DNA of 52,334 nt from positions 1 to 52,334 of the forward strand of contig JAJZPO010000008.1 of assembly GCA_021811155.1 (NCBI GenBank). The letters run 5' to 3'. The notes under the pieces are model-generated. The model was given only the letters and a program-made list of their open reading frames with translations, had not been told where the DNA came from and searched no databases. Of the stretch, positions 1 to 52,334 are shown piece after piece (position 1 is the stretch's first letter; every line of letters starts with the position of its first letter). Source of the stretch: Bacillota bacterium (GTDB lineage Bacteria; Bacillota; Desulfitobacteriia; Desulfitobacteriales; JAJXUE01). Both the position numbers and the translations under genes were made by a program.

Positions 1-422
1 GATCTAAGCACAGTGCATGGCGCATGGTGTGAAACACGGTCGCTCACACTGCCCAGCAAATAACCCTTGATGGCGCCCAGTCCCCTGCTGCCGATAACAA
101 TCAGGTCGCAGCCGCCTTCTTTGGCCCGCTGGCAGATGGTTTCAGCCGGATGACCCACGAAGAGCTCGGTACTGACTTTAACTCCTGAATATTTTGCTGC
201 ATGCTCATCCAGCAGCGTCTTACCCCTGTGCTCAAGTTCATCCATCAAATCCTGGGAAACCGGAATAGGGGTTTCACCATAGAAAGCGGTATACTGCGGC
301 GGTACAATCACATGAATCAGGCAGACCTCCGCGCCCATAAGCTGGGCCAATTCCAGGGCAGTCTTTTCTGCCCGGTCGGAATGAGACGAACCGTCTATCG
401 GAACTAATACCTTTTTGTACAT
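1..422 (-). CDS. Universal stress protein (UspA family), truncated by the window edge
   Basis: Reverse-strand translation starts [26 protein letters not shown] and ends ...[36 protein letters not shown], typical Usp; no stop before base 1. Confidence 0.9.
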   Translation of the reverse strand, partial: [140 protein letters not shown]

Positions 423-549
423 GGCCGCTCCCTCCTTGACGTCAACATAACCGCACCTGCATTGTTCTCATTGTACAATTTAATTATACAGCGGTGACCG
501 GCCCGTGTATATAGTATGGCCCCCTGCGCTGCGCGGCTTAGGCGATTGC

Positions 550-1407
550 TTAGACCAATGTTTTAGCCAGGAGGCTCAGGCTTTCGGACAGGGAACTAAT
601 CATGTTGACGGAGGAGGAAATTTGCTGTGTGGCAGCGGCCTGCTCCTGCGAGACCGCAGAAATCTCGTCAATTTGTGCGGTGAGCTGGGTGATAGAGTTC
701 TGGGTATTCTTCAGCAGGGTAAAGATTTCCCCTGTAGATTTGGATGTGCTGCCGGACAGTTTGCGGATTTCCTCCGCCACCACGTTGAAACCCCGTCCCG
801 CCTCACCGACCCGTGCAGCCTCAATGGTCGCGTTCAGGCCCAGGATATGAGTACGGGCCGCAACTTCCTTGATCATATACATGATGCGGTCGGTCTGCTT
901 GATGTCAGTGCTGATGTGGGAGGATTTTTCTGCCAGGTTCTGGGCGACATTAGCCAGGTGTTGGGCGCTGGCAGCCAGGTTCTGGGAACCGGCGGTCAGT
1001 TCCTGGGCCGCAGCGGACAGGTTGTCGGCCATGTTCTGGGTTTTTTCCTGCCTGTCGATGTTTGTACCGGTCATTATAGCGCCAACGGTTTTTCCCTGAG
1101 CGTCGATGAGGGGGACTGAATTGGCTATATAGGCTACGCCAAAGACTTCAGAGCCCACCCGCCGGGTGACCCGCTGTCCTGCCTGGAGCACCGTAGCGGC
1201 AATACTTCCTTTGGGAATGGGGTCGCCGGGTTTGATCTTAATGTTTAGTCCTGGAGCAGGCTGGTAGTAGAGGTATTTTTCGGTGTCGGTTACGCCAACC
1301 ATTACAGGCTCAGGGTAGGCCAATGCCATGATGGGGGCCAAGTCCAAGGCCGATTTGAGCAGGTAATGCAGTTCATCCATAAATACTTCTCCCCCGCAAT
1401 GTTTCAA
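550..1407 (-). CDS. Soluble methyl-accepting chemotaxis-like transducer: N-terminal sensor domain plus short MCP signalling domain
   Basis: 285 aa; [32 protein letters not shown] is the MCP hairpin motif; no obvious TM segment. Start probably MDELHYLL, about 9 codons into the ORF. Confidence 0.85.
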
Positions 1408-1623
1408 AATTTTCTTTCATTAAACATAATTATAAACGTTTGTCGCGATTTTCGACAAGATTTTTATTTTACAATCGGAAAAACAGAATTAATTGAGGAT
1501 TCAAAATATGTTGACAATCATAATTATGTGGGTTATGTTTGCTATAGAGACCGGCGTTTAGTATCCGAGATAAGCCGATAACTACACAGCACTGCCAAAA
1601 CCAAGGTGTGAGGAGGCGTTTTT

Positions 1624-2493
1624 GTGTATTTGCCTGATTTTGAGTATTACCAACCTAATAGCCTGGCTGAAGCGTGCCGGCTGATGGCCAAGTTCGGTCC
1701 CAGGGCCAGAATTTTGGCCGGGGGCACGGACCTGCTGCACAAAATGAAGCATGGGCAGCTGGAGCCGGAAGTGATTGTTTCATTGAATGGTCTTGAGCGT
1801 TTACGGGAAATTACTTATCAAAAGGGTGTGGGCGTAGTAATCGGCGCCCGGGCCACTCACAACGACATAGCCGGATCAGCCCTGCTGCAGGAAAAATACC
1901 GCTCTGTCTGTGAAGCAGCCCATCACATGGCCAATAATCAGATCAGAAACGTGGGAACCTTGGGCGGCAATATCGTCAACGCAGTGCCCTCAGCTGACTT
2001 ACCGCCCATACTCATAGCCCTCGGAGCGAGTGTCAAATTGGCAGGAAGCCAGGGCCGGCGGGTCTTGCCGCTGGAAGAGTTTTTCACCGGTGTGCACAGT
2101 TCGGTAATTGAGCCTGATGAAATCCTGACAGAAGTGATCATACCCGATCAGCCCAGTACCGGCAGCACCTATATCCGTTTTGGCCTGCGGCGCTCCGGTG
2201 CGCTGGCAGTGGTGGGTGCAGCGGTGGCCGTAACCATGGAGGGTGAGACATGCCGTGAAGCGCGGATCGCTCTTGGGGCCGCTGCCCCGGTACCAATGCG
2301 GGCCCGGCAGGCCGAAGCCGTGCTAAAGAATCAAGTTATCACGCCTGATCTGCTGGAGGAAGCCGGGGTTTGCGCCGCAAGGGAATGCAGTCCCCGCTCC
2401 AGTATTCGCGGCTCGGAGGAATACCGCCGCGATTTGGTGAGGGTGCTCACGCGCCGGGCCCTGCAAAAAGCTATCAAAGAAGGACACGTCTGA
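1624..2493 (+). CDS. Molybdenum hydroxylase (xanthine dehydrogenase family) FAD-binding subunit
   Basis: MYLPDFEYYQPNSLAEACRLMAKFG...ILAGGTDLLHKMK and NQIRNVGTLGGNIVNAVPSADLPP are FAD-binding motifs of the CoxM/XdhB type. Confidence 0.92.
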   Translation: MYLPDFEYYQPNSLAEACRLMAKFGPRARILAGGTDLLHKMKHGQLEPEVIVSLNGLERLREITYQKGVGVVIGARATHNDIAGSALLQEKYRSVCEAAHHMANNQIRNVGTLGGNIVNAVPSADLPPILIALGASVKLAGSQGRRVLPLEEFFTGVHSSVIEPDEILTEVIIPDQPSTGSTYIRFGLRRSGALAVVGAAVAVTMEGETCREARIALGAAAPVPMRARQAEAVLKNQVITPDLLEEAGVCAARECSPRSSIRGSEEYRRDLVRVLTRRALQKAIKEGHV

Positions 2494-2527
2494 TTAAAGC
2501 AAATGCCGCCAACGGGTTAGTGCGGCG

Positions 2528-3058
2528 GTGGAAAAACTAATTGTTGCGGAGGTGGGTTGCATGGCCCGGACCCTTACTGATGAGCAGGGTGTAAAACGCT
2601 ACCTTGTTAACTTGAAAGTTAACGGAGACAACCATACTGTTATGGTAAAGGGCAATTCCCTATTGGTTAATGTACTGCGCGATGAGCTGGACTTGACCGG
2701 GACAAAAAAGGGGTGTGAATTGGGAGACTGCGGATCCTGTACTGTACTTTTGGACGGCAAGCCGGTAAATTCCTGTCTGGTGCTTGCGGTGGAAGCTGAA
2801 GGGCGCGAGATCACCACGATTGAAGGTGTAGCCCAGAACGATAAGCTGGATAAGCTCCAGGAGTCCTTTGTCAACAATGCGGCGATTCAGTGCGGCTATT
2901 GTACCCCGGGCATGGTTCTTTCCGCTAAGGCCTTGCTCACCCGCAACCCGCATCCAACCGAAACCGAGGTGCGTGAGGCAATCTCTGGCAACTTGTGCCG
3001 CTGTACAGGCTATGTGAATATTGTGAAGGCTGTCATGGCGGCGGCTGAGCAAGAATAA
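2528..3058 (+). CDS. Molybdenum hydroxylase [2Fe-2S] subunit
   Basis: GCELGDCGSCTVLLDGKPVNSC and QCGYCTPGMV...GNLCRCTGY are the two 2Fe-2S motifs; start may be the ATG at 2561. Confidence 0.93.
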   Translation: MEKLIVAEVGCMARTLTDEQGVKRYLVNLKVNGDNHTVMVKGNSLLVNVLRDELDLTGTKKGCELGDCGSCTVLLDGKPVNSCLVLAVEAEGREITTIEGVAQNDKLDKLQESFVNNAAIQCGYCTPGMVLSAKALLTRNPHPTETEVREAISGNLCRCTGYVNIVKAVMAAAEQE

Positions 3059-3072
3059 GGAGGAGGGGGAAG

Positions 3073-5373
3073 ATGAGTCAGGAATATGCGGTAATCGGTA
3101 AAAGCGTTCCCCGTAAAGACGGGTGGGATAAGGTTACAGGCAAGGCCAAGTACACGGGAGATTTAAAGTTCCCCAACATGCTGGTGGGAAAAATCTTAAC
3201 CAGCCCCCATGCCCATGCCAGGATTCTCAGTATCGATACCTCAGAAGCTGAGAAGCTTCCCGGTGTGAAGGCGGTGATTACCCATGAGGATGTGCCGTCC
3301 CTGAAGTACGGCATTAGCCCCGCTCGCTGGGATGAAAACATTTTCTGCATTGACAAGGTGCGGTTTGTCGGGGATAAAGTGGCTGCCGTAGCAGCGCTAG
3401 ACGAAGAAACCGTGTACAAGGCTCTGAAACTGATCAAGGTAGAGTACGAGACGCTGCCTGCTGTGTTTGACCCCTTCGAGGCCATGCGGGAGGATGCTCC
3501 CTTGGTGCAGGAGGAATATCCCCGCAATATCAATACGGAAATCCACCAGAACTTTGGCGATGTGGACAAGGCTATGGCGGAAGCCTATTACGTAAGGACG
3601 GACAGGTTTAAGGGCCAACGCACTTATCAGAGCCCGATCGAGCCCCATTCGGCGATTTCCATCTGGGACAAAGACAAGCTCACGATTTATTCCAGCACCC
3701 AGTCACCGCACTATTTTCAATATTATATTGCCAGGGAGTTTGGACTTCCCATGGGAAATGTAAGGGTACTCAAAACCCACATAGGAGGCGGGTTTGGCGG
3801 CAAGCTCGAACCAACGGGCCTGGAGTTTGCCGGGGCGGTCTTGTCCAAACTCACCGGCAGACCGGTCAGAATGTTCTATGACCGTGAGGACATGTTTGCC
3901 CACAACAGGGGCCGCCATGCTCAGTTCATGGAGCTTACCACCGGAGTGGACAAAGACGGTAAAATCCTCGCTGTGCACGCCAATTTCGTCATGGATGGGG
4001 GAGCTTATACAAGCCTCGGGGTTGCCAGCGCCTATTATGCCGGCGCCCTCCTGACCATTCCCTACGAGTTTGACAACTATAAATTTGATATGTACCGGGT
4101 AAACACCAATTTGCCGGCCTGCGGCGCCCAGCGGGGCCACGGTCATCCCCAACCGCGTTTCGCTTTCGAAAGCCACCTCGACAACATCGCCAAGGAGCTG
4201 GGAATTGACCCGGTGGAGATCCGCCTGCGCAACGCACGCAAATCAAACACCACTACCCCTAACGAATTCAAAGTGGAAACATGTGCCCTGACTGAGGCCT
4301 TGGAAAAGGCGCGGGACCTTTCCGGCTGGAGGGAAAAGAAAGGCAAACTGCCCTCGGGGCGCGGCATCGGGATAGGGGTTGGAAGCTTTGTCTCCGGGGC
4401 CGGCTACCCGATATACCGCACTGACCTTCCCCAAGCGTCAGCGGTGATTAAAGTAAACGAGGACGGCAGCGAGGCGACGCTGTACAGCGGCTCAGTCGAT
4501 ATCGGCCAGGGCAGTGACACTGTGCTCTGCCAGATGGCGGCGGAGGCCATGGGTTATGTCTATGAAAAAATGCGCATCGTATCAGCAGATACCGAATTGG
4601 CTCCCCATGACTTTGGGGCTTATGCCAGCCGCCAGACCCTGATGTCAGGGGCTGCAGTGAAGCAAGCTGGGGAGGAAATCAAAACCCAGCTCCTGGCAAT
4701 CGCCGCTCCCGCGCTGGGGGTAAGGGCGGAGGAACTCGACTGCCGGGAAGGAATTATCTTTGTGAAGGCGAATCCTGAAATAAATCGAACTTTTGGTGAA
4801 GCCGCCCGGGAGTTTTTCGTCAAAAAAGGGCCGCTGGTGGGACGGGGTGTCTACCACGTGCCAAAGCTGGGGGGCAAATTCAAGGGGGCAGCCGTCGGCA
4901 CTTCTCCGGCCTACAGTTTTGCCGCCCAGGTTGCGGAAGTAGAGATAGACGAGGAAACAGGCGAGGTCAAGATTGCGGAGGTATGGGACGTGCATGACTG
5001 CGGCAAGGTCATTAATCCCGCACTTCTCCACGCCCAGGTGCACGGAGCTTTCTACATGGGGATGGGCGAGTCCGTGTGGGAGCAGGTATTGTTTGACGCT
5101 AAGGGCAAGATAATAAATGCCAACCTGGCGGAATACCGCCTGCCCACTGCTCTGGATATGCCAAGACTTCACTCCGACCTCGTGGACACTGTGGAACCCA
5201 ACGGTCCGTGGGGTGTAAAAGAAGTCGGTGAAGGAGCCACCACCCCTGTGATGGGCTGCATTTCCAACGCCATCACCGATGCCATCGGGGTGCGCATCGA
5301 CAGCCTGCCCCTTTCGTATGAGAAAGTTTGGCGGGCAAGCAAGGAAAGGAAAAGAAATACATCAGGTGAGTAA
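3073..5373 (+). CDS. Molybdenum hydroxylase molybdopterin-binding subunit
   Basis: 766 aa; RKDGWDKVTGKAKYTGD, GGGFGGK, VDIGQGSDTV, GPWGVKEVGEGATTPV are family motifs; RBS aggagggggaag just upstream. Confidence 0.93.
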   Translation: MSQEYAVIGKSVPRKDGWDKVTGKAKYTGDLKFPNMLVGKILTSPHAHARILSIDTSEAEKLPGVKAVITHEDVPSLKYGISPARWDENIFCIDKVRFVGDKVAAVAALDEETVYKALKLIKVEYETLPAVFDPFEAMREDAPLVQEEYPRNINTEIHQNFGDVDKAMAEAYYVRTDRFKGQRTYQSPIEPHSAISIWDKDKLTIYSSTQSPHYFQYYIAREFGLPMGNVRVLKTHIGGGFGGKLEPTGLEFAGAVLSKLTGRPVRMFYDREDMFAHNRGRHAQFMELTTGVDKDGKILAVHANFVMDGGAYTSLGVASAYYAGALLTIPYEFDNYKFDMYRVNTNLPACGAQRGHGHPQPRFAFESHLDNIAKELGIDPVEIRLRNARKSNTTTPNEFKVETCALTEALEKARDLSGWREKKGKLPSGRGIGIGVGSFVSGAGYPIYRTDLPQASAVIKVNEDGSEATLYSGSVDIGQGSDTVLCQMAAEAMGYVYEKMRIVSADTELAPHDFGAYASRQTLMSGAAVKQAGEEIKTQLLAIAAPALGVRAEELDCREGIIFVKANPEINRTFGEAAREFFVKKGPLVGRGVYHVPKLGGKFKGAAVGTSPAYSFAAQVAEVEIDEETGEVKIAEVWDVHDCGKVINPALLHAQVHGAFYMGMGESVWEQVLFDAKGKIINANLAEYRLPTALDMPRLHSDLVDTVEPNGPWGVKEVGEGATTPVMGCISNAITDAIGVRIDSLPLSYEKVWRASKERKRNTSGE

Positions 5374-5374
5374 G

Positions 5375-6148
5375 ATGAATCCAAGAGAGGGCAGCGGCTA
5401 CAGCGCTCCGATTGTTTACAAAGCCTTTGCCGTGCTCCAGCAGGTGGCGGGTTCACCGTCCCAGCTGGGCATCAGCGACCTGGCCCGGCAATTGAACATC
5501 AACAAGAGTACAGTTTTCGGCATTACCCAGGCTTTACTGGACCTGGGCATGGTGCAGCAGGACGAAGCAAGCAAGAAATTCCGGCTGGGGCCGGCCCTGA
5601 TCAAGCTGGGGCACCAATCCATGACCGAAATCAGTTTGAAATCTGCCGCCATCCCTTTCATGGAGAAACTCTGCCATGAATTTGAGGAAACCGTGTTTCT
5701 TGGCCGGATGGACGAGAAAAATGTGATTATTTTGGCCAAAGCGGACAGTCCGGTAGAGCTAAAAATAACTGCGCCGGAAGGGGCAAGAATACCTTTCTTT
5801 GCCGGAGCTGCAGCCAAGACATTTCTCGCATTTCAAGATGAGCAGACGCAGAAAGAGGTCCTGGCTAAGAGGGAACTGCCCGCATTTACCGAGAACTCGA
5901 TTGCCGCTAAGGAAGATTACCTGGCGGAATTGGAGAGGGTCGGACGGGAAGGGTTTGCTACCGATTATGAAGAATATATTAAAGGTGTTAACGCTGTAAG
6001 TGTTCCCCTTTTCGGCCCCGGGAGGCGCCTGGTAGGAGCGCTGTGGATTGTCGGCTTCAGCAGTTCATTTTCTCATACCAAGATGCTCAAGGCTGTAACA
6101 GCAGCCAAACAGGCGGCACAGGAAATTTCAGCGGCTTTAGGGGGATAA
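5375..6148 (+). CDS. IclR-family transcriptional regulator
   Basis: MNPREGSGYSAPIVYKAFAVLQQVAGSPSQLGISDLARQLNINKSTVFGITQAL (wHTH) plus IclR effector domain with a C-terminal SFSHTKMLKAVTAAKQAAQEIS helix. Confidence 0.9.
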   Translation: MNPREGSGYSAPIVYKAFAVLQQVAGSPSQLGISDLARQLNINKSTVFGITQALLDLGMVQQDEASKKFRLGPALIKLGHQSMTEISLKSAAIPFMEKLCHEFEETVFLGRMDEKNVIILAKADSPVELKITAPEGARIPFFAGAAAKTFLAFQDEQTQKEVLAKRELPAFTENSIAAKEDYLAELERVGREGFATDYEEYIKGVNAVSVPLFGPGRRLVGALWIVGFSSSFSHTKMLKAVTAAKQAAQEISAALGG

Positions 6149-6154
6149 TATTAG

Positions 6155-6226
6155 TCAGGAAAGTACATACTCGGCAACTTTAGCCGAGTATGTCGAACAC
6201 GGGCGCTGAAATGCGCGCATTTCTTG
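6155..6226 (+). repeat. Modular hairpin repeat, short copy A1
   Basis: TCAGGAAAGTACATACTCGGCAACTTTAGCCGAGTATGTCGAACAC...GAAATGCGCGCATTTCTTG; first and last hairpins shared with the other copies. Confidence 0.8.
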
Positions 6227-6421
6227 TACCTCAGGAAAGGATATACTCGGCAACTTTTGCCGAGTATATCGAACACGTGGTGCTGCGACGGACAGCGCAA
6301 ACCCAAAAGAGGGCCGAGGCTAGCGCGGTCCTAGTCCTAGAGAGGCTGAGACTGAACATGCATGTCTCAGCCTCGGCAGGGAAATGCGCGCGCTGAGGAA
6401 AAACGAAGCGCGCATTTCTTG
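6227..6421 (+). repeat. Modular hairpin repeat, long copy A2
   Basis: TACCTCAGGAAAGGATATACTCGGC...GCCGAGTATATCGAACAC, central multi-stem module, final GAAATGCGCGC/GCGCGCATTTC hairpin; in tandem with A1. Confidence 0.85.
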
Positions 6422-6633
6422 TTCTTAGCAGGTTTTTGCAGATCACGCCGCGAATAATACGAATGATAGTCGATGAGATTGCTGCGGGCAGGATAAAAAA
6501 CCCGGTACATATGACCCTGAGGTAAAAGGAATATTGTCACCCGTTGTAGAATATATTTGGTCGGGTTATGAATAACCTTGTGCACATATGCACTAAGATT
6601 ATTTATCTTTTAGAGAAAAAGGGGGTGAAAGTT

Positions 6634-7767
6634 ATGTCCGTAGGAAGAAGAATTGTCAGTAAATTACCTAAATTTGACCTATCCAAAACAGAGGACAGGC
6701 TCAAGCTTATCATTTTGATAAGCGGCTTTATCCTGGTCTTTGGTTCTCTGACAGTGGGCGGCGTTGCCTACACCATGCGCTCAAGCTTCTGTTCCACCTG
6801 TCACGAGATGCAGCCGGAATACGCCACATGGCAAGCATCGGCTCACAGCCAGATCGGCTGCGTTGACTGCCACATTGAACCAGGTATCGTCAACCTCGTC
6901 AAGGATAAACTTGGCGCCATGGTCCAGGTCTATATGCACGTCACCAAAGGCTATCCCAGTCCCATTGAGTACCCGGCAACCAAGGAGATTCCCAATACCG
7001 TTTGCCTGAAATGCCATTCGGCTAACCGCCAGTACTCGCCCTCGGGGGATATTATTGTACCCCACTCCAAGCACATTGCCAATGGGGTTAATTGTGTAGA
7101 TTGTCACAAAGGGGTTACGCACGGGTTGATAGCCGAGCGGGGTGTGAGCAAGGCCTCGACAATTCCCTTTGAAAAGTGGACGGCAGCGGTGGGCACGCAG
7201 GAAATGGTGCCGAAGTTTTCCAGCCCCAGGATGGATACCTGCGTTTCCTGCCACATTAAGCGGGGAGTCAGCACTAATTGCACTACGTGCCACAGCGAAA
7301 TGGGCATTCCGGCTTCCCACAAGGACCAAAGCGCCTGGAAGGTATCCCATGGCAAGTCCGCGGAAGCGGATATCAATACGTGTGACAAATGCCACTCTTA
7401 TGGCTTTGTGCAGCCGCTGGGCGATAAGAAGTTGAGCGTCGACGAGTACGCCCGCGACAACGTGTTCTGCCTGAACTGCCATACCAAGCGTCCGCCTAAC
7501 CACGGCAACAAAGAAGATGAAACGTGGATTTCCGGCCACGGCGCAGTGGTCAAGAGCAAGGGCATTGAAAACTGCCTGGCTTGCCACGACCTCAGGCCTC
7601 CGGCCAAGCCGGCTCAGACCCAGCCTGCAACCGGAGAAGGCAAAAGCAAGGAAGCCGACGGCAAGAAGCTGGAAGAAATCAACCGTTTGACGACAGAGCA
7701 GCCCTCAAACACGATGGTCAACAAGGTATACTGCAGCCAGTGTCACGGCACCAAGTTTGGCCGGTAG
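6634..7767 (+). CDS. Membrane-anchored NapC/NrfH-like multiheme c-type cytochrome, 10 CxxCH
   Basis: N-terminal TM (LKLIILISGFILVFGSLTVGGVAYTM), then FCSTCHEMQPEYATWQASAHSQIGCVDCH; ten CxxCH counted; RBS aaagggggtg before ATG 6634. Confidence 0.93.
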   Translation: MSVGRRIVSKLPKFDLSKTEDRLKLIILISGFILVFGSLTVGGVAYTMRSSFCSTCHEMQPEYATWQASAHSQIGCVDCHIEPGIVNLVKDKLGAMVQVYMHVTKGYPSPIEYPATKEIPNTVCLKCHSANRQYSPSGDIIVPHSKHIANGVNCVDCHKGVTHGLIAERGVSKASTIPFEKWTAAVGTQEMVPKFSSPRMDTCVSCHIKRGVSTNCTTCHSEMGIPASHKDQSAWKVSHGKSAEADINTCDKCHSYGFVQPLGDKKLSVDEYARDNVFCLNCHTKRPPNHGNKEDETWISGHGAVVKSKGIENCLACHDLRPPAKPAQTQPATGEGKSKEADGKKLEEINRLTTEQPSNTMVNKVYCSQCHGTKFGR

Positions 7768-7795
7768 TGTTTCAGGAAAAATACCCTAACGATTT

Positions 7796-7825
7796 CGCAA
7801 GGCGTATTAAGACGCCTTGTTTTTT
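7796..7825 (+). terminator. Rho-independent terminator
   Basis: AAGGCGTATTAAGACGCCTT hairpin followed by a T tract, just after the cytochrome stop codon. Confidence 0.8.
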
Positions 7826-8018
7826 TACCTCAGGAAAGTATATACTCGGCAACTTTAGCCGAGTATATCGAACACTGTGCTGCGACGGACCGTGCAAGCC
7901 CAAGAGAAGGTCGAGGCTAGCACGGTCCTAGTCCTAGAGGGGCTGAGACCGAACATGCATGTCTCAGCCTCGGCAGGGAAACGCGCGCGATGAGGAAAAA
8001 CGAAGCGCGCGTTTCTTG
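7826..8018 (+). repeat. Modular hairpin repeat, long copy B
   Basis: Same architecture as A2 with paired substitutions; begins directly at the terminator T tract. Confidence 0.87.
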
Positions 8019-8289
8019 CTGCCTTATGGTGTCGAAAATTGTCGAATTGACAATTGGCGGACATTTTGCCGACGGCTTGGACAGATGGAAATAATTGGCG
8101 ACAAAATTCAGGAAAAAGGCGAATAAAATTCGACAATATATGTAGGAAGATGCCGAAAATAGTCGAATAATAAAGTGATGGGCCAAGAATTTAGGCTAAA
8201 TACGCGAATCTTATAGCTGGTTTCAGCAGCAAAAAAGTTACAGAGGATAGCCTGACAGCAGGAGGAAAACACAATACTATGTAGAATAA

Positions 8290-8326
8290 TGTCGAAAAGA
8301 AGTATTATAGGTCGGCTTGTGTCGAA
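8290..8326. promoter_or_regulatory. Putative promoter/TGTCGAA-box region upstream of cytochrome module 1
   Basis: TGTCGAAAAGAAGTATTATAGGTCGGCTTGTGTCGAA; conserved with 13137-13163 (TGTCGAATAGAAGTATAATATGTCGG). Confidence 0.45.
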
Positions 8327-8420
8327 ATGCACTATTTCTCCCGTCTTGCTCCCCTGAGCCGGGAATTAGCCGGGAGTTGGTCGCTTTAGCGAAGTGAACT
8401 CGTTCAATGAAGGTGAAAAA

Positions 8421-9527
8421 ATGCTCAAACTCAAGCGGCTGAGAACGACCTTTGCTACCACAGAGGGCCGCCTGAAAGCGGTAATCGTTACTATGGGCTC
8501 GATGGTTTTGTTTCTGGCTCTGGCGGTTGGCGCTTTGGAGGTGACCAGTACACCGGTTTTTTGCTCGACCTGCCATGAGATGAGTCCCGAGTATTACACC
8601 TGGCATGCTTCGGCTCACAGCAATATCGCTTGTGTAGACTGTCACGTGCAGCCGGGGGTGAATAACTTCATCAGCCACAAGATCGAGTCGCTGAAACAGG
8701 TGTACTTGCATTTTACCGGGACATATGTCACCCCGATTGCGATCAGCGACCCGATTCCCAACTCCGTGTGTGAAAGATGTCACGATATGACCACGCGGGT
8801 AACTTCTCCTTCGGGGGACATCAAATTTCCTCATACTACTCACCTGGATAAAGGGGTTCAGTGCGTAACCTGTCATGCCGGCGTGGTTCACGGCAACATT
8901 GAGGAAAAGGGCTTTACCGCCATGACCGATTACACGAAATGGAATTCCTATGTGGGCGCAGCCTATGTCTCAGGCGATTTCACCAAACTGCAGATGAGCC
9001 AGTGTATTGACTGCCACCAGGAAAATGGTGCTCCAACCACTTGTGAAACATGTCACACGAAGATCACAAAACCGCAATCCCACATGAACTCCAGTTGGCT
9101 TACCCTGCACGGGCCCCAGGCGCAGCAAGACATCCAGGCCTGCAATCAGTGCCATTCGGTTACCCTCAAATATGGGGTCATCCCGACGGATGATTTCAAA
9201 GCCGCTGATTATGCCAGGGCCAACACCTTTTGCAACGGCTGTCACGCCCAAAAGCCGGCCGGCCACACCGCTGACTGGCGGGCCACTCACCCCGGACCGG
9301 CTAAAGCCAATCCTGACGGCTGCCTTACCTGCCATGACCAGACGCCGCCCAGAAAGGGCAGCGCCGCTCCGGCACAGGTTTTTTGCGGCCAGTGCCACGA
9401 TGACAAGCATTCGCCTCCGCCTTTTCACCCGGTGCCGGTACCGCCTTCGGGCTATGACCGGAAACTGTGCGGGACATGCCATGATGCCAGGATTTGTGAA
9501 AACTGCCACGTGAAAGGCAGCCCTTAA
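8421..9527 (+). CDS. Module 1: membrane-anchored NapC/NrfH-like 12-CxxCH cytochrome
   Basis: N-terminal TM then FCSTCHEMSPEYYTWHASAHSNIACVDCHVQPG; twelve CxxCH counted; ends CGTCHDARICENCHVKGSP. Confidence 0.93.
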   Translation: MLKLKRLRTTFATTEGRLKAVIVTMGSMVLFLALAVGALEVTSTPVFCSTCHEMSPEYYTWHASAHSNIACVDCHVQPGVNNFISHKIESLKQVYLHFTGTYVTPIAISDPIPNSVCERCHDMTTRVTSPSGDIKFPHTTHLDKGVQCVTCHAGVVHGNIEEKGFTAMTDYTKWNSYVGAAYVSGDFTKLQMSQCIDCHQENGAPTTCETCHTKITKPQSHMNSSWLTLHGPQAQQDIQACNQCHSVTLKYGVIPTDDFKAADYARANTFCNGCHAQKPAGHTADWRATHPGPAKANPDGCLTCHDQTPPRKGSAAPAQVFCGQCHDDKHSPPPFHPVPVPPSGYDRKLCGTCHDARICENCHVKGSP

Positions 9528-9567
9528 GACTGGACGCTTTACCTTGACGCTTTAAAGGAGGATAAAC

Positions 9568-10263
9568 ATGTCTGATCTGACTATGCCGGCTGCGGCGCCG
9601 CAGGACGAGCCGCTCAAGGGAAACGCTGCGGACACGGTGAGCCTGGGAAAAGGAATCGGCATCATCTTGCTGGTGACTGTTCTATTAGCTGGGATTGGCA
9701 TGGGAGCCGGAAAGTACTTCTTCTGGAACAGGTATGACACCGGCAGCAAGCTTGAACGTGAATTTAAGGACAACATGGACAGGGTAAAGGCTGACCCCAC
9801 CAATCCGCTCAACCATGTTCAGCTGGGATGGGACTACTATCTTCTCAATAAAAACGATGCAGCTGTGGGTGAATTCAAGAAAGCCCTCTCCCTGGACCCG
9901 CGCAACTATGCTGCCTTTTATGACGAAGGGCTGGCATACATGAACCTAAAAAATTTCGACCAGGCGGCAGAAAGCCTGAAAAGCGCTGTTCAAATCGTGC
10001 CCAATGCTTTTCCGCCTCATTTGAACCTGGCCATAAGCTATTTCAAACTTGCCAAATATGATGACGCGCTGAAGGAACTGTCCCTGGCCTACAAAGCCAA
10101 TCCAGGTTCGCCGGAAACCATGTACTGGCGCGGTATGGTTTACGAAAAGCAGGGCAAGTTCAAGGACGCGCAGCAAGAGTACCAGACAGCGGTCAACTTT
10201 GATCCGGGCTACAAGGATGCCAGGGATGCCTATGCGCGCGTCTCCAGGCTGGTGAAAAACTAA
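9568..10263 (+). CDS. Module 1: membrane-anchored TPR protein
   Basis: N-terminal TM (GIGIILLVTVLLAGIGMGAGKYFFW), then TPRs such as NAAVGEFKKALSLDPRNYAAFYDEGLAYMNLKNFDQAAESLKSA; RBS aaaggagg. Confidence 0.92.
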   Translation: MSDLTMPAAAPQDEPLKGNAADTVSLGKGIGIILLVTVLLAGIGMGAGKYFFWNRYDTGSKLEREFKDNMDRVKADPTNPLNHVQLGWDYYLLNKNDAAVGEFKKALSLDPRNYAAFYDEGLAYMNLKNFDQAAESLKSAVQIVPNAFPPHLNLAISYFKLAKYDDALKELSLAYKANPGSPETMYWRGMVYEKQGKFKDAQQEYQTAVNFDPGYKDARDAYARVSRLVKN

Positions 10264-10320
10264 GCCAAAACAGTGAACTCGTTCAACTAAAGTTGAAATG
10301 AAAGCGGAGGCCTTAAAACT

Positions 10321-11340
10321 ATGGCAAGCGTTGAAGTGACACCGCGACCAAAACGGCAAATAAAGAAGCGCGATATCAAGATTGCTGTAATAACTATCTT
10401 CTTGCTCTTCTTAGCCATATTTGCTTATTTCTACTGGACGGACCGCAATCCGTTCCAGGTAGTTGGCAATGCGATCGGGCCTGTGACGCCGCCTACCCCT
10501 CTCTTCGGGATCTATGGCTCCGGTACTATGGGACCGTTGAAAAACCCCATGGGCGTGACCGTAACTGGCCGGAGGATTTTTGTGACCGATACAGGCAACC
10601 ACCGGGTGGCAGTCTTTGACTATGATGGGAACCCGCTCTACACCTTTGGCAAAGAGGGGAGCGGCAAAGGCCAATTTGGCTTCCCCTACGGCATTACGGC
10701 GGACAATTCAGGTCTTTTGTATATAGCTGATTTGTATAACGGCAGCATTGCGGTTTATACCCAGGCCGGTCAATTCGTTAAGTACTTCCTTGACCCTAAA
10801 GCCAACCTGGTCAAGCAGCCTGCGGGGATATTCTTTGACAGCAGCACCAACAGCATTTTTGTTACTGATGTGGCCCTGAACAAAGTGATGCAGTTTGACC
10901 TGAACGGCAAAAAGCTCCTGGAGATGGGGGCAAGGGGCAACGGCGCGGGTCAGTTGCTCTCACCCAACGATGTCTGGGTAACGGGCAATAACATCATTGT
11001 GTCCGATACCGGCAACGACCGGGTCGACGTATTTGACCGCAGCGGCAAATACGTCGGTCTCAACCTGGGAGACGACCAGAATCTGGGTCCGGCCAAATCA
11101 GCCTTCGTTAACACCCGGGGTGTGGTGGTGGACGGCCGCGGCACGTTGTTTGTAGTGAGCAATCTGACGGACAAGGTCTATGCCTTCGCTAAGGACGGGC
11201 ACAAACCCTACCCGCCCTTCGGCTCCCTCGGTCAGGGCAATGACCAGTTCAGCCTGCCGAACGGCGCCTTTGTGGACAACCAGGGCCGGCTCTATTTCGC
11301 CGACACCATGAACCAGCGGGTAATGGTTTACCAGGATTAG
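10321..11340 (+). CDS. Module 1: membrane-anchored NHL-repeat beta-propeller protein
   Basis: N-terminal TM then repeated FVTDTGNHRVAVFDYDGNPLYTFG...GQFGFPYGITADNSGLLYIAD blades. Confidence 0.93.
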   Translation: MASVEVTPRPKRQIKKRDIKIAVITIFLLFLAIFAYFYWTDRNPFQVVGNAIGPVTPPTPLFGIYGSGTMGPLKNPMGVTVTGRRIFVTDTGNHRVAVFDYDGNPLYTFGKEGSGKGQFGFPYGITADNSGLLYIADLYNGSIAVYTQAGQFVKYFLDPKANLVKQPAGIFFDSSTNSIFVTDVALNKVMQFDLNGKKLLEMGARGNGAGQLLSPNDVWVTGNNIIVSDTGNDRVDVFDRSGKYVGLNLGDDQNLGPAKSAFVNTRGVVVDGRGTLFVVSNLTDKVYAFAKDGHKPYPPFGSLGQGNDQFSLPNGAFVDNQGRLYFADTMNQRVMVYQD

Positions 11341-11412
11341 CCCAAGGGTTAAGCCTGGTAAACCTGGCATAAAATGCCCTTCCTCCGGGGTACAGGTGGA
11401 AAACCACTTGCC

Positions 11413-11472
11413 ATATTAGCAAATTCGGTCTCGGAAAGGGGGTGAGGAAAATGAGACGACTCACGCTAATAT
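11413..11472 (+). promoter_or_regulatory. Conserved leader hairpin enclosing an RBS/ATG upstream of the hexaheme gene (copy 1)
   Basis: Nested inverted repeats ATATTAGC/GCTAATAT and GTCTC/GAGAC with GGGGGTG and ATG in the loop region. Confidence 0.55.
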
Positions 11473-11498
11473 CCACACACAATATTGGAGGGAAAAAA

Positions 11499-12995
11499 GT
11501 GAAAAAGATCAGTCTGATCCTGGCTCTGGCGTTAGTATTAGTAGTGGCTTTTGCAGCAAGCGCTTACGCTGACTATACTAACTTCTACGGTGGTTACAAT
11601 GTCTCCGCCAACGGCGTAACAACCGGCCAATCCACCAACTGGGGCGGCGGCGCCAGTTCGATTCAAAACAGGAGCGCGTTGAATATCAACCCCACTACCG
11701 GCGGATGGGGCCAAACAACGAATCCCACTGCGGTTTACCTGCCTGGCAATCCTTCCCAGCAGCCTGTTCACAGCGACTACCAAGCCAACACCGATGCCTG
11801 CGCGGCCTGCCACGCAGTCCACACCGGCAACGGCGACGCCCTGACCCAGTGGAACACCGCGGGACTTGCGGGTATCACCAATGTCTGTATGGCCTGCCAC
11901 GACGGTACGGTTACCAAAACCTACAACGTCATTGCCGGTACTTTCGCCGCGTCTGACACCGGCGCAACCGAACCAAACAACGGCGGCCTGTTCGCTGTAG
12001 TCTATGAGGGCAACACCAACAGCGCTTCTGAACACAACGTGTTTGCCGGTTTGCTCACCAGCGCAGCCTATGGCGGAGCAAACCCGAACGACATCGTTCA
12101 AACCAATGTGACAACCACTACGGATACAGCCGGAAACACCACTGCGGTTGCCGACAGCCACGGCAACTGGGATATCGACTTCGATTGCACGGCTTGCCAT
12201 ACCCCGCACGGCCAAGGCGGCAATGCCCGGATCCTGAATCCGAACCCCAACTATGTGATGACCAACGGCCAGGCGCCTGCAAAAGGCACCACAACCACTA
12301 CGGAAACAGCCGCACTTTCGGCTGCTGCATCCTATGCGCTGAGCGGCAGACCTATTTTGGGATATCCCTATGGCTTTACCGTAAAAGTTGGAACTACCTC
12401 TCTGGCCGAGTATCAGGATTACACCATATCTCTCGATCCGACTTCGGGCAACGCCGTTATCAACTTTAAGAACCCTCAGACAGGTGCCCTCACAGTCAGC
12501 TATACCGCAGCCTTGGCTGTACGGATGAATGTGGCCAACAAGCTGACATCAGCGGAAGCGGTCACATATGAATCCGGTATCAACAAGTTCTGCGGCGCCT
12601 GCCATACAGACTACAATACTGAAAACGTTACCGATCCCGCCGGCACCCTAAACGGTACTTACAGCAGCCATACCCGCCACCTTGTAGGCATGACCGCCTC
12701 CTCTTCCGCACGACAAGCCAGAGGCCTCAAGTTCCAGTATCCGGTTGGCTCGTCCAACCCGGCTGCAGCCAGCGGCGGCCAGGTTACCTGTCTGACCTGC
12801 CACTACGCTCATGGCACTGACCAAAGCAGGTGGCAAGCCACAGCAAACTCTTCGGGCATCAGCGCCTACAATTCATCTGAGCTGGCCGGTTCCTCCCGCC
12901 TGAAACGACTCCCGAACATGGGCGTTTGTGAAGCTTGCCATGAAAAAGGCACCGGCGCCTTCAGCGGCGGCTTCAACGGTCAAACCGCATTCTAG
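11499..12995 (+). CDS. Module 1: secreted OmcS-like hexaheme c-type cytochrome
   Basis: GTG start after GGAGGG; signal peptide VKKISLILALALVLVVAFAASAYA; six CxxCH (CAACHAVH, CMACHDG, CTACHTPHG, CGACHTDYN, CLTCHYAHG, CEACHEKG). An upstream in-frame ATG is at 11451. Confidence 0.9.
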   Translation: MKKISLILALALVLVVAFAASAYADYTNFYGGYNVSANGVTTGQSTNWGGGASSIQNRSALNINPTTGGWGQTTNPTAVYLPGNPSQQPVHSDYQANTDACAACHAVHTGNGDALTQWNTAGLAGITNVCMACHDGTVTKTYNVIAGTFAASDTGATEPNNGGLFAVVYEGNTNSASEHNVFAGLLTSAAYGGANPNDIVQTNVTTTTDTAGNTTAVADSHGNWDIDFDCTACHTPHGQGGNARILNPNPNYVMTNGQAPAKGTTTTTETAALSAAASYALSGRPILGYPYGFTVKVGTTSLAEYQDYTISLDPTSGNAVINFKNPQTGALTVSYTAALAVRMNVANKLTSAEAVTYESGINKFCGACHTDYNTENVTDPAGTLNGTYSSHTRHLVGMTASSSARQARGLKFQYPVGSSNPAAASGGQVTCLTCHYAHGTDQSRWQATANSSGISAYNSSELAGSSRLKRLPNMGVCEACHEKGTGAFSGGFNGQTAF

Positions 12996-13136
12996 GCTCG
13001 TTTTCTTCGGGTTTCAACATTGCACAACTTTCTATGCTTCTTTTGGCGCTCCAACTTAGTGTTGCGGCGCCTTTTTTACACCTAAAACAAAAGCTCAAAG
13101 CGACTCGACACAAACCGACAAATAATGAGCTTTATA

Positions 13137-13163
13137 TGTCGAATAGAAGTATAATATGTCGGA
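13137..13163. promoter_or_regulatory. Putative promoter/TGTCGAA-box region upstream of cytochrome module 2
   Basis: TGTCGAATAGAAGTATAATATGTCGG; paralogous to 8290-8316 and contains a TATAAT. Confidence 0.45.
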
Positions 13164-13386
13164 ATTTGTTGGGAAAATTGCAAAGGAATTACAGGGGTTA
13201 AGGCGAAATATTAAGTATCGAAATAGAGTGAATCAACGAAGTTCACACAGATAGAAAAAGAATTGTAGAAAGTTGTGCAAAATGGTGCAATGGAAATCAC
13301 TCCTAATCCCTTACTGGGCGACAGAAGGTGAGTGGATGTCGAAAATTCTACAGGGCCGCTCGGGCGATATGCAGAGGGTGATTTAA

Positions 13387-14499
13387 TTGCTGGCGAGGTT
13401 GAAAGCAAGCCTGAAAACAACGGAAGGCAAGTTGAAAGCATTCATTGTTCTTTCAGGTTCTGCAATTATGTTCTTGGCGCTGACCATCGGAATTCTGCAG
13501 CTGACCAACACGCCGCTCTTTTGCTCCAGCTGCCATGAGATGAGGCCTGAGTACTACACCTGGAAAGGGTCGGCTCATAGTCAGGTTGCTTGTGTAGAAT
13601 GTCACATACAACCCGGAGCCGAGAACCTGGTAAAGCACAAAATCGAGTCCTTAAGTCAACTTTATCTGCATTTTACCGGCGCCTATGTCACGCCGATTGC
13701 GGTCAAGGAGCCGGTCCCCAACTCAGTGTGTGAAGGCTGTCATGACATGGCAAAAAGGGTTACCACTCCTTCGCAAGATATCAAGTTTCCTCACACAACT
13801 CACCTGGATAAAAAGGTTCAGTGCGTAACCTGTCACGCAGGGGTGGTGCACGGCAGCATTGAGGAAAAGGGTTTCACCGCCATGACGGATTACAGTAAGT
13901 GGAATGCTCCGGTTGGCGCTGCTTATGTATCCGGCCCGGCCTCCAAGTATTTTACCAAACTGCAGATGAACGATTGCGTTGAGTGCCATAAAGAGAATGG
14001 AGCGCCCACAAGTTGTGATACCTGCCATACGAAGAGGGTTAAACCTCAGTCGCACCTGGCTCCAACCTGGCTTACTCAGCACGGCCCTCAGGCAGAGAAG
14101 GACATCAAGTCCTGTAATGAGTGCCATTCTGTTACGTTGAAATACGGCGCAATTCCTACCGACAATTTTTCCGCCAAAGATTACGCCAGGGCAAACACCT
14201 TCTGTAACAGCTGCCACGCCAATAAGCCGGCCGGACATACCGCGGACTGGCGGGCAATCCACCCTGGGCCGGCCAAGGCTGACCGCAACGGCTGCCTTAC
14301 CTGCCACGACGAAAACCCGCCGCGCAGCGGCAGCGCCGCTCCGGCCAGGACATTCTGCGGCAGATGTCACGTTGAAAAGCATTCACCCCCGAAGTTTCAT
14401 CCCGTCCCCGTTCCGCCCGCGGGCTACCAGCGGAGTTTGTGCGGCGCCTGCCACAACAGCAATGTCTGTGAAAACTGTCACGCGAGCACAGCCACATAG
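13387..14499 (+). CDS. Module 2: membrane-anchored NapC/NrfH-like 12-CxxCH cytochrome
   Basis: Close paralog of 8421-9527; probable TTG start; twelve CxxCH counted. Confidence 0.92.
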   Translation: MLARLKASLKTTEGKLKAFIVLSGSAIMFLALTIGILQLTNTPLFCSSCHEMRPEYYTWKGSAHSQVACVECHIQPGAENLVKHKIESLSQLYLHFTGAYVTPIAVKEPVPNSVCEGCHDMAKRVTTPSQDIKFPHTTHLDKKVQCVTCHAGVVHGSIEEKGFTAMTDYSKWNAPVGAAYVSGPASKYFTKLQMNDCVECHKENGAPTSCDTCHTKRVKPQSHLAPTWLTQHGPQAEKDIKSCNECHSVTLKYGAIPTDNFSAKDYARANTFCNSCHANKPAGHTADWRAIHPGPAKADRNGCLTCHDENPPRSGSAAPARTFCGRCHVEKHSPPKFHPVPVPPAGYQRSLCGACHNSNVCENCHASTAT

Positions 14500-14526
14500 G
14501 CTCTTTACAAGGTGAGGAGGATACAC

Positions 14527-15228
14527 ATGACAGATCTGACCATACCGGCCTCAGCGCCGCAAAATACGCCCGGCTCGCCGGGACCAAAAAATACAGGCAC
14601 TGTAAGCCTGCAAAAAGGCATCGGCGTTCTCTTGCTGGTAACCGTCCTGTTTACCGCAATTGGACTGGGGATCGGGCACTTCTTCTTCTGGAACAGGTAT
14701 GACAAAGGCACACTCTTGGACCACGAATTTGCGGACAACCTGGCCAAGGTCAAGGCAGATCCCAACAATCCGCTTAACCATGTGCAGTTGGGCTGGGACT
14801 ATTTCCTCATGAACAAAAATGAGAACGCCGTGGGAGAGTTTAAAAAAGCGCTGTCCCTCGACCCCAAAAACTATGCGGCGCACTATGACCTGGGCCTTTC
14901 CTATATGAGCCTGAAGCGCTACGACCAGGCGGCGGAAAGTCTGAAGAACGCGATCCAGATCGTACCCAACGCCTTCGATCCGCACCTCAACCTGGCTATA
15001 AGCTACTTCTACATCGCCAAATACGACGACGCTTTAAAGGAGTTGTCCCTGGCTTACAAAGCTAATCCAGGCTCGCCGGAAACCATGTACTGGCGCGGCA
15101 TGGTGTACGAAAAGCAGGGCAAGTACCAGGATGCCCTGCAGGAATACCAGACTGCGGTTAATTTCGAACCCAATTATGCCGATGCCAGGGAGGCCTACGC
15201 ACGCGTAGCCAAACAGGTCAAGAAATAA
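14527..15228 (+). CDS. Module 2: membrane-anchored TPR protein
   Basis: MTDLTIPASAPQ...; close paralog of 9568-10263; RBS gtgaggagg. Confidence 0.92.
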   Translation: MTDLTIPASAPQNTPGSPGPKNTGTVSLQKGIGVLLLVTVLFTAIGLGIGHFFFWNRYDKGTLLDHEFADNLAKVKADPNNPLNHVQLGWDYFLMNKNENAVGEFKKALSLDPKNYAAHYDLGLSYMSLKRYDQAAESLKNAIQIVPNAFDPHLNLAISYFYIAKYDDALKELSLAYKANPGSPETMYWRGMVYEKQGKYQDALQEYQTAVNFEPNYADAREAYARVAKQVKK

Positions 15229-15280
15229 GCAACGAAAGTGGGTGAACGGCCCTGCTCAAGGGTCAGGGCCGGATTAAAGT

Positions 15281-16300
15281 ATGGCGAGTGTTGAGAACGC
15301 TGCAAGACCGAAGCGGCAGATAAAAGTAAGGGACCTGAAGCAGGTGATGCTGGTCATTCCGCTCATCTTAACCGCGGTATTCGCTTATTCTTACTGGACA
15401 GGCCAGAACCCGTGGAACAAGGTGAGAGGGGTCCTGGGCCCTGCCACTACGCCCAGCCCGGTTTTTGGGATTTACGGTTCTGGGAACATGGGCCCGCTGA
15501 AACAGCCCATGGCTGTAGCGGAAGTGAACCGCAAGGTATTTGTGTCGGATACCGGGAACCACAGGATAGCTGTTTTTGATTATGACGGCAACCCTCTCTA
15601 TACCTTCGGCGCTCAGGGGAGCAGCCAGGGACAGTTCAGCTTTCCCTATGGCATCACGGTGGACGGTTCAGGCCAAATCTATGTGGCTGACCTCAACAAC
15701 GGCAACATTCAGGTCTTCAGCCAGAACGGCAAGTTCCTGAAGTACTTCCTCGACCCTAAGACCAACCTGGTGAAGCAGCCCGCCGGGCTCTTCTATGACC
15801 AAAGCAGCAACAGCATCTTTGTCACCGATGTGGCGCTCAGCCAGGTCCTGCAGTTTGACATAAACGGCAAGAAACTGCTTGAGGCGGGTAAAAGGGGGAG
15901 CGGCATGGGAGAATTGCTCTCGCCCAACGCTGTGTGTGCAGCCGGAGACAATATCATCGTCTCCGACACCGGCAACGATAGGGTGGAGGTGTTCGACCGG
16001 AGCGGCAAGTGCTTGGGTATAAACCTGGGGGACCAGCAAAACCTGGGCCCGGCCAAATCAGCCTTTGTCAATACCAGGGGGGTAGCGGTGGACGGCCGCG
16101 GCACATTGTTTGTGGTCAGCAACCTGACCAACAAGGTCTTCGCCTTTGACAAAGAGGGCCACAAGCCTTATCCGCCTTTCGGCTCCCTGGGCCAGGGCAA
16201 CGACCAGTTCAGCCTCCCCAACGGGATATTCATCGACGGCCAGTCAAGGCTCTACATCGCCGATAGCATGAACCAGCGCGTCATGGTTTACCAGGACTAG
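15281..16300 (+). CDS. Module 2: membrane-anchored NHL-repeat protein
   Basis: 339 aa, same length as and strongly similar to 10321-11340. Confidence 0.93.
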   Translation: MASVENAARPKRQIKVRDLKQVMLVIPLILTAVFAYSYWTGQNPWNKVRGVLGPATTPSPVFGIYGSGNMGPLKQPMAVAEVNRKVFVSDTGNHRIAVFDYDGNPLYTFGAQGSSQGQFSFPYGITVDGSGQIYVADLNNGNIQVFSQNGKFLKYFLDPKTNLVKQPAGLFYDQSSNSIFVTDVALSQVLQFDINGKKLLEAGKRGSGMGELLSPNAVCAAGDNIIVSDTGNDRVEVFDRSGKCLGINLGDQQNLGPAKSAFVNTRGVAVDGRGTLFVVSNLTNKVFAFDKEGHKPYPPFGSLGQGNDQFSLPNGIFIDGQSRLYIADSMNQRVMVYQD

Positions 16301-16343
16301 CGCTCCGAGCATATCCAGGGTAAGAGCGGGGAAACCGCTTGCC

Positions 16344-16403
16344 ATATTAGCAGATTCCGTCTCAGAAAGGGGGTGTGCAAGATGAGACGACCCAGGCTAA
16401 TAT
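16344..16403 (+). promoter_or_regulatory. Conserved leader hairpin enclosing an RBS/ATG upstream of the hexaheme gene (copy 2)
   Basis: ATATTAGC (16344) with GCTAATAT (16396) and GTCTC (16359) with GAGAC (16384), same layout as copy 1. Confidence 0.55.
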
Positions 16404-16429
16404 TTGACCAGAACAATGGAGGGAAAAAA

Positions 16430-17941
16430 GTGAAAAAGATCAGCCTTATCCTGGCCCTGACGTTGGTGTTGGTAGCGGCTTTCGCGGCAAGTGCTTACGC
16501 TGACTACACTAACTTCAATACCACTTACAATGTCACCACAACCGGTACGGTTAAGGGTGCCACCACCAACTGGGCAGACGGAACCAGCACCATTGGAGGA
16601 AATTCCGGCGGCCTTACTACCAGGGGTACGATAGGTATCAACCCAATTGACGGTACATGGGGTTCCACTTCGAACCATCAGATTTACCTGCCCGGCAATC
16701 CGTCTGTGGTGCCGATCCACGACAGCTACACAGCCAACACCGACGCCTGCGCCGCCTGCCACGCTGTCCACACCGGCAACGGCGACTCCCTGACCCAATG
16801 GAACACTTTCTCCGGCACAGCAGGAATTACCAATGTCTGCATGGCCTGCCATGACGGCACGGTCACCAAAACCTACAACGTAATCGCGGGAACATATGTT
16901 TCCACTGACGGAGGCACTGTCAAAAAGAACAACGGCGGTCTGTTCGCCACGGCCTATGATGCCCCCGCAGACACCAATGCTTCTGCGCATAACGTGTTCG
17001 GCGGCATGCTGACCAGCGCGGCTTTTGGCGGTTCAAACCCCGGCGACATCGTGAGCGACCATACGGGCGCCGGAACTGCTGACAGCCATGGCAAATGGAC
17101 TGTTGCCTTCGACTGCGCCGCCTGCCATACCCCGCACGGCCAGGGCGGCAATGCCCGCATCCTGGACCCGAACCCGAACTTCGTCCAAACAGCGGGCACT
17201 GACCCTTCCGCCGCAGGCGGCAACTATACAACGACCAGTGAAACAGCTTCTCTTTCCACAACTACCACCTATAGCCTGACCAAGGGAGTGCCCATCCTGG
17301 GGTGGCCGTACGGCTTCGTCGTTACGGTGAACAGTACTACAGTACAATCTGCAGATTATTATGTAAGCCTTAACAGGACAAACGGCAGCGCGACTGTTAC
17401 CTTTAAAAATGCCCAAACCGGCTCTCTTCAGGTCTCTTACACGCCTGCGCTGCAGGTGCGGATGAACATCGCCACCCCACTCACCAGCGGTGAAACTGTG
17501 ACCTATCAATCCGGCATGAACCAGTTCTGCGGCGCCTGCCACACAGACTATAACACCAGCGCTATAGTTGCCGGAGGCGGAAATCCCGCCGCGAGCCTGA
17601 ACGGCGTTTACAGCAGCCACACCCGCCACGCCGTAGGCTATGACTTCAGTTATGGCGGCAAGTCTGAACCTGTCACACAGGAAAAGCGCGGCCTGCGCTT
17701 CGAGTATCCGGGAGGCGTAAAGGACAGCGGTGCTGCTAACATCACCTGCCTGACCTGCCACTATGCCCACGGCGTGGACAAGAGCAGGTGGATTGATACC
17801 GCCGGCACTTCAGGTATCGCAGCCTATAACTCTGACGAGGTGGCCGGTTCTTCCCGTCTGAAAATCCTGCCGAACATGGGTGTCTGCGAGGCATGCCATG
17901 AAAAAGGCACAGGAGCTTTCAGCGGTGACTTCAAATTCTAA
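16430..17941 (+). CDS. Module 2: secreted OmcS-like hexaheme c-type cytochrome
   Basis: GTG start; VKKISLILALTLVLVAAFAASAYA signal peptide; six CxxCH in the same order as 11499-12995. Confidence 0.9.
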   Translation: MKKISLILALTLVLVAAFAASAYADYTNFNTTYNVTTTGTVKGATTNWADGTSTIGGNSGGLTTRGTIGINPIDGTWGSTSNHQIYLPGNPSVVPIHDSYTANTDACAACHAVHTGNGDSLTQWNTFSGTAGITNVCMACHDGTVTKTYNVIAGTYVSTDGGTVKKNNGGLFATAYDAPADTNASAHNVFGGMLTSAAFGGSNPGDIVSDHTGAGTADSHGKWTVAFDCAACHTPHGQGGNARILDPNPNFVQTAGTDPSAAGGNYTTTSETASLSTTTTYSLTKGVPILGWPYGFVVTVNSTTVQSADYYVSLNRTNGSATVTFKNAQTGSLQVSYTPALQVRMNIATPLTSGETVTYQSGMNQFCGACHTDYNTSAIVAGGGNPAASLNGVYSSHTRHAVGYDFSYGGKSEPVTQEKRGLRFEYPGGVKDSGAANITCLTCHYAHGVDKSRWIDTAGTSGIAAYNSDEVAGSSRLKILPNMGVCEACHEKGTGAFSGDFKF

Positions 17942-18030
17942 TCTGACAGCTTCATTTTCGCGCAAGCCGGTCCAGCGGGCCGGCTTTGCTCGTCTCTCGG
18001 GAAATGCCCTTTTGGGTCGCCAAGCAGAAT

Positions 18031-18060
18031 AGGACAGCGGGGACGGTTCTTAACGTCCTA
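18031..18060. repeat. REP-like imperfect palindrome
   Basis: AGGACAGCGGGGACGGTTCTTAACGTCCTA. Confidence 0.6.
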
Positions 18061-18333
18061 GCAGATACACAACTATTGCTGGCAAATGTTGACGGAATAT
18101 CGGAAAACATTTAAGATTAGGCTGTTGGGCAGAAGGTTGGCGGTGGGCGCCATAGCCTGATGCTCAAGGGTATTAGGATTAGGGAACAGGATTTTCCTGG
18201 CCCCTAATTCTTTTTTTATCCTGAAAGGGAAATTCACCAGTAATATTGGACAAATTGTTGAAAATATGAATCACTATTGGAGGACATGAAATCCAAAACC
18301 TAGCGCCAGTCTGAATGAAAGGAGACAAAGGAA

Positions 18334-20694
18334 GTGAAAGTACCCGCCAAATTGGGTTTAATCTTGGTCCTTTCTTTATTTCTGGTAGCCATTTTTGTCT
18401 CTGTCAGCTTGGCCCTCGATGCCCAAGCCCCTACTGTCACGTCTTTTAGCCCGGGAGATAGGGCGGTTGTGGGCGCTGCCAACTTTATCATCTCATGTAC
18501 AGTAAATGATGCAGATGACAACATTAAAGACACCGGCTACTTCATTAAGCTTGACGGAACCGCCCTCACGGCCAACTTTGCCTATAAAGGACATTGGGTC
18601 AATGGCTGGGACGATGAGTATTGGGTTGTTGACAGCTACCGCGAAGCTACTGTCAGCGCCGCAATCACCGGAGCAAAAGACGGCGCCCATTCTGTCGAAG
18701 TGCAGACTATGGACGTTTCCGGCAACACGCTGAATCAAGCCTGGGGCTTTACGGTCAGCCAACCCCCGGTGTTTTCGGGTTTAGAACCGCCGGACGGGAG
18801 CATTGTTACCGGGATCCCTACTGTCAAAGCAGTGATAACCGATCAAAACGGCAGCGTAAATCCTAACAGTGTTGCTTTAAAAGTTGACGGCGCTAAGGTT
18901 ACGCCGGATTTAAGCGAATCCAATGGCAAAGTAAGCCTGAGCTACAGCTCGGGCAGTTTAGCCGACGACTCTTATCACAATGCAGCCCTTGAGGCGGCGG
19001 ATGCCGCCGGTAACACCGCTTCAACCGCCTGGAGATTTTTTGCTTGTGCCAACGGCGGGCAGACCGGCTTCAGTCGCCAGACCCCGGCAGACCGGTCCGA
19101 TGTTGCCAGCGATAGCCCCTCCATTTCAGTCCACTTGACAGACCTTAACATGGCCTATGATACCGCAAATATCAGCTTGACAATTGACAGCGGGACTCCG
19201 GTGAAACCAACAGTTACCGGCAAGGACACAGAGTTCTTGCTGGCCTACACTCCCCCGGCCCTAAAAGACGGCGCCCGTACAATTACGGTAAGCGTTCCCA
19301 GCTTAACCCCGGGTGCGACGCCCCTTACTACAACCTGGACTTTCAATGTCAAAGCCCCTCCGGTGATTACCAAACCTTCACCGACCTGCACTGTAAGCAG
19401 CGGCGCCCCGTCACTTGCGGCTTATGCCAAGGACAACTCAGGTTTAGCCAGCGCCAAATTTACAGTTGACGGCCAGGTTTTAAGCGGTGCAATTGACACC
19501 AGGTTTAACCGGGTTTCGGTCCAGGTACCCTCTGCCTTGGCCGAGGGGCAGCACGCTGTGTCGCTCTCGGTTTTGGATACTTCAGGCAACGAGGCAACCG
19601 CACAGTGGCAGTTCAACGTCGATACCAATATCGGCCCAACCCACCCCGATATGACCGCAGCCACCAATGCCAGCTGCTGGCAGTGTCACCAGACTGAATA
19701 TAACTTCGGCCACGTGCCCCCGGCCCAATGCTTAAGCTGCCATACCGGCAAGCTTACCCAGCTTGCTGAATTCCGGGACTGCACCGGCTGCCACTATGAC
19801 AATACCTACCGCACCGGCAGGCACGCCTATGACCAGACCTGGGTATGGGATAACCTTCCCAACCGCAGGCACTCGGTTAATGATATCCATCTTTCCGCTT
19901 CCCTTGATTACACGGAATGCCACTCCCGGATCCTGACCACAGAACACGGACGCACAGACAGGCTGGACAAAAACGGCAATCCTATCAACTGTGACACCTG
20001 CCATACCAACGCCTATCTGTCTACTGTCAGCCCGGATGAAGCCGGCAAGGTCAAAAACGCCGTTGCTCAGGGGTTAACCGGCTGCAATTCTTGCCATGAG
20101 CAGGCGGGGCACGCTGAACTCCACAATAGCGGCTTGGAAACCAAATGTGCAAGTTGCCATAACGGCAATCTCCAGGATGAGCATCTCAATAATGCGACTA
20201 CAAGCGGCAAAAGCTATACCTGCAATACCTGTCATGCCAGCAGCCGCAATGAGTTAGTCAGGGCCATCCGCAACAATCAACTGGGCTGCAGCAGCTGTCA
20301 CACCACCGCCCACGCTGTGCCCCTAAGTGTAAGCGTTCCTGCCGATGTGCCCTTATACCCGGGCTTCACCTTCAGCAAACCGGTTGATGCTGCTATCTTT
20401 GCCGGCGATCCGGGCTTGCCGGCGGGATACGAAACCAATTACAAGTCCGGCCTGGTTGTAATCTCCGGCAGAATGGAGGTCATGGTAAGCGAAGTGTGGA
20501 ATTTCTATCACACTCAGCTTACCGGTCAAGGCTGGGTTCTGAAGTCGCCGCCGCCGGCCGCGGCTGCTGCCTACTTCAGCGCCGAATTTGAAAAGCACGG
20601 ACGCCTGCTGACTGTAAGATGCTTCAAAACGGCCTTCGGCGACAACAGCGGACCTGTGGCTGCAAACTATCGCGTGGATATCTGGTATAAGTAG
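18334..20694 (+). CDS. Secreted multidomain protein: Ig-like repeats, ~8-heme CxxCH region and C-terminal soluble domain
   Basis: Signal peptide MKVPAKLGLILVLSLFLVAIFVSVSLA; repeated DxxGN...W.F Ig-like strands; eight CxxCH from CWQCH to CSSCH plus one YTECH. Confidence 0.87.
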   Translation: MKVPAKLGLILVLSLFLVAIFVSVSLALDAQAPTVTSFSPGDRAVVGAANFIISCTVNDADDNIKDTGYFIKLDGTALTANFAYKGHWVNGWDDEYWVVDSYREATVSAAITGAKDGAHSVEVQTMDVSGNTLNQAWGFTVSQPPVFSGLEPPDGSIVTGIPTVKAVITDQNGSVNPNSVALKVDGAKVTPDLSESNGKVSLSYSSGSLADDSYHNAALEAADAAGNTASTAWRFFACANGGQTGFSRQTPADRSDVASDSPSISVHLTDLNMAYDTANISLTIDSGTPVKPTVTGKDTEFLLAYTPPALKDGARTITVSVPSLTPGATPLTTTWTFNVKAPPVITKPSPTCTVSSGAPSLAAYAKDNSGLASAKFTVDGQVLSGAIDTRFNRVSVQVPSALAEGQHAVSLSVLDTSGNEATAQWQFNVDTNIGPTHPDMTAATNASCWQCHQTEYNFGHVPPAQCLSCHTGKLTQLAEFRDCTGCHYDNTYRTGRHAYDQTWVWDNLPNRRHSVNDIHLSASLDYTECHSRILTTEHGRTDRLDKNGNPINCDTCHTNAYLSTVSPDEAGKVKNAVAQGLTGCNSCHEQAGHAELHNSGLETKCASCHNGNLQDEHLNNATTSGKSYTCNTCHASSRNELVRAIRNNQLGCSSCHTTAHAVPLSVSVPADVPLYPGFTFSKPVDAAIFAGDPGLPAGYETNYKSGLVVISGRMEVMVSEVWNFYHTQLTGQGWVLKSPPPAAAAAYFSAEFEKHGRLLTVRCFKTAFGDNSGPVAANYRVDIWYK

Positions 20695-20928
20695 TCAGGC
20701 ATAAGGGGCCTGGTCAAAGGCCGGGCCCCTCAGCGATACGAAAAACGCTACGTGGAAGTTAAGCTGCTTCAGGGAGGATGAACTCTTCTGGAGCAAATTT
20801 TCACCTGGCTCCTGGAAGTCCCGAGCCGCCGTGCTGACCATCAGCCAAGGAATGCATGTGTAGGCGGCGTTCTTGATGAAACACACTTGGTGACCCACAA
20901 GGTCATGGTTGTTTCCTGAGGTAAAATA

Positions 20929-20957
20929 AGAACGGCACGGGGGTGGGCCCCGTGCCG
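20929..20957. terminator. Bidirectional terminator-like hairpin between convergent genes
   Basis: AACGGCACGGGG/CCCCGTGCCGTT, 12-bp stem between 18334-20694 (+) and 21005-22477 (-). Confidence 0.65.
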
Positions 20958-21004
20958 TTCACTTTAGGGTATTAGGATTAAGGAACAGGTTTTAGCGTCA
21001 CAGA

Positions 21005-22477
21005 TTAGTAAGGCATACCATTGTTGTTGGCTCCTTTGGCGTGGCAGGTTTCGCAAGTAGCCATGTTGGGCATACGCTTCAGTCTGGAGCCGGTAGAGGC
21101 CAGGTCAGCGCCGTCGAAGCGTTGGCCGGGATCGGTGATGCCTTTCAGGTTAACACCACCGGAATTTTGGGTTTTGAAGTTGCTCCATACGGTTTCGTTG
21201 GCGCCGTGGGCTACGTGACAGGTGGTGCAGACAAATACATATTTGTTATAGGCAGCTCCATCAGAACCGGTTAGGGCGATCTTTTCGAACTGGAGACCTT
21301 GGCCCATCTGGGTAGCATTGCCGGAGAAACGGCCAACGGCGTGGCGGTAAGCTTCATGGTAAGTTCCGTTTAGGGTGTTGTAGGTGCTGCCGCCGGTGAT
21401 TGGGTCGCTGCCTTTAACATAATAGGGCATACCTTGGTCGAACAGGGTTACGGTTGCGCCACCGGAATTCTTGGTGGTGGCTTGGGTCCTGTTGAAAGTA
21501 GAAGTGTTGTAGTCGGTATGGCAGGCGCCGCAGAAATCGTTCATGCCTTTGATGTAGGTCACTTGTTCATTGGGCTGCAGGTAGCTCAGAACATTCATTT
21601 TTACGCGGAGGGCGGCTGTAAAGGTAGCTTTAGGAGCGGTGGGTGCAACGGTGAAGACAATCTTGGTGTAGTCGCCGCTGTTGTCGATCGTGTAGTCCGT
21701 TCCTAAAGTCTGTTCGGTGGTGCCGTCATATACTTTCAGGTCGTTGCCATGGCCGCTCAAGAGTTTGGCATATTCGCCGAGAGCAGGGTTGGCATTGGTA
21801 TAGTCGCCGTAGACAATTGGTACGCGGGCCACGTAAGTCTTGGTGGCGGCATCAATTTGCAGCAGGTCTTGAGCAGTAGTGGCTTTATAGTTGGCGCCGT
21901 TAACTTTGGGGTTCAGGATGCGGCCGTTACCGCCGGCGCCGTGGGGATCGTGGCAGGAGGTACAGGTTAATTCCGCACTCCATTTGGAACCAACGGTTGC
22001 AGCGTTTGCGCCGTCGCCGCCCGGAGCTGATCCGATGGCAAGGCCTGTGCCGACGTTATGCATGGAAGCGCTGGCAGCGGTATTGCTGAAGGATCCCCCC
22101 CAGGTTTGCTTGCCGGTGGCGGATGCGCCGATGGTGCCGGCGAAAACATCATAGGTACTGTTCCCCAAGCTGCCGTTGTGGCAGGCTTCGCAGGCGGCTT
22201 GATCGTCTTTCCACTGCAGCAGCATTGCGCCGACGGCGGTGTGGACTGCGTGGCAGGCTGCGCAGGCGTTGGTGTTTTGTGTGTAGTGGCTGTGGATGCG
22301 GCTTGTGCCGGCTACATAATTAGTGTCCAGTGCCGGAGTTGTGGGGCTGGCATAATCACTTTTGCCGTCGCCTAACACTGCGCTGGGGTCTAGGCTCAGG
22401 GTATTTGCCATTGCGGATACTGCAAACGCAAAGAGCAATGACAGGGCCAGGCCGAAAATCAACAGGGTTTTTTTCAC
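21005..22477 (-). CDS. Module 3: secreted OmcS-like hexaheme c-type cytochrome
   Basis: VKKTLLIFGLALSLLFAFAVSAMA signal peptide; CxxCH order CAACHAVH, CEACHNG, CTSCHDPHG, CGACHTDYN, CTTCHVAHG, CETCHAKG. In-frame upstream ATG at 22528 with AGGAGGTG. Confidence 0.9.
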   Translation of the reverse strand: MKKTLLIFGLALSLLFAFAVSAMANTLSLDPSAVLGDGKSDYASPTTPALDTNYVAGTSRIHSHYTQNTNACAACHAVHTAVGAMLLQWKDDQAACEACHNGSLGNSTYDVFAGTIGASATGKQTWGGSFSNTAASASMHNVGTGLAIGSAPGGDGANAATVGSKWSAELTCTSCHDPHGAGGNGRILNPKVNGANYKATTAQDLLQIDAATKTYVARVPIVYGDYTNANPALGEYAKLLSGHGNDLKVYDGTTEQTLGTDYTIDNSGDYTKIVFTVAPTAPKATFTAALRVKMNVLSYLQPNEQVTYIKGMNDFCGACHTDYNTSTFNRTQATTKNSGGATVTLFDQGMPYYVKGSDPITGGSTYNTLNGTYHEAYRHAVGRFSGNATQMGQGLQFEKIALTGSDGAAYNKYVFVCTTCHVAHGANETVWSNFKTQNSGGVNLKGITDPGQRFDGADLASTGSRLKRMPNMATCETCHAKGANNNGMPY

Positions 22478-22598
22478 TTTGCTTCTCTCCTTAATACTTA
22501 AAAATCTTATAGCTTCTTCGTGTCTCATTAATACGCACCTCCTTTCCGGACAGGTTGAAGAGCGGTCAAGCGGCCCTTGGGGGCCGCTTTGCCCCGGG

Positions 22599-23621
22599 TT
22601 AATTCTCCCAGACCGAAACTTTGCTGTTTCCCTGGTCTGTAATGTAGATGCGGCCCTGGTCGTCGACAAATAGGCCGTTGGGAAGGTAAAACTGCGCGTC
22701 ATCCGCGCCCTGGGCCCCGAAAGACCATAAGTAGTTCCCGCTGCTCGAAAACCCGTTAACGTAGTTTCCCAGCATGGAAACCCCGTAGATGACACCCCTG
22801 CCGTCGACGCCTACCCCGCGGGAGGTTAAAGTCCGGGGATTCCTGCCGCCGCTGGAGCCGTCCATCTGATACTGAAACTGGCCGGTAAGGGAATAAACTT
22901 GAATATTCTCATTCTGGCTGTCCGAGACAATGATGGCGCTGCCGGTAGCGGTTACGCCGTTGGGGGCAGCAAGCTGGCCCGGTCCACTTCCCTGTTTGCC
23001 AAATTCCAGCAGCTTTTTGCCGCTGGTAGTATTGAAGACCTTGACCGAGGCGGGTGCCAGTTCCGCCACATAAAGCTTGCCGTCCCGGAAGTAAATTCCT
23101 GTAGGCGAATTGATAACGCCTTGGTCCGGTTTGTCCTCGCCAAAGTACTTGACGAATTCCCCCTGGGGGTTGAAAACCTGGATATTTCCGGCCCGCATGT
23201 CTGTCACATAGATATTGTTAGCGGAGTCAACGGCGATGCCGTAAGGAAAGAGGAACTGCCCCTTCCCCGTTCCCTGCTTGCCAAAAGACGAAACAAACTT
23301 GCCGCGGGAATCGAAGACTTCAATCCTCTGGTTCCCGGTATCGCTGATATAGATTCTGCCGTTAGCCGCAGTTACGCCCATGGGCTTTTTGAGCTGCCCC
23401 TGGGAACCTTCGCCGTATATGGAAAAAACAAAAGCAGGGGGGGAGGGATCTCCTAAAGCAAATTTGGAGTTTTTGAGCGGCCTGACAATGTTGTACCCGG
23501 TAAAGTAGGAATAGGCGAACAAGCCGAATACAAGCAGGACAAGAATAATTACCAATATGCGAAAGGTCCGTTTGGATATGCCTTTAGGCGGGGTGTTGGA
23601 AATATTTGTCGATGCGGTCAT
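22599..23621 (-). CDS. Module 3: membrane-anchored NHL-repeat protein
   Basis: N-terminal TM FRILVIILVLLVFGLFAYSYFTG; NHL blades (YISDTGNQRIEVFDSRGKFVSSFG). Confidence 0.93.
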   Translation of the reverse strand: MTASTNISNTPPKGISKRTFRILVIILVLLVFGLFAYSYFTGYNIVRPLKNSKFALGDPSPPAFVFSIYGEGSQGQLKKPMGVTAANGRIYISDTGNQRIEVFDSRGKFVSSFGKQGTGKGQFLFPYGIAVDSANNIYVTDMRAGNIQVFNPQGEFVKYFGEDKPDQGVINSPTGIYFRDGKLYVAELAPASVKVFNTTSGKKLLEFGKQGSGPGQLAAPNGVTATGSAIIVSDSQNENIQVYSLTGQFQYQMDGSSGGRNPRTLTSRGVGVDGRGVIYGVSMLGNYVNGFSSSGNYLWSFGAQGADDAQFYLPNGLFVDDQGRIYITDQGNSKVSVWEN

Positions 23622-23652
23622 TTAAGCCGGCTGGGCCGGATTCACCTCCCAA

Positions 23653-24348
23653 TTATTTTTTCTGGGCCTTCAGGCGATCTATGGCATCTTTGGCTTTTTG
23701 GAAGCTTGGCAGGACATCATAAGCTTGCTGGTAGTCCTTCAGAGCTTCTTCTGTATTGCCCAGCTTCTCCTGCAGCGTGCCCAGGGTATAGAGTACCTCC
23801 ACATCGCCGGGGTTGGCTTTATAAGCCAGTTCCAGTTCCTGAATAGCCTTGTCGCAGGCATTCTGGGACTTATATACCATGCCCAGGCCAAGATGGGCGC
23901 TGCCGGCCTTGGGGGCTATTTCTATAGCCTTTTGAAACTCTTGCACCGCGCGGTCTTTTTTGTCCGTAATATCGTAGGCCAGCGCCAGGTTATAGTGGGC
24001 CTGGTAGTTCTTGTCGTCCAGGGCCAGGGCTTTTTTGTAATTGCTGATAGCAGCATCGTATTCCCCTTTTTGGAAATAGACATAGCCGAGCTGGATAAAA
24101 TTTCCCGGATTGTTGGGGTCGCTTTCGATCCGGCTGGAGTATATGGCTGCCATCTGGTCCAGCTTGGGAGCGGCATCAACCTTCCAGAATTTGTACTTGC
24201 CGAGGGCGTAGCCCCCGCTGCCCAGCAATACTAAGAGCGCAAGCAGGATTAATAAAGCCTTGGTGTAGGAAATATTATCATTACCCGCCTGCGGGGGTAA
24301 ATTGGGCTGCAGCGGCGCTTGACCGTTGCTGACATCGACGTTGCTCAT
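23653..24348 (-). CDS. Module 3: membrane-anchored TPR protein
   Basis: MSNVDVSNGQAPLQPNLPP..., TM ALLILLALLVLLGSGGYALGKYKFW, TPRs (YDAAISNYKKALALDDKNYQAHYNLALAY). Confidence 0.92.
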   Translation of the reverse strand: MSNVDVSNGQAPLQPNLPPQAGNDNISYTKALLILLALLVLLGSGGYALGKYKFWKVDAAPKLDQMAAIYSSRIESDPNNPGNFIQLGYVYFQKGEYDAAISNYKKALALDDKNYQAHYNLALAYDITDKKDRAVQEFQKAIEIAPKAGSAHLGLGMVYKSQNACDKAIQELELAYKANPGDVEVLYTLGTLQEKLGNTEEALKDYQQAYDVLPSFQKAKDAIDRLKAQKK

Positions 24349-24367
24349 GCTGTAAATTTCTCCTTTC

Positions 24368-25666
24368 TTAACCCGTTTCAACAGGGGGAGGGTTGTAATT
24401 CCCTGTGGAAGAAGAGCCGCTTCCTCCGGCTGGGGAACCATTACCGTAACCCGGCGATTCCGGGGTAATACTGGCCCCGGGTGACAGGGGCTTGCGGAAC
24501 TCAGGCTTGGCCAGATCAGCTTTGGAGTCCGGGACGTAGTGGCAGCGCTGGCATTTTTGCGCGCTGTGGCAGTTGAAACAAGGAGCTCTGGTCAGCTCGG
24601 TCTGAGCGTTGACCGGGGGACCGTGAATGTGTTTGCCCCGGACAATTACATCATAATGAATGTTTGTCTCGTGGCACCGGTAGCAGTAAGTCTTCGTGGC
24701 GGCGCTGCCGCTGGTGGGCATTCCTTCGTCATGACAGACAAGACAACCCGTTCTGTCAGCGGTGGCCTGGACAATGTGGGTGCGCTTCCAGGAAACCGTA
24801 TGGCTTGGCGGCGGCGTTTTCTTAGTCGAGTGGCATGCGGCGCAAAAAGTGTTCTGCCGGGCATATTTGACAACCGGATCGTCAACAGGGATCCTTGGTT
24901 CAGTTATCGACATTGTTTTTTGATGGCACTTGTCGCACTGTTTAATGTCTGCCTCAGCCATCAACCCGTGCTGCCTGTCGAACATCGGATTTTTATGGCT
25001 TTCAGGTTTCACCAGTTTTGTGTGGCAGGCGCTGCAGTCCTTCAGCTGCGGCCCCGCGTCCTCCTCTTTATGGCAATTAAGACATTCCTCCATGGAGAAC
25101 TTGAGAAAGTCCTGCCGCATATAGGCCTTGCCCACAGGCTCAATCCACTTGTCCCAATTGCCGTCAGCCGTGAAACCCTCTTCACCGATCCGGGCATGGG
25201 CTACGGCTTCATGACATTTTACACAAGGCACCTTGTTGTCCTTGTGCACCTTGTGCGGTATCTTGATATCCCCGCTGGGAGTTACGACCCGGTTCGAAGT
25301 GTGACAGCGTTCACAAACCTCATCCTTTATTGGCACGTCCATGGTAATTGGCGTATACACGCGACCGGTTAAGTGGTCGTACAGCTCTTTGATGGATTCC
25401 ACCTTGTGGACCAGGAATTTGTCCGTTCCCGGCTCGATGTGACAGTCGATGCAATTAATCTGGCTGTGGGCGCTGGCCTTCCAGGTCACGTATTCGGGCA
25501 TCATCTCATGACAGGACCGGCAGAATTGAGGGGTGCTGGTCAGTTGCAGCGCTGTGGCGGTAACAATCAACAGCAGCAGCAGGGTGCCGGACGCAAAGAT
25601 TACTGCCTTTAATTTTCCTTCCTTAGTTGACAGGTCGGGAATAAACTTTTTGAAGAGTTTTGGCAA
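24368..25666 (-). CDS. Module 3: membrane-anchored NapC/NrfH-like 12-CxxCH cytochrome
   Basis: Probable TTG start after gaaggtg; FCRSCHEMMPEYVTWKASAHSQINCIDCHIEPG; twelve CxxCH counted. Confidence 0.91.
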   Translation of the reverse strand: MPKLFKKFIPDLSTKEGKLKAVIFASGTLLLLLIVTATALQLTSTPQFCRSCHEMMPEYVTWKASAHSQINCIDCHIEPGTDKFLVHKVESIKELYDHLTGRVYTPITMDVPIKDEVCERCHTSNRVVTPSGDIKIPHKVHKDNKVPCVKCHEAVAHARIGEEGFTADGNWDKWIEPVGKAYMRQDFLKFSMEECLNCHKEEDAGPQLKDCSACHTKLVKPESHKNPMFDRQHGLMAEADIKQCDKCHQKTMSITEPRIPVDDPVVKYARQNTFCAACHSTKKTPPPSHTVSWKRTHIVQATADRTGCLVCHDEGMPTSGSAATKTYCYRCHETNIHYDVIVRGKHIHGPPVNAQTELTRAPCFNCHSAQKCQRCHYVPDSKADLAKPEFRKPLSPGASITPESPGYGNGSPAGGSGSSSTGNYNPPPVETG

Positions 25667-26312
25667 TTTATCACCTTCTGTCAGCTGCGCGGCAATGGTT
25701 CCGGCTGCCGCAAAGAAACGATTGTTCCAATTTGCACAAAGCCTGCTAAGCCAAGGATTGCCGGAACGCGGCAAACTGCCGAATGCGGACCAGCCGAAAT
25801 TTCAGTATAATGGGTTTCCGGTCGCGAAAGTGAAAATATCCTCACTTAAGTGGAAAATCAGACCAGGGTCAAGAGTTATGCGTCAGGGTAAACTGTCAGG
25901 TCCCGTTTGTTTCCCCTAAGAGTTTCTAGGATGATGTTGTAATTCCTGCCAGAACCTGGGAACAAATTCGGACAAAAGACTCTATGTACCGGCAACAAAG
26001 ACTATATTTCGGTGACAGTTGAGGAGACTATTGGCGAGATGGGTAAATTCTTTCCCAATAAAGTCGAAAGGTTTTGAGTAGGTTTACCTCAAGGGACAGT
26101 CAATGATATCCAAAATATATGCCTGTACCTGCCAGGACATACCGCGGTAAACTCAAAATCCGCCGATGACAGGGGATCTGTCAAATTTGATAAATCAAGG
26201 GTGTATTGTTTTAAAGTTTGCCTAAATATCACTCAAAGGTTAAACTAAGATTAAAGAAGTCTGTATATAATCCAATCGTAGCTGTGAATAACCGCGTTTT
26301 CCGGAGGTATCT

Positions 26313-27701
26313 GTGCAAACCAAACCACACCGCAGCCTGCGGCGAGATTGGGAAGTGTATGTGCGCAACGGACTTGTGTACGCCGGCGCAACGCTGATTA
26401 TCCTGGTGGTAAACCTTGGCAGCGGCCTTGTCTGGGAAAGACTGACGGACACAAACATACCTTACCGGGCCTATTGGCTGCTGCTGGTCCTCGCTGTTTT
26501 TTCCGCCATGCTCTATTACCCGCTTGCGCTTGGACTCGCCTCTGTTTTCCGGCGCATACTGCCTTCTTTCCGGGAGAGGACGCTGGAGGCCTTAAAGAGC
26601 TTTTCCGGCAGTCTGTCCGAAGTGCAGCTGGGGGAAAACCTGGCCGCACGGGTGGTGGAAACGCTGGTGGAGAATTTGTACCTGTCCGGCGGGGCGTTGG
26701 TGCGATGTGGAGCTGAGCGGGATGAGGTCTTATATTCGGTAGGATTTTCGGGCACAGACACTGCCTCTGCCATCAACGCCTGGAAGAGTTGTGCTGTAAA
26801 AAAGGAAATAATGCGCTTGGCAGGGTGGATGTTCCTGCCCCTTTCCTGGCAGACCGAAACGGTGGGGGTAATCATCCTGCGCGCAAGGGAAACGCGTTCC
26901 CTGCGCCGGCAGGAAATTGAGATTATAGACAGCCTTGCCTCCCAGGCCGCAGTGGCTATCCGCAACAGGGAACTGTACGAGGATTTGCTGCGGGCCAATG
27001 CTTTGACCACCCGGGCGGAAAGACTGGCCTCTTTAGGGGTTCTCACGGCAGGCATTGCGCACGAAATCCGCAACGGCCTGCATGGACTGCAGGGGTTTGC
27101 GGACCTGTTGGAAGAGGGGACCAGGGACCGGGAAGACCTGAACCGCCTGGCGAAAGGCATTATCTCAGACGCCGACCGGCTTTCCCGCATGTTGAATAAT
27201 TTCCTGCTTTTTGCCCGTAAACCCGAACTTAATCCGGAGCAAGTGAATCTCAAGGAAATTCTCACCACCTCAGCAGGGATTGTCCAGCGCTTGCCCCAGG
27301 CCAAAGGGATTGCAGTTGAGTTTGAATTTGCGGCAGGGGAGAGGATATTTTGGGGGGACAAGGACAAACTTTATCAGGTTTTTCTTAATCTGCTGATAAA
27401 CGCCGCAGAGGCGGCAGGGACCACCAGGATCAGGGTGCAGCTAAAGTTTTTGCCGCATGGGGCGGAAGTTATGATTGCTGATAATGGGGAAGGTATTGCT
27501 GTCAAGGACAGGGAGAGGGTTTTTGATCCCTTTTTCACCAGCAAACCTGCCGGAACAGGCCTCGGATTGTCCATAGTCCACCAGATAGTGCAGGAACATG
27601 GCGGCTATGTGGATTTTGCAGACGGCGCTGAGGGAACAAGCGTAACAGTTCATTTGCCGGACAGAAAGGAGAATGCCAGTGAGGGTGGTAATCGCGGATG
27701 A
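26313..27701 (+). CDS. Membrane sensor histidine kinase with GAF-like region
   Basis: Two N-terminal TMs; H-box AHEIRNGLHGLQGFADLLEEG; NLLINAAEA (N box), DNGEGI, FFTSKPAGTGLGLSIVHQI. Confidence 0.93.
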   Translation: MQTKPHRSLRRDWEVYVRNGLVYAGATLIILVVNLGSGLVWERLTDTNIPYRAYWLLLVLAVFSAMLYYPLALGLASVFRRILPSFRERTLEALKSFSGSLSEVQLGENLAARVVETLVENLYLSGGALVRCGAERDEVLYSVGFSGTDTASAINAWKSCAVKKEIMRLAGWMFLPLSWQTETVGVIILRARETRSLRRQEIEIIDSLASQAAVAIRNRELYEDLLRANALTTRAERLASLGVLTAGIAHEIRNGLHGLQGFADLLEEGTRDREDLNRLAKGIISDADRLSRMLNNFLLFARKPELNPEQVNLKEILTTSAGIVQRLPQAKGIAVEFEFAAGERIFWGDKDKLYQVFLNLLINAAEAAGTTRIRVQLKFLPHGAEVMIADNGEGIAVKDRERVFDPFFTSKPAGTGLGLSIVHQIVQEHGGYVDFADGAEGTSVTVHLPDRKENASEGGNRG

Positions 27702-28419
27702 TGAGCCCAGGGCCAGGGAGTTCTTACAGCTGGTATTGGAGAAAATCCCCGGGGTGGAGGTAGTGGGGCAGGCCGGGAACGGCAGCCAGGCGGTGCAGCT
27801 GGCCCGTGACCTGGCGCCGGACTTAATGTTTTTGGACATCCGGATGCCTGAGCTTGACGGATTGGCTGCGGCGCGGGAGCTGGCGCAGCTTTCTGCGCCG
27901 CCCCGGGTAGTGTTTGTGACCGCCTACGACCAGTATGCATTAGAAGCTTTTAAAGTCCAGGCCCTGGACTATCTGGTAAAACCTTTTAAGGCCGAAGCTG
28001 TGAGGGAAACAATTGAACGTTTCAGACAGGAAGCATCGCGCGGCAACGGCGTGGACATGGAGAGAGTGCTGAGCATCCTGAAGCGGGGAAGACACGCTAA
28101 AATTCCCCTGCCGGTGGAAGGGGGCAACACAATTTTGCTGGACCCCCGGGACATCCACTATATTGAACGCAGAGGACTGGATGTCGTGGTTAAGACGGCC
28201 AAAAAGGTTTACACCACCAACATTAATCTGAAGGACTTTGAACAGAGACTGGACCCCCTGGACTTTTTCCGCTGCCACAAAGGCTATATCGTCAGATTGG
28301 AATTAATAGAGGAAGTTATTCATTCGGGCAGGACTTTCGAACTTCTGCTGAGTACCGGGGACAGGATTCTTTTGAGCCGGGAAAAGGAAAAACAGCTCCG
28401 CAGGTTATACAGCTTTTAG
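27673..28419 (+). CDS. LytTR-family response regulator
   Basis: Receiver VVIADDEPRAREFLQLVLE...LMFLDIRMPELDG; C-terminal LytTR (IHYIERRGLDVVVKT...FFRCHKGYIVRLELIEEV); overlaps the kinase end. Confidence 0.93.
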   Translation: MPVRVVIADDEPRAREFLQLVLEKIPGVEVVGQAGNGSQAVQLARDLAPDLMFLDIRMPELDGLAAARELAQLSAPPRVVFVTAYDQYALEAFKVQALDYLVKPFKAEAVRETIERFRQEASRGNGVDMERVLSILKRGRHAKIPLPVEGGNTILLDPRDIHYIERRGLDVVVKTAKKVYTTNINLKDFEQRLDPLDFFRCHKGYIVRLELIEEVIHSGRTFELLLSTGDRILLSREKEKQLRRLYSF

Positions 28420-28472
28420 GACGTAAGGGCAAGAATCTTGAAGCTCTCCATTTCAATGGAGAGTAGTTCACA

Positions 28473-28507
28473 GGCTGGTGACAATTCGCTTGTCACCAGC
28501 CTTTTTC
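28473..28507 (+). terminator. Rho-independent terminator
   Basis: GGCTGGTGACAATTCGCTTGTCACCAGCCTTTTT after the LytTR gene. Confidence 0.85.
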
Positions 28508-28510
28508 TTG

Positions 28511-28608
28511 TACCTCAGGAAAGTATATACTCGGCAACTTTTGCCGAGTATATCGAACACGGGCACTAAAACGCGCGCGCTGAGGAAAAACGAAGCGCGC
28601 GTTTCTTG
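28511..28608 (+). repeat. Modular hairpin repeat, medium copy C (lacks the central module)
   Basis: TACCTCAGGAAAGTATATACTCGGCAACTTTTGCCGAGTATATCGAACACGGGCACTAAAACGCGCGCGCTGAGGAAAAACGAAGCGCGCGTTTCTTG. Confidence 0.87.
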
Positions 28609-28804
28609 TGGGGGAGTCGGTTTATGGCAACTTTAGTCGAACGGGTAAATTTGTTGCACATACAGGCAGGATTGCTGCGCGAAGTGGTAGAATAGCTAAA
28701 TATCGTTCGGGCCTGCATGGCTTCGCTTTCGGTTCGCGCCGGCTAAGCCTCGCCCCGATAGTGAATAAATTTACAAATAATTAAACTAATTGCGGGTGAA
28801 AGCA

Positions 28805-29479
28805 GTGAGCAGTGAAATCAGTACAATTGACCCGGAAAAAAAGGGAGTCAGGGCAAAGGAGAAGGTAGTCAGCCCTCTGGCTGCGGCAACTGTCATAATA
28901 ATCACTGTGGCGGCGCTCCTGACCGCCGGGGCTTTTGTCGGGTACAAATTCTTTTGGAACATCTATGACAAGGACAGTAAGGTCGCGCATGACTTTAAGG
29001 CGGCCACGGCCAGGGTAAACGCGAACCCCAACGATCCCGGGTCCCGTCTGGCCCTGGGGTGGAGCTACGCGCAGCAGGGCGAGCTGGACAAAGCCATGGA
29101 ACAATACCAGGATGCCTTAGAACTGGAGCCGGATAACATTGTTGCCAGATACAACATCGCCCTGGTGAAGATTGCCCAAAAGGATTTGCAGGGGGCCAGA
29201 GCAGACCTGGAAGGGTTAAGAAAGGACACACCTGAGTATCTGGCGGCCCGCGCCACCCTGGGAAAAGTGTACCGGGAATTGGGCGACTGCCAGCTGTCTG
29301 CCCAGGAGTTGGAACTGGTTGCAAGCACGGACGGCGGCAATGCGGACATCCTGTTTGAACTGGGAAAGACCTATGAGAAGATGGGGGATAAGGCCAAGGC
29401 TAAAAGCGCATATCAAAAAGCTTTGAGCTTTGCCCCGGGCGATACGGGTATCCAGGCGGCTTTGGCGGCGCTGAACTGA
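28805..29479 (+). CDS. Module 4: membrane-anchored TPR protein
   Basis: N-terminal TM then TPRs (GELDKAMEQYQDALELEPDNIVARYNIALVKI); GTG start after gggtgaaa. Confidence 0.88.
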   Translation: MSSEISTIDPEKKGVRAKEKVVSPLAAATVIIITVAALLTAGAFVGYKFFWNIYDKDSKVAHDFKAATARVNANPNDPGSRLALGWSYAQQGELDKAMEQYQDALELEPDNIVARYNIALVKIAQKDLQGARADLEGLRKDTPEYLAARATLGKVYRELGDCQLSAQELELVASTDGGNADILFELGKTYEKMGDKAKAKSAYQKALSFAPGDTGIQAALAALN

Positions 29480-29566
29480 AAACCAGACCAGACAGAAGGG
29501 AGTGTGCGGCCCGGGTTTCTGCAAGCCTGCCGCCGGTACGGCATTACGGGGACCTGGCAAGGACTA

Positions 29567-30511
29567 ATGAAGCTTAAGAAGTTGGTAATGGTCGTTTTGC
29601 TGATTGTTTTAACCAGCCTGTTGGCGTTTGGCTACTTTTACTTCATCAGGCAGGATCCGCTGGAAACTGTAAAAGGCATTAACCCCGCGGTTAAGTTAAA
29701 TAAGCCGCCCAAGTTTCTTTACGCCATCAACAGCGAGCCCGCTCACCCCCTGGACAGACCGGCTGCTGTAATGGTGGTCAATCAAAGGATTTATGTCTCA
29801 GACGTCGGCAAAGGGCTGGTGGCGGTTTATGACTACAACGGCAAATTTGAGAGCTACCTGAGGCCGGGCACAAGAAATTTTGCCTCGCCCTACGGCCTGG
29901 CTTCGGATGGGAAAAACCTTTATGTAGCTGATCCCGGTCTGCACCAGATATTTGTGTTTGATGCAAACGGCAAATATCTCCGAACATTTGAACCGCAGGG
30001 AGTGCGGTTAGGGGCCCCGGGCGCCATGCTGTTTCATCAGGACAGGCTTTATGTCAGTGACCAGCCGGTTCACAAGGTGTATGCTTTTGCCCCCTCGGGC
30101 GCTTTGCTGCAGTCGTACGGCTCGCAGGGCCACGGGGAGGGGCAGCTCTACTTTCCCCATGGCATAGCAGTGGACGAAGGTGGCAAGGTTTATGTGGCTG
30201 ACTCAGGCAATGACCGGATCGAAGTCTATAATTCCGACGGTTCCAGCGCCGGAGCCATAGGAGGAGATCAGATGTCCACTCCCAGGGGGCTGTTTTGCGA
30301 CCGCAAGGGGAATTTTTGGCTAGTAGCCGGTATGGCTAACAGGGTTTTTGTGTACGGCAGCGACAGCAAGAAAGTACTGGAATTTGGGAACTACGGCCCG
30401 GATTATGGGCAGATTTCTCTGCCAAACGGGATTTTTCTGGACAAGTCCGGCCGGCTCTACATCACCGAAATGGGCAATTCCAGGGTTTCAGTCTTCAGTC
30501 TCAATGATTGA
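29567..30511 (+). CDS. Module 4: membrane-anchored NHL-repeat protein
   Basis: MKLKKLVMVVLLIVLTSLLAFGYFYF TM; NHL blades (YVADSGNDRIEVYNSDGSS). Confidence 0.92.
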   Translation: MKLKKLVMVVLLIVLTSLLAFGYFYFIRQDPLETVKGINPAVKLNKPPKFLYAINSEPAHPLDRPAAVMVVNQRIYVSDVGKGLVAVYDYNGKFESYLRPGTRNFASPYGLASDGKNLYVADPGLHQIFVFDANGKYLRTFEPQGVRLGAPGAMLFHQDRLYVSDQPVHKVYAFAPSGALLQSYGSQGHGEGQLYFPHGIAVDEGGKVYVADSGNDRIEVYNSDGSSAGAIGGDQMSTPRGLFCDRKGNFWLVAGMANRVFVYGSDSKKVLEFGNYGPDYGQISLPNGIFLDKSGRLYITEMGNSRVSVFSLND

Positions 30512-30556
30512 AGCGAGGGTTTTGTAAAGTTTGACCGTGAAAGGAGGTGAAAATGA

Positions 30557-31999
30557 TTGAATTCAGTTAGCGCGCAAAGCAAGAGGCACTCCGCTATGAG
30601 CAAGGTTTGGCTCATTGTTGGCAAGAGGCGCCCCTGTTTGAGGAGGGTTTGCCTTATGATTGGCTTAAGCGTCGCCTTGATGATGTTCCTTGGCAGCGCG
30701 GCCTTGGCTGCAACCAATAATCCCCACGGCAACTACACTGCAAACACCAATGCGTGCGCCATGTGCCACAAAACCCATACGGCTTCCTCCCCAAGGCTAT
30801 TGGGCTTTCAAGCGACATACGCCGGCAGCGAGTCATCACCGAATGAGACATACAAGATTTGCCTGTACTGTCATGGTACTGCAGCTTCCGGCAGTATCTA
30901 CAACATACAGGATGGCATAATTGAAGAGGGTACCAATGTCTGGGCGACGCCCGGAGGCGGCATGGAGAAGATGACCGGCATTGAAGGTCCAAATTCCCTG
31001 GTAAGTACGCCGCCCACGGCGACGGTGACTTCCAAGCACAAGGTTGCCGGCGCCACTGCAGACCAAAGCATCCCCGGGGCCGCCACTATGGGAACAGGCA
31101 TACTCTTTACCTGCAGCAGCTGCCACGACCCTCATGGAACATCCAACAGCAGGCAGTTAAGGGATACCATTACCGTGGTAGGAATAGGGGGCAGCGGGAC
31201 CAAGACTACCAGCGCCACCGGTGTCCAGGTGACTATCTCGAGTCAGGGAACCAATGAGGTTACAACATGGAATAGCGCCATCAACAATTTCTGCGGCGCC
31301 TGTCATGCTGACTACAATGCACAGACCGCCGGGAGCGGCAATACTCCCACCGACGCCGCCAATTATTACACCGCCGGAAAATACAGGCACCAGGTGGGGA
31401 TGGCCCCGAATGCTGGCATTAACAGCGCCAGGTTCAACTTAGATTACAATGCTCTGCCCCTGAGCAGCGACGGTAACTTGATAACCTGCATGACTTGTCA
31501 TATGGCCCATGGCACCACGGCCACAGTTACCAATTATGCTCCTCCCACGGGTGTTTCGCCGGCTACCCTCTTGCGCATGGATGAGCGGGGCGCATGCGAA
31601 AACTGCCACCGCAAAACCCCATCCACTACTGCAGCCACGGTTGCCGGGGTGAGTCTCAGCAGCGACAAGCTGTACCTGACTGTAACCTTCGACCAGTACA
31701 TGCTGGCCCAGCCTTCCGGCAGTCCTGTGCTTGGGAATTCAGCGCTCAATCTGGCCAATTACGCGCTGTATAATGGAAGCGGCACACTGATTCCTGCGGC
31801 CAACTGGCAGACTACCGGCACCACGCTGGCATCAATTCAGCCCTCCGGGGACAGGCTTGGCAAAGTCGTGACCATCGGACCGATTAAAACCAATCTGGGG
31901 ACTTCGGGAGCCAACTGGAAAGTGGTTGTTACCAATGTCAACGACTTAAACGCCAAACCGATGAGCACTACCGCCAACTTTGGAACCTTTTCCTATTAA
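30557..31999 (+). CDS. Module 4: secreted OmcS-like hexaheme c-type cytochrome with C-terminal beta-rich extension
   Basis: CAMCHKTH, CLYCHGT, CSSCHDPHG, CGACHADYN, CMTCHMAHG, CENCHRK then VAGVSLSSDKLYLTVTFDQYML...; start uncertain (TTG 30557 or ATG 30596). Confidence 0.87.
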   Translation: MNSVSAQSKRHSAMSKVWLIVGKRRPCLRRVCLMIGLSVALMMFLGSAALAATNNPHGNYTANTNACAMCHKTHTASSPRLLGFQATYAGSESSPNETYKICLYCHGTAASGSIYNIQDGIIEEGTNVWATPGGGMEKMTGIEGPNSLVSTPPTATVTSKHKVAGATADQSIPGAATMGTGILFTCSSCHDPHGTSNSRQLRDTITVVGIGGSGTKTTSATGVQVTISSQGTNEVTTWNSAINNFCGACHADYNAQTAGSGNTPTDAANYYTAGKYRHQVGMAPNAGINSARFNLDYNALPLSSDGNLITCMTCHMAHGTTATVTNYAPPTGVSPATLLRMDERGACENCHRKTPSTTAATVAGVSLSSDKLYLTVTFDQYMLAQPSGSPVLGNSALNLANYALYNGSGTLIPAANWQTTGTTLASIQPSGDRLGKVVTIGPIKTNLGTSGANWKVVVTNVNDLNAKPMSTTANFGTFSY

Positions 32000-32168
32000 A
32001 TCTTTGCTTCTTGCGCTCTCAGGCGACGGCCTTGCCGCCGCCTGAGTTATTTTTGTTCTTGGGAAATCTTTTAGCATAACAAGGACAAGGCCCGCATAGA
32101 TTCTTATAACAAACATTGCCGGATGATGGAAGATTATGTTAATCAAATTCCTGAAAGGAGAGAGGATA

Positions 32169-32723
32169 ATGGTGCGGCGGGTCTATGTCATTAACCGCAG
32201 GATTTTAGGTCTGGTAGGTTTGGCAGTGGTGCTGGCGGCGGCAGGGGTGGTTGCCTGGCAGTTGCTGTGGAGCGGGAAAAACCAGGCTGCGTTTTCCCAG
32301 CGGAATACCCCGGAGATTACGGTATCCTCCATTGCCCTGGAACCGAAAACCGTGGTTCGGGACTTGACTTACGAAGGAATTGTTTTTCCGATGAACCAGC
32401 TGTTTAAGGGCAAAGAGTTTACGGCCGTTGTCAGCTTCAAGAACAGCAGCGACAAGGTTTTGAAGGAAATTCCGGTGCAGGTGGTTTTGTCCGTAGAAGG
32501 CAAAACCCCGCTTACCAGGAGCGGCAAGATAAAGGAGATCCCTCCCGGCGGGGTAGTCACCCTCAACTTTGCCAAGTTTTCTGTGCTCGGGGACGCCAAG
32601 GGCAAGGATGTAAAGGCAGGCCTGCACCAACTGCAAGTAAAAGTACTCCCGAATCCGGCCGGAGGTGTGGAACTGGCCAACGAGCAGGCGATGATGTTCT
32701 TTGTGGACAGCAAAGTGAAGTAG
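32169..32723 (+). CDS. Membrane-anchored extracytoplasmic protein of unknown function
   Basis: MVRRVYVINRRILGLVGLAVVLAAAGVVAWQLLW TM; single beta-rich domain (KEFTAVVSFKNSSDKVLKEIPVQVVLSVEGK); RBS gaaaggagagagg. Confidence 0.75.
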   Translation: MVRRVYVINRRILGLVGLAVVLAAAGVVAWQLLWSGKNQAAFSQRNTPEITVSSIALEPKTVVRDLTYEGIVFPMNQLFKGKEFTAVVSFKNSSDKVLKEIPVQVVLSVEGKTPLTRSGKIKEIPPGGVVTLNFAKFSVLGDAKGKDVKAGLHQLQVKVLPNPAGGVELANEQAMMFFVDSKVK

Positions 32724-32785
32724 TTTTTGGCGCTACTTTGGAGCAGAAGTCAGAAGTCAGAAGTCAGGAGTCAGAATGTGAAAGC

Positions 32786-32820
32786 GCTAGGACGTCGGGG
32801 ACGGTTCTGTTTGTCCTAGC
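32786..32820. repeat. REP-like palindrome
   Basis: GCTAGGACGTCGGGGACGGTTCTGTTTGTCCTAGC. Confidence 0.65.
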
Positions 32821-32952
32821 TAATTTTGCTGAACTGTGGCGCTTTACCGCGAGTCAAGTAGGAAGGTTTTAAGTCCTCAGAAATCGTCCCTAGCTGAATC
32901 TTCTGTCCTGAGACATCGAAAGAAAGGGACCTGTCAAGATTCGGCAGGATTT

Positions 32953-32985
32953 GCTAGGACGTTCAGAACCGTCCCCGTTATCCTA
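32953..32985. repeat. REP-like palindrome, inverted relative to 32786
   Basis: GCTAGGACGTTCAGAACCGTCCCCGTTATCCTA. Confidence 0.65.
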
Positions 32986-33090
32986 TTAACCGCCGCCTTT
33001 TGGGTGGTATTTTTTTTCCTGGGGGGGCCAGGAAGGAAGACTCTGGATAGTATAATAGTGATTACAGCATTGTCGAAGGGGGCACGCCCC

Positions 33091-33795
33091 ATGCGAGTAA
33101 GCCCCACTGCGCCAGGTCTTGTCGGCACCGGTGTTGCGGCTCCGGGGACATCTCTGCCGCTGCCGTCATTGACAGTCAGCCTTTGGTTGATTTCGCCGGT
33201 AAGTTCTGCCGTAGGGTCACCCAGACTCGCTTATGCCCAGAATATTACGAGCGCCGGGGTTCCGGGAGCCGGCTTTTGGGTAGTGGTTTTGGATTTTGTT
33301 GTCCAGCTTGTTGCGTGGATCTGCGGAGAAGGCAGGGTGGTGCGGCCGGACCCTTCCGGCATAGCCATGCCGGAAGGGTCTGTCAGCATGAGCCTGCCTG
33401 AGTTGGCGGAATTTGTGGCGAGGCTGAAAACGGGCAGGTGGGACCCGCCTGCAAAAGCATATCCCGCAGTGGTCGAAGGGGAGGTGACCCGACCGGGGGT
33501 ACAGGTGATTTCCCCGGCTTATCTGACCCTGTTCCTCCTGGTCAGCGGGACGGTTTCCGGCCGGGAAGGTGCTCCGATGTTGAGCATATTTGTGCCTTTG
33601 ATCAGTTTCAAAGGTTTGACCGGCGGGCTGCCTATCCTCATCATGGGTCTGATCGCCACGATTTTGGTCCGTACCGTGGTACCGCCGACATCTTCAGGCC
33701 TCCTGCCGGATGAGCAAGCGCAAGAACCGGTGTTTCAGTTGAAAGCCCAGGAGCTGATTCAACTGCTGCGGGGGTTTGGGAAGTACTTTAAGTAG
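33091..33795 (+). CDS. Hypothetical protein with hydrophobic segments
   Basis: The ORF opens at 32836 but its 5' part overlaps a REP-like palindrome; MRVSPTAPGLVG at 33091 is a more plausible start. No recognised family. Confidence 0.4.
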   Translation: MRVSPTAPGLVGTGVAAPGTSLPLPSLTVSLWLISPVSSAVGSPRLAYAQNITSAGVPGAGFWVVVLDFVVQLVAWICGEGRVVRPDPSGIAMPEGSVSMSLPELAEFVARLKTGRWDPPAKAYPAVVEGEVTRPGVQVISPAYLTLFLLVSGTVSGREGAPMLSIFVPLISFKGLTGGLPILIMGLIATILVRTVVPPTSSGLLPDEQAQEPVFQLKAQELIQLLRGFGKYFK

Positions 33796-33904
33796 AAGTC
33801 GGGAGTCAGGAGTCGGGAGTCAGAACTCAGGCTCCGATGCCGCTGCGCGGCATCGCTGATGCATGAAACAAGGGCTGGTTAGCCGTAGGGTCGGTTGATA
33901 AAGG

Positions 33905-34070
33905 GTGTCAAGGGGACAGTCCCCTTGACACCTGTTTCTATGAATTTAGACCGGGTCTCGAGCTACCACGGTGAATGGTGAAGTGAAGAGCCGGATGCCT
34001 TAATAGGGCACATCCGGTTCTGTGAGGGGGCGTCGACCGTGAGGTCGACCTCTACTCGACCCAACTGACT
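33905..34070 (+). mobile_element. Group II intron 3'-end remnant (domains V/VI), copy 1, with GTGTCAAGGGGACAGTCCCCTTGACAC palindrome
   Basis: GAGCCGGATGCCTTAATAGGGCACATCCGGTTCTGTGAGGGGG resembles domain V; GTCGACCGTGAGGTCGACCTCTACTCGACC resembles domain VI/3' end. Confidence 0.6.
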
Positions 34071-34313
34071 CGGACTCGAAAAGGTTTTTTGGGTGATCAG
34101 CGGTGCCGCCAGGCGGCATGGAAGTCTGAATTCTGAACAAGGAAGATAGGCCGTTCTCTCCGTCAGGGGAGTTTTTTATTTTGATCAACTGCACAGAGCA
34201 AATTGCCGTTTTCCCAGGAACCTAGCGTCAGAGAACCCACTTAGTCCGGACTTTTCCGGGCAATCGAGTCAACTACCTAGCTAGGTTCATCCAACCGTGA
34301 GACTCCCACTTCA

Positions 34314-34472
34314 GTGTCAAGGGGACAGTCCCCTTGACACCTGAATTTAGACCGGGTCTCGAGCTACCACGGTGAATGGTGAAGTGAAGAGCCGGATGCC
34401 TTAATAGGGCACGTCCGGTTCTGTGAGGGGGCGTCGACCGTGAGGTCGACCTCTACTCGACCCAACTGACTC
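34314..34472 (+). mobile_element. Group II intron 3'-end remnant (domains V/VI), copy 2
   Basis: Near-identical to copy 1 (ACATCC to ACGTCC; lacks the TTTCTAT between palindrome and GAATTTAGACC). Confidence 0.6.
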
Positions 34473-34647
34473 AAGGCTCATTTGTGAAAAGAATAACGCA
34501 GTTTTTCTAAATTTTTTAGAACATTGGGAAGGATATAGTGTATCCACGGCGAATTTTCTAATAAATCGAAAATAGTACTATTTCACCCGGTGTAATTTCT
34601 AACTTTTAGTAAGATGCGTATAATGAGACATGGGGAGGTGATTTTGA

Positions 34648-36330
34648 GTGGCTAGAGTACGGGTGGCGATTGTCGGCGGGGGGCGGGGAGGCAGTTCCAT
34701 CTACCGGGCACTGCACTCCATGGAACACGTTGAGATTGCCGCGGTAGCTGATACGAACCCCGAGGCGCCGGCCATGCGCCTGGCGAGGGCTGACGGGATT
34801 TTTACCACAGGCAGCACGCGGGAGATTTGCGGCCTGCCTGATTTGCAGATAATTATTGAAGCAACCGGTTTGCCGGAGGTGCAGGCGGAAATCAGGCAGC
34901 TGAAGCAAGTCCAAACAGCCTTGATGGAAGCCGAAGTGGCCAACATGGTCATGACAATTATTGAGGAGAAAGAACAGCTGGCAGAAATCAAGCGGCTGAA
35001 GGGTGAATTGGACGCCGTGTTTGATTCGGTCCAGGAGGCGATTGAGGTGGCTGACAAGCGGGGCAAAATTACCTATGTTAATCCCGCCTTTACCAGGGTC
35101 ACGGGGATCCCGGCCAGGGACAGGGTGGGCCGCAACATTTTCGAAGTTTCGCCTGAAGGAGCGCTGGCCAGGGCGCTGCGCACCCATCAGCCTGTGTTTG
35201 GGCACCGTTCCCGGGTTGGTGGCTCCACCGCCGAGGTTGTTTCCAATTCCGCCCCTATAGTGGTGGACGGCAGGATGGAAGGGGCAGTAGTGGTATTCCA
35301 ACCTTTAAATGATATCTACAAACTCTGGGAGCAGCTGCAGAAAAGCACTTCTATTATTGAGGGCTTAAACCACCGCATCGGGCAGATATCGGGGAGCAAA
35401 TATACCTTTGATGATATTACCGGCACCCATCCTGAATTTGAACGGGTGGTGAACCTGGCCCGGAAAGCGGCAGTACTTGACTCGGCGGTATTAATATTGG
35501 GCGAAAGCGGTACAGGCAAGGAGTTGTTCGCTCACGCCATCCATTCCGCCAGCAGGCGGCGGGAGCAGCCTCTTGTAAAGGTGAGCTGCGCCTCGATACC
35601 GCCCACCCTCTTGGAGAGCGAGTTATTCGGCCAGGAAAGTGAAGGGCCGGAGAAAATCAAGCTGGGCAAGCTGGAACTGGCTGAAGGCGGAACTATTTTT
35701 CTTGACGAGATCGGGGACATAAATTTTCACACCCAGGCCAAACTCCTGCGGGTGCTTCAGGACAAGGAATTTCAGCGGGTGGGCGGCGCTGAGGCCATCA
35801 AAGTCAATGTGCGGGTCATCGCCACTTCCAACCGCAACCTGAAGGAGATGGTGCAGCGGGGGGAATTCCGCCAGGACCTGTATTACAGGATCAATGTGGT
35901 GGAACTGCGCATCCCGCCCCTCAGGCACCATCCGGAAGATATTCCTGCCCACGTCCAGCACCTGGTGGCCAGCCTGAACAGAAAGTTGGGAAAAAAAATC
36001 AAGGGTGTCACCACCGAGGCGGAGGAACTCTTGCAGTCTTACCACTGGCCCGGCAATGTGAGGGAGCTGCAAAATGTGCTGGAGCGGGCCATGGTCACCG
36101 CTGAGGATGAAATCATCACTTATCAGCACCTTTTGCCCCTGGTGGAACAGCCTAAGGCCGGCACAGGCCTGCAGTTGGGCGACCTGATGCCCCTCAGCCA
36201 AATGGAAGGCATTCTGATCAGGCAGGCTCTTTCCCGCTATGGGGATTCGGTGGAAGGGAAGAAGAAGGCCGCCCAGGCCCTGAACATCTCCCTTGCCACT
36301 TTATATAACAAGCTGAAGAACCTGAACTAA
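34648..36330 (+). CDS. Regulator: N-terminal Rossmann-like domain, PAS, AAA+ (sigma-54 activator type), Fis-type HTH
   Basis: VRVAIVGGGRGGSSIYRAL; AVFDSVQEAIEVADKRGKITYVNPAFTRVTG (PAS); GESGTGKELFAHAIH (Walker A); GGTIFLDEIGD (Walker B); RYGDSVEGKKKAAQALNISLATLYNKLK (Fis). Confidence 0.9.
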   Translation: MARVRVAIVGGGRGGSSIYRALHSMEHVEIAAVADTNPEAPAMRLARADGIFTTGSTREICGLPDLQIIIEATGLPEVQAEIRQLKQVQTALMEAEVANMVMTIIEEKEQLAEIKRLKGELDAVFDSVQEAIEVADKRGKITYVNPAFTRVTGIPARDRVGRNIFEVSPEGALARALRTHQPVFGHRSRVGGSTAEVVSNSAPIVVDGRMEGAVVVFQPLNDIYKLWEQLQKSTSIIEGLNHRIGQISGSKYTFDDITGTHPEFERVVNLARKAAVLDSAVLILGESGTGKELFAHAIHSASRRREQPLVKVSCASIPPTLLESELFGQESEGPEKIKLGKLELAEGGTIFLDEIGDINFHTQAKLLRVLQDKEFQRVGGAEAIKVNVRVIATSNRNLKEMVQRGEFRQDLYYRINVVELRIPPLRHHPEDIPAHVQHLVASLNRKLGKKIKGVTTEAEELLQSYHWPGNVRELQNVLERAMVTAEDEIITYQHLLPLVEQPKAGTGLQLGDLMPLSQMEGILIRQALSRYGDSVEGKKKAAQALNISLATLYNKLKNLN

Positions 36331-36355
36331 CGCTAGAAAGGAGCAAGATTTAGGA

Positions 36356-36964
36356 ATGAGCAGTAAGTATCATTTTGTGGTCCGCAGGGTCCATTCCTTG
36401 CTGGGACTGCTGCCAATCGGGATTTTCCTGGCCTTCCATCTTACTTTGAACATCTTGGCAACCAACAGCCCGGAGAGGTATGAGAAGGTCATCAATACTA
36501 TGCGCGAAACACCGGGGATTTTTCTGGTAGAGCTTGTCATAATTTTTCTTCCTATCCTGTTTCATGCGGCTTACGGCTTGATTGTGGTGTACGGCGGGGG
36601 AGTGAATACTCTCCGCTACCAGTATTTCCGCAATTGGTATTATTTGCTGCAGAGGATTACAGGCATTATCACTCTGATTTTTGTCGCTTTCCATGTGTTT
36701 ACACTGAGGGTGGACGGTGCAACAGCCCAAGCTACAGTGACCGCCTTGACTGATTTTGTCAAGACACCTTTCGGACTTGTATTTTATGTTGTTGGTGTGC
36801 TTTCAGCCATTTTCCACTTTGCCAACGGTTTGTGGGCTTTTCTCATTACCTGGGGCATCACTATCGGGCCCCGGTCACAAAAGGTATCTACCTGGGTTTG
36901 CAGCGGAGTATTCGTTATCCTCGCTGCGGTAGCGCTGAAAACCCTGGCGCAGCTCTTAGCTTAA
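36356..36964 (+). CDS. sdhC: Succinate dehydrogenase/fumarate reductase cytochrome b558 subunit
   Basis: Multi-TM; FVVRRVHSLLGLLPIGIFLAFHLTLN, RITGIITLIFVAFHVF; immediately upstream of A and B subunits. Confidence 0.88.
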   Translation: MSSKYHFVVRRVHSLLGLLPIGIFLAFHLTLNILATNSPERYEKVINTMRETPGIFLVELVIIFLPILFHAAYGLIVVYGGGVNTLRYQYFRNWYYLLQRITGIITLIFVAFHVFTLRVDGATAQATVTALTDFVKTPFGLVFYVVGVLSAIFHFANGLWAFLITWGITIGPRSQKVSTWVCSGVFVILAAVALKTLAQLLA

Positions 36965-36988
36965 GCTGACGGGAAAGGAAGGTAAGTA

Positions 36989-38740
36989 ATGAGTAAGATT
37001 GTGATTGTTGGCGGCGGTCTGGCAGGTTTGATGGCAACCATCAAGGCGGCTGAAGCCGGGGTATCCGTTGACCTGCTCAGCCTGGTGCCGGTTAAACGTT
37101 CTCACTCGGTGTGCGCCCAGGGAGGCATCAATGGTGCGGTCAATACCAAGGGGGAAGGGGACTCCCCCTGGGAACACTTTGACGATACTATCTATGGCGG
37201 GGATTTTCTGGCTAACCAGCCTCCGGTAAAGAACATGTGCGAGGCTGCCCCGGGCATTATCCACCTGATGGACCGCATGGGGGTAATGTTTAACCGGACC
37301 CCTGAGGGACTTTTGGATTTTCGCCGCTTTGGCGGCACGAAACGTCACAGGACAGCTTTTGCCGGCGCGACTACCGGGCAACAGCTCCTCTATGCCCTGG
37401 ACGAGCAGGTGCGCCGCTATGAAGTGGAAGGTCTGGTGCGCAAATACGAGGGCTGGGACTTTTTGAGCGCCGTGATTGACGCAGAAGGTGTTTGCCGCGG
37501 CGTGACAGCCCAGGACATGAAGAGCATGGAAATCAAGGCTTTCCCCGGCGATGCGGTAATCATGGCCACGGGAGGCCCCGGCATTATCTACGGCAAGAGC
37601 ACCAACTCCACCATCAACACCGGAACTGCAGCTTCCGAGCTCTATCAGCAGGGAGTGTATTACGCCAACGGCGAGTTTATCCAGATCCACCCTACGGCAA
37701 TCCCGGGGGACGACAAGCTCCGCCTGATGTCCGAGTCCGCCCGGGGTGAAGGGGGCAGGGTCTGGACCTACAAAGACGGCAAACCCTGGTACTTTCTCGA
37801 GGAGAAATACCCGGCCTACGGCAACCTGGTTCCGCGTGATATCGCCACCCGGGAGATATTTCACGTCTGCGTGGACCTGAAGCTTGGCATCAACGGGGAA
37901 AACATGGTTTACCTTGACCTGTCCCACATGGACCCCCATGTGCTGGATGTCAAACTAGGCGGTATCCTGGAAATCTATGAAAAATTCGTGGGTGATGACC
38001 CGCGCAAAGTTCCCATGCGGATTTTTCCGGCCGTGCACTACTCCATGGGCGGACTCTGGGTCGATTTCAACCAAATGACCAATATCCCCGGTTTGTTTGC
38101 CGCCGGTGAGTGCGAGTACCAGTATCACGGCGCCAACCGGTTGGGGGCAAACTCGCTGCTTTCCGCCATTTACGGCGGCATGGTTGCCGGACCCAATGCG
38201 GTGGCATTTATCAGCGGTCAGAAAAAGGCTGCAGGAGATGTGCCGAACAATGTCTTTGAAGCTGAAGTGAAGCGCCAGGCGGACAAATTCGCCGGTATTA
38301 GCGCCATGCGCGGCAGTGAGAACCCCTATAAGATCCACAGGGAATTGGGCGAGGTAATGACTGAAAACGTCACAGTAGTTCGCTACAATGACAGATTGAA
38401 GGAAACAGACAATAAGATCCTGGAATTGATGGAACGCTACAAGCAGATAGACATCAATGACAGCGTCAAGTGGTCCAGCCAGGCCGCTCAGTTTACCAGG
38501 CACCTTTGGAACATGCTTGAGATGGCCCGGGTGATTACCATCGGCGCCTTAAACCGCAATGAAAGCCGGGGCGCCCATTACAAGCCCGACTTCCCGGAGC
38601 GCGACGACGCCAACTGGCTGAAAACGACCAAGGCCAAATGGACACCCGGCGGGCCGGTCTTTGAGTACGAGGACGTGGATGTTTCCCTGATCAAGCCTCG
38701 TCCCCGCAAGTATGACGTAGACAAGGAGGTAGCCAAGTAA
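36989..38740 (+). CDS. sdhA: Succinate dehydrogenase/fumarate reductase flavoprotein subunit
   Basis: IVGGGLAGLMATIKAAEAG; SVCAQGGINGAVNTKGEGDSPWEHFDDT; HPTAIPGDDKLRLMSESARGEGG. Confidence 0.95.
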   Translation: MSKIVIVGGGLAGLMATIKAAEAGVSVDLLSLVPVKRSHSVCAQGGINGAVNTKGEGDSPWEHFDDTIYGGDFLANQPPVKNMCEAAPGIIHLMDRMGVMFNRTPEGLLDFRRFGGTKRHRTAFAGATTGQQLLYALDEQVRRYEVEGLVRKYEGWDFLSAVIDAEGVCRGVTAQDMKSMEIKAFPGDAVIMATGGPGIIYGKSTNSTINTGTAASELYQQGVYYANGEFIQIHPTAIPGDDKLRLMSESARGEGGRVWTYKDGKPWYFLEEKYPAYGNLVPRDIATREIFHVCVDLKLGINGENMVYLDLSHMDPHVLDVKLGGILEIYEKFVGDDPRKVPMRIFPAVHYSMGGLWVDFNQMTNIPGLFAAGECEYQYHGANRLGANSLLSAIYGGMVAGPNAVAFISGQKKAAGDVPNNVFEAEVKRQADKFAGISAMRGSENPYKIHRELGEVMTENVTVVRYNDRLKETDNKILELMERYKQIDINDSVKWSSQAAQFTRHLWNMLEMARVITIGALNRNESRGAHYKPDFPERDDANWLKTTKAKWTPGGPVFEYEDVDVSLIKPRPRKYDVDKEVAK

Positions 38741-39486
38741 TGTCTAATGTCATTGAGCTAAGGATTAAGCGGCAGGACGGTCCCGGCCAGCCTTCCAGCT
38801 GGGAGACCTTTAAGATTCCCTACCGGCCCAAGCTGAATGTAATTTCTGTCCTGATGGAAATCCAGCAAAACCCGGTGAATGCGGCAGGGAAAAGGACTAC
38901 CCCGGTAGTCTGGGAGTGCAACTGCCTGGAAGAAGTGTGCGGCGCCTGTACCATGAACATCAACGGACAGGCCCGGCAGGCCTGCACCGCCCTGATCGAC
39001 CAGTTGAAGCAGCCTATCGTGCTGGAACCCCTGAGGAAGTTTCCGCTTGTGCGCGATCTGATGGTTGACCGGACAGTTATGTTTGACAACCTGAAAAAGG
39101 TGCGGGCCTGGATTCCGATTGACGGTACCTATGATCTGGGCGCGGGGCCAAGGATGGCTGAGGCCAAGCGGCAGTGGGCCTACGAGCTCTCCAAATGCAT
39201 GACCTGCGGCTGCTGCACCGAATCCTGTCCCCAGTTCAATGCCCGCTCGAAGTTTATGGGCCCGGCGGCAATTTCCCAGGTGAGATTGTTCAACGCCCAC
39301 CCCACAGGCGAGATGAACAAGCATGAACGCCTGGAGGTCCTGCTGGAAGAAGGCGGCATCGCCGACTGCGGCAACGCCCAGAACTGCGTCAGGGCCTGCC
39401 CCAAAGGAATTCCCCTCACCACCTCTCTGGCCGACCTCAACCGGGAAGCCAACAAGTTCGCCGTGGACCGCTGGCTGCGGAAGTAG
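38740..39486 (+). CDS. sdhB: Succinate dehydrogenase/fumarate reductase iron-sulfur subunit
   Basis: CNCLEEVCGACTMNINGQARQAC, SKCMTCGCCTESCPQFN, CVRACPKGIPL. Confidence 0.95.
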   Translation: MSNVIELRIKRQDGPGQPSSWETFKIPYRPKLNVISVLMEIQQNPVNAAGKRTTPVVWECNCLEEVCGACTMNINGQARQACTALIDQLKQPIVLEPLRKFPLVRDLMVDRTVMFDNLKKVRAWIPIDGTYDLGAGPRMAEAKRQWAYELSKCMTCGCCTESCPQFNARSKFMGPAAISQVRLFNAHPTGEMNKHERLEVLLEEGGIADCGNAQNCVRACPKGIPLTTSLADLNREANKFAVDRWLRK

Positions 39487-39521
39487 ATGCTCAATAGCTG
39501 AAGTCCGGGTAACGCTTCGAA

Positions 39522-39548
39522 GTGTCAGGGGGACTGGTACATTGACAC
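39522..39548. repeat. REP-like imperfect palindrome
   Basis: GTGTCAGGGGGACTGGTACATTGACAC. Confidence 0.5.
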
Positions 39549-39572
39549 CGCAAGCGTTCACGCCAAAGATGA

Positions 39573-39599
39573 GTGTCAAGGGACCTGTCCCCATGACAC
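39573..39599. repeat. REP-like imperfect palindrome
   Basis: GTGTCAAGGGACCTGTCCCCATGACAC; followed by a partial echo CCCCATGACACG. Confidence 0.55.
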
Positions 39600-39713
39600 G
39601 CTTTCCCCATGACACGCTTCCATAGGGGAAGCCTGAACCATTCTGACTTCTGACTCCTTGAGTTCTGAATTCTCCCTCAAAGAATATCCAAAAATGAAAG
39701 GAATGATTTCCTA

Positions 39714-40940
39714 ATGTCACTGCGTGAAGACGCACTGAAGCTCCACCGCGACAACAGAGGCAAAATAGTCGTGCAAAGCAAAGTTCCCGTGCGGGACTCC
39801 CGCGACTTGAGCCTGGCCTACTCGCCCGGGGTTGCCGAACCCTGCAAGGAAATTGCGCAAAACCAGGAGCTGGTGGACGTATATACCAACCGGGGCAACA
39901 TGGTGGCTGTGGTATCCAACGGCACAGCCGTCCTGGGCCTTGGAGACATCGGAGCCTACGCCGCCATGCCGGTAATGGAAGGCAAGTCCGTCTTGTTCAA
40001 GTCCTTTGCCGGAGTTGACGCATTTCCGATCTGCCTGGGAACCAAAGACATCGACAGAATCGTTGATGCCGTTAAACTGCTCGAGCCCACCTTCGGAGGC
40101 ATCAACCTGGAAGACATCGGCGCCCCCGCCTGCTTTGAAATCGAAGAGCGGTTGAAAGCCGAGATGAATATCCCTGTCTTTCATGATGACCAGCACGGCA
40201 CGGCAATAGTCACCATGGCGGGCATGATCAACGCCCTCAAGATCGTCAAAAAAGAAATGAAAGACATCAAGGTCGTCACCAGCGGCGCCGGAGCTGCCGG
40301 GGTTGCCATCATCAAGCTCTTGATGAGCATGGGTGTCAAAGACGTCATCATGTGCGACAGCAAAGGGGCCATTTATGAAGGACGCCCCAGCGGCATGAAC
40401 AAGTACAAAGATGAAATCGCCGCCAAAACCAACCGCGGCATGGTAAAAGGCGACCTGGCTGAAGCCCTGGCCGGCGCCGACGTGTTTATCGGAGTTTCGG
40501 TTGCCGATGCCGTAACACCGGAGATGGTGAAGTCCATGGCCAAAGACCCGATTATTTTCGCCATGGCCAACCCGGTTCCGGAAATCATGCCGGAACTTGC
40601 CAGAGAGGCCGGGGCTGCTGTAGTCGGAACCGGGCGCTCCGATTACCCCAACCAGATCAACAATGTGGCCGCCTTCCCCGGCATCTTCCGCGGCGCCCTG
40701 GATGCCAAGGCCACTAGCATCAATGAAGCGATGAAAGTGGCTGCAGCCTATGCCATCGCAGGTCTGGTATCCGCTGAGGAGTTGAGCGCCGACTACATCA
40801 CACCCAGGGCCTTTGATCCCCGCCTGGCCCCCGCTGTGGCCGGAGCGGTAGCCAAGGCTGCCCTGGAGAGCGGTGTGGCCCGTGTCCAGGTAGACCCTGA
40901 GGTTGTCGCCCAGCATGTACGCGAATTGGTCGGAAAATAA
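39714..40940 (+). CDS. Malic enzyme
   Basis: KVPVRDSRDLSLAYSPGVAEPCKEI, NGTAVLGLGDIGAYAAMPVMEGKSVLFK, FHDDQHGTAIV. Confidence 0.93.
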   Translation: MSLREDALKLHRDNRGKIVVQSKVPVRDSRDLSLAYSPGVAEPCKEIAQNQELVDVYTNRGNMVAVVSNGTAVLGLGDIGAYAAMPVMEGKSVLFKSFAGVDAFPICLGTKDIDRIVDAVKLLEPTFGGINLEDIGAPACFEIEERLKAEMNIPVFHDDQHGTAIVTMAGMINALKIVKKEMKDIKVVTSGAGAAGVAIIKLLMSMGVKDVIMCDSKGAIYEGRPSGMNKYKDEIAAKTNRGMVKGDLAEALAGADVFIGVSVADAVTPEMVKSMAKDPIIFAMANPVPEIMPELAREAGAAVVGTGRSDYPNQINNVAAFPGIFRGALDAKATSINEAMKVAAAYAIAGLVSAEELSADYITPRAFDPRLAPAVAGAVAKAALESGVARVQVDPEVVAQHVRELVGK

Positions 40941-41277
40941 CGCGCTTGTTCATTCGGAACATGTGTCAGCGGTTATAAACTTCACAAGTGTTTTCCCAAG
41001 GGTGAACGGGGCGGCTTAGCCGCCCTGTTTCTTTTGTATGATTTGTGTCCGGGCGAATCCCTTGCAGGATTTGCGTAATCTGCGCAGAGTCAAAGGAGTG
41101 ATTTTTCAGGGCAGGCTGTTGCGTTGGGAAAAATGAAACGTTAAGGGCAAAGGCGCGGCTCAAGTATAAAGTAAGGTGCAATTTCACATAATTAATGGAA
41201 GAAAAGGCGCAATCCGTCATTATGTGAATAGACAAAAAATTATGTTTCTCGACAAAATTGTAGTAAAATAAACAAAT

Positions 41278-41928
41278 GTGGGGAAATTTGTCGAAAAGGT
41301 AGTGGTTAGAATTCTTAAGCCGTCCTTACTCGCCCAACGTCCGAACAGGGAAGTTCTAATTGGCTTATTCATTTTAGCCTGTTTCATTGCAGCCCTGCTT
41401 TGTTCAGTGGCAATATCCATGCTCACTGTCAAGGTTTCTGCGATTACTGCCCCGGACAATGTTGACTTTTTAGTCAAGTCCAATAATCAAGTGTTTGACC
41501 TGGTCCCGGGTGATGTGCTGCGGATTGAGCGTACCTCTGTCAAAAAAGCCTTTGCGGGTCAAGATACTGAGATACTCAAGATTTATACCACGCAAGGATT
41601 TATCTATGCTGTCCCCGATGACTCGTACTATGCCGCTGTGCAGCAATTGGCGGTGGCTGCGCTGCGGCTGAACGGAGCGTTGGATCAGGCAGGCGCTCAG
41701 GTATGGATGAAAAATAACGATGAGAAGACCCTGGATGCAGTGAGGCAGAAAGCTTATGCCGTCGGTACGCAGGAAGACAGGCGGCCCGTGCTGTTTGCGG
41801 TTTTGGGGCTGCAAAACCTTCTCCTGGTTGCTTCCGGGCTGGCGACTCTGCTGCTTATCTTCCCGCTTCGCCTTGACAAAGATGCGGAAAGAGCCCCTGT
41901 GCCAACCCGGGTCGAACAGCCGGCGTAA
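41278..41928 (+). CDS. Membrane protein of unknown function (two TMs flanking an extracytoplasmic domain)
   Basis: TMs VLIGLFILACFIAALLCSVAISML and LLLVASGLATLLLIFPLRL; 216-aa ORF; start codon uncertain. Confidence 0.6.
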   Translation: MGKFVEKVVVRILKPSLLAQRPNREVLIGLFILACFIAALLCSVAISMLTVKVSAITAPDNVDFLVKSNNQVFDLVPGDVLRIERTSVKKAFAGQDTEILKIYTTQGFIYAVPDDSYYAAVQQLAVAALRLNGALDQAGAQVWMKNNDEKTLDAVRQKAYAVGTQEDRRPVLFAVLGLQNLLLVASGLATLLLIFPLRLDKDAERAPVPTRVEQPA

Positions 41929-42300
41929 GTCGAGGTCCGAGGTCAGACCTGCATGCCGCTAAGTGGCACCACTGATGAAGGAAAACAGACCGATATGCAC
42001 AATAAGGATGAAAGGCGCTGAATTGGATCGCCTGGGGCTGCAGCTGGCAGACCTTGGTTATTACAACCAGGGTCTCTTTTTTCATAAAAGGCGAGAAGAC
42101 CCCCATCCTCAATAGGTGGTGGGATGAATCGCCGGCTTCAAACCCAAACACCCGTTCTCAAAACGTCAGCTATTTAGAAGTTGAGAGACAACTCAATTCT
42201 GAAACCCGAATCCTATCTTTCTGTTTTGGTTTTGTCCCGCATACATATCAATAGGCGCATGCAAGGCGCGGGGCAGCATTGCGCAAAGGGGGAGTGTGAA

Positions 42301-43161
42301 ATGGTGGGCAGCTTTGACTATCTGCGGCCCCAAAGCCTGGCCGAGGCCCTGGAATTCTTGCACAAACAACCGGAAACGTGCAGGGTTTTGGCTGGGGGGA
42401 CGGATTTATTGGTCCTCATTCGCAGGAGTGTGGCATCGCCCGCTCATCTGCTGGATATTAAAGCGCTGCCGGAGACAGGGCGGTTTGAGTATACCCTGGG
42501 GGAAGGGCTGTTGATCGGGGCCGCCGTAACTGTTAACCGGCTGGCGGAATCGCCCCTCGTGAGGGAGAAATACCCTGCCCTGGCTGATGCGGCCGGGGCG
42601 CTTGCCACTTACCAGGTGCGCAACCGGGCGACACTCGTGGGCAACATCTGCAACGCTTCACCGGGGTCTGATCTGGCCCCGGCCCTGCTGGTGTTCGAGG
42701 CTAGGGTCCGAGTCAAGTCCTTAAATGGGAGCCGGGAGATTCCAATCGATGAGTTTTTCACCGGGGTGAAAAAGACCGTCCTCAAGCCTGATGAGCTGGT
42801 GACGGAAGTTTTCCTGCCTGATCCGGGGGAAGGGGATAAGAGCGTTTACCTGAAACAGGGGAGGGTAAAGGGGCATGACCTGGCAGTGGCCGGGGTTGCT
42901 GTCCGCCTGACAGGGTCGAAAAAACTCTGCCTCGCCGTCTCAGCGCTGGCGCCTGCCCCGCTGCGCCTAAGGCATTTGGAAGAGATGCTCAATGCAGTTG
43001 GTTTTGATGCTGTAACGGCTGAAAAGGCTGCGCTGGAGGTAGAACATTTTATCCGGCCGATATCCGACATCCGGGCATCAGCCGAATATAGGAAACATAT
43101 AGCGGCAGCGCTGCTCAAACGGGCCATCCGACACTGTGAAGGGGGCGGAAAAAGTGCGTGA
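42301..43161 (+). CDS. Molybdenum hydroxylase FAD-binding subunit (second set)
   Basis: MVGSFDYLRPQSLAEALEFLHKQPETCRVLAGGTDLLVLIR; YQVRNRATLVGNICNASPGSDLAPALL; RBS gggggag. Confidence 0.92.
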   Translation: MVGSFDYLRPQSLAEALEFLHKQPETCRVLAGGTDLLVLIRRSVASPAHLLDIKALPETGRFEYTLGEGLLIGAAVTVNRLAESPLVREKYPALADAAGALATYQVRNRATLVGNICNASPGSDLAPALLVFEARVRVKSLNGSREIPIDEFFTGVKKTVLKPDELVTEVFLPDPGEGDKSVYLKQGRVKGHDLAVAGVAVRLTGSKKLCLAVSALAPAPLRLRHLEEMLNAVGFDAVTAEKAALEVEHFIRPISDIRASAEYRKHIAAALLKRAIRHCEGGGKSA

Positions 43162-43678
43162 ACAGCCTTCCAACACTGGCGAAACCGGCGGGACGGACCG
43201 GGTACGCCTAAGCTGTGTTGTCAACGGTGAAAAAGTCAGCGCTCTGGTGGAACCACACCTGACCCTGTTGTCGTTCCTGCGGCAGGAGTTGAAGCTCTTA
43301 GGCGTCAAGGAGGGCTGCGGGGAAGGAGAATGCGGCGCCTGCACCGTGATCATGAACGGGAACGCTGTGAATTCCTGCCTGACGCTGGCCCTGGAAGCCG
43401 AGGGTGCCCGGATTCTCACCGTGGAGGGTTTGAGCAACGGGGGAGGGCTGTCTGCCCTGCAGGAGGAGTTTGTCAAGCATGATGCCCTGCAGTGCGGTTT
43501 TTGCACCCCAGGCATGCTGATGTCAGCAAGGGCCCTTTTGGACCGCAACCCTGACCCTGGCACGGAAGAGATTAAAGAGGCTGTGGCGGGGAACCTCTGC
43601 CGTTGTACAGGCTATTATCCAATTCTTGAGGCGATTACTGCCGCCGCCAAGCGGGAAAGGGAGGGTGAGCAGAGGTGA
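43136..43678 (+). CDS. Molybdenum hydroxylase [2Fe-2S] subunit (second set)
   Basis: GCGEGECGACTVIMNGNAVNSC, QCGFCTPGMLMSA, GNLCRCTGYYPI; true start may be slightly downstream. Confidence 0.92.
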   Translation: MKGAEKVREQPSNTGETGGTDRVRLSCVVNGEKVSALVEPHLTLLSFLRQELKLLGVKEGCGEGECGACTVIMNGNAVNSCLTLALEAEGARILTVEGLSNGGGLSALQEEFVKHDALQCGFCTPGMLMSARALLDRNPDPGTEEIKEAVAGNLCRCTGYYPILEAITAAAKREREGEQR

Positions 43679-46038
43679 CGCCAAGAGAATTTAATCATGT
43701 GGGGGAGGAAGCCCTCCGGTTTGAAGCCCGGGACAAGGTGACGGGCAGGGCAGCCTATGTCCACGATCTGGAGCTGCCTGGGATGCTCCATGCCAAAGTG
43801 CTGCACTCACCCTGGGCCCACGCCCGGATTACCGCCATTGATGCCTCGGTGGCCCGGGACCTGCCCGGTGTTAAAGCGGTGCTGACCGGGGAGGAACTGC
43901 CTTATCTCCTCGGATTGTATATGGTCGACAAACCGATTCTGGCCAGGGGGAAAGTGCGCTATCAGGGCGAGCCTGTAGTAGCGGTGGCGGCAGTGGATGA
44001 AGCGACCGCCGAGAGGGCTCTGGCCCTGGTCCGGGTGGACTACGAACGGCTCCCTGCGGTGCTCTCTGTCGATGCCGCTCTGGCAGCTCAGACCCTGGTG
44101 CACGAGGATATTGGCCGGTTGGAATATATCAAGGGGGCTTTTTTCCCTGTACCCGGCTCCAACATAGCGAGCTGGCACAAGACCATCCGCGGCGATGTGG
44201 AAGGCGCCTTCGCGGCGGCGGATTACATTATGGCAAGTGAACTGAGTTTGCCCCAGGTGGCCCACGCGCCCCTGGAAACCCATGTGGCGGTTGCCAAGGC
44301 TGACCCCTGCTCAAACAGGGTCGAGATCTGGACCTCCGCCCAATCCCCCTTTGCGGTGCGAAACCTCTTGGCCAAGGCTTTCGGGCTTTCCCACAACGAG
44401 ATCACGGTAAGGGTGCCTTTTGTTGGCGGAGGGTTCGGCGGCAAGGCCGGAATTCACCTGGAGCCTCTGGCTGTAGCGCTTTCCCGGGCCAGCGGCGGCC
44501 TTGCGGTAAAAATCCGGGCCACCAGGGAAGAGGAGTGCAACCAGCTGCCCTGCCGGGAAGGACTGCGCGGCAGGATCAAAACAGGGGTCAGCCGGGACGG
44601 CAGGATTACAGCCATGCAGGTCTGCTACGATTGGGACGGGGGGGCCTACGCCGATTACTCGGTCAATATCGGCAGGGCCGCAGGCTACTCCGGGGCTGGA
44701 CCTTATGAGATAGCCAATATCGAACTGCATTCCCGCACCCTCTACACCAACAAGGTTTACGGCACTGCCTACCGCGGCTTCGGCCACCTGGAGACCCACT
44801 GGGTGATAGAACGGCATATGGATATGATTGCGCAAAAGTTGAACCTGGACCCCTATGAGCTGCGCCTGAAAAACCTCTTGCGTGAAGGCTCTCTGACCAT
44901 CAGCGGGGAGCGGATCGCTGCTGATTCGGGCAGGCCTGACCACTGTCTCCAGGCTGTGGCTAAGGAAATTGGCTGGCAGGGGTACCGCAGCCAGGCTGAG
45001 CGGGAGGCCGCCCTCAAAAGCGGCAAGGCCAGGGGCAAGGGGCTGGCAGCGCTGCACAAGGCGCCGGCCATGCCCAGCACCACTGCCACCGCGGCTGTGA
45101 TGCAGCTGAATGAAGACGGCACGGTGCGCCTGATGCTAGGGGCTGTGGACATGGGCCAGGGCGTTTACACGGTCATGGCGCAGATTGCGGCGGAAGTCCT
45201 TGATCTGCCTTTGCACAAGGTAAAGGTAGTGGCTGAAACGGACACGGACAAAAATCCCTATGACTGGCAGACCGTTGCCTCCAAATATTCTTTTATGGGC
45301 GGCAACGCGGTAATGCGCTGCGCCCAGGACGTGCTGCGCCAGTTGAAGGAAACCGCTGCCCGGGTGCTGCGCTGCCCGGTGGAGGAGCTGGCCCACGGCG
45401 GGGAACGGATTTATCATGTCCACCACCCGGATAAAGCTTTGAGCTACAAGCAGCTGGCTGTGGGGTATGGCTTTGAGAACGGAAACGGGATAGGCGGGCC
45501 TATCATCGGCCACGGCCGCTATATCGCGGAAGGATTGACCAACCTGGATGCCAACGGGCAGGGTCTGCCAGCCCTGGACTGGACCTACGGCGCCCATGGG
45601 GCTGAAATCGAGGTGGATGTGGAAACCGGGGAGATTGAAGTCATCAAGATAGCTTCAGCCTTTGATGTGGGCAAGGCCCTTAATCCGGCCTTGGCCCGCA
45701 GCCAGGTTATTGGCGGAGTCGTGCAGGGACTTGGTTCCGCCCTGTGCGAGCAGTTTATCTATACTCCTGAGGGCCGGCTGCTGAACCCCTCTTTTGCCGA
45801 TAACAAGATTCCTACAGCCAAGGATATCCCTGGGCAAATTGTCCCGATTCTGATTGAAAATCCTCAGCTGGACGGGCCGTTTGGGGCCAGGGGAGTGGGT
45901 GAACACCCGATGATTTCCGTACCGTCTGTAATCGCCAATGCCGTGTATGATGCATTGGGCATAAATTTCTTCGAGCTGCCGCTCACCCCGGAAAGGATAG
46001 CCCTTGCTGTGGCCAAACAGGAAAACCAGGCAGGGTAG
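43675..46038 (+). CDS. Molybdenum hydroxylase molybdopterin-binding subunit (second set)
   Basis: 787 aa; RDKVTGRAAYVHDLELPGMLHAKV, GGGFGGKAG, GTAYRGFGHLETHW, GPFGARGVGEHPM; GTG start overlaps the upstream stop. Confidence 0.92.
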   Translation: MTPREFNHVGEEALRFEARDKVTGRAAYVHDLELPGMLHAKVLHSPWAHARITAIDASVARDLPGVKAVLTGEELPYLLGLYMVDKPILARGKVRYQGEPVVAVAAVDEATAERALALVRVDYERLPAVLSVDAALAAQTLVHEDIGRLEYIKGAFFPVPGSNIASWHKTIRGDVEGAFAAADYIMASELSLPQVAHAPLETHVAVAKADPCSNRVEIWTSAQSPFAVRNLLAKAFGLSHNEITVRVPFVGGGFGGKAGIHLEPLAVALSRASGGLAVKIRATREEECNQLPCREGLRGRIKTGVSRDGRITAMQVCYDWDGGAYADYSVNIGRAAGYSGAGPYEIANIELHSRTLYTNKVYGTAYRGFGHLETHWVIERHMDMIAQKLNLDPYELRLKNLLREGSLTISGERIAADSGRPDHCLQAVAKEIGWQGYRSQAEREAALKSGKARGKGLAALHKAPAMPSTTATAAVMQLNEDGTVRLMLGAVDMGQGVYTVMAQIAAEVLDLPLHKVKVVAETDTDKNPYDWQTVASKYSFMGGNAVMRCAQDVLRQLKETAARVLRCPVEELAHGGERIYHVHHPDKALSYKQLAVGYGFENGNGIGGPIIGHGRYIAEGLTNLDANGQGLPALDWTYGAHGAEIEVDVETGEIEVIKIASAFDVGKALNPALARSQVIGGVVQGLGSALCEQFIYTPEGRLLNPSFADNKIPTAKDIPGQIVPILIENPQLDGPFGARGVGEHPMISVPSVIANAVYDALGINFFELPLTPERIALAVAKQENQAG

Positions 46039-46085
46039 GGCACGAGAAGCCGCCGGCATCTTTAACACTGCCCTGGAAGCATGGG

Positions 46086-46114
46086 GGAAGCATGAGGACG
46101 GTTCTTATGCTTCC
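46086..46114. repeat. REP-like imperfect palindrome
   Basis: GGAAGCATGAGGACGGTTCTTATGCTTCC. Confidence 0.55.
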
Positions 46115-46120
46115 ACCTAG

Positions 46121-46987
46121 TTGGGGGGTTGTTGCTTGTTAAAAGGGCTGGCCTGGGGCGGTGATTTTGCGGGGAGGATTAAGCGGGAAAAGTTTAGGGT
46201 GCACAGTGTTTTCCGGGCGGTCTGCAACCTATCTTCCGGTCAGGGCAAGCCTCTTTTGGCCCTGGTGTCGGAAAGGGACGCCTTGGCCCCCAACGTTTTG
46301 TGGGTTGGGCAATCCCGCTGGGCGGATCTAATCAGACCGGGAGATGAGGTGGAGGCAACTGCGGGTGGAGTTGGCTGCGGTGACGTAATGATTGACTGTA
46401 CAGGGGTTGTACTTTACCGGCGGGCGCCGTGCCATTCTCCCTGCCTGGAGGATGATACACTGGAGCAGGTGCGCAATTGGCTCGAAGTTCAGGCTCCCGG
46501 CTTTGCCTTGGCTCAGAGCAGACTTGCATCCCTGCTGCGGCGGGGATTGCAGGAGGAAAATGACAAGCTGCTGCGCGCCGCCCTGAAGGGTTTACTCGGG
46601 GCCGGCCCAGGTCTTACTCCCTGCGGAGATGACTTTGCGGCCGGTGCGCTCCACGCCTATGTACGGGCGAGAGAGCGTGAAGCACCTTTTCCCCGGCGTC
46701 TGCCTGGAATTGTGGCTGAGGCGGCGCTCGCAACCAATGAGATCAGCAGGACGATGCTGTGGTATGCCGCCAGGGGTCAGGGCCCGGCCTACATGGCGGA
46801 AGTGGTGGACGGGATCTTATCCGGCGCTCCGGGGGTGCTCCTGGCGGCCAACAGATTGCGGCAGGTAGGGTCTTCTTCCGGCCTCTATCTTTTGGCGGGG
46901 ATTCTCCTCGGGTGTGAAACTACCGGTACAAGGGAGCAAATGTGTGATGGAAGAGAAAATCCTGGTCAGGCCCAACACTTATTATGA
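46121..46987 (+). CDS. allH: DUF2877-family protein, AllH-type oxamate carbamoyltransferase component
   Basis: GLLGAGPGLTPCGDDFAAGALHA; adjacent to fdrA/allF-like and ylbE/allG-like genes. Start uncertain. Confidence 0.75.
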   Translation: MGGCCLLKGLAWGGDFAGRIKREKFRVHSVFRAVCNLSSGQGKPLLALVSERDALAPNVLWVGQSRWADLIRPGDEVEATAGGVGCGDVMIDCTGVVLYRRAPCHSPCLEDDTLEQVRNWLEVQAPGFALAQSRLASLLRRGLQEENDKLLRAALKGLLGAGPGLTPCGDDFAAGALHAYVRAREREAPFPRRLPGIVAEAALATNEISRTMLWYAARGQGPAYMAEVVDGILSGAPGVLLAANRLRQVGSSSGLYLLAGILLGCETTGTREQMCDGRENPGQAQHLL

Positions 46988-48515
46988 TTCGGTTACCCTG
47001 ATGTCCGCTTCGCAAAAGGTAGGGCGCATGGAAGGGATTGATGCCGCCCTTCTTGGCATGGGTACACAGCTTAATTTGGAGCTGCTCGGGGCTTTGGGGT
47101 TTGACGGCGGGGCTGAGGCAGGTCCCAATGACCTGATTCTGGCCGTCCGGGGTGTGAGCCCGGAAGCTATGGAGCGGGCCTTGGCTGAGGCGGAAAGAAT
47201 CCTCACCCGGAGGGCTGAGCAGGGCTCGCCCCGCAGGGCGGGGCTGAAGAGCCTGGCCCAGGCGGCAAGGCTCGGGGCGGGCAATCTGGCCCTGATCTCG
47301 GTGCCCGGAGCTTATGCCGTCAGGGAAGCGCGTCAGGCGCTGGAGCACAACCTCCACGTAATGCTGTTCAGTGACAATGTGTCGTTGCAGGATGAAGTGG
47401 AGCTGAAAGAACTGGCCCATGCCAAAGGGCTGTTGCTGATGGGGCCTGACTGCGGTACAGCCATTATCAACGGGGTCCCCCTGGCCTTTGCCAACGCAGT
47501 GCGCCGCGGCAGTATCGGTATAGTGGGAGCCTCGGGCACAGGCATCCAGGAAGTCAGTGTACAAATCCACCGCCAGGGAGGCGGAATTTCCCAGGCAATC
47601 GGGACGGGAGGCAGGGACTTGTCCCTGCCTGCAGGCGGCAGGATGGTCCTGGACGGCATCGAGGCCCTGCGCCAGGACCCCGCTACCCAGGTAATAGTGG
47701 TCATCTCCAAACCTGCCCCGCCGGAGATCAGGGCCAAGGTCTTAACTGCCCTGGAGCAGTGCGGTAAGCCGGCTGTGTACTGCGTCTTAGGCGGAGAGGC
47801 AGGATCCGGTCCTGCCGTGAAACAGGCCGGGACTCTGTTGGAAACTGCCAGCCTGGCGGTGGAGGCGGCCGGCTATCCTGTGCCTGCCCTGGAATGGGTG
47901 GGTGATGCTCTTGCAATCGAAGCAGCGGGCAGGTTGACAGGCGGTCAGCGCTATGTGCGGGGTCTGTTCGGGGGCGGCACCCTGGCTGACGAGGCCATGC
48001 TGCTGCTGCGGCGCAAACTTGGCAGGGTCTATTCCAACAGTCCCTTGAGTTCGGGAGAAGAACTGGCCGACTTGGGCAGGAGCTTCAGGCATACGGTGCT
48101 GGACCTGGGCGATGATCGCTTTACAGTGGGCAGGCCCCACCCGATGATTGACTATACACTGCGCCTGGCCCGGCTGGAACAGGAGGCCCAGGACCCGGAG
48201 GTTGCGGTGATATTGTTTGACGTGGTGCTGGGTTGGGGCTCACATCCGGACCCGGCGGCGGAGCTGGAGCCCGTTCTGCGGCGGGTCAGGCAATCAGCCC
48301 TGGTATCAGGAAGAGATATCAGCCTGGCAGCGTACCTCTGCGGCACTGAGCGGGACCCGCAGGGTTATCAGAAACAAAAGGATACTCTGGAGGGAGCGGG
48401 AGTCAAGGTATTTGGCTCCAACGCGGCGGCGGCGGAATTTGCGGCCCGGGTCGCCCAGAGTGTGGAAGGGGGGCAAAGCAGTGGGAATTACGGAGCTGTT
48501 CAACCAGAAGCTTAG
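46947..48515 (+). CDS. fdrA: FdrA/AllF-type acyl-CoA-synthetase-like protein (oxamate carbamoyltransferase component)
   Basis: VRPNTYYDSVTLMSASQKVGRMEGIDAALLGMGTQLNLELL; LMGPDCGTAIINGVPLAFAN; GIVGASGTGIQEVSVQIHRQGGGISQAIGTGGRDLS. Confidence 0.92.
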   Translation: MEEKILVRPNTYYDSVTLMSASQKVGRMEGIDAALLGMGTQLNLELLGALGFDGGAEAGPNDLILAVRGVSPEAMERALAEAERILTRRAEQGSPRRAGLKSLAQAARLGAGNLALISVPGAYAVREARQALEHNLHVMLFSDNVSLQDEVELKELAHAKGLLLMGPDCGTAIINGVPLAFANAVRRGSIGIVGASGTGIQEVSVQIHRQGGGISQAIGTGGRDLSLPAGGRMVLDGIEALRQDPATQVIVVISKPAPPEIRAKVLTALEQCGKPAVYCVLGGEAGSGPAVKQAGTLLETASLAVEAAGYPVPALEWVGDALAIEAAGRLTGGQRYVRGLFGGGTLADEAMLLLRRKLGRVYSNSPLSSGEELADLGRSFRHTVLDLGDDRFTVGRPHPMIDYTLRLARLEQEAQDPEVAVILFDVVLGWGSHPDPAAELEPVLRRVRQSALVSGRDISLAAYLCGTERDPQGYQKQKDTLEGAGVKVFGSNAAAAEFAARVAQSVEGGQSSGNYGAVQPEA

Positions 48516-49902
48516 GGTGATCAATTTGGGAGTCCCCCTGTTTGCCGCCGACCTGGCCCAACAGGGTCATGCCGTCACGGAGCTGGACTGGAACCCGCCG
48601 GGCGGCGGGGACCCCAGACTGCTTGCCGCCCTGGAAAAGCTGGAGAAGGTGAAGGACAAGGTAGATGCGGCCAACCGCCAGGTGTTTTTGGCCATCACAA
48701 TCGCTCAGCCTTTTCTGGAGGGGATAGCCAGGGCCGGAGATGTGATCCCCGGCATGGGGGAAAGGACCCTGCTCCACGCCGGCCCGCCGGTGGCCTGGAA
48801 GGATATGTGCGGGCCCATGCGCGGGGCTGTCCTGGGAGCCATCATCTATGAAGGCTGGGCGGGAAACCCGGCTGAAGCCGAGAAACTAGCCGGCTCAGGC
48901 GAGATAGCCTACAGCCCCTGTCATGAGCACGACTCCGTGGGGCCCATGGCCGGAGTGGTTTCTACCTCCATGCCGGTGTTCATCATCTACAACCGGGTTC
49001 ATGGCAACTATGCCTACTGCACCATCAACGAAGGATTGGGAAGGGTGCTGCGCTACGGGGCCTACAGACAGGAGGTGCTGGAGCGGCTGAAGTGGATCGA
49101 AGGGGAACTGGCCCCGGCCCTGCAGCAGGCCCTGGCCCTCTCGGGCGGGATAGATTTGAGGGGCTTGATTGCCCAGGCCCTGCACATGGGGGATGAGGGA
49201 CATAACCGCAACAAGGCGGGGACATCCCTGCTCTTTCGGCTCCTGGCGCCCTACCTGGCCCGGACAGAGCTGGAGAGGGATGTTATCGGCCGCTGCCTCG
49301 CCTTTATCAACTCCAACGACCACTTTTTCCTCAACCTGAGCATGCCGGCCGCTAAAGCCTGCCTGGATGCGGCCGGGGACGTGCCCTACAGCACCATGGT
49401 AACAGTCATGAGCAGAAACGGCAGCGAGTTCGGCATCCGGGTAAGCGGCACGGGCAAACGCTGGTTCACCGCACCTGCCAACCAGGTTAACGGCCTCTAT
49501 TTTCCCGGCTACAGCGCCAAAGACGCCAACCCCGACATCGGGGACAGCGCTATTACGGAAACAGCGGGCATCGGCGGATTTGCCATGGCGGCAGCCCCGG
49601 CAATTGTGCAGTTTGTCGGGGGAAGCGCGCCGGACGCCCTGGAATACAGCAAACTGATGTACAACATCACCTACGGCGAGAACAGCGCCTATACCATCCC
49701 AGCCCTTGACTTCCGGGGAAGCCCCACAGGCATTGATGTGCGCAAGGTGATCGAACTCGGCATACTCCCCAACATTAACACCGGCATCGCCCATAAAGAC
49801 CCCGGCATCGGCCAGGTAGGGGCCGGCCTGGTCAAACCCCCCCGCCAATGCTTCGAAGCCGCCCTGCTGGCCTTAGCCGGGACGGTAGATATCTTGGACT
49901 AA
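48481..49902 (+). CDS. allG: YlbE/AllG-type DUF1116 protein (oxamate carbamoyltransferase component)
   Basis: GTG start VGITELFNQKLRVINLGVPLFAADLAQQGHAVTELDWNPPGGGD; MGDEGHNRNKAGTSLLFR; ALDFRGSPTGIDVRKVIELGILPNINTGIAHKD. Confidence 0.9.
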   Translation: MGITELFNQKLRVINLGVPLFAADLAQQGHAVTELDWNPPGGGDPRLLAALEKLEKVKDKVDAANRQVFLAITIAQPFLEGIARAGDVIPGMGERTLLHAGPPVAWKDMCGPMRGAVLGAIIYEGWAGNPAEAEKLAGSGEIAYSPCHEHDSVGPMAGVVSTSMPVFIIYNRVHGNYAYCTINEGLGRVLRYGAYRQEVLERLKWIEGELAPALQQALALSGGIDLRGLIAQALHMGDEGHNRNKAGTSLLFRLLAPYLARTELERDVIGRCLAFINSNDHFFLNLSMPAAKACLDAAGDVPYSTMVTVMSRNGSEFGIRVSGTGKRWFTAPANQVNGLYFPGYSAKDANPDIGDSAITETAGIGGFAMAAAPAIVQFVGGSAPDALEYSKLMYNITYGENSAYTIPALDFRGSPTGIDVRKVIELGILPNINTGIAHKDPGIGQVGAGLVKPPRQCFEAALLALAGTVDILD

Positions 49903-49938
49903 CAGGGCATCTAGAAAAAGGCTTGTAAGCTCAAGGGT

Positions 49939-50235
49939 GAATTTACTTTCTGCGCAGAGAAGCATTACGGAGGAGCCGTTAGCATACTCGGCGAGCGACC
50001 GAACGGGAGCACGAATGCTCGCTTCCTTATCCCCACGAAATTCTTGGGATTGTTTTTCAGGATGAAATTTCGTGGGGGCCCCATTATGCATGCCGGCTAC
50101 GTTTGCGGCCAGGGGTCCCACTTCTTTCATAGTGCCTAAGATTAGTGGGAAGGTCAATGAGGAAGCGAGCCGAAAAGTATGCTAGGCGACGTAGTCTGCT
50201 GAACGGAGCAGAAAGTAAATTCGACCCAAGCAGAC
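49939..50235 (+). repeat. Inverted repeat element copy 1 (IR-L)
   Basis: GAATTTACTTTCTGC (49939-49953) / GCAGAAAGTAAATTC (50208-50222) perfect terminal inverted repeat; internal CCCCACGAAATTC..ATTTCGTGGGG hairpin. Confidence 0.85.
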
Positions 50236-50260
50236 CCTAAACCAAAAGGAGAGGATTGCC

Positions 50261-51046
50261 ATGCTCAAGAACTGGGCGAACATCAGGATGTACGACCTGA
50301 CCCAAAAGCTCAGCCACCTCACCCCGCCCTGGCCCACCTATGAACCGCTCCAGATCAAATTCTTCAAGCGCCTGAGCTCGAACGGCGCCAACGGCCAGCT
50401 GATCACAACCTCGAACCACGTGGGCACGCACCTGGACGGCTCCCTGCACTTCTGCACCCACGGCCGGGATATCGCCTCCATTCCGCTCACCGACCTTGTA
50501 GCGGAAGGCGTGGTGGTGGACCTGAGCGACATAGCGGAAGACTACGGCATCTACACCTCAAAAGACATTACGGACCGGGTGGAAGTGAAGAAGGGCGACA
50601 TCCTGATCATCAACACCGGCTATCACAGGTACGCCTGGGACCAGCCGGAAGCGGACGAAGTGCGCTACATGGTAAAACACCCAGGGCCGACCCGGGAATT
50701 CGCCCAGTGGTGCCGGGAGATGGAGTTCAAGTGGATCGGGGTAGACTGCGGCTCGGCCGACCATCCCATGAACACCAAAATCCGTGAATGGGCGCCGCGC
50801 CAGGCTGTCGAATGTGAACAGTATTTCCGGGAGAAATTCGGCAAGTCCATAGAGCAGATCTTTCCGCCTGACCACTACCAGCTGATGCACGTAGACCTGT
50901 TCCCCTATGACATTATTCATGCCGAAAACCTGGGCGGCGACATTGACCAGATTCTGAACAAGCGCCTGATTATCGGCAGCTATCCTTGGCGCTTTGAAGG
51001 CGGCGAGTCATCAATCTGCCGGATTGTGGCTTATGACGAAGCATAA
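50261..51046 (+). CDS. Cyclase-family (kynurenine formamidase-like) metal-dependent hydrolase
   Basis: YDLTQKLSHLTPPWPTYEPL; TSNHVGTHLDGSLHFCTHGRDIASIPL matches the HxGTHxDxxxH motif; RBS aggagagg. Confidence 0.88.
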   Translation: MLKNWANIRMYDLTQKLSHLTPPWPTYEPLQIKFFKRLSSNGANGQLITTSNHVGTHLDGSLHFCTHGRDIASIPLTDLVAEGVVVDLSDIAEDYGIYTSKDITDRVEVKKGDILIINTGYHRYAWDQPEADEVRYMVKHPGPTREFAQWCREMEFKWIGVDCGSADHPMNTKIREWAPRQAVECEQYFREKFGKSIEQIFPPDHYQLMHVDLFPYDIIHAENLGGDIDQILNKRLIIGSYPWRFEGGESSICRIVAYDEA

Positions 51047-51980
51047 GACCCTCGTCCTGGCTTTTGGCGGCAATGCCATCACCCGCCAGGGCCAGCGTGG
51101 AACCTTCCAGGAGCAGTTGGAGAATATTGAGCTGAGCTGCCGCGACGTGGTGGAACTGGCCCGTCTGGGTTACCGCATGGTCATTACCCACGGCAACGGA
51201 CCCCAGGTAGGCAGCATCTTGATCAAAAACGAGCTGGCCAAAGATGTCCTGCCGCCCATGCCTCTGGATGTGTGCGTGGCCAATACCCAGGGATCTCTGG
51301 GGTTTGGCATAGCCCAGGTGCTCCAGAACATGCTGCTGAAAGCCGGGGTAAGGCGGGAAGTGGCAGCCCTGGTTACCCGGGTCCGGGTTGACCCGGGGGA
51401 TGAGGCCTTCTCCAACCCCAGCAAGCCTGTAGGCCCCTTTTTTACCCGGGCGGAAGCGGAGGAGCAGACAAGGAGCAAGGGCTATGCCATGCGCGAGGAC
51501 AGCGGCCGGGGCTGGCGCCGGGTGGTCCCGTCCCCCCGCCCGCTGGAAATTCTGGAAGGCAGGGTCATCCGGCAGTTGTTGGAACAGGAAGTAGTTGTGG
51601 TGGCGGCGGGAGGAGGGGGCATCCCTGTGGTGCGGGACAACTCGGAGTACAGGGGCGTGGAAGCGGTGATAGACAAGGACCTCGCGGCTCTGAGACTGGC
51701 CCTGGATGTGGGGGCAGCAGGACTCGTTATCCTGACCGGTGTGCCCAAAGTATACCTGAATTACGGCCGGCCAAACCAGGAAGCCCTGGAGAAAATGACA
51801 GCGTCCCAGGCGGAGTCATACCTGAAAGCCGGGCAGTTTCCGGCGGGCAGCATGGGACCGAAAATCGAAGCGGCCGCGGAATTTGTCAAACAGACCGGAG
51901 GCACGGCGCTGATTACCGACCCAGCCAACTTACAGGCCGCCCTCCATGGGGAAACCGGCACCAGGATAGCAAAGACCTAG
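51033..51980 (+). CDS. arcC: Carbamate kinase
   Basis: TLVLAFGGNAITRQGQRGTFQEQLENI; MVITHGNGPQVGSILI; VAAGGGGIPVV; EAVIDKDLAALRLA; MGPKIEAAAEFV. Confidence 0.95.
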   Translation: MTKHKTLVLAFGGNAITRQGQRGTFQEQLENIELSCRDVVELARLGYRMVITHGNGPQVGSILIKNELAKDVLPPMPLDVCVANTQGSLGFGIAQVLQNMLLKAGVRREVAALVTRVRVDPGDEAFSNPSKPVGPFFTRAEAEEQTRSKGYAMREDSGRGWRRVVPSPRPLEILEGRVIRQLLEQEVVVVAAGGGGIPVVRDNSEYRGVEAVIDKDLAALRLALDVGAAGLVILTGVPKVYLNYGRPNQEALEKMTASQAESYLKAGQFPAGSMGPKIEAAAEFVKQTGGTALITDPANLQAALHGETGTRIAKT

Positions 51981-52004
51981 TGGGCAGGCGGAAACAAGCC
52001 TTTT

Positions 52005-52334
52005 GGGTCTGCTTGGGTCGAATTTTCTTTCTGCTCCGCTCAGCAGACTACGTCGCCTAGCATGCTATTCGGCTCGCTTCCTCATTGACCTTCCCACCAA
52101 TCTTTAGAACTATGAAAGTAGTGGGACCCCTGGCCGCAAACGTAGCCAGCATGCATAATGGGGCCCCCACGAAATTTCATCCTGAAAAACAATCCCAAGA
52201 ATTTCGTGGGGATAAGGAAGCGAGCATTCGTGCCAAATTGGGGTCCCCACGAAATTAAGTCCCAAGAGAAGTGCACCGGAATTTCGTGGGGTAATCGGAA
52301 GGGCGCTCGCCGAGCATGCTAACGGCTCCTCCGT
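52005..52334 (-). repeat. Inverted repeat element copy 2 (IR-R), truncated by the window end
   Basis: Reverse complement matches 49967-50235 with point differences plus an extra ~70-bp hairpin-bearing segment. Confidence 0.85.

Follow-up and report, generated by a model that had tools for sequence, protein, structure and literature searches.

Four paralogous hexahaem cytochromes are encoded in the window, the whole stretch of 52,334 nucleotides analysed from contig JAJZPO010000008.1 of a Bacillota bacterium. Paralogue A (11499..12995, forward strand) has 498 aa, paralogue B (16430..17941, forward strand) 503 aa, paralogue C (21005..22477, reverse strand) 490 aa, and paralogue D (30557..31999, forward strand) 480 aa. 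The first three start with GTG and the fourth with TTG, and good ribosome-binding sites lie upstream of all these starts. By motif count, each protein contains exactly six CxxCH motifs in one common order, which bears out the original prediction for these loci. Its more detailed motif list fits three of the proteins literally; in the fourth, haem 1 instead has CAMCHKTH and haem 2 CLYCHGTA. The RH motif that it had placed after haem 4 is seen in all four as RHxVG (TRHLVG, TRHAVG, YRHAVG, and YRHQVG). The proteins had also been described as secreted, and a hydrophobic, signal-peptide-like N-terminus is predicted in each. The mature part of D contains 12 histidines. D also has about 125 residues C-terminal to haem 6, and this tail found no match in Pfam. 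Only general doubled-CXXCH domains were recognised by Pfam in the hexahaems, and no relative was found in the plasmid and viral collections.

The hexahaem gene is the last member of a cassette, in the order 12-haem NapC/NrfH-type cytochrome, TPR protein, NHL β-propeller, and hexahaem. Cassette 1 (forward strand) contains a membrane-anchored 12-haem cytochrome with a NapC/NirT (NrfH-like) N-terminus and one N-terminal transmembrane (TM) segment (8394..9527; Pfam Cytochrom_NNT, 4.5e-16), a TPR protein (9568..10263), and an NHL β-propeller (10321..11340); the last two were assigned by Pfam and have N-terminal TM anchors. Cassette 2 (forward strand) contains a 12-haem NapC/NirT-type cytochrome (13387..14499; Cytochrom_NNT, 1.2e-15; NrfH-like in NCBIfam), a TPR protein (14512..15228), and an NHL β-propeller (15281..16300). 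Cassette 3 lies on the reverse strand, with the NHL β-propeller at 22599..23621, the TPR protein at 23653..24441, and the 12-haem NapC/NirT-type cytochrome at 24368..25774. Cassette 4 (forward strand) has a TPR protein (28790..29479) and an NHL β-propeller (29504..30511), and is without a 12-haem cytochrome gene. The TPR and NHL proteins of cassettes 2 to 4 are TM-anchored; these assignments, and that of the cassette 3 cytochrome, come from Pfam and TM prediction. The profile of the 12-haem family had NrfH as its best match in the PDB (1.3e-11). The N-terminal TM and haem domain of these cytochromes is like that of the NrfH and NapC quinol dehydrogenases, but they carry eight extra haems beyond the NrfH-like part. 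Two further features lie between the cassettes. A secreted Ig-like and 8-haem cytochrome (18334..20694, forward strand; Pfam Big_13, Cytochrome_C7) is a possible surface partner. A histidine kinase and LytTR response regulator pair (26313..28419, forward strand; Pfam HisKA/HATPase, Response_reg/LytTR), between cassettes 3 and 4, may regulate the cassettes. The original prediction made no mention of the four-gene cassette.

A hexahaem family profile was built from 36 sequences and searched against the PDB. OmcS of Geobacter sulfurreducens (PDB 6EF8, 6NEF) was the sole strong match (E 1.3e-15). All six haems were covered, and profile positions 77-419 aligned to OmcS 8-406. Every other match had an E-value of at least 0.0026, with OmhA (0.0026) next. 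In this HMM comparison, of the kind suggested earlier, OmcE reached only 0.022. OmcE and the other (archaeal) tetrahaem filaments, which have four haems rather than six, gave weak local matches without significant homology; an OmcE or OmcZ type was rejected on this search. The identity to OmcS is about 24% over 298 aligned positions, and a large insert in the hexahaem family, located between haems 3 and 4, aligns poorly to OmcS. AlphaFold models, in which the haems were not modelled, had low confidence for paralogue A (498 aa; pLDDT 60) and for the haem core of D (304 aa; pLDDT 55), as can be expected without haem. The confident region of model A (about residues 250-345, pLDDT mostly 80-97) corresponds to this insert. 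Foldseek searches with these models returned weak Ig-like or pilin-like sheet matches, or nothing, and did not return OmcS.

The likeness to OmcS might be a generic convergence of multihaem proteins, with the hexahaems belonging to another cytochrome family. Such a reading would fit the phmmer search with a single sequence, which found nothing in the PDB and left the OmcS match to the profile, as well as the general Pfam domains and the Foldseek results. However, the full-length profile search picks OmcS out of all multihaem proteins in the PDB. Over 500 trials, decoys made by shuffling OmcS with CxxCH and every histidine kept fixed reached 25.3 bits at most, whereas the real OmcS scores 59.7 bits. 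A control profile of the neighbouring 12-haem family had no match to OmcS. Convergence was rejected on the decoys and the control profile, and is considered extremely improbable.

Exactly 12 histidines are invariant in the 36 relatives: the six of the CxxCH motifs, and H91, H108, H179, H237, H394, and H438. The six proximal histidines align to those of OmcS, and H108, H179, H237, and H438 align to OmcS H16, H110, H147, and H335. Judged by position, H91 might be the counterpart of OmcS residue 2, and H394 that of H257. In OmcS, all 12 axial ligands are histidines, one of which, a ligand of haem 505, comes from the neighbouring subunit (PMC6584659). The profile match, the failed decoys, and the invariant histidines support the assignment of the four proteins to the OmcS family of hexahaem cytochromes. 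The OmcS-like character first proposed from motif order is thus upheld well beyond that order, OmcS being the specific full-length best match in the PDB; the OmcS motifs given at that time (CEGCHTMH, CLNCHQH, CSSCHDPHG, EWCANCHTD..RHPAG, CLSCHRAH, and CNKCHAK) also agree with the PDB sequence. His16 of OmcS is presumably the ligand for haem 5 in the next subunit. Its counterpart, H108, is present and invariant across the 36 relatives.

The TPR-NHL-hexahaem arrangement was found in the same order in 21 cassettes, 16 of which have the 12-haem gene directly upstream. The cassette occurs across Bacillota, and the relatives include Carboxydothermus. In the host genome, all eight NHL genes of the cassette family adjoin a secreted multihaem gene. 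The divergence order of the paralogues is identical in all cassette gene families, and the inter-family distances are correlated (Mantel r 0.67-0.90; 0 of 2000 permutations). These comparisons indicate that the whole cassette was duplicated, with its members diverging together. As the duplication unit is the whole cassette and not a single subunit, the four copies are more likely to serve different acceptors or potentials as systems in parallel than to be parts of one hetero-filament.

The host had been called apparently Gram-positive. This holds: the Omp85 outer-membrane protein, detected in seven control genomes, was absent from this genome (99.5% complete) in the same search, and two Spo0A genes are present. 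S-layer anchoring via SLH domains was ruled out, as these domains are absent from the genome. In relatives from Carboxydothermus and other Bacillota, the OmcS-like module is fused to a C-terminal OcwA-like module (OcwA 4.3e-11; profile 4.8e-34). The C-terminal half of these fusions is thus related to OcwA, the terminal reductase of Thermincola potens (PDB 6I5B), which ties the OmcS-like module to extracellular respiration. The window hexahaems have no such fusion, and a whole-genome search found no clear OcwA-like gene in the host. The fusion in relatives and the C-terminal extension of D are harder to fit with a plain homopolymer.

That a Gram-positive wall may hold OmcS-like cytochromes has already been proposed in print, a precedent absent from the original prediction. 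CwcA (Tfer_0075 / TherJR_1122) of Thermincola is a proposed cell-wall hexahaem, modelled on OmcS and stacking through the peptidoglycan; its gene lies a few genes from that of the membrane decahaem cytochrome ImdcA (Tfer_0070) (PMC7911101). By its description, CwcA is like the window proteins in its six haems, its Gram-positive host, OmcS as the closest solved structure, and a nearby membrane multihaem cytochrome. The window has a secreted OmcS-like hexahaem in a single-membrane host, with a linked quinol-oxidising-type multihaem in three of the four cassettes. In contrast to Thermincola, four cassette copies lie on one contig and two more hexahaems elsewhere in the genome, the cassette membrane cytochrome has 12 haems rather than 10, and a clear OcwA-like gene is missing. 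With OmcS, the window proteins share six haems in order, full-length homology, and conserved ligand histidines, H108 at the His16 position among them. They differ in the insert between haems 3 and 4 and in the single-membrane host, and filaments, established for OmcS, are a prediction for the window proteins. The OmcS companion operon osc (GSU2500-GSU2493) serves secretion and folding; the companions here are NHL, TPR, and 12-haem genes, a set that appears to differ from osc.

Four copies of a gene set ending in an OmcS-related hexahaem make outward electron transfer probable, so that this single-membraned cell probably sends respiratory electrons outward through its thick wall via the hexahaems. 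We consider it reasonably likely that the cassettes form several paralogous wall-crossing conduits, in which the hexahaems are secreted CwcA-like electron carriers with membrane-anchored partners and end-to-end stacking. In three of the four cassettes, the membrane-anchored 12-haem NapC/NrfH-type cytochrome would take electrons from menaquinol. The membrane-anchored NHL propeller and TPR protein may hold, fold, or assemble the secreted hexahaem. The hexahaems would most likely stack end to end, with H108 reaching haem 5 of the next subunit like His16 of OmcS, and the stack would extend to a surface reductase or acceptor. Conduits that work inward, with minerals, electrodes, or partner cells as the electron source, are improbable. 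The direction is not fixed by anything in the sequences, and multihaem chains are reversible in principle; however, all cassettes but one have a NapC/NrfH-type quinol dehydrogenase, an enzyme type whose known examples oxidise quinol and pass the electrons outward. The relatives also include Carboxydothermus, and Fe(III) reducers are known from this genus (PMC7829351).

Polymerisation of the hexahaems seems somewhat more probable than an even chance. They might instead be non-polymerising members of the OmcS family: single hexahaems, within the wall or on it, that by diffusion or contact shuttle electrons between the membrane cytochrome and a surface reductase. In Geobacter, wires are known for just one of four homologues: OmcS alone is known to polymerise, and its paralogues OmcT, OmcJ, and GSU2501 are not; OmcS homology is therefore insufficient as proof of a wire (PMC12977616). 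The physiological role of the filaments is disputed even for OmcS (PMC11077965). The OcwA-like fusion of the module in many relatives and the extension on paralogue D would also suit single hexahaems. On the other side, all 36 relatives have a histidine where OmcS has His16. Moreover, Thermincola CwcA did not stay soluble, a behaviour that its authors considered compatible with a polymer, and a wall of 20-80 nm requires several stacked units (PMC7911101). Single hexahaems are thus considered rather unlikely. A more specific form of the stacking model can be offered tentatively, at a little under an even chance. The cassette may be a modular Bacillota "wire cassette", in which the membrane 12-haem quinol dehydrogenase, the TPR protein, and the NHL propeller together give each secreted OmcS-type polymer a base and assembly unit of its own. 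Block duplication would then give several different filaments per cell, and sister lineages would have fused the filament module to their own OcwA-type reductase.

The cassette bears on the question of how electrons cross a Gram-positive wall. The wire hypothesis for CwcA stayed a homology model because CwcA was not purifiable in soluble form. With its standalone OmcS-type proteins, the conserved four-gene cassette is a defined and testable unit that offers partners, one histidine, and several paralogues. Through the natural OcwA-like fusions, genome evidence by itself connects the proposed wire with a terminal reductase that is already known. Should the hexahaems polymerise, the range of OmcS-type wires would include single-membrane cells, where such wires might grow directly out of the cytoplasmic membrane.

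The four predicted cytochromes, paralogues A to D, are encoded at 11499-12995 (+), 16430-17941 (+), 21005-22477 (-) and 30557-31999 (+), respectively. Each contains exactly six CxxCH motifs in the order originally predicted, and an RHxVG motif follows haem 4 in 4/4. The predicted motif list departs slightly in paralogue D (CAMCHKTH, CLYCHGTA), while the six-haem order itself holds in all four. The paralogues share 31-65% pairwise identity. Paralogue A has a confidently predicted β-sheet insert between haems 3 and 4 (residues 250-345, window about 12250-12530), which is aligned in B and C and mostly absent from D; on a filament, this insert could form a surface decoration. The tail of paralogue D (window 31616-31999) extends ~125 residues beyond haem 6 and looks Ig-type by eye, without a Pfam match.

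A PDB search with a single hexaheme protein gave no match. The profile of the four paralogues identified OmcS, the Geobacter nanowire cytochrome, at 2.7e-6 as the sole credible match, and the OmcS motifs quoted in the original prediction are those of the PDB sequence. The predicted kinship was borne out by the family profile (A2, 36 relatives), which matched OmcS at 1.3e-15 over residues 8-406 of 407, including all six haems; all other PDB chains scored 0.0026 or worse, with OmhA second and OmcE at 0.022. In 500 trials, no decoy of OmcS, with the CxxCH motifs and all His fixed and the remainder shuffled within segments, exceeded 25.3 bits, versus 59.7 bits for the real protein. A control profile of the neighbouring 12-haem family, which is richer still in CxxCH, had no OmcS match in the PDB; it matched NrfH at 1.3e-11.

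Exactly twelve His residues are invariant in the A2 family: the six of CxxCH, and H91, H108, H179, H237, H394 and H438. H108, H179, H237 and H438 are aligned to OmcS H16, H110, H147 and H335, respectively, and H91 and H394 might be the positional counterparts of His2 and H257. The axial ligands of OmcS are all His (12/12), one of which, at haem 5, is supplied by a neighbouring molecule (PMC6584659). This ligand from the neighbour is presumably His16. AlphaFold gave two low-confidence models, and Foldseek with these models was uninformative. OmcS homology is no proof of polymerisation, since in Geobacter a wire is known only for OmcS, not for OmcT, OmcJ or GSU2501 (PMC12977616). The respiratory role of OmcS filaments is also disputed (PMC11077965).

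Every hexaheme gene is the last of a cassette, which runs from a 12-haem cytochrome through TPR and NHL propeller genes to the hexaheme. Cassettes 1 (8394-12995, +), 2 (13387-17941, +) and 3 (25774-21005, -) have all four genes; cassette 4 (28790-31999, +) is without the 12-haem cytochrome. A single N-terminal transmembrane segment is predicted for each of the first three products, and the hexaheme begins with a signal-peptide-like stretch; thus, the three partners would remain at the membrane, on its outer side, and the hexaheme would be released. Copies 1 and 2 are the nearest pair in every cassette gene family (65-74%), followed by copy 3, with copy 4 most distant where present. This common order indicates that the cassette was duplicated as a whole. 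Across Bacillota loci, 21 TPR-NHL-hexaheme sets were found, 16 of them with the 12-haem gene immediately upstream. The between-family distances are correlated (Mantel r 0.67-0.90; 0/2000 permutations as high), which supports joint inheritance rather than contact, because the species history common to the families adds to the correlation.

The NHL family has eight members in the whole genome (four in the window, three on contig C51, one on C8). All eight adjoin a secreted multiheme gene, so the NHL protein appears to be dedicated to partnering these cytochromes. A second cluster (C51:5000-24999, locus positions 6986-16734) contains two more TPR-NHL-hexaheme sets, as well as an NHL gene next to that of a 15-haem protein; the NHL gene on C8 accompanies a 13-haem protein (locus positions 3827-7497). 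In the Geobacter omcS region, there seem to be the cytochromes oscI and oscJ (PMC13194489) and a gene for a beta-propeller, GSU3586/KN400_2445, whose location follows from its KN400 number (PMC3495685). These companions may parallel those of the cassette.

Several other genes were observed in the window. An additional 10-haem NapC/NrfH-type membrane cytochrome lies upstream of cassette 1 (6568-7767); its haem number is that of ImdcA, the Thermincola membrane decaheme. The secreted protein at 18334-20694 has several Ig-like domains and then eight CxxCH, with no significant relative among solved structures. Two proteins follow cassette 4 (32136-33795), one with several predicted transmembrane segments, and neither has a significant Pfam match. 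Two molybdenum hydroxylase gene sets (FAD-binding and molybdopterin subunits; 1624-5373 and 42181-46038) lie on either side of the cytochrome region.

The host genome is 3.22 Mb in 149 contigs and 99.5% complete, and the window is the entire contig C1. Among named relatives, a Bacillota genome from a metagenome is the nearest (89% identity). No Omp85 and two Spo0A genes were found in the genome, so the host is most likely a single-membrane Bacillota; no SLH domains were found in it. The hexaheme distribution is patchy, with matches in 21/300 sampled Bacillota genomes (E <= 1e-20) and in 8/61 closer genomes (1e-10), the host's own included.

In 2021, CwcA of Thermincola (Tfer_0075), five locus numbers away from ImdcA (Tfer_0070), was proposed to form OmcS-like wires through the Gram-positive wall (PMC7911101); the idea is therefore not new. 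Within the papers covered, no earlier account was found of the conserved TPR-NHL-cytochrome cassette, of its duplication to four copies or of fusions to OcwA, and these features might perhaps be new. The fusions occur in several Bacillota, Carboxydothermus islandicus among them, where the hexaheme module, at full profile length, is the N-terminal half of ~640-908-residue proteins, and the C-terminal half is a multiheme module like OcwA, the Thermincola surface reductase (L005:9749-12472, L007:9704-12277, L012:9983-12649, L018:2588-5146, and others). Those in L005, L007 and L012 occupy the cassette position of the hexaheme. The C-terminal half of one fusion has OcwA as its best PDB match (4.3e-11), and a profile of seven such halves matches it at 4.8e-34. 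That two modules otherwise found apart are naturally fused is evidence of joint action, and thus supports the CwcA-to-OcwA step proposed in Thermincola (PMC7911101). The fusions also caution against presuming a plain homopolymer for the entire hexaheme family. No clear OcwA relative was found in the host genome; candidates for the acceptor-facing protein are the Ig-like 8-haem protein and the 13- and 15-haem proteins.

In the proposed route, menaquinol would be oxidised by the 12-haem cytochrome, as its NrfH-like family suggests. Electrons would pass to the secreted hexaheme, which the NHL and TPR proteins, with their predicted anchors, may keep near the membrane by contact. Homology and invariance make it somewhat more likely than not that the hexahemes form a stack across the wall, in which H108 enters haem 5 of the next subunit. 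A surface reductase or acceptor would then take up the electrons, a step that the fusions in relatives support. The block duplication suggests that the host may have four such systems in parallel, and not one mixed filament.
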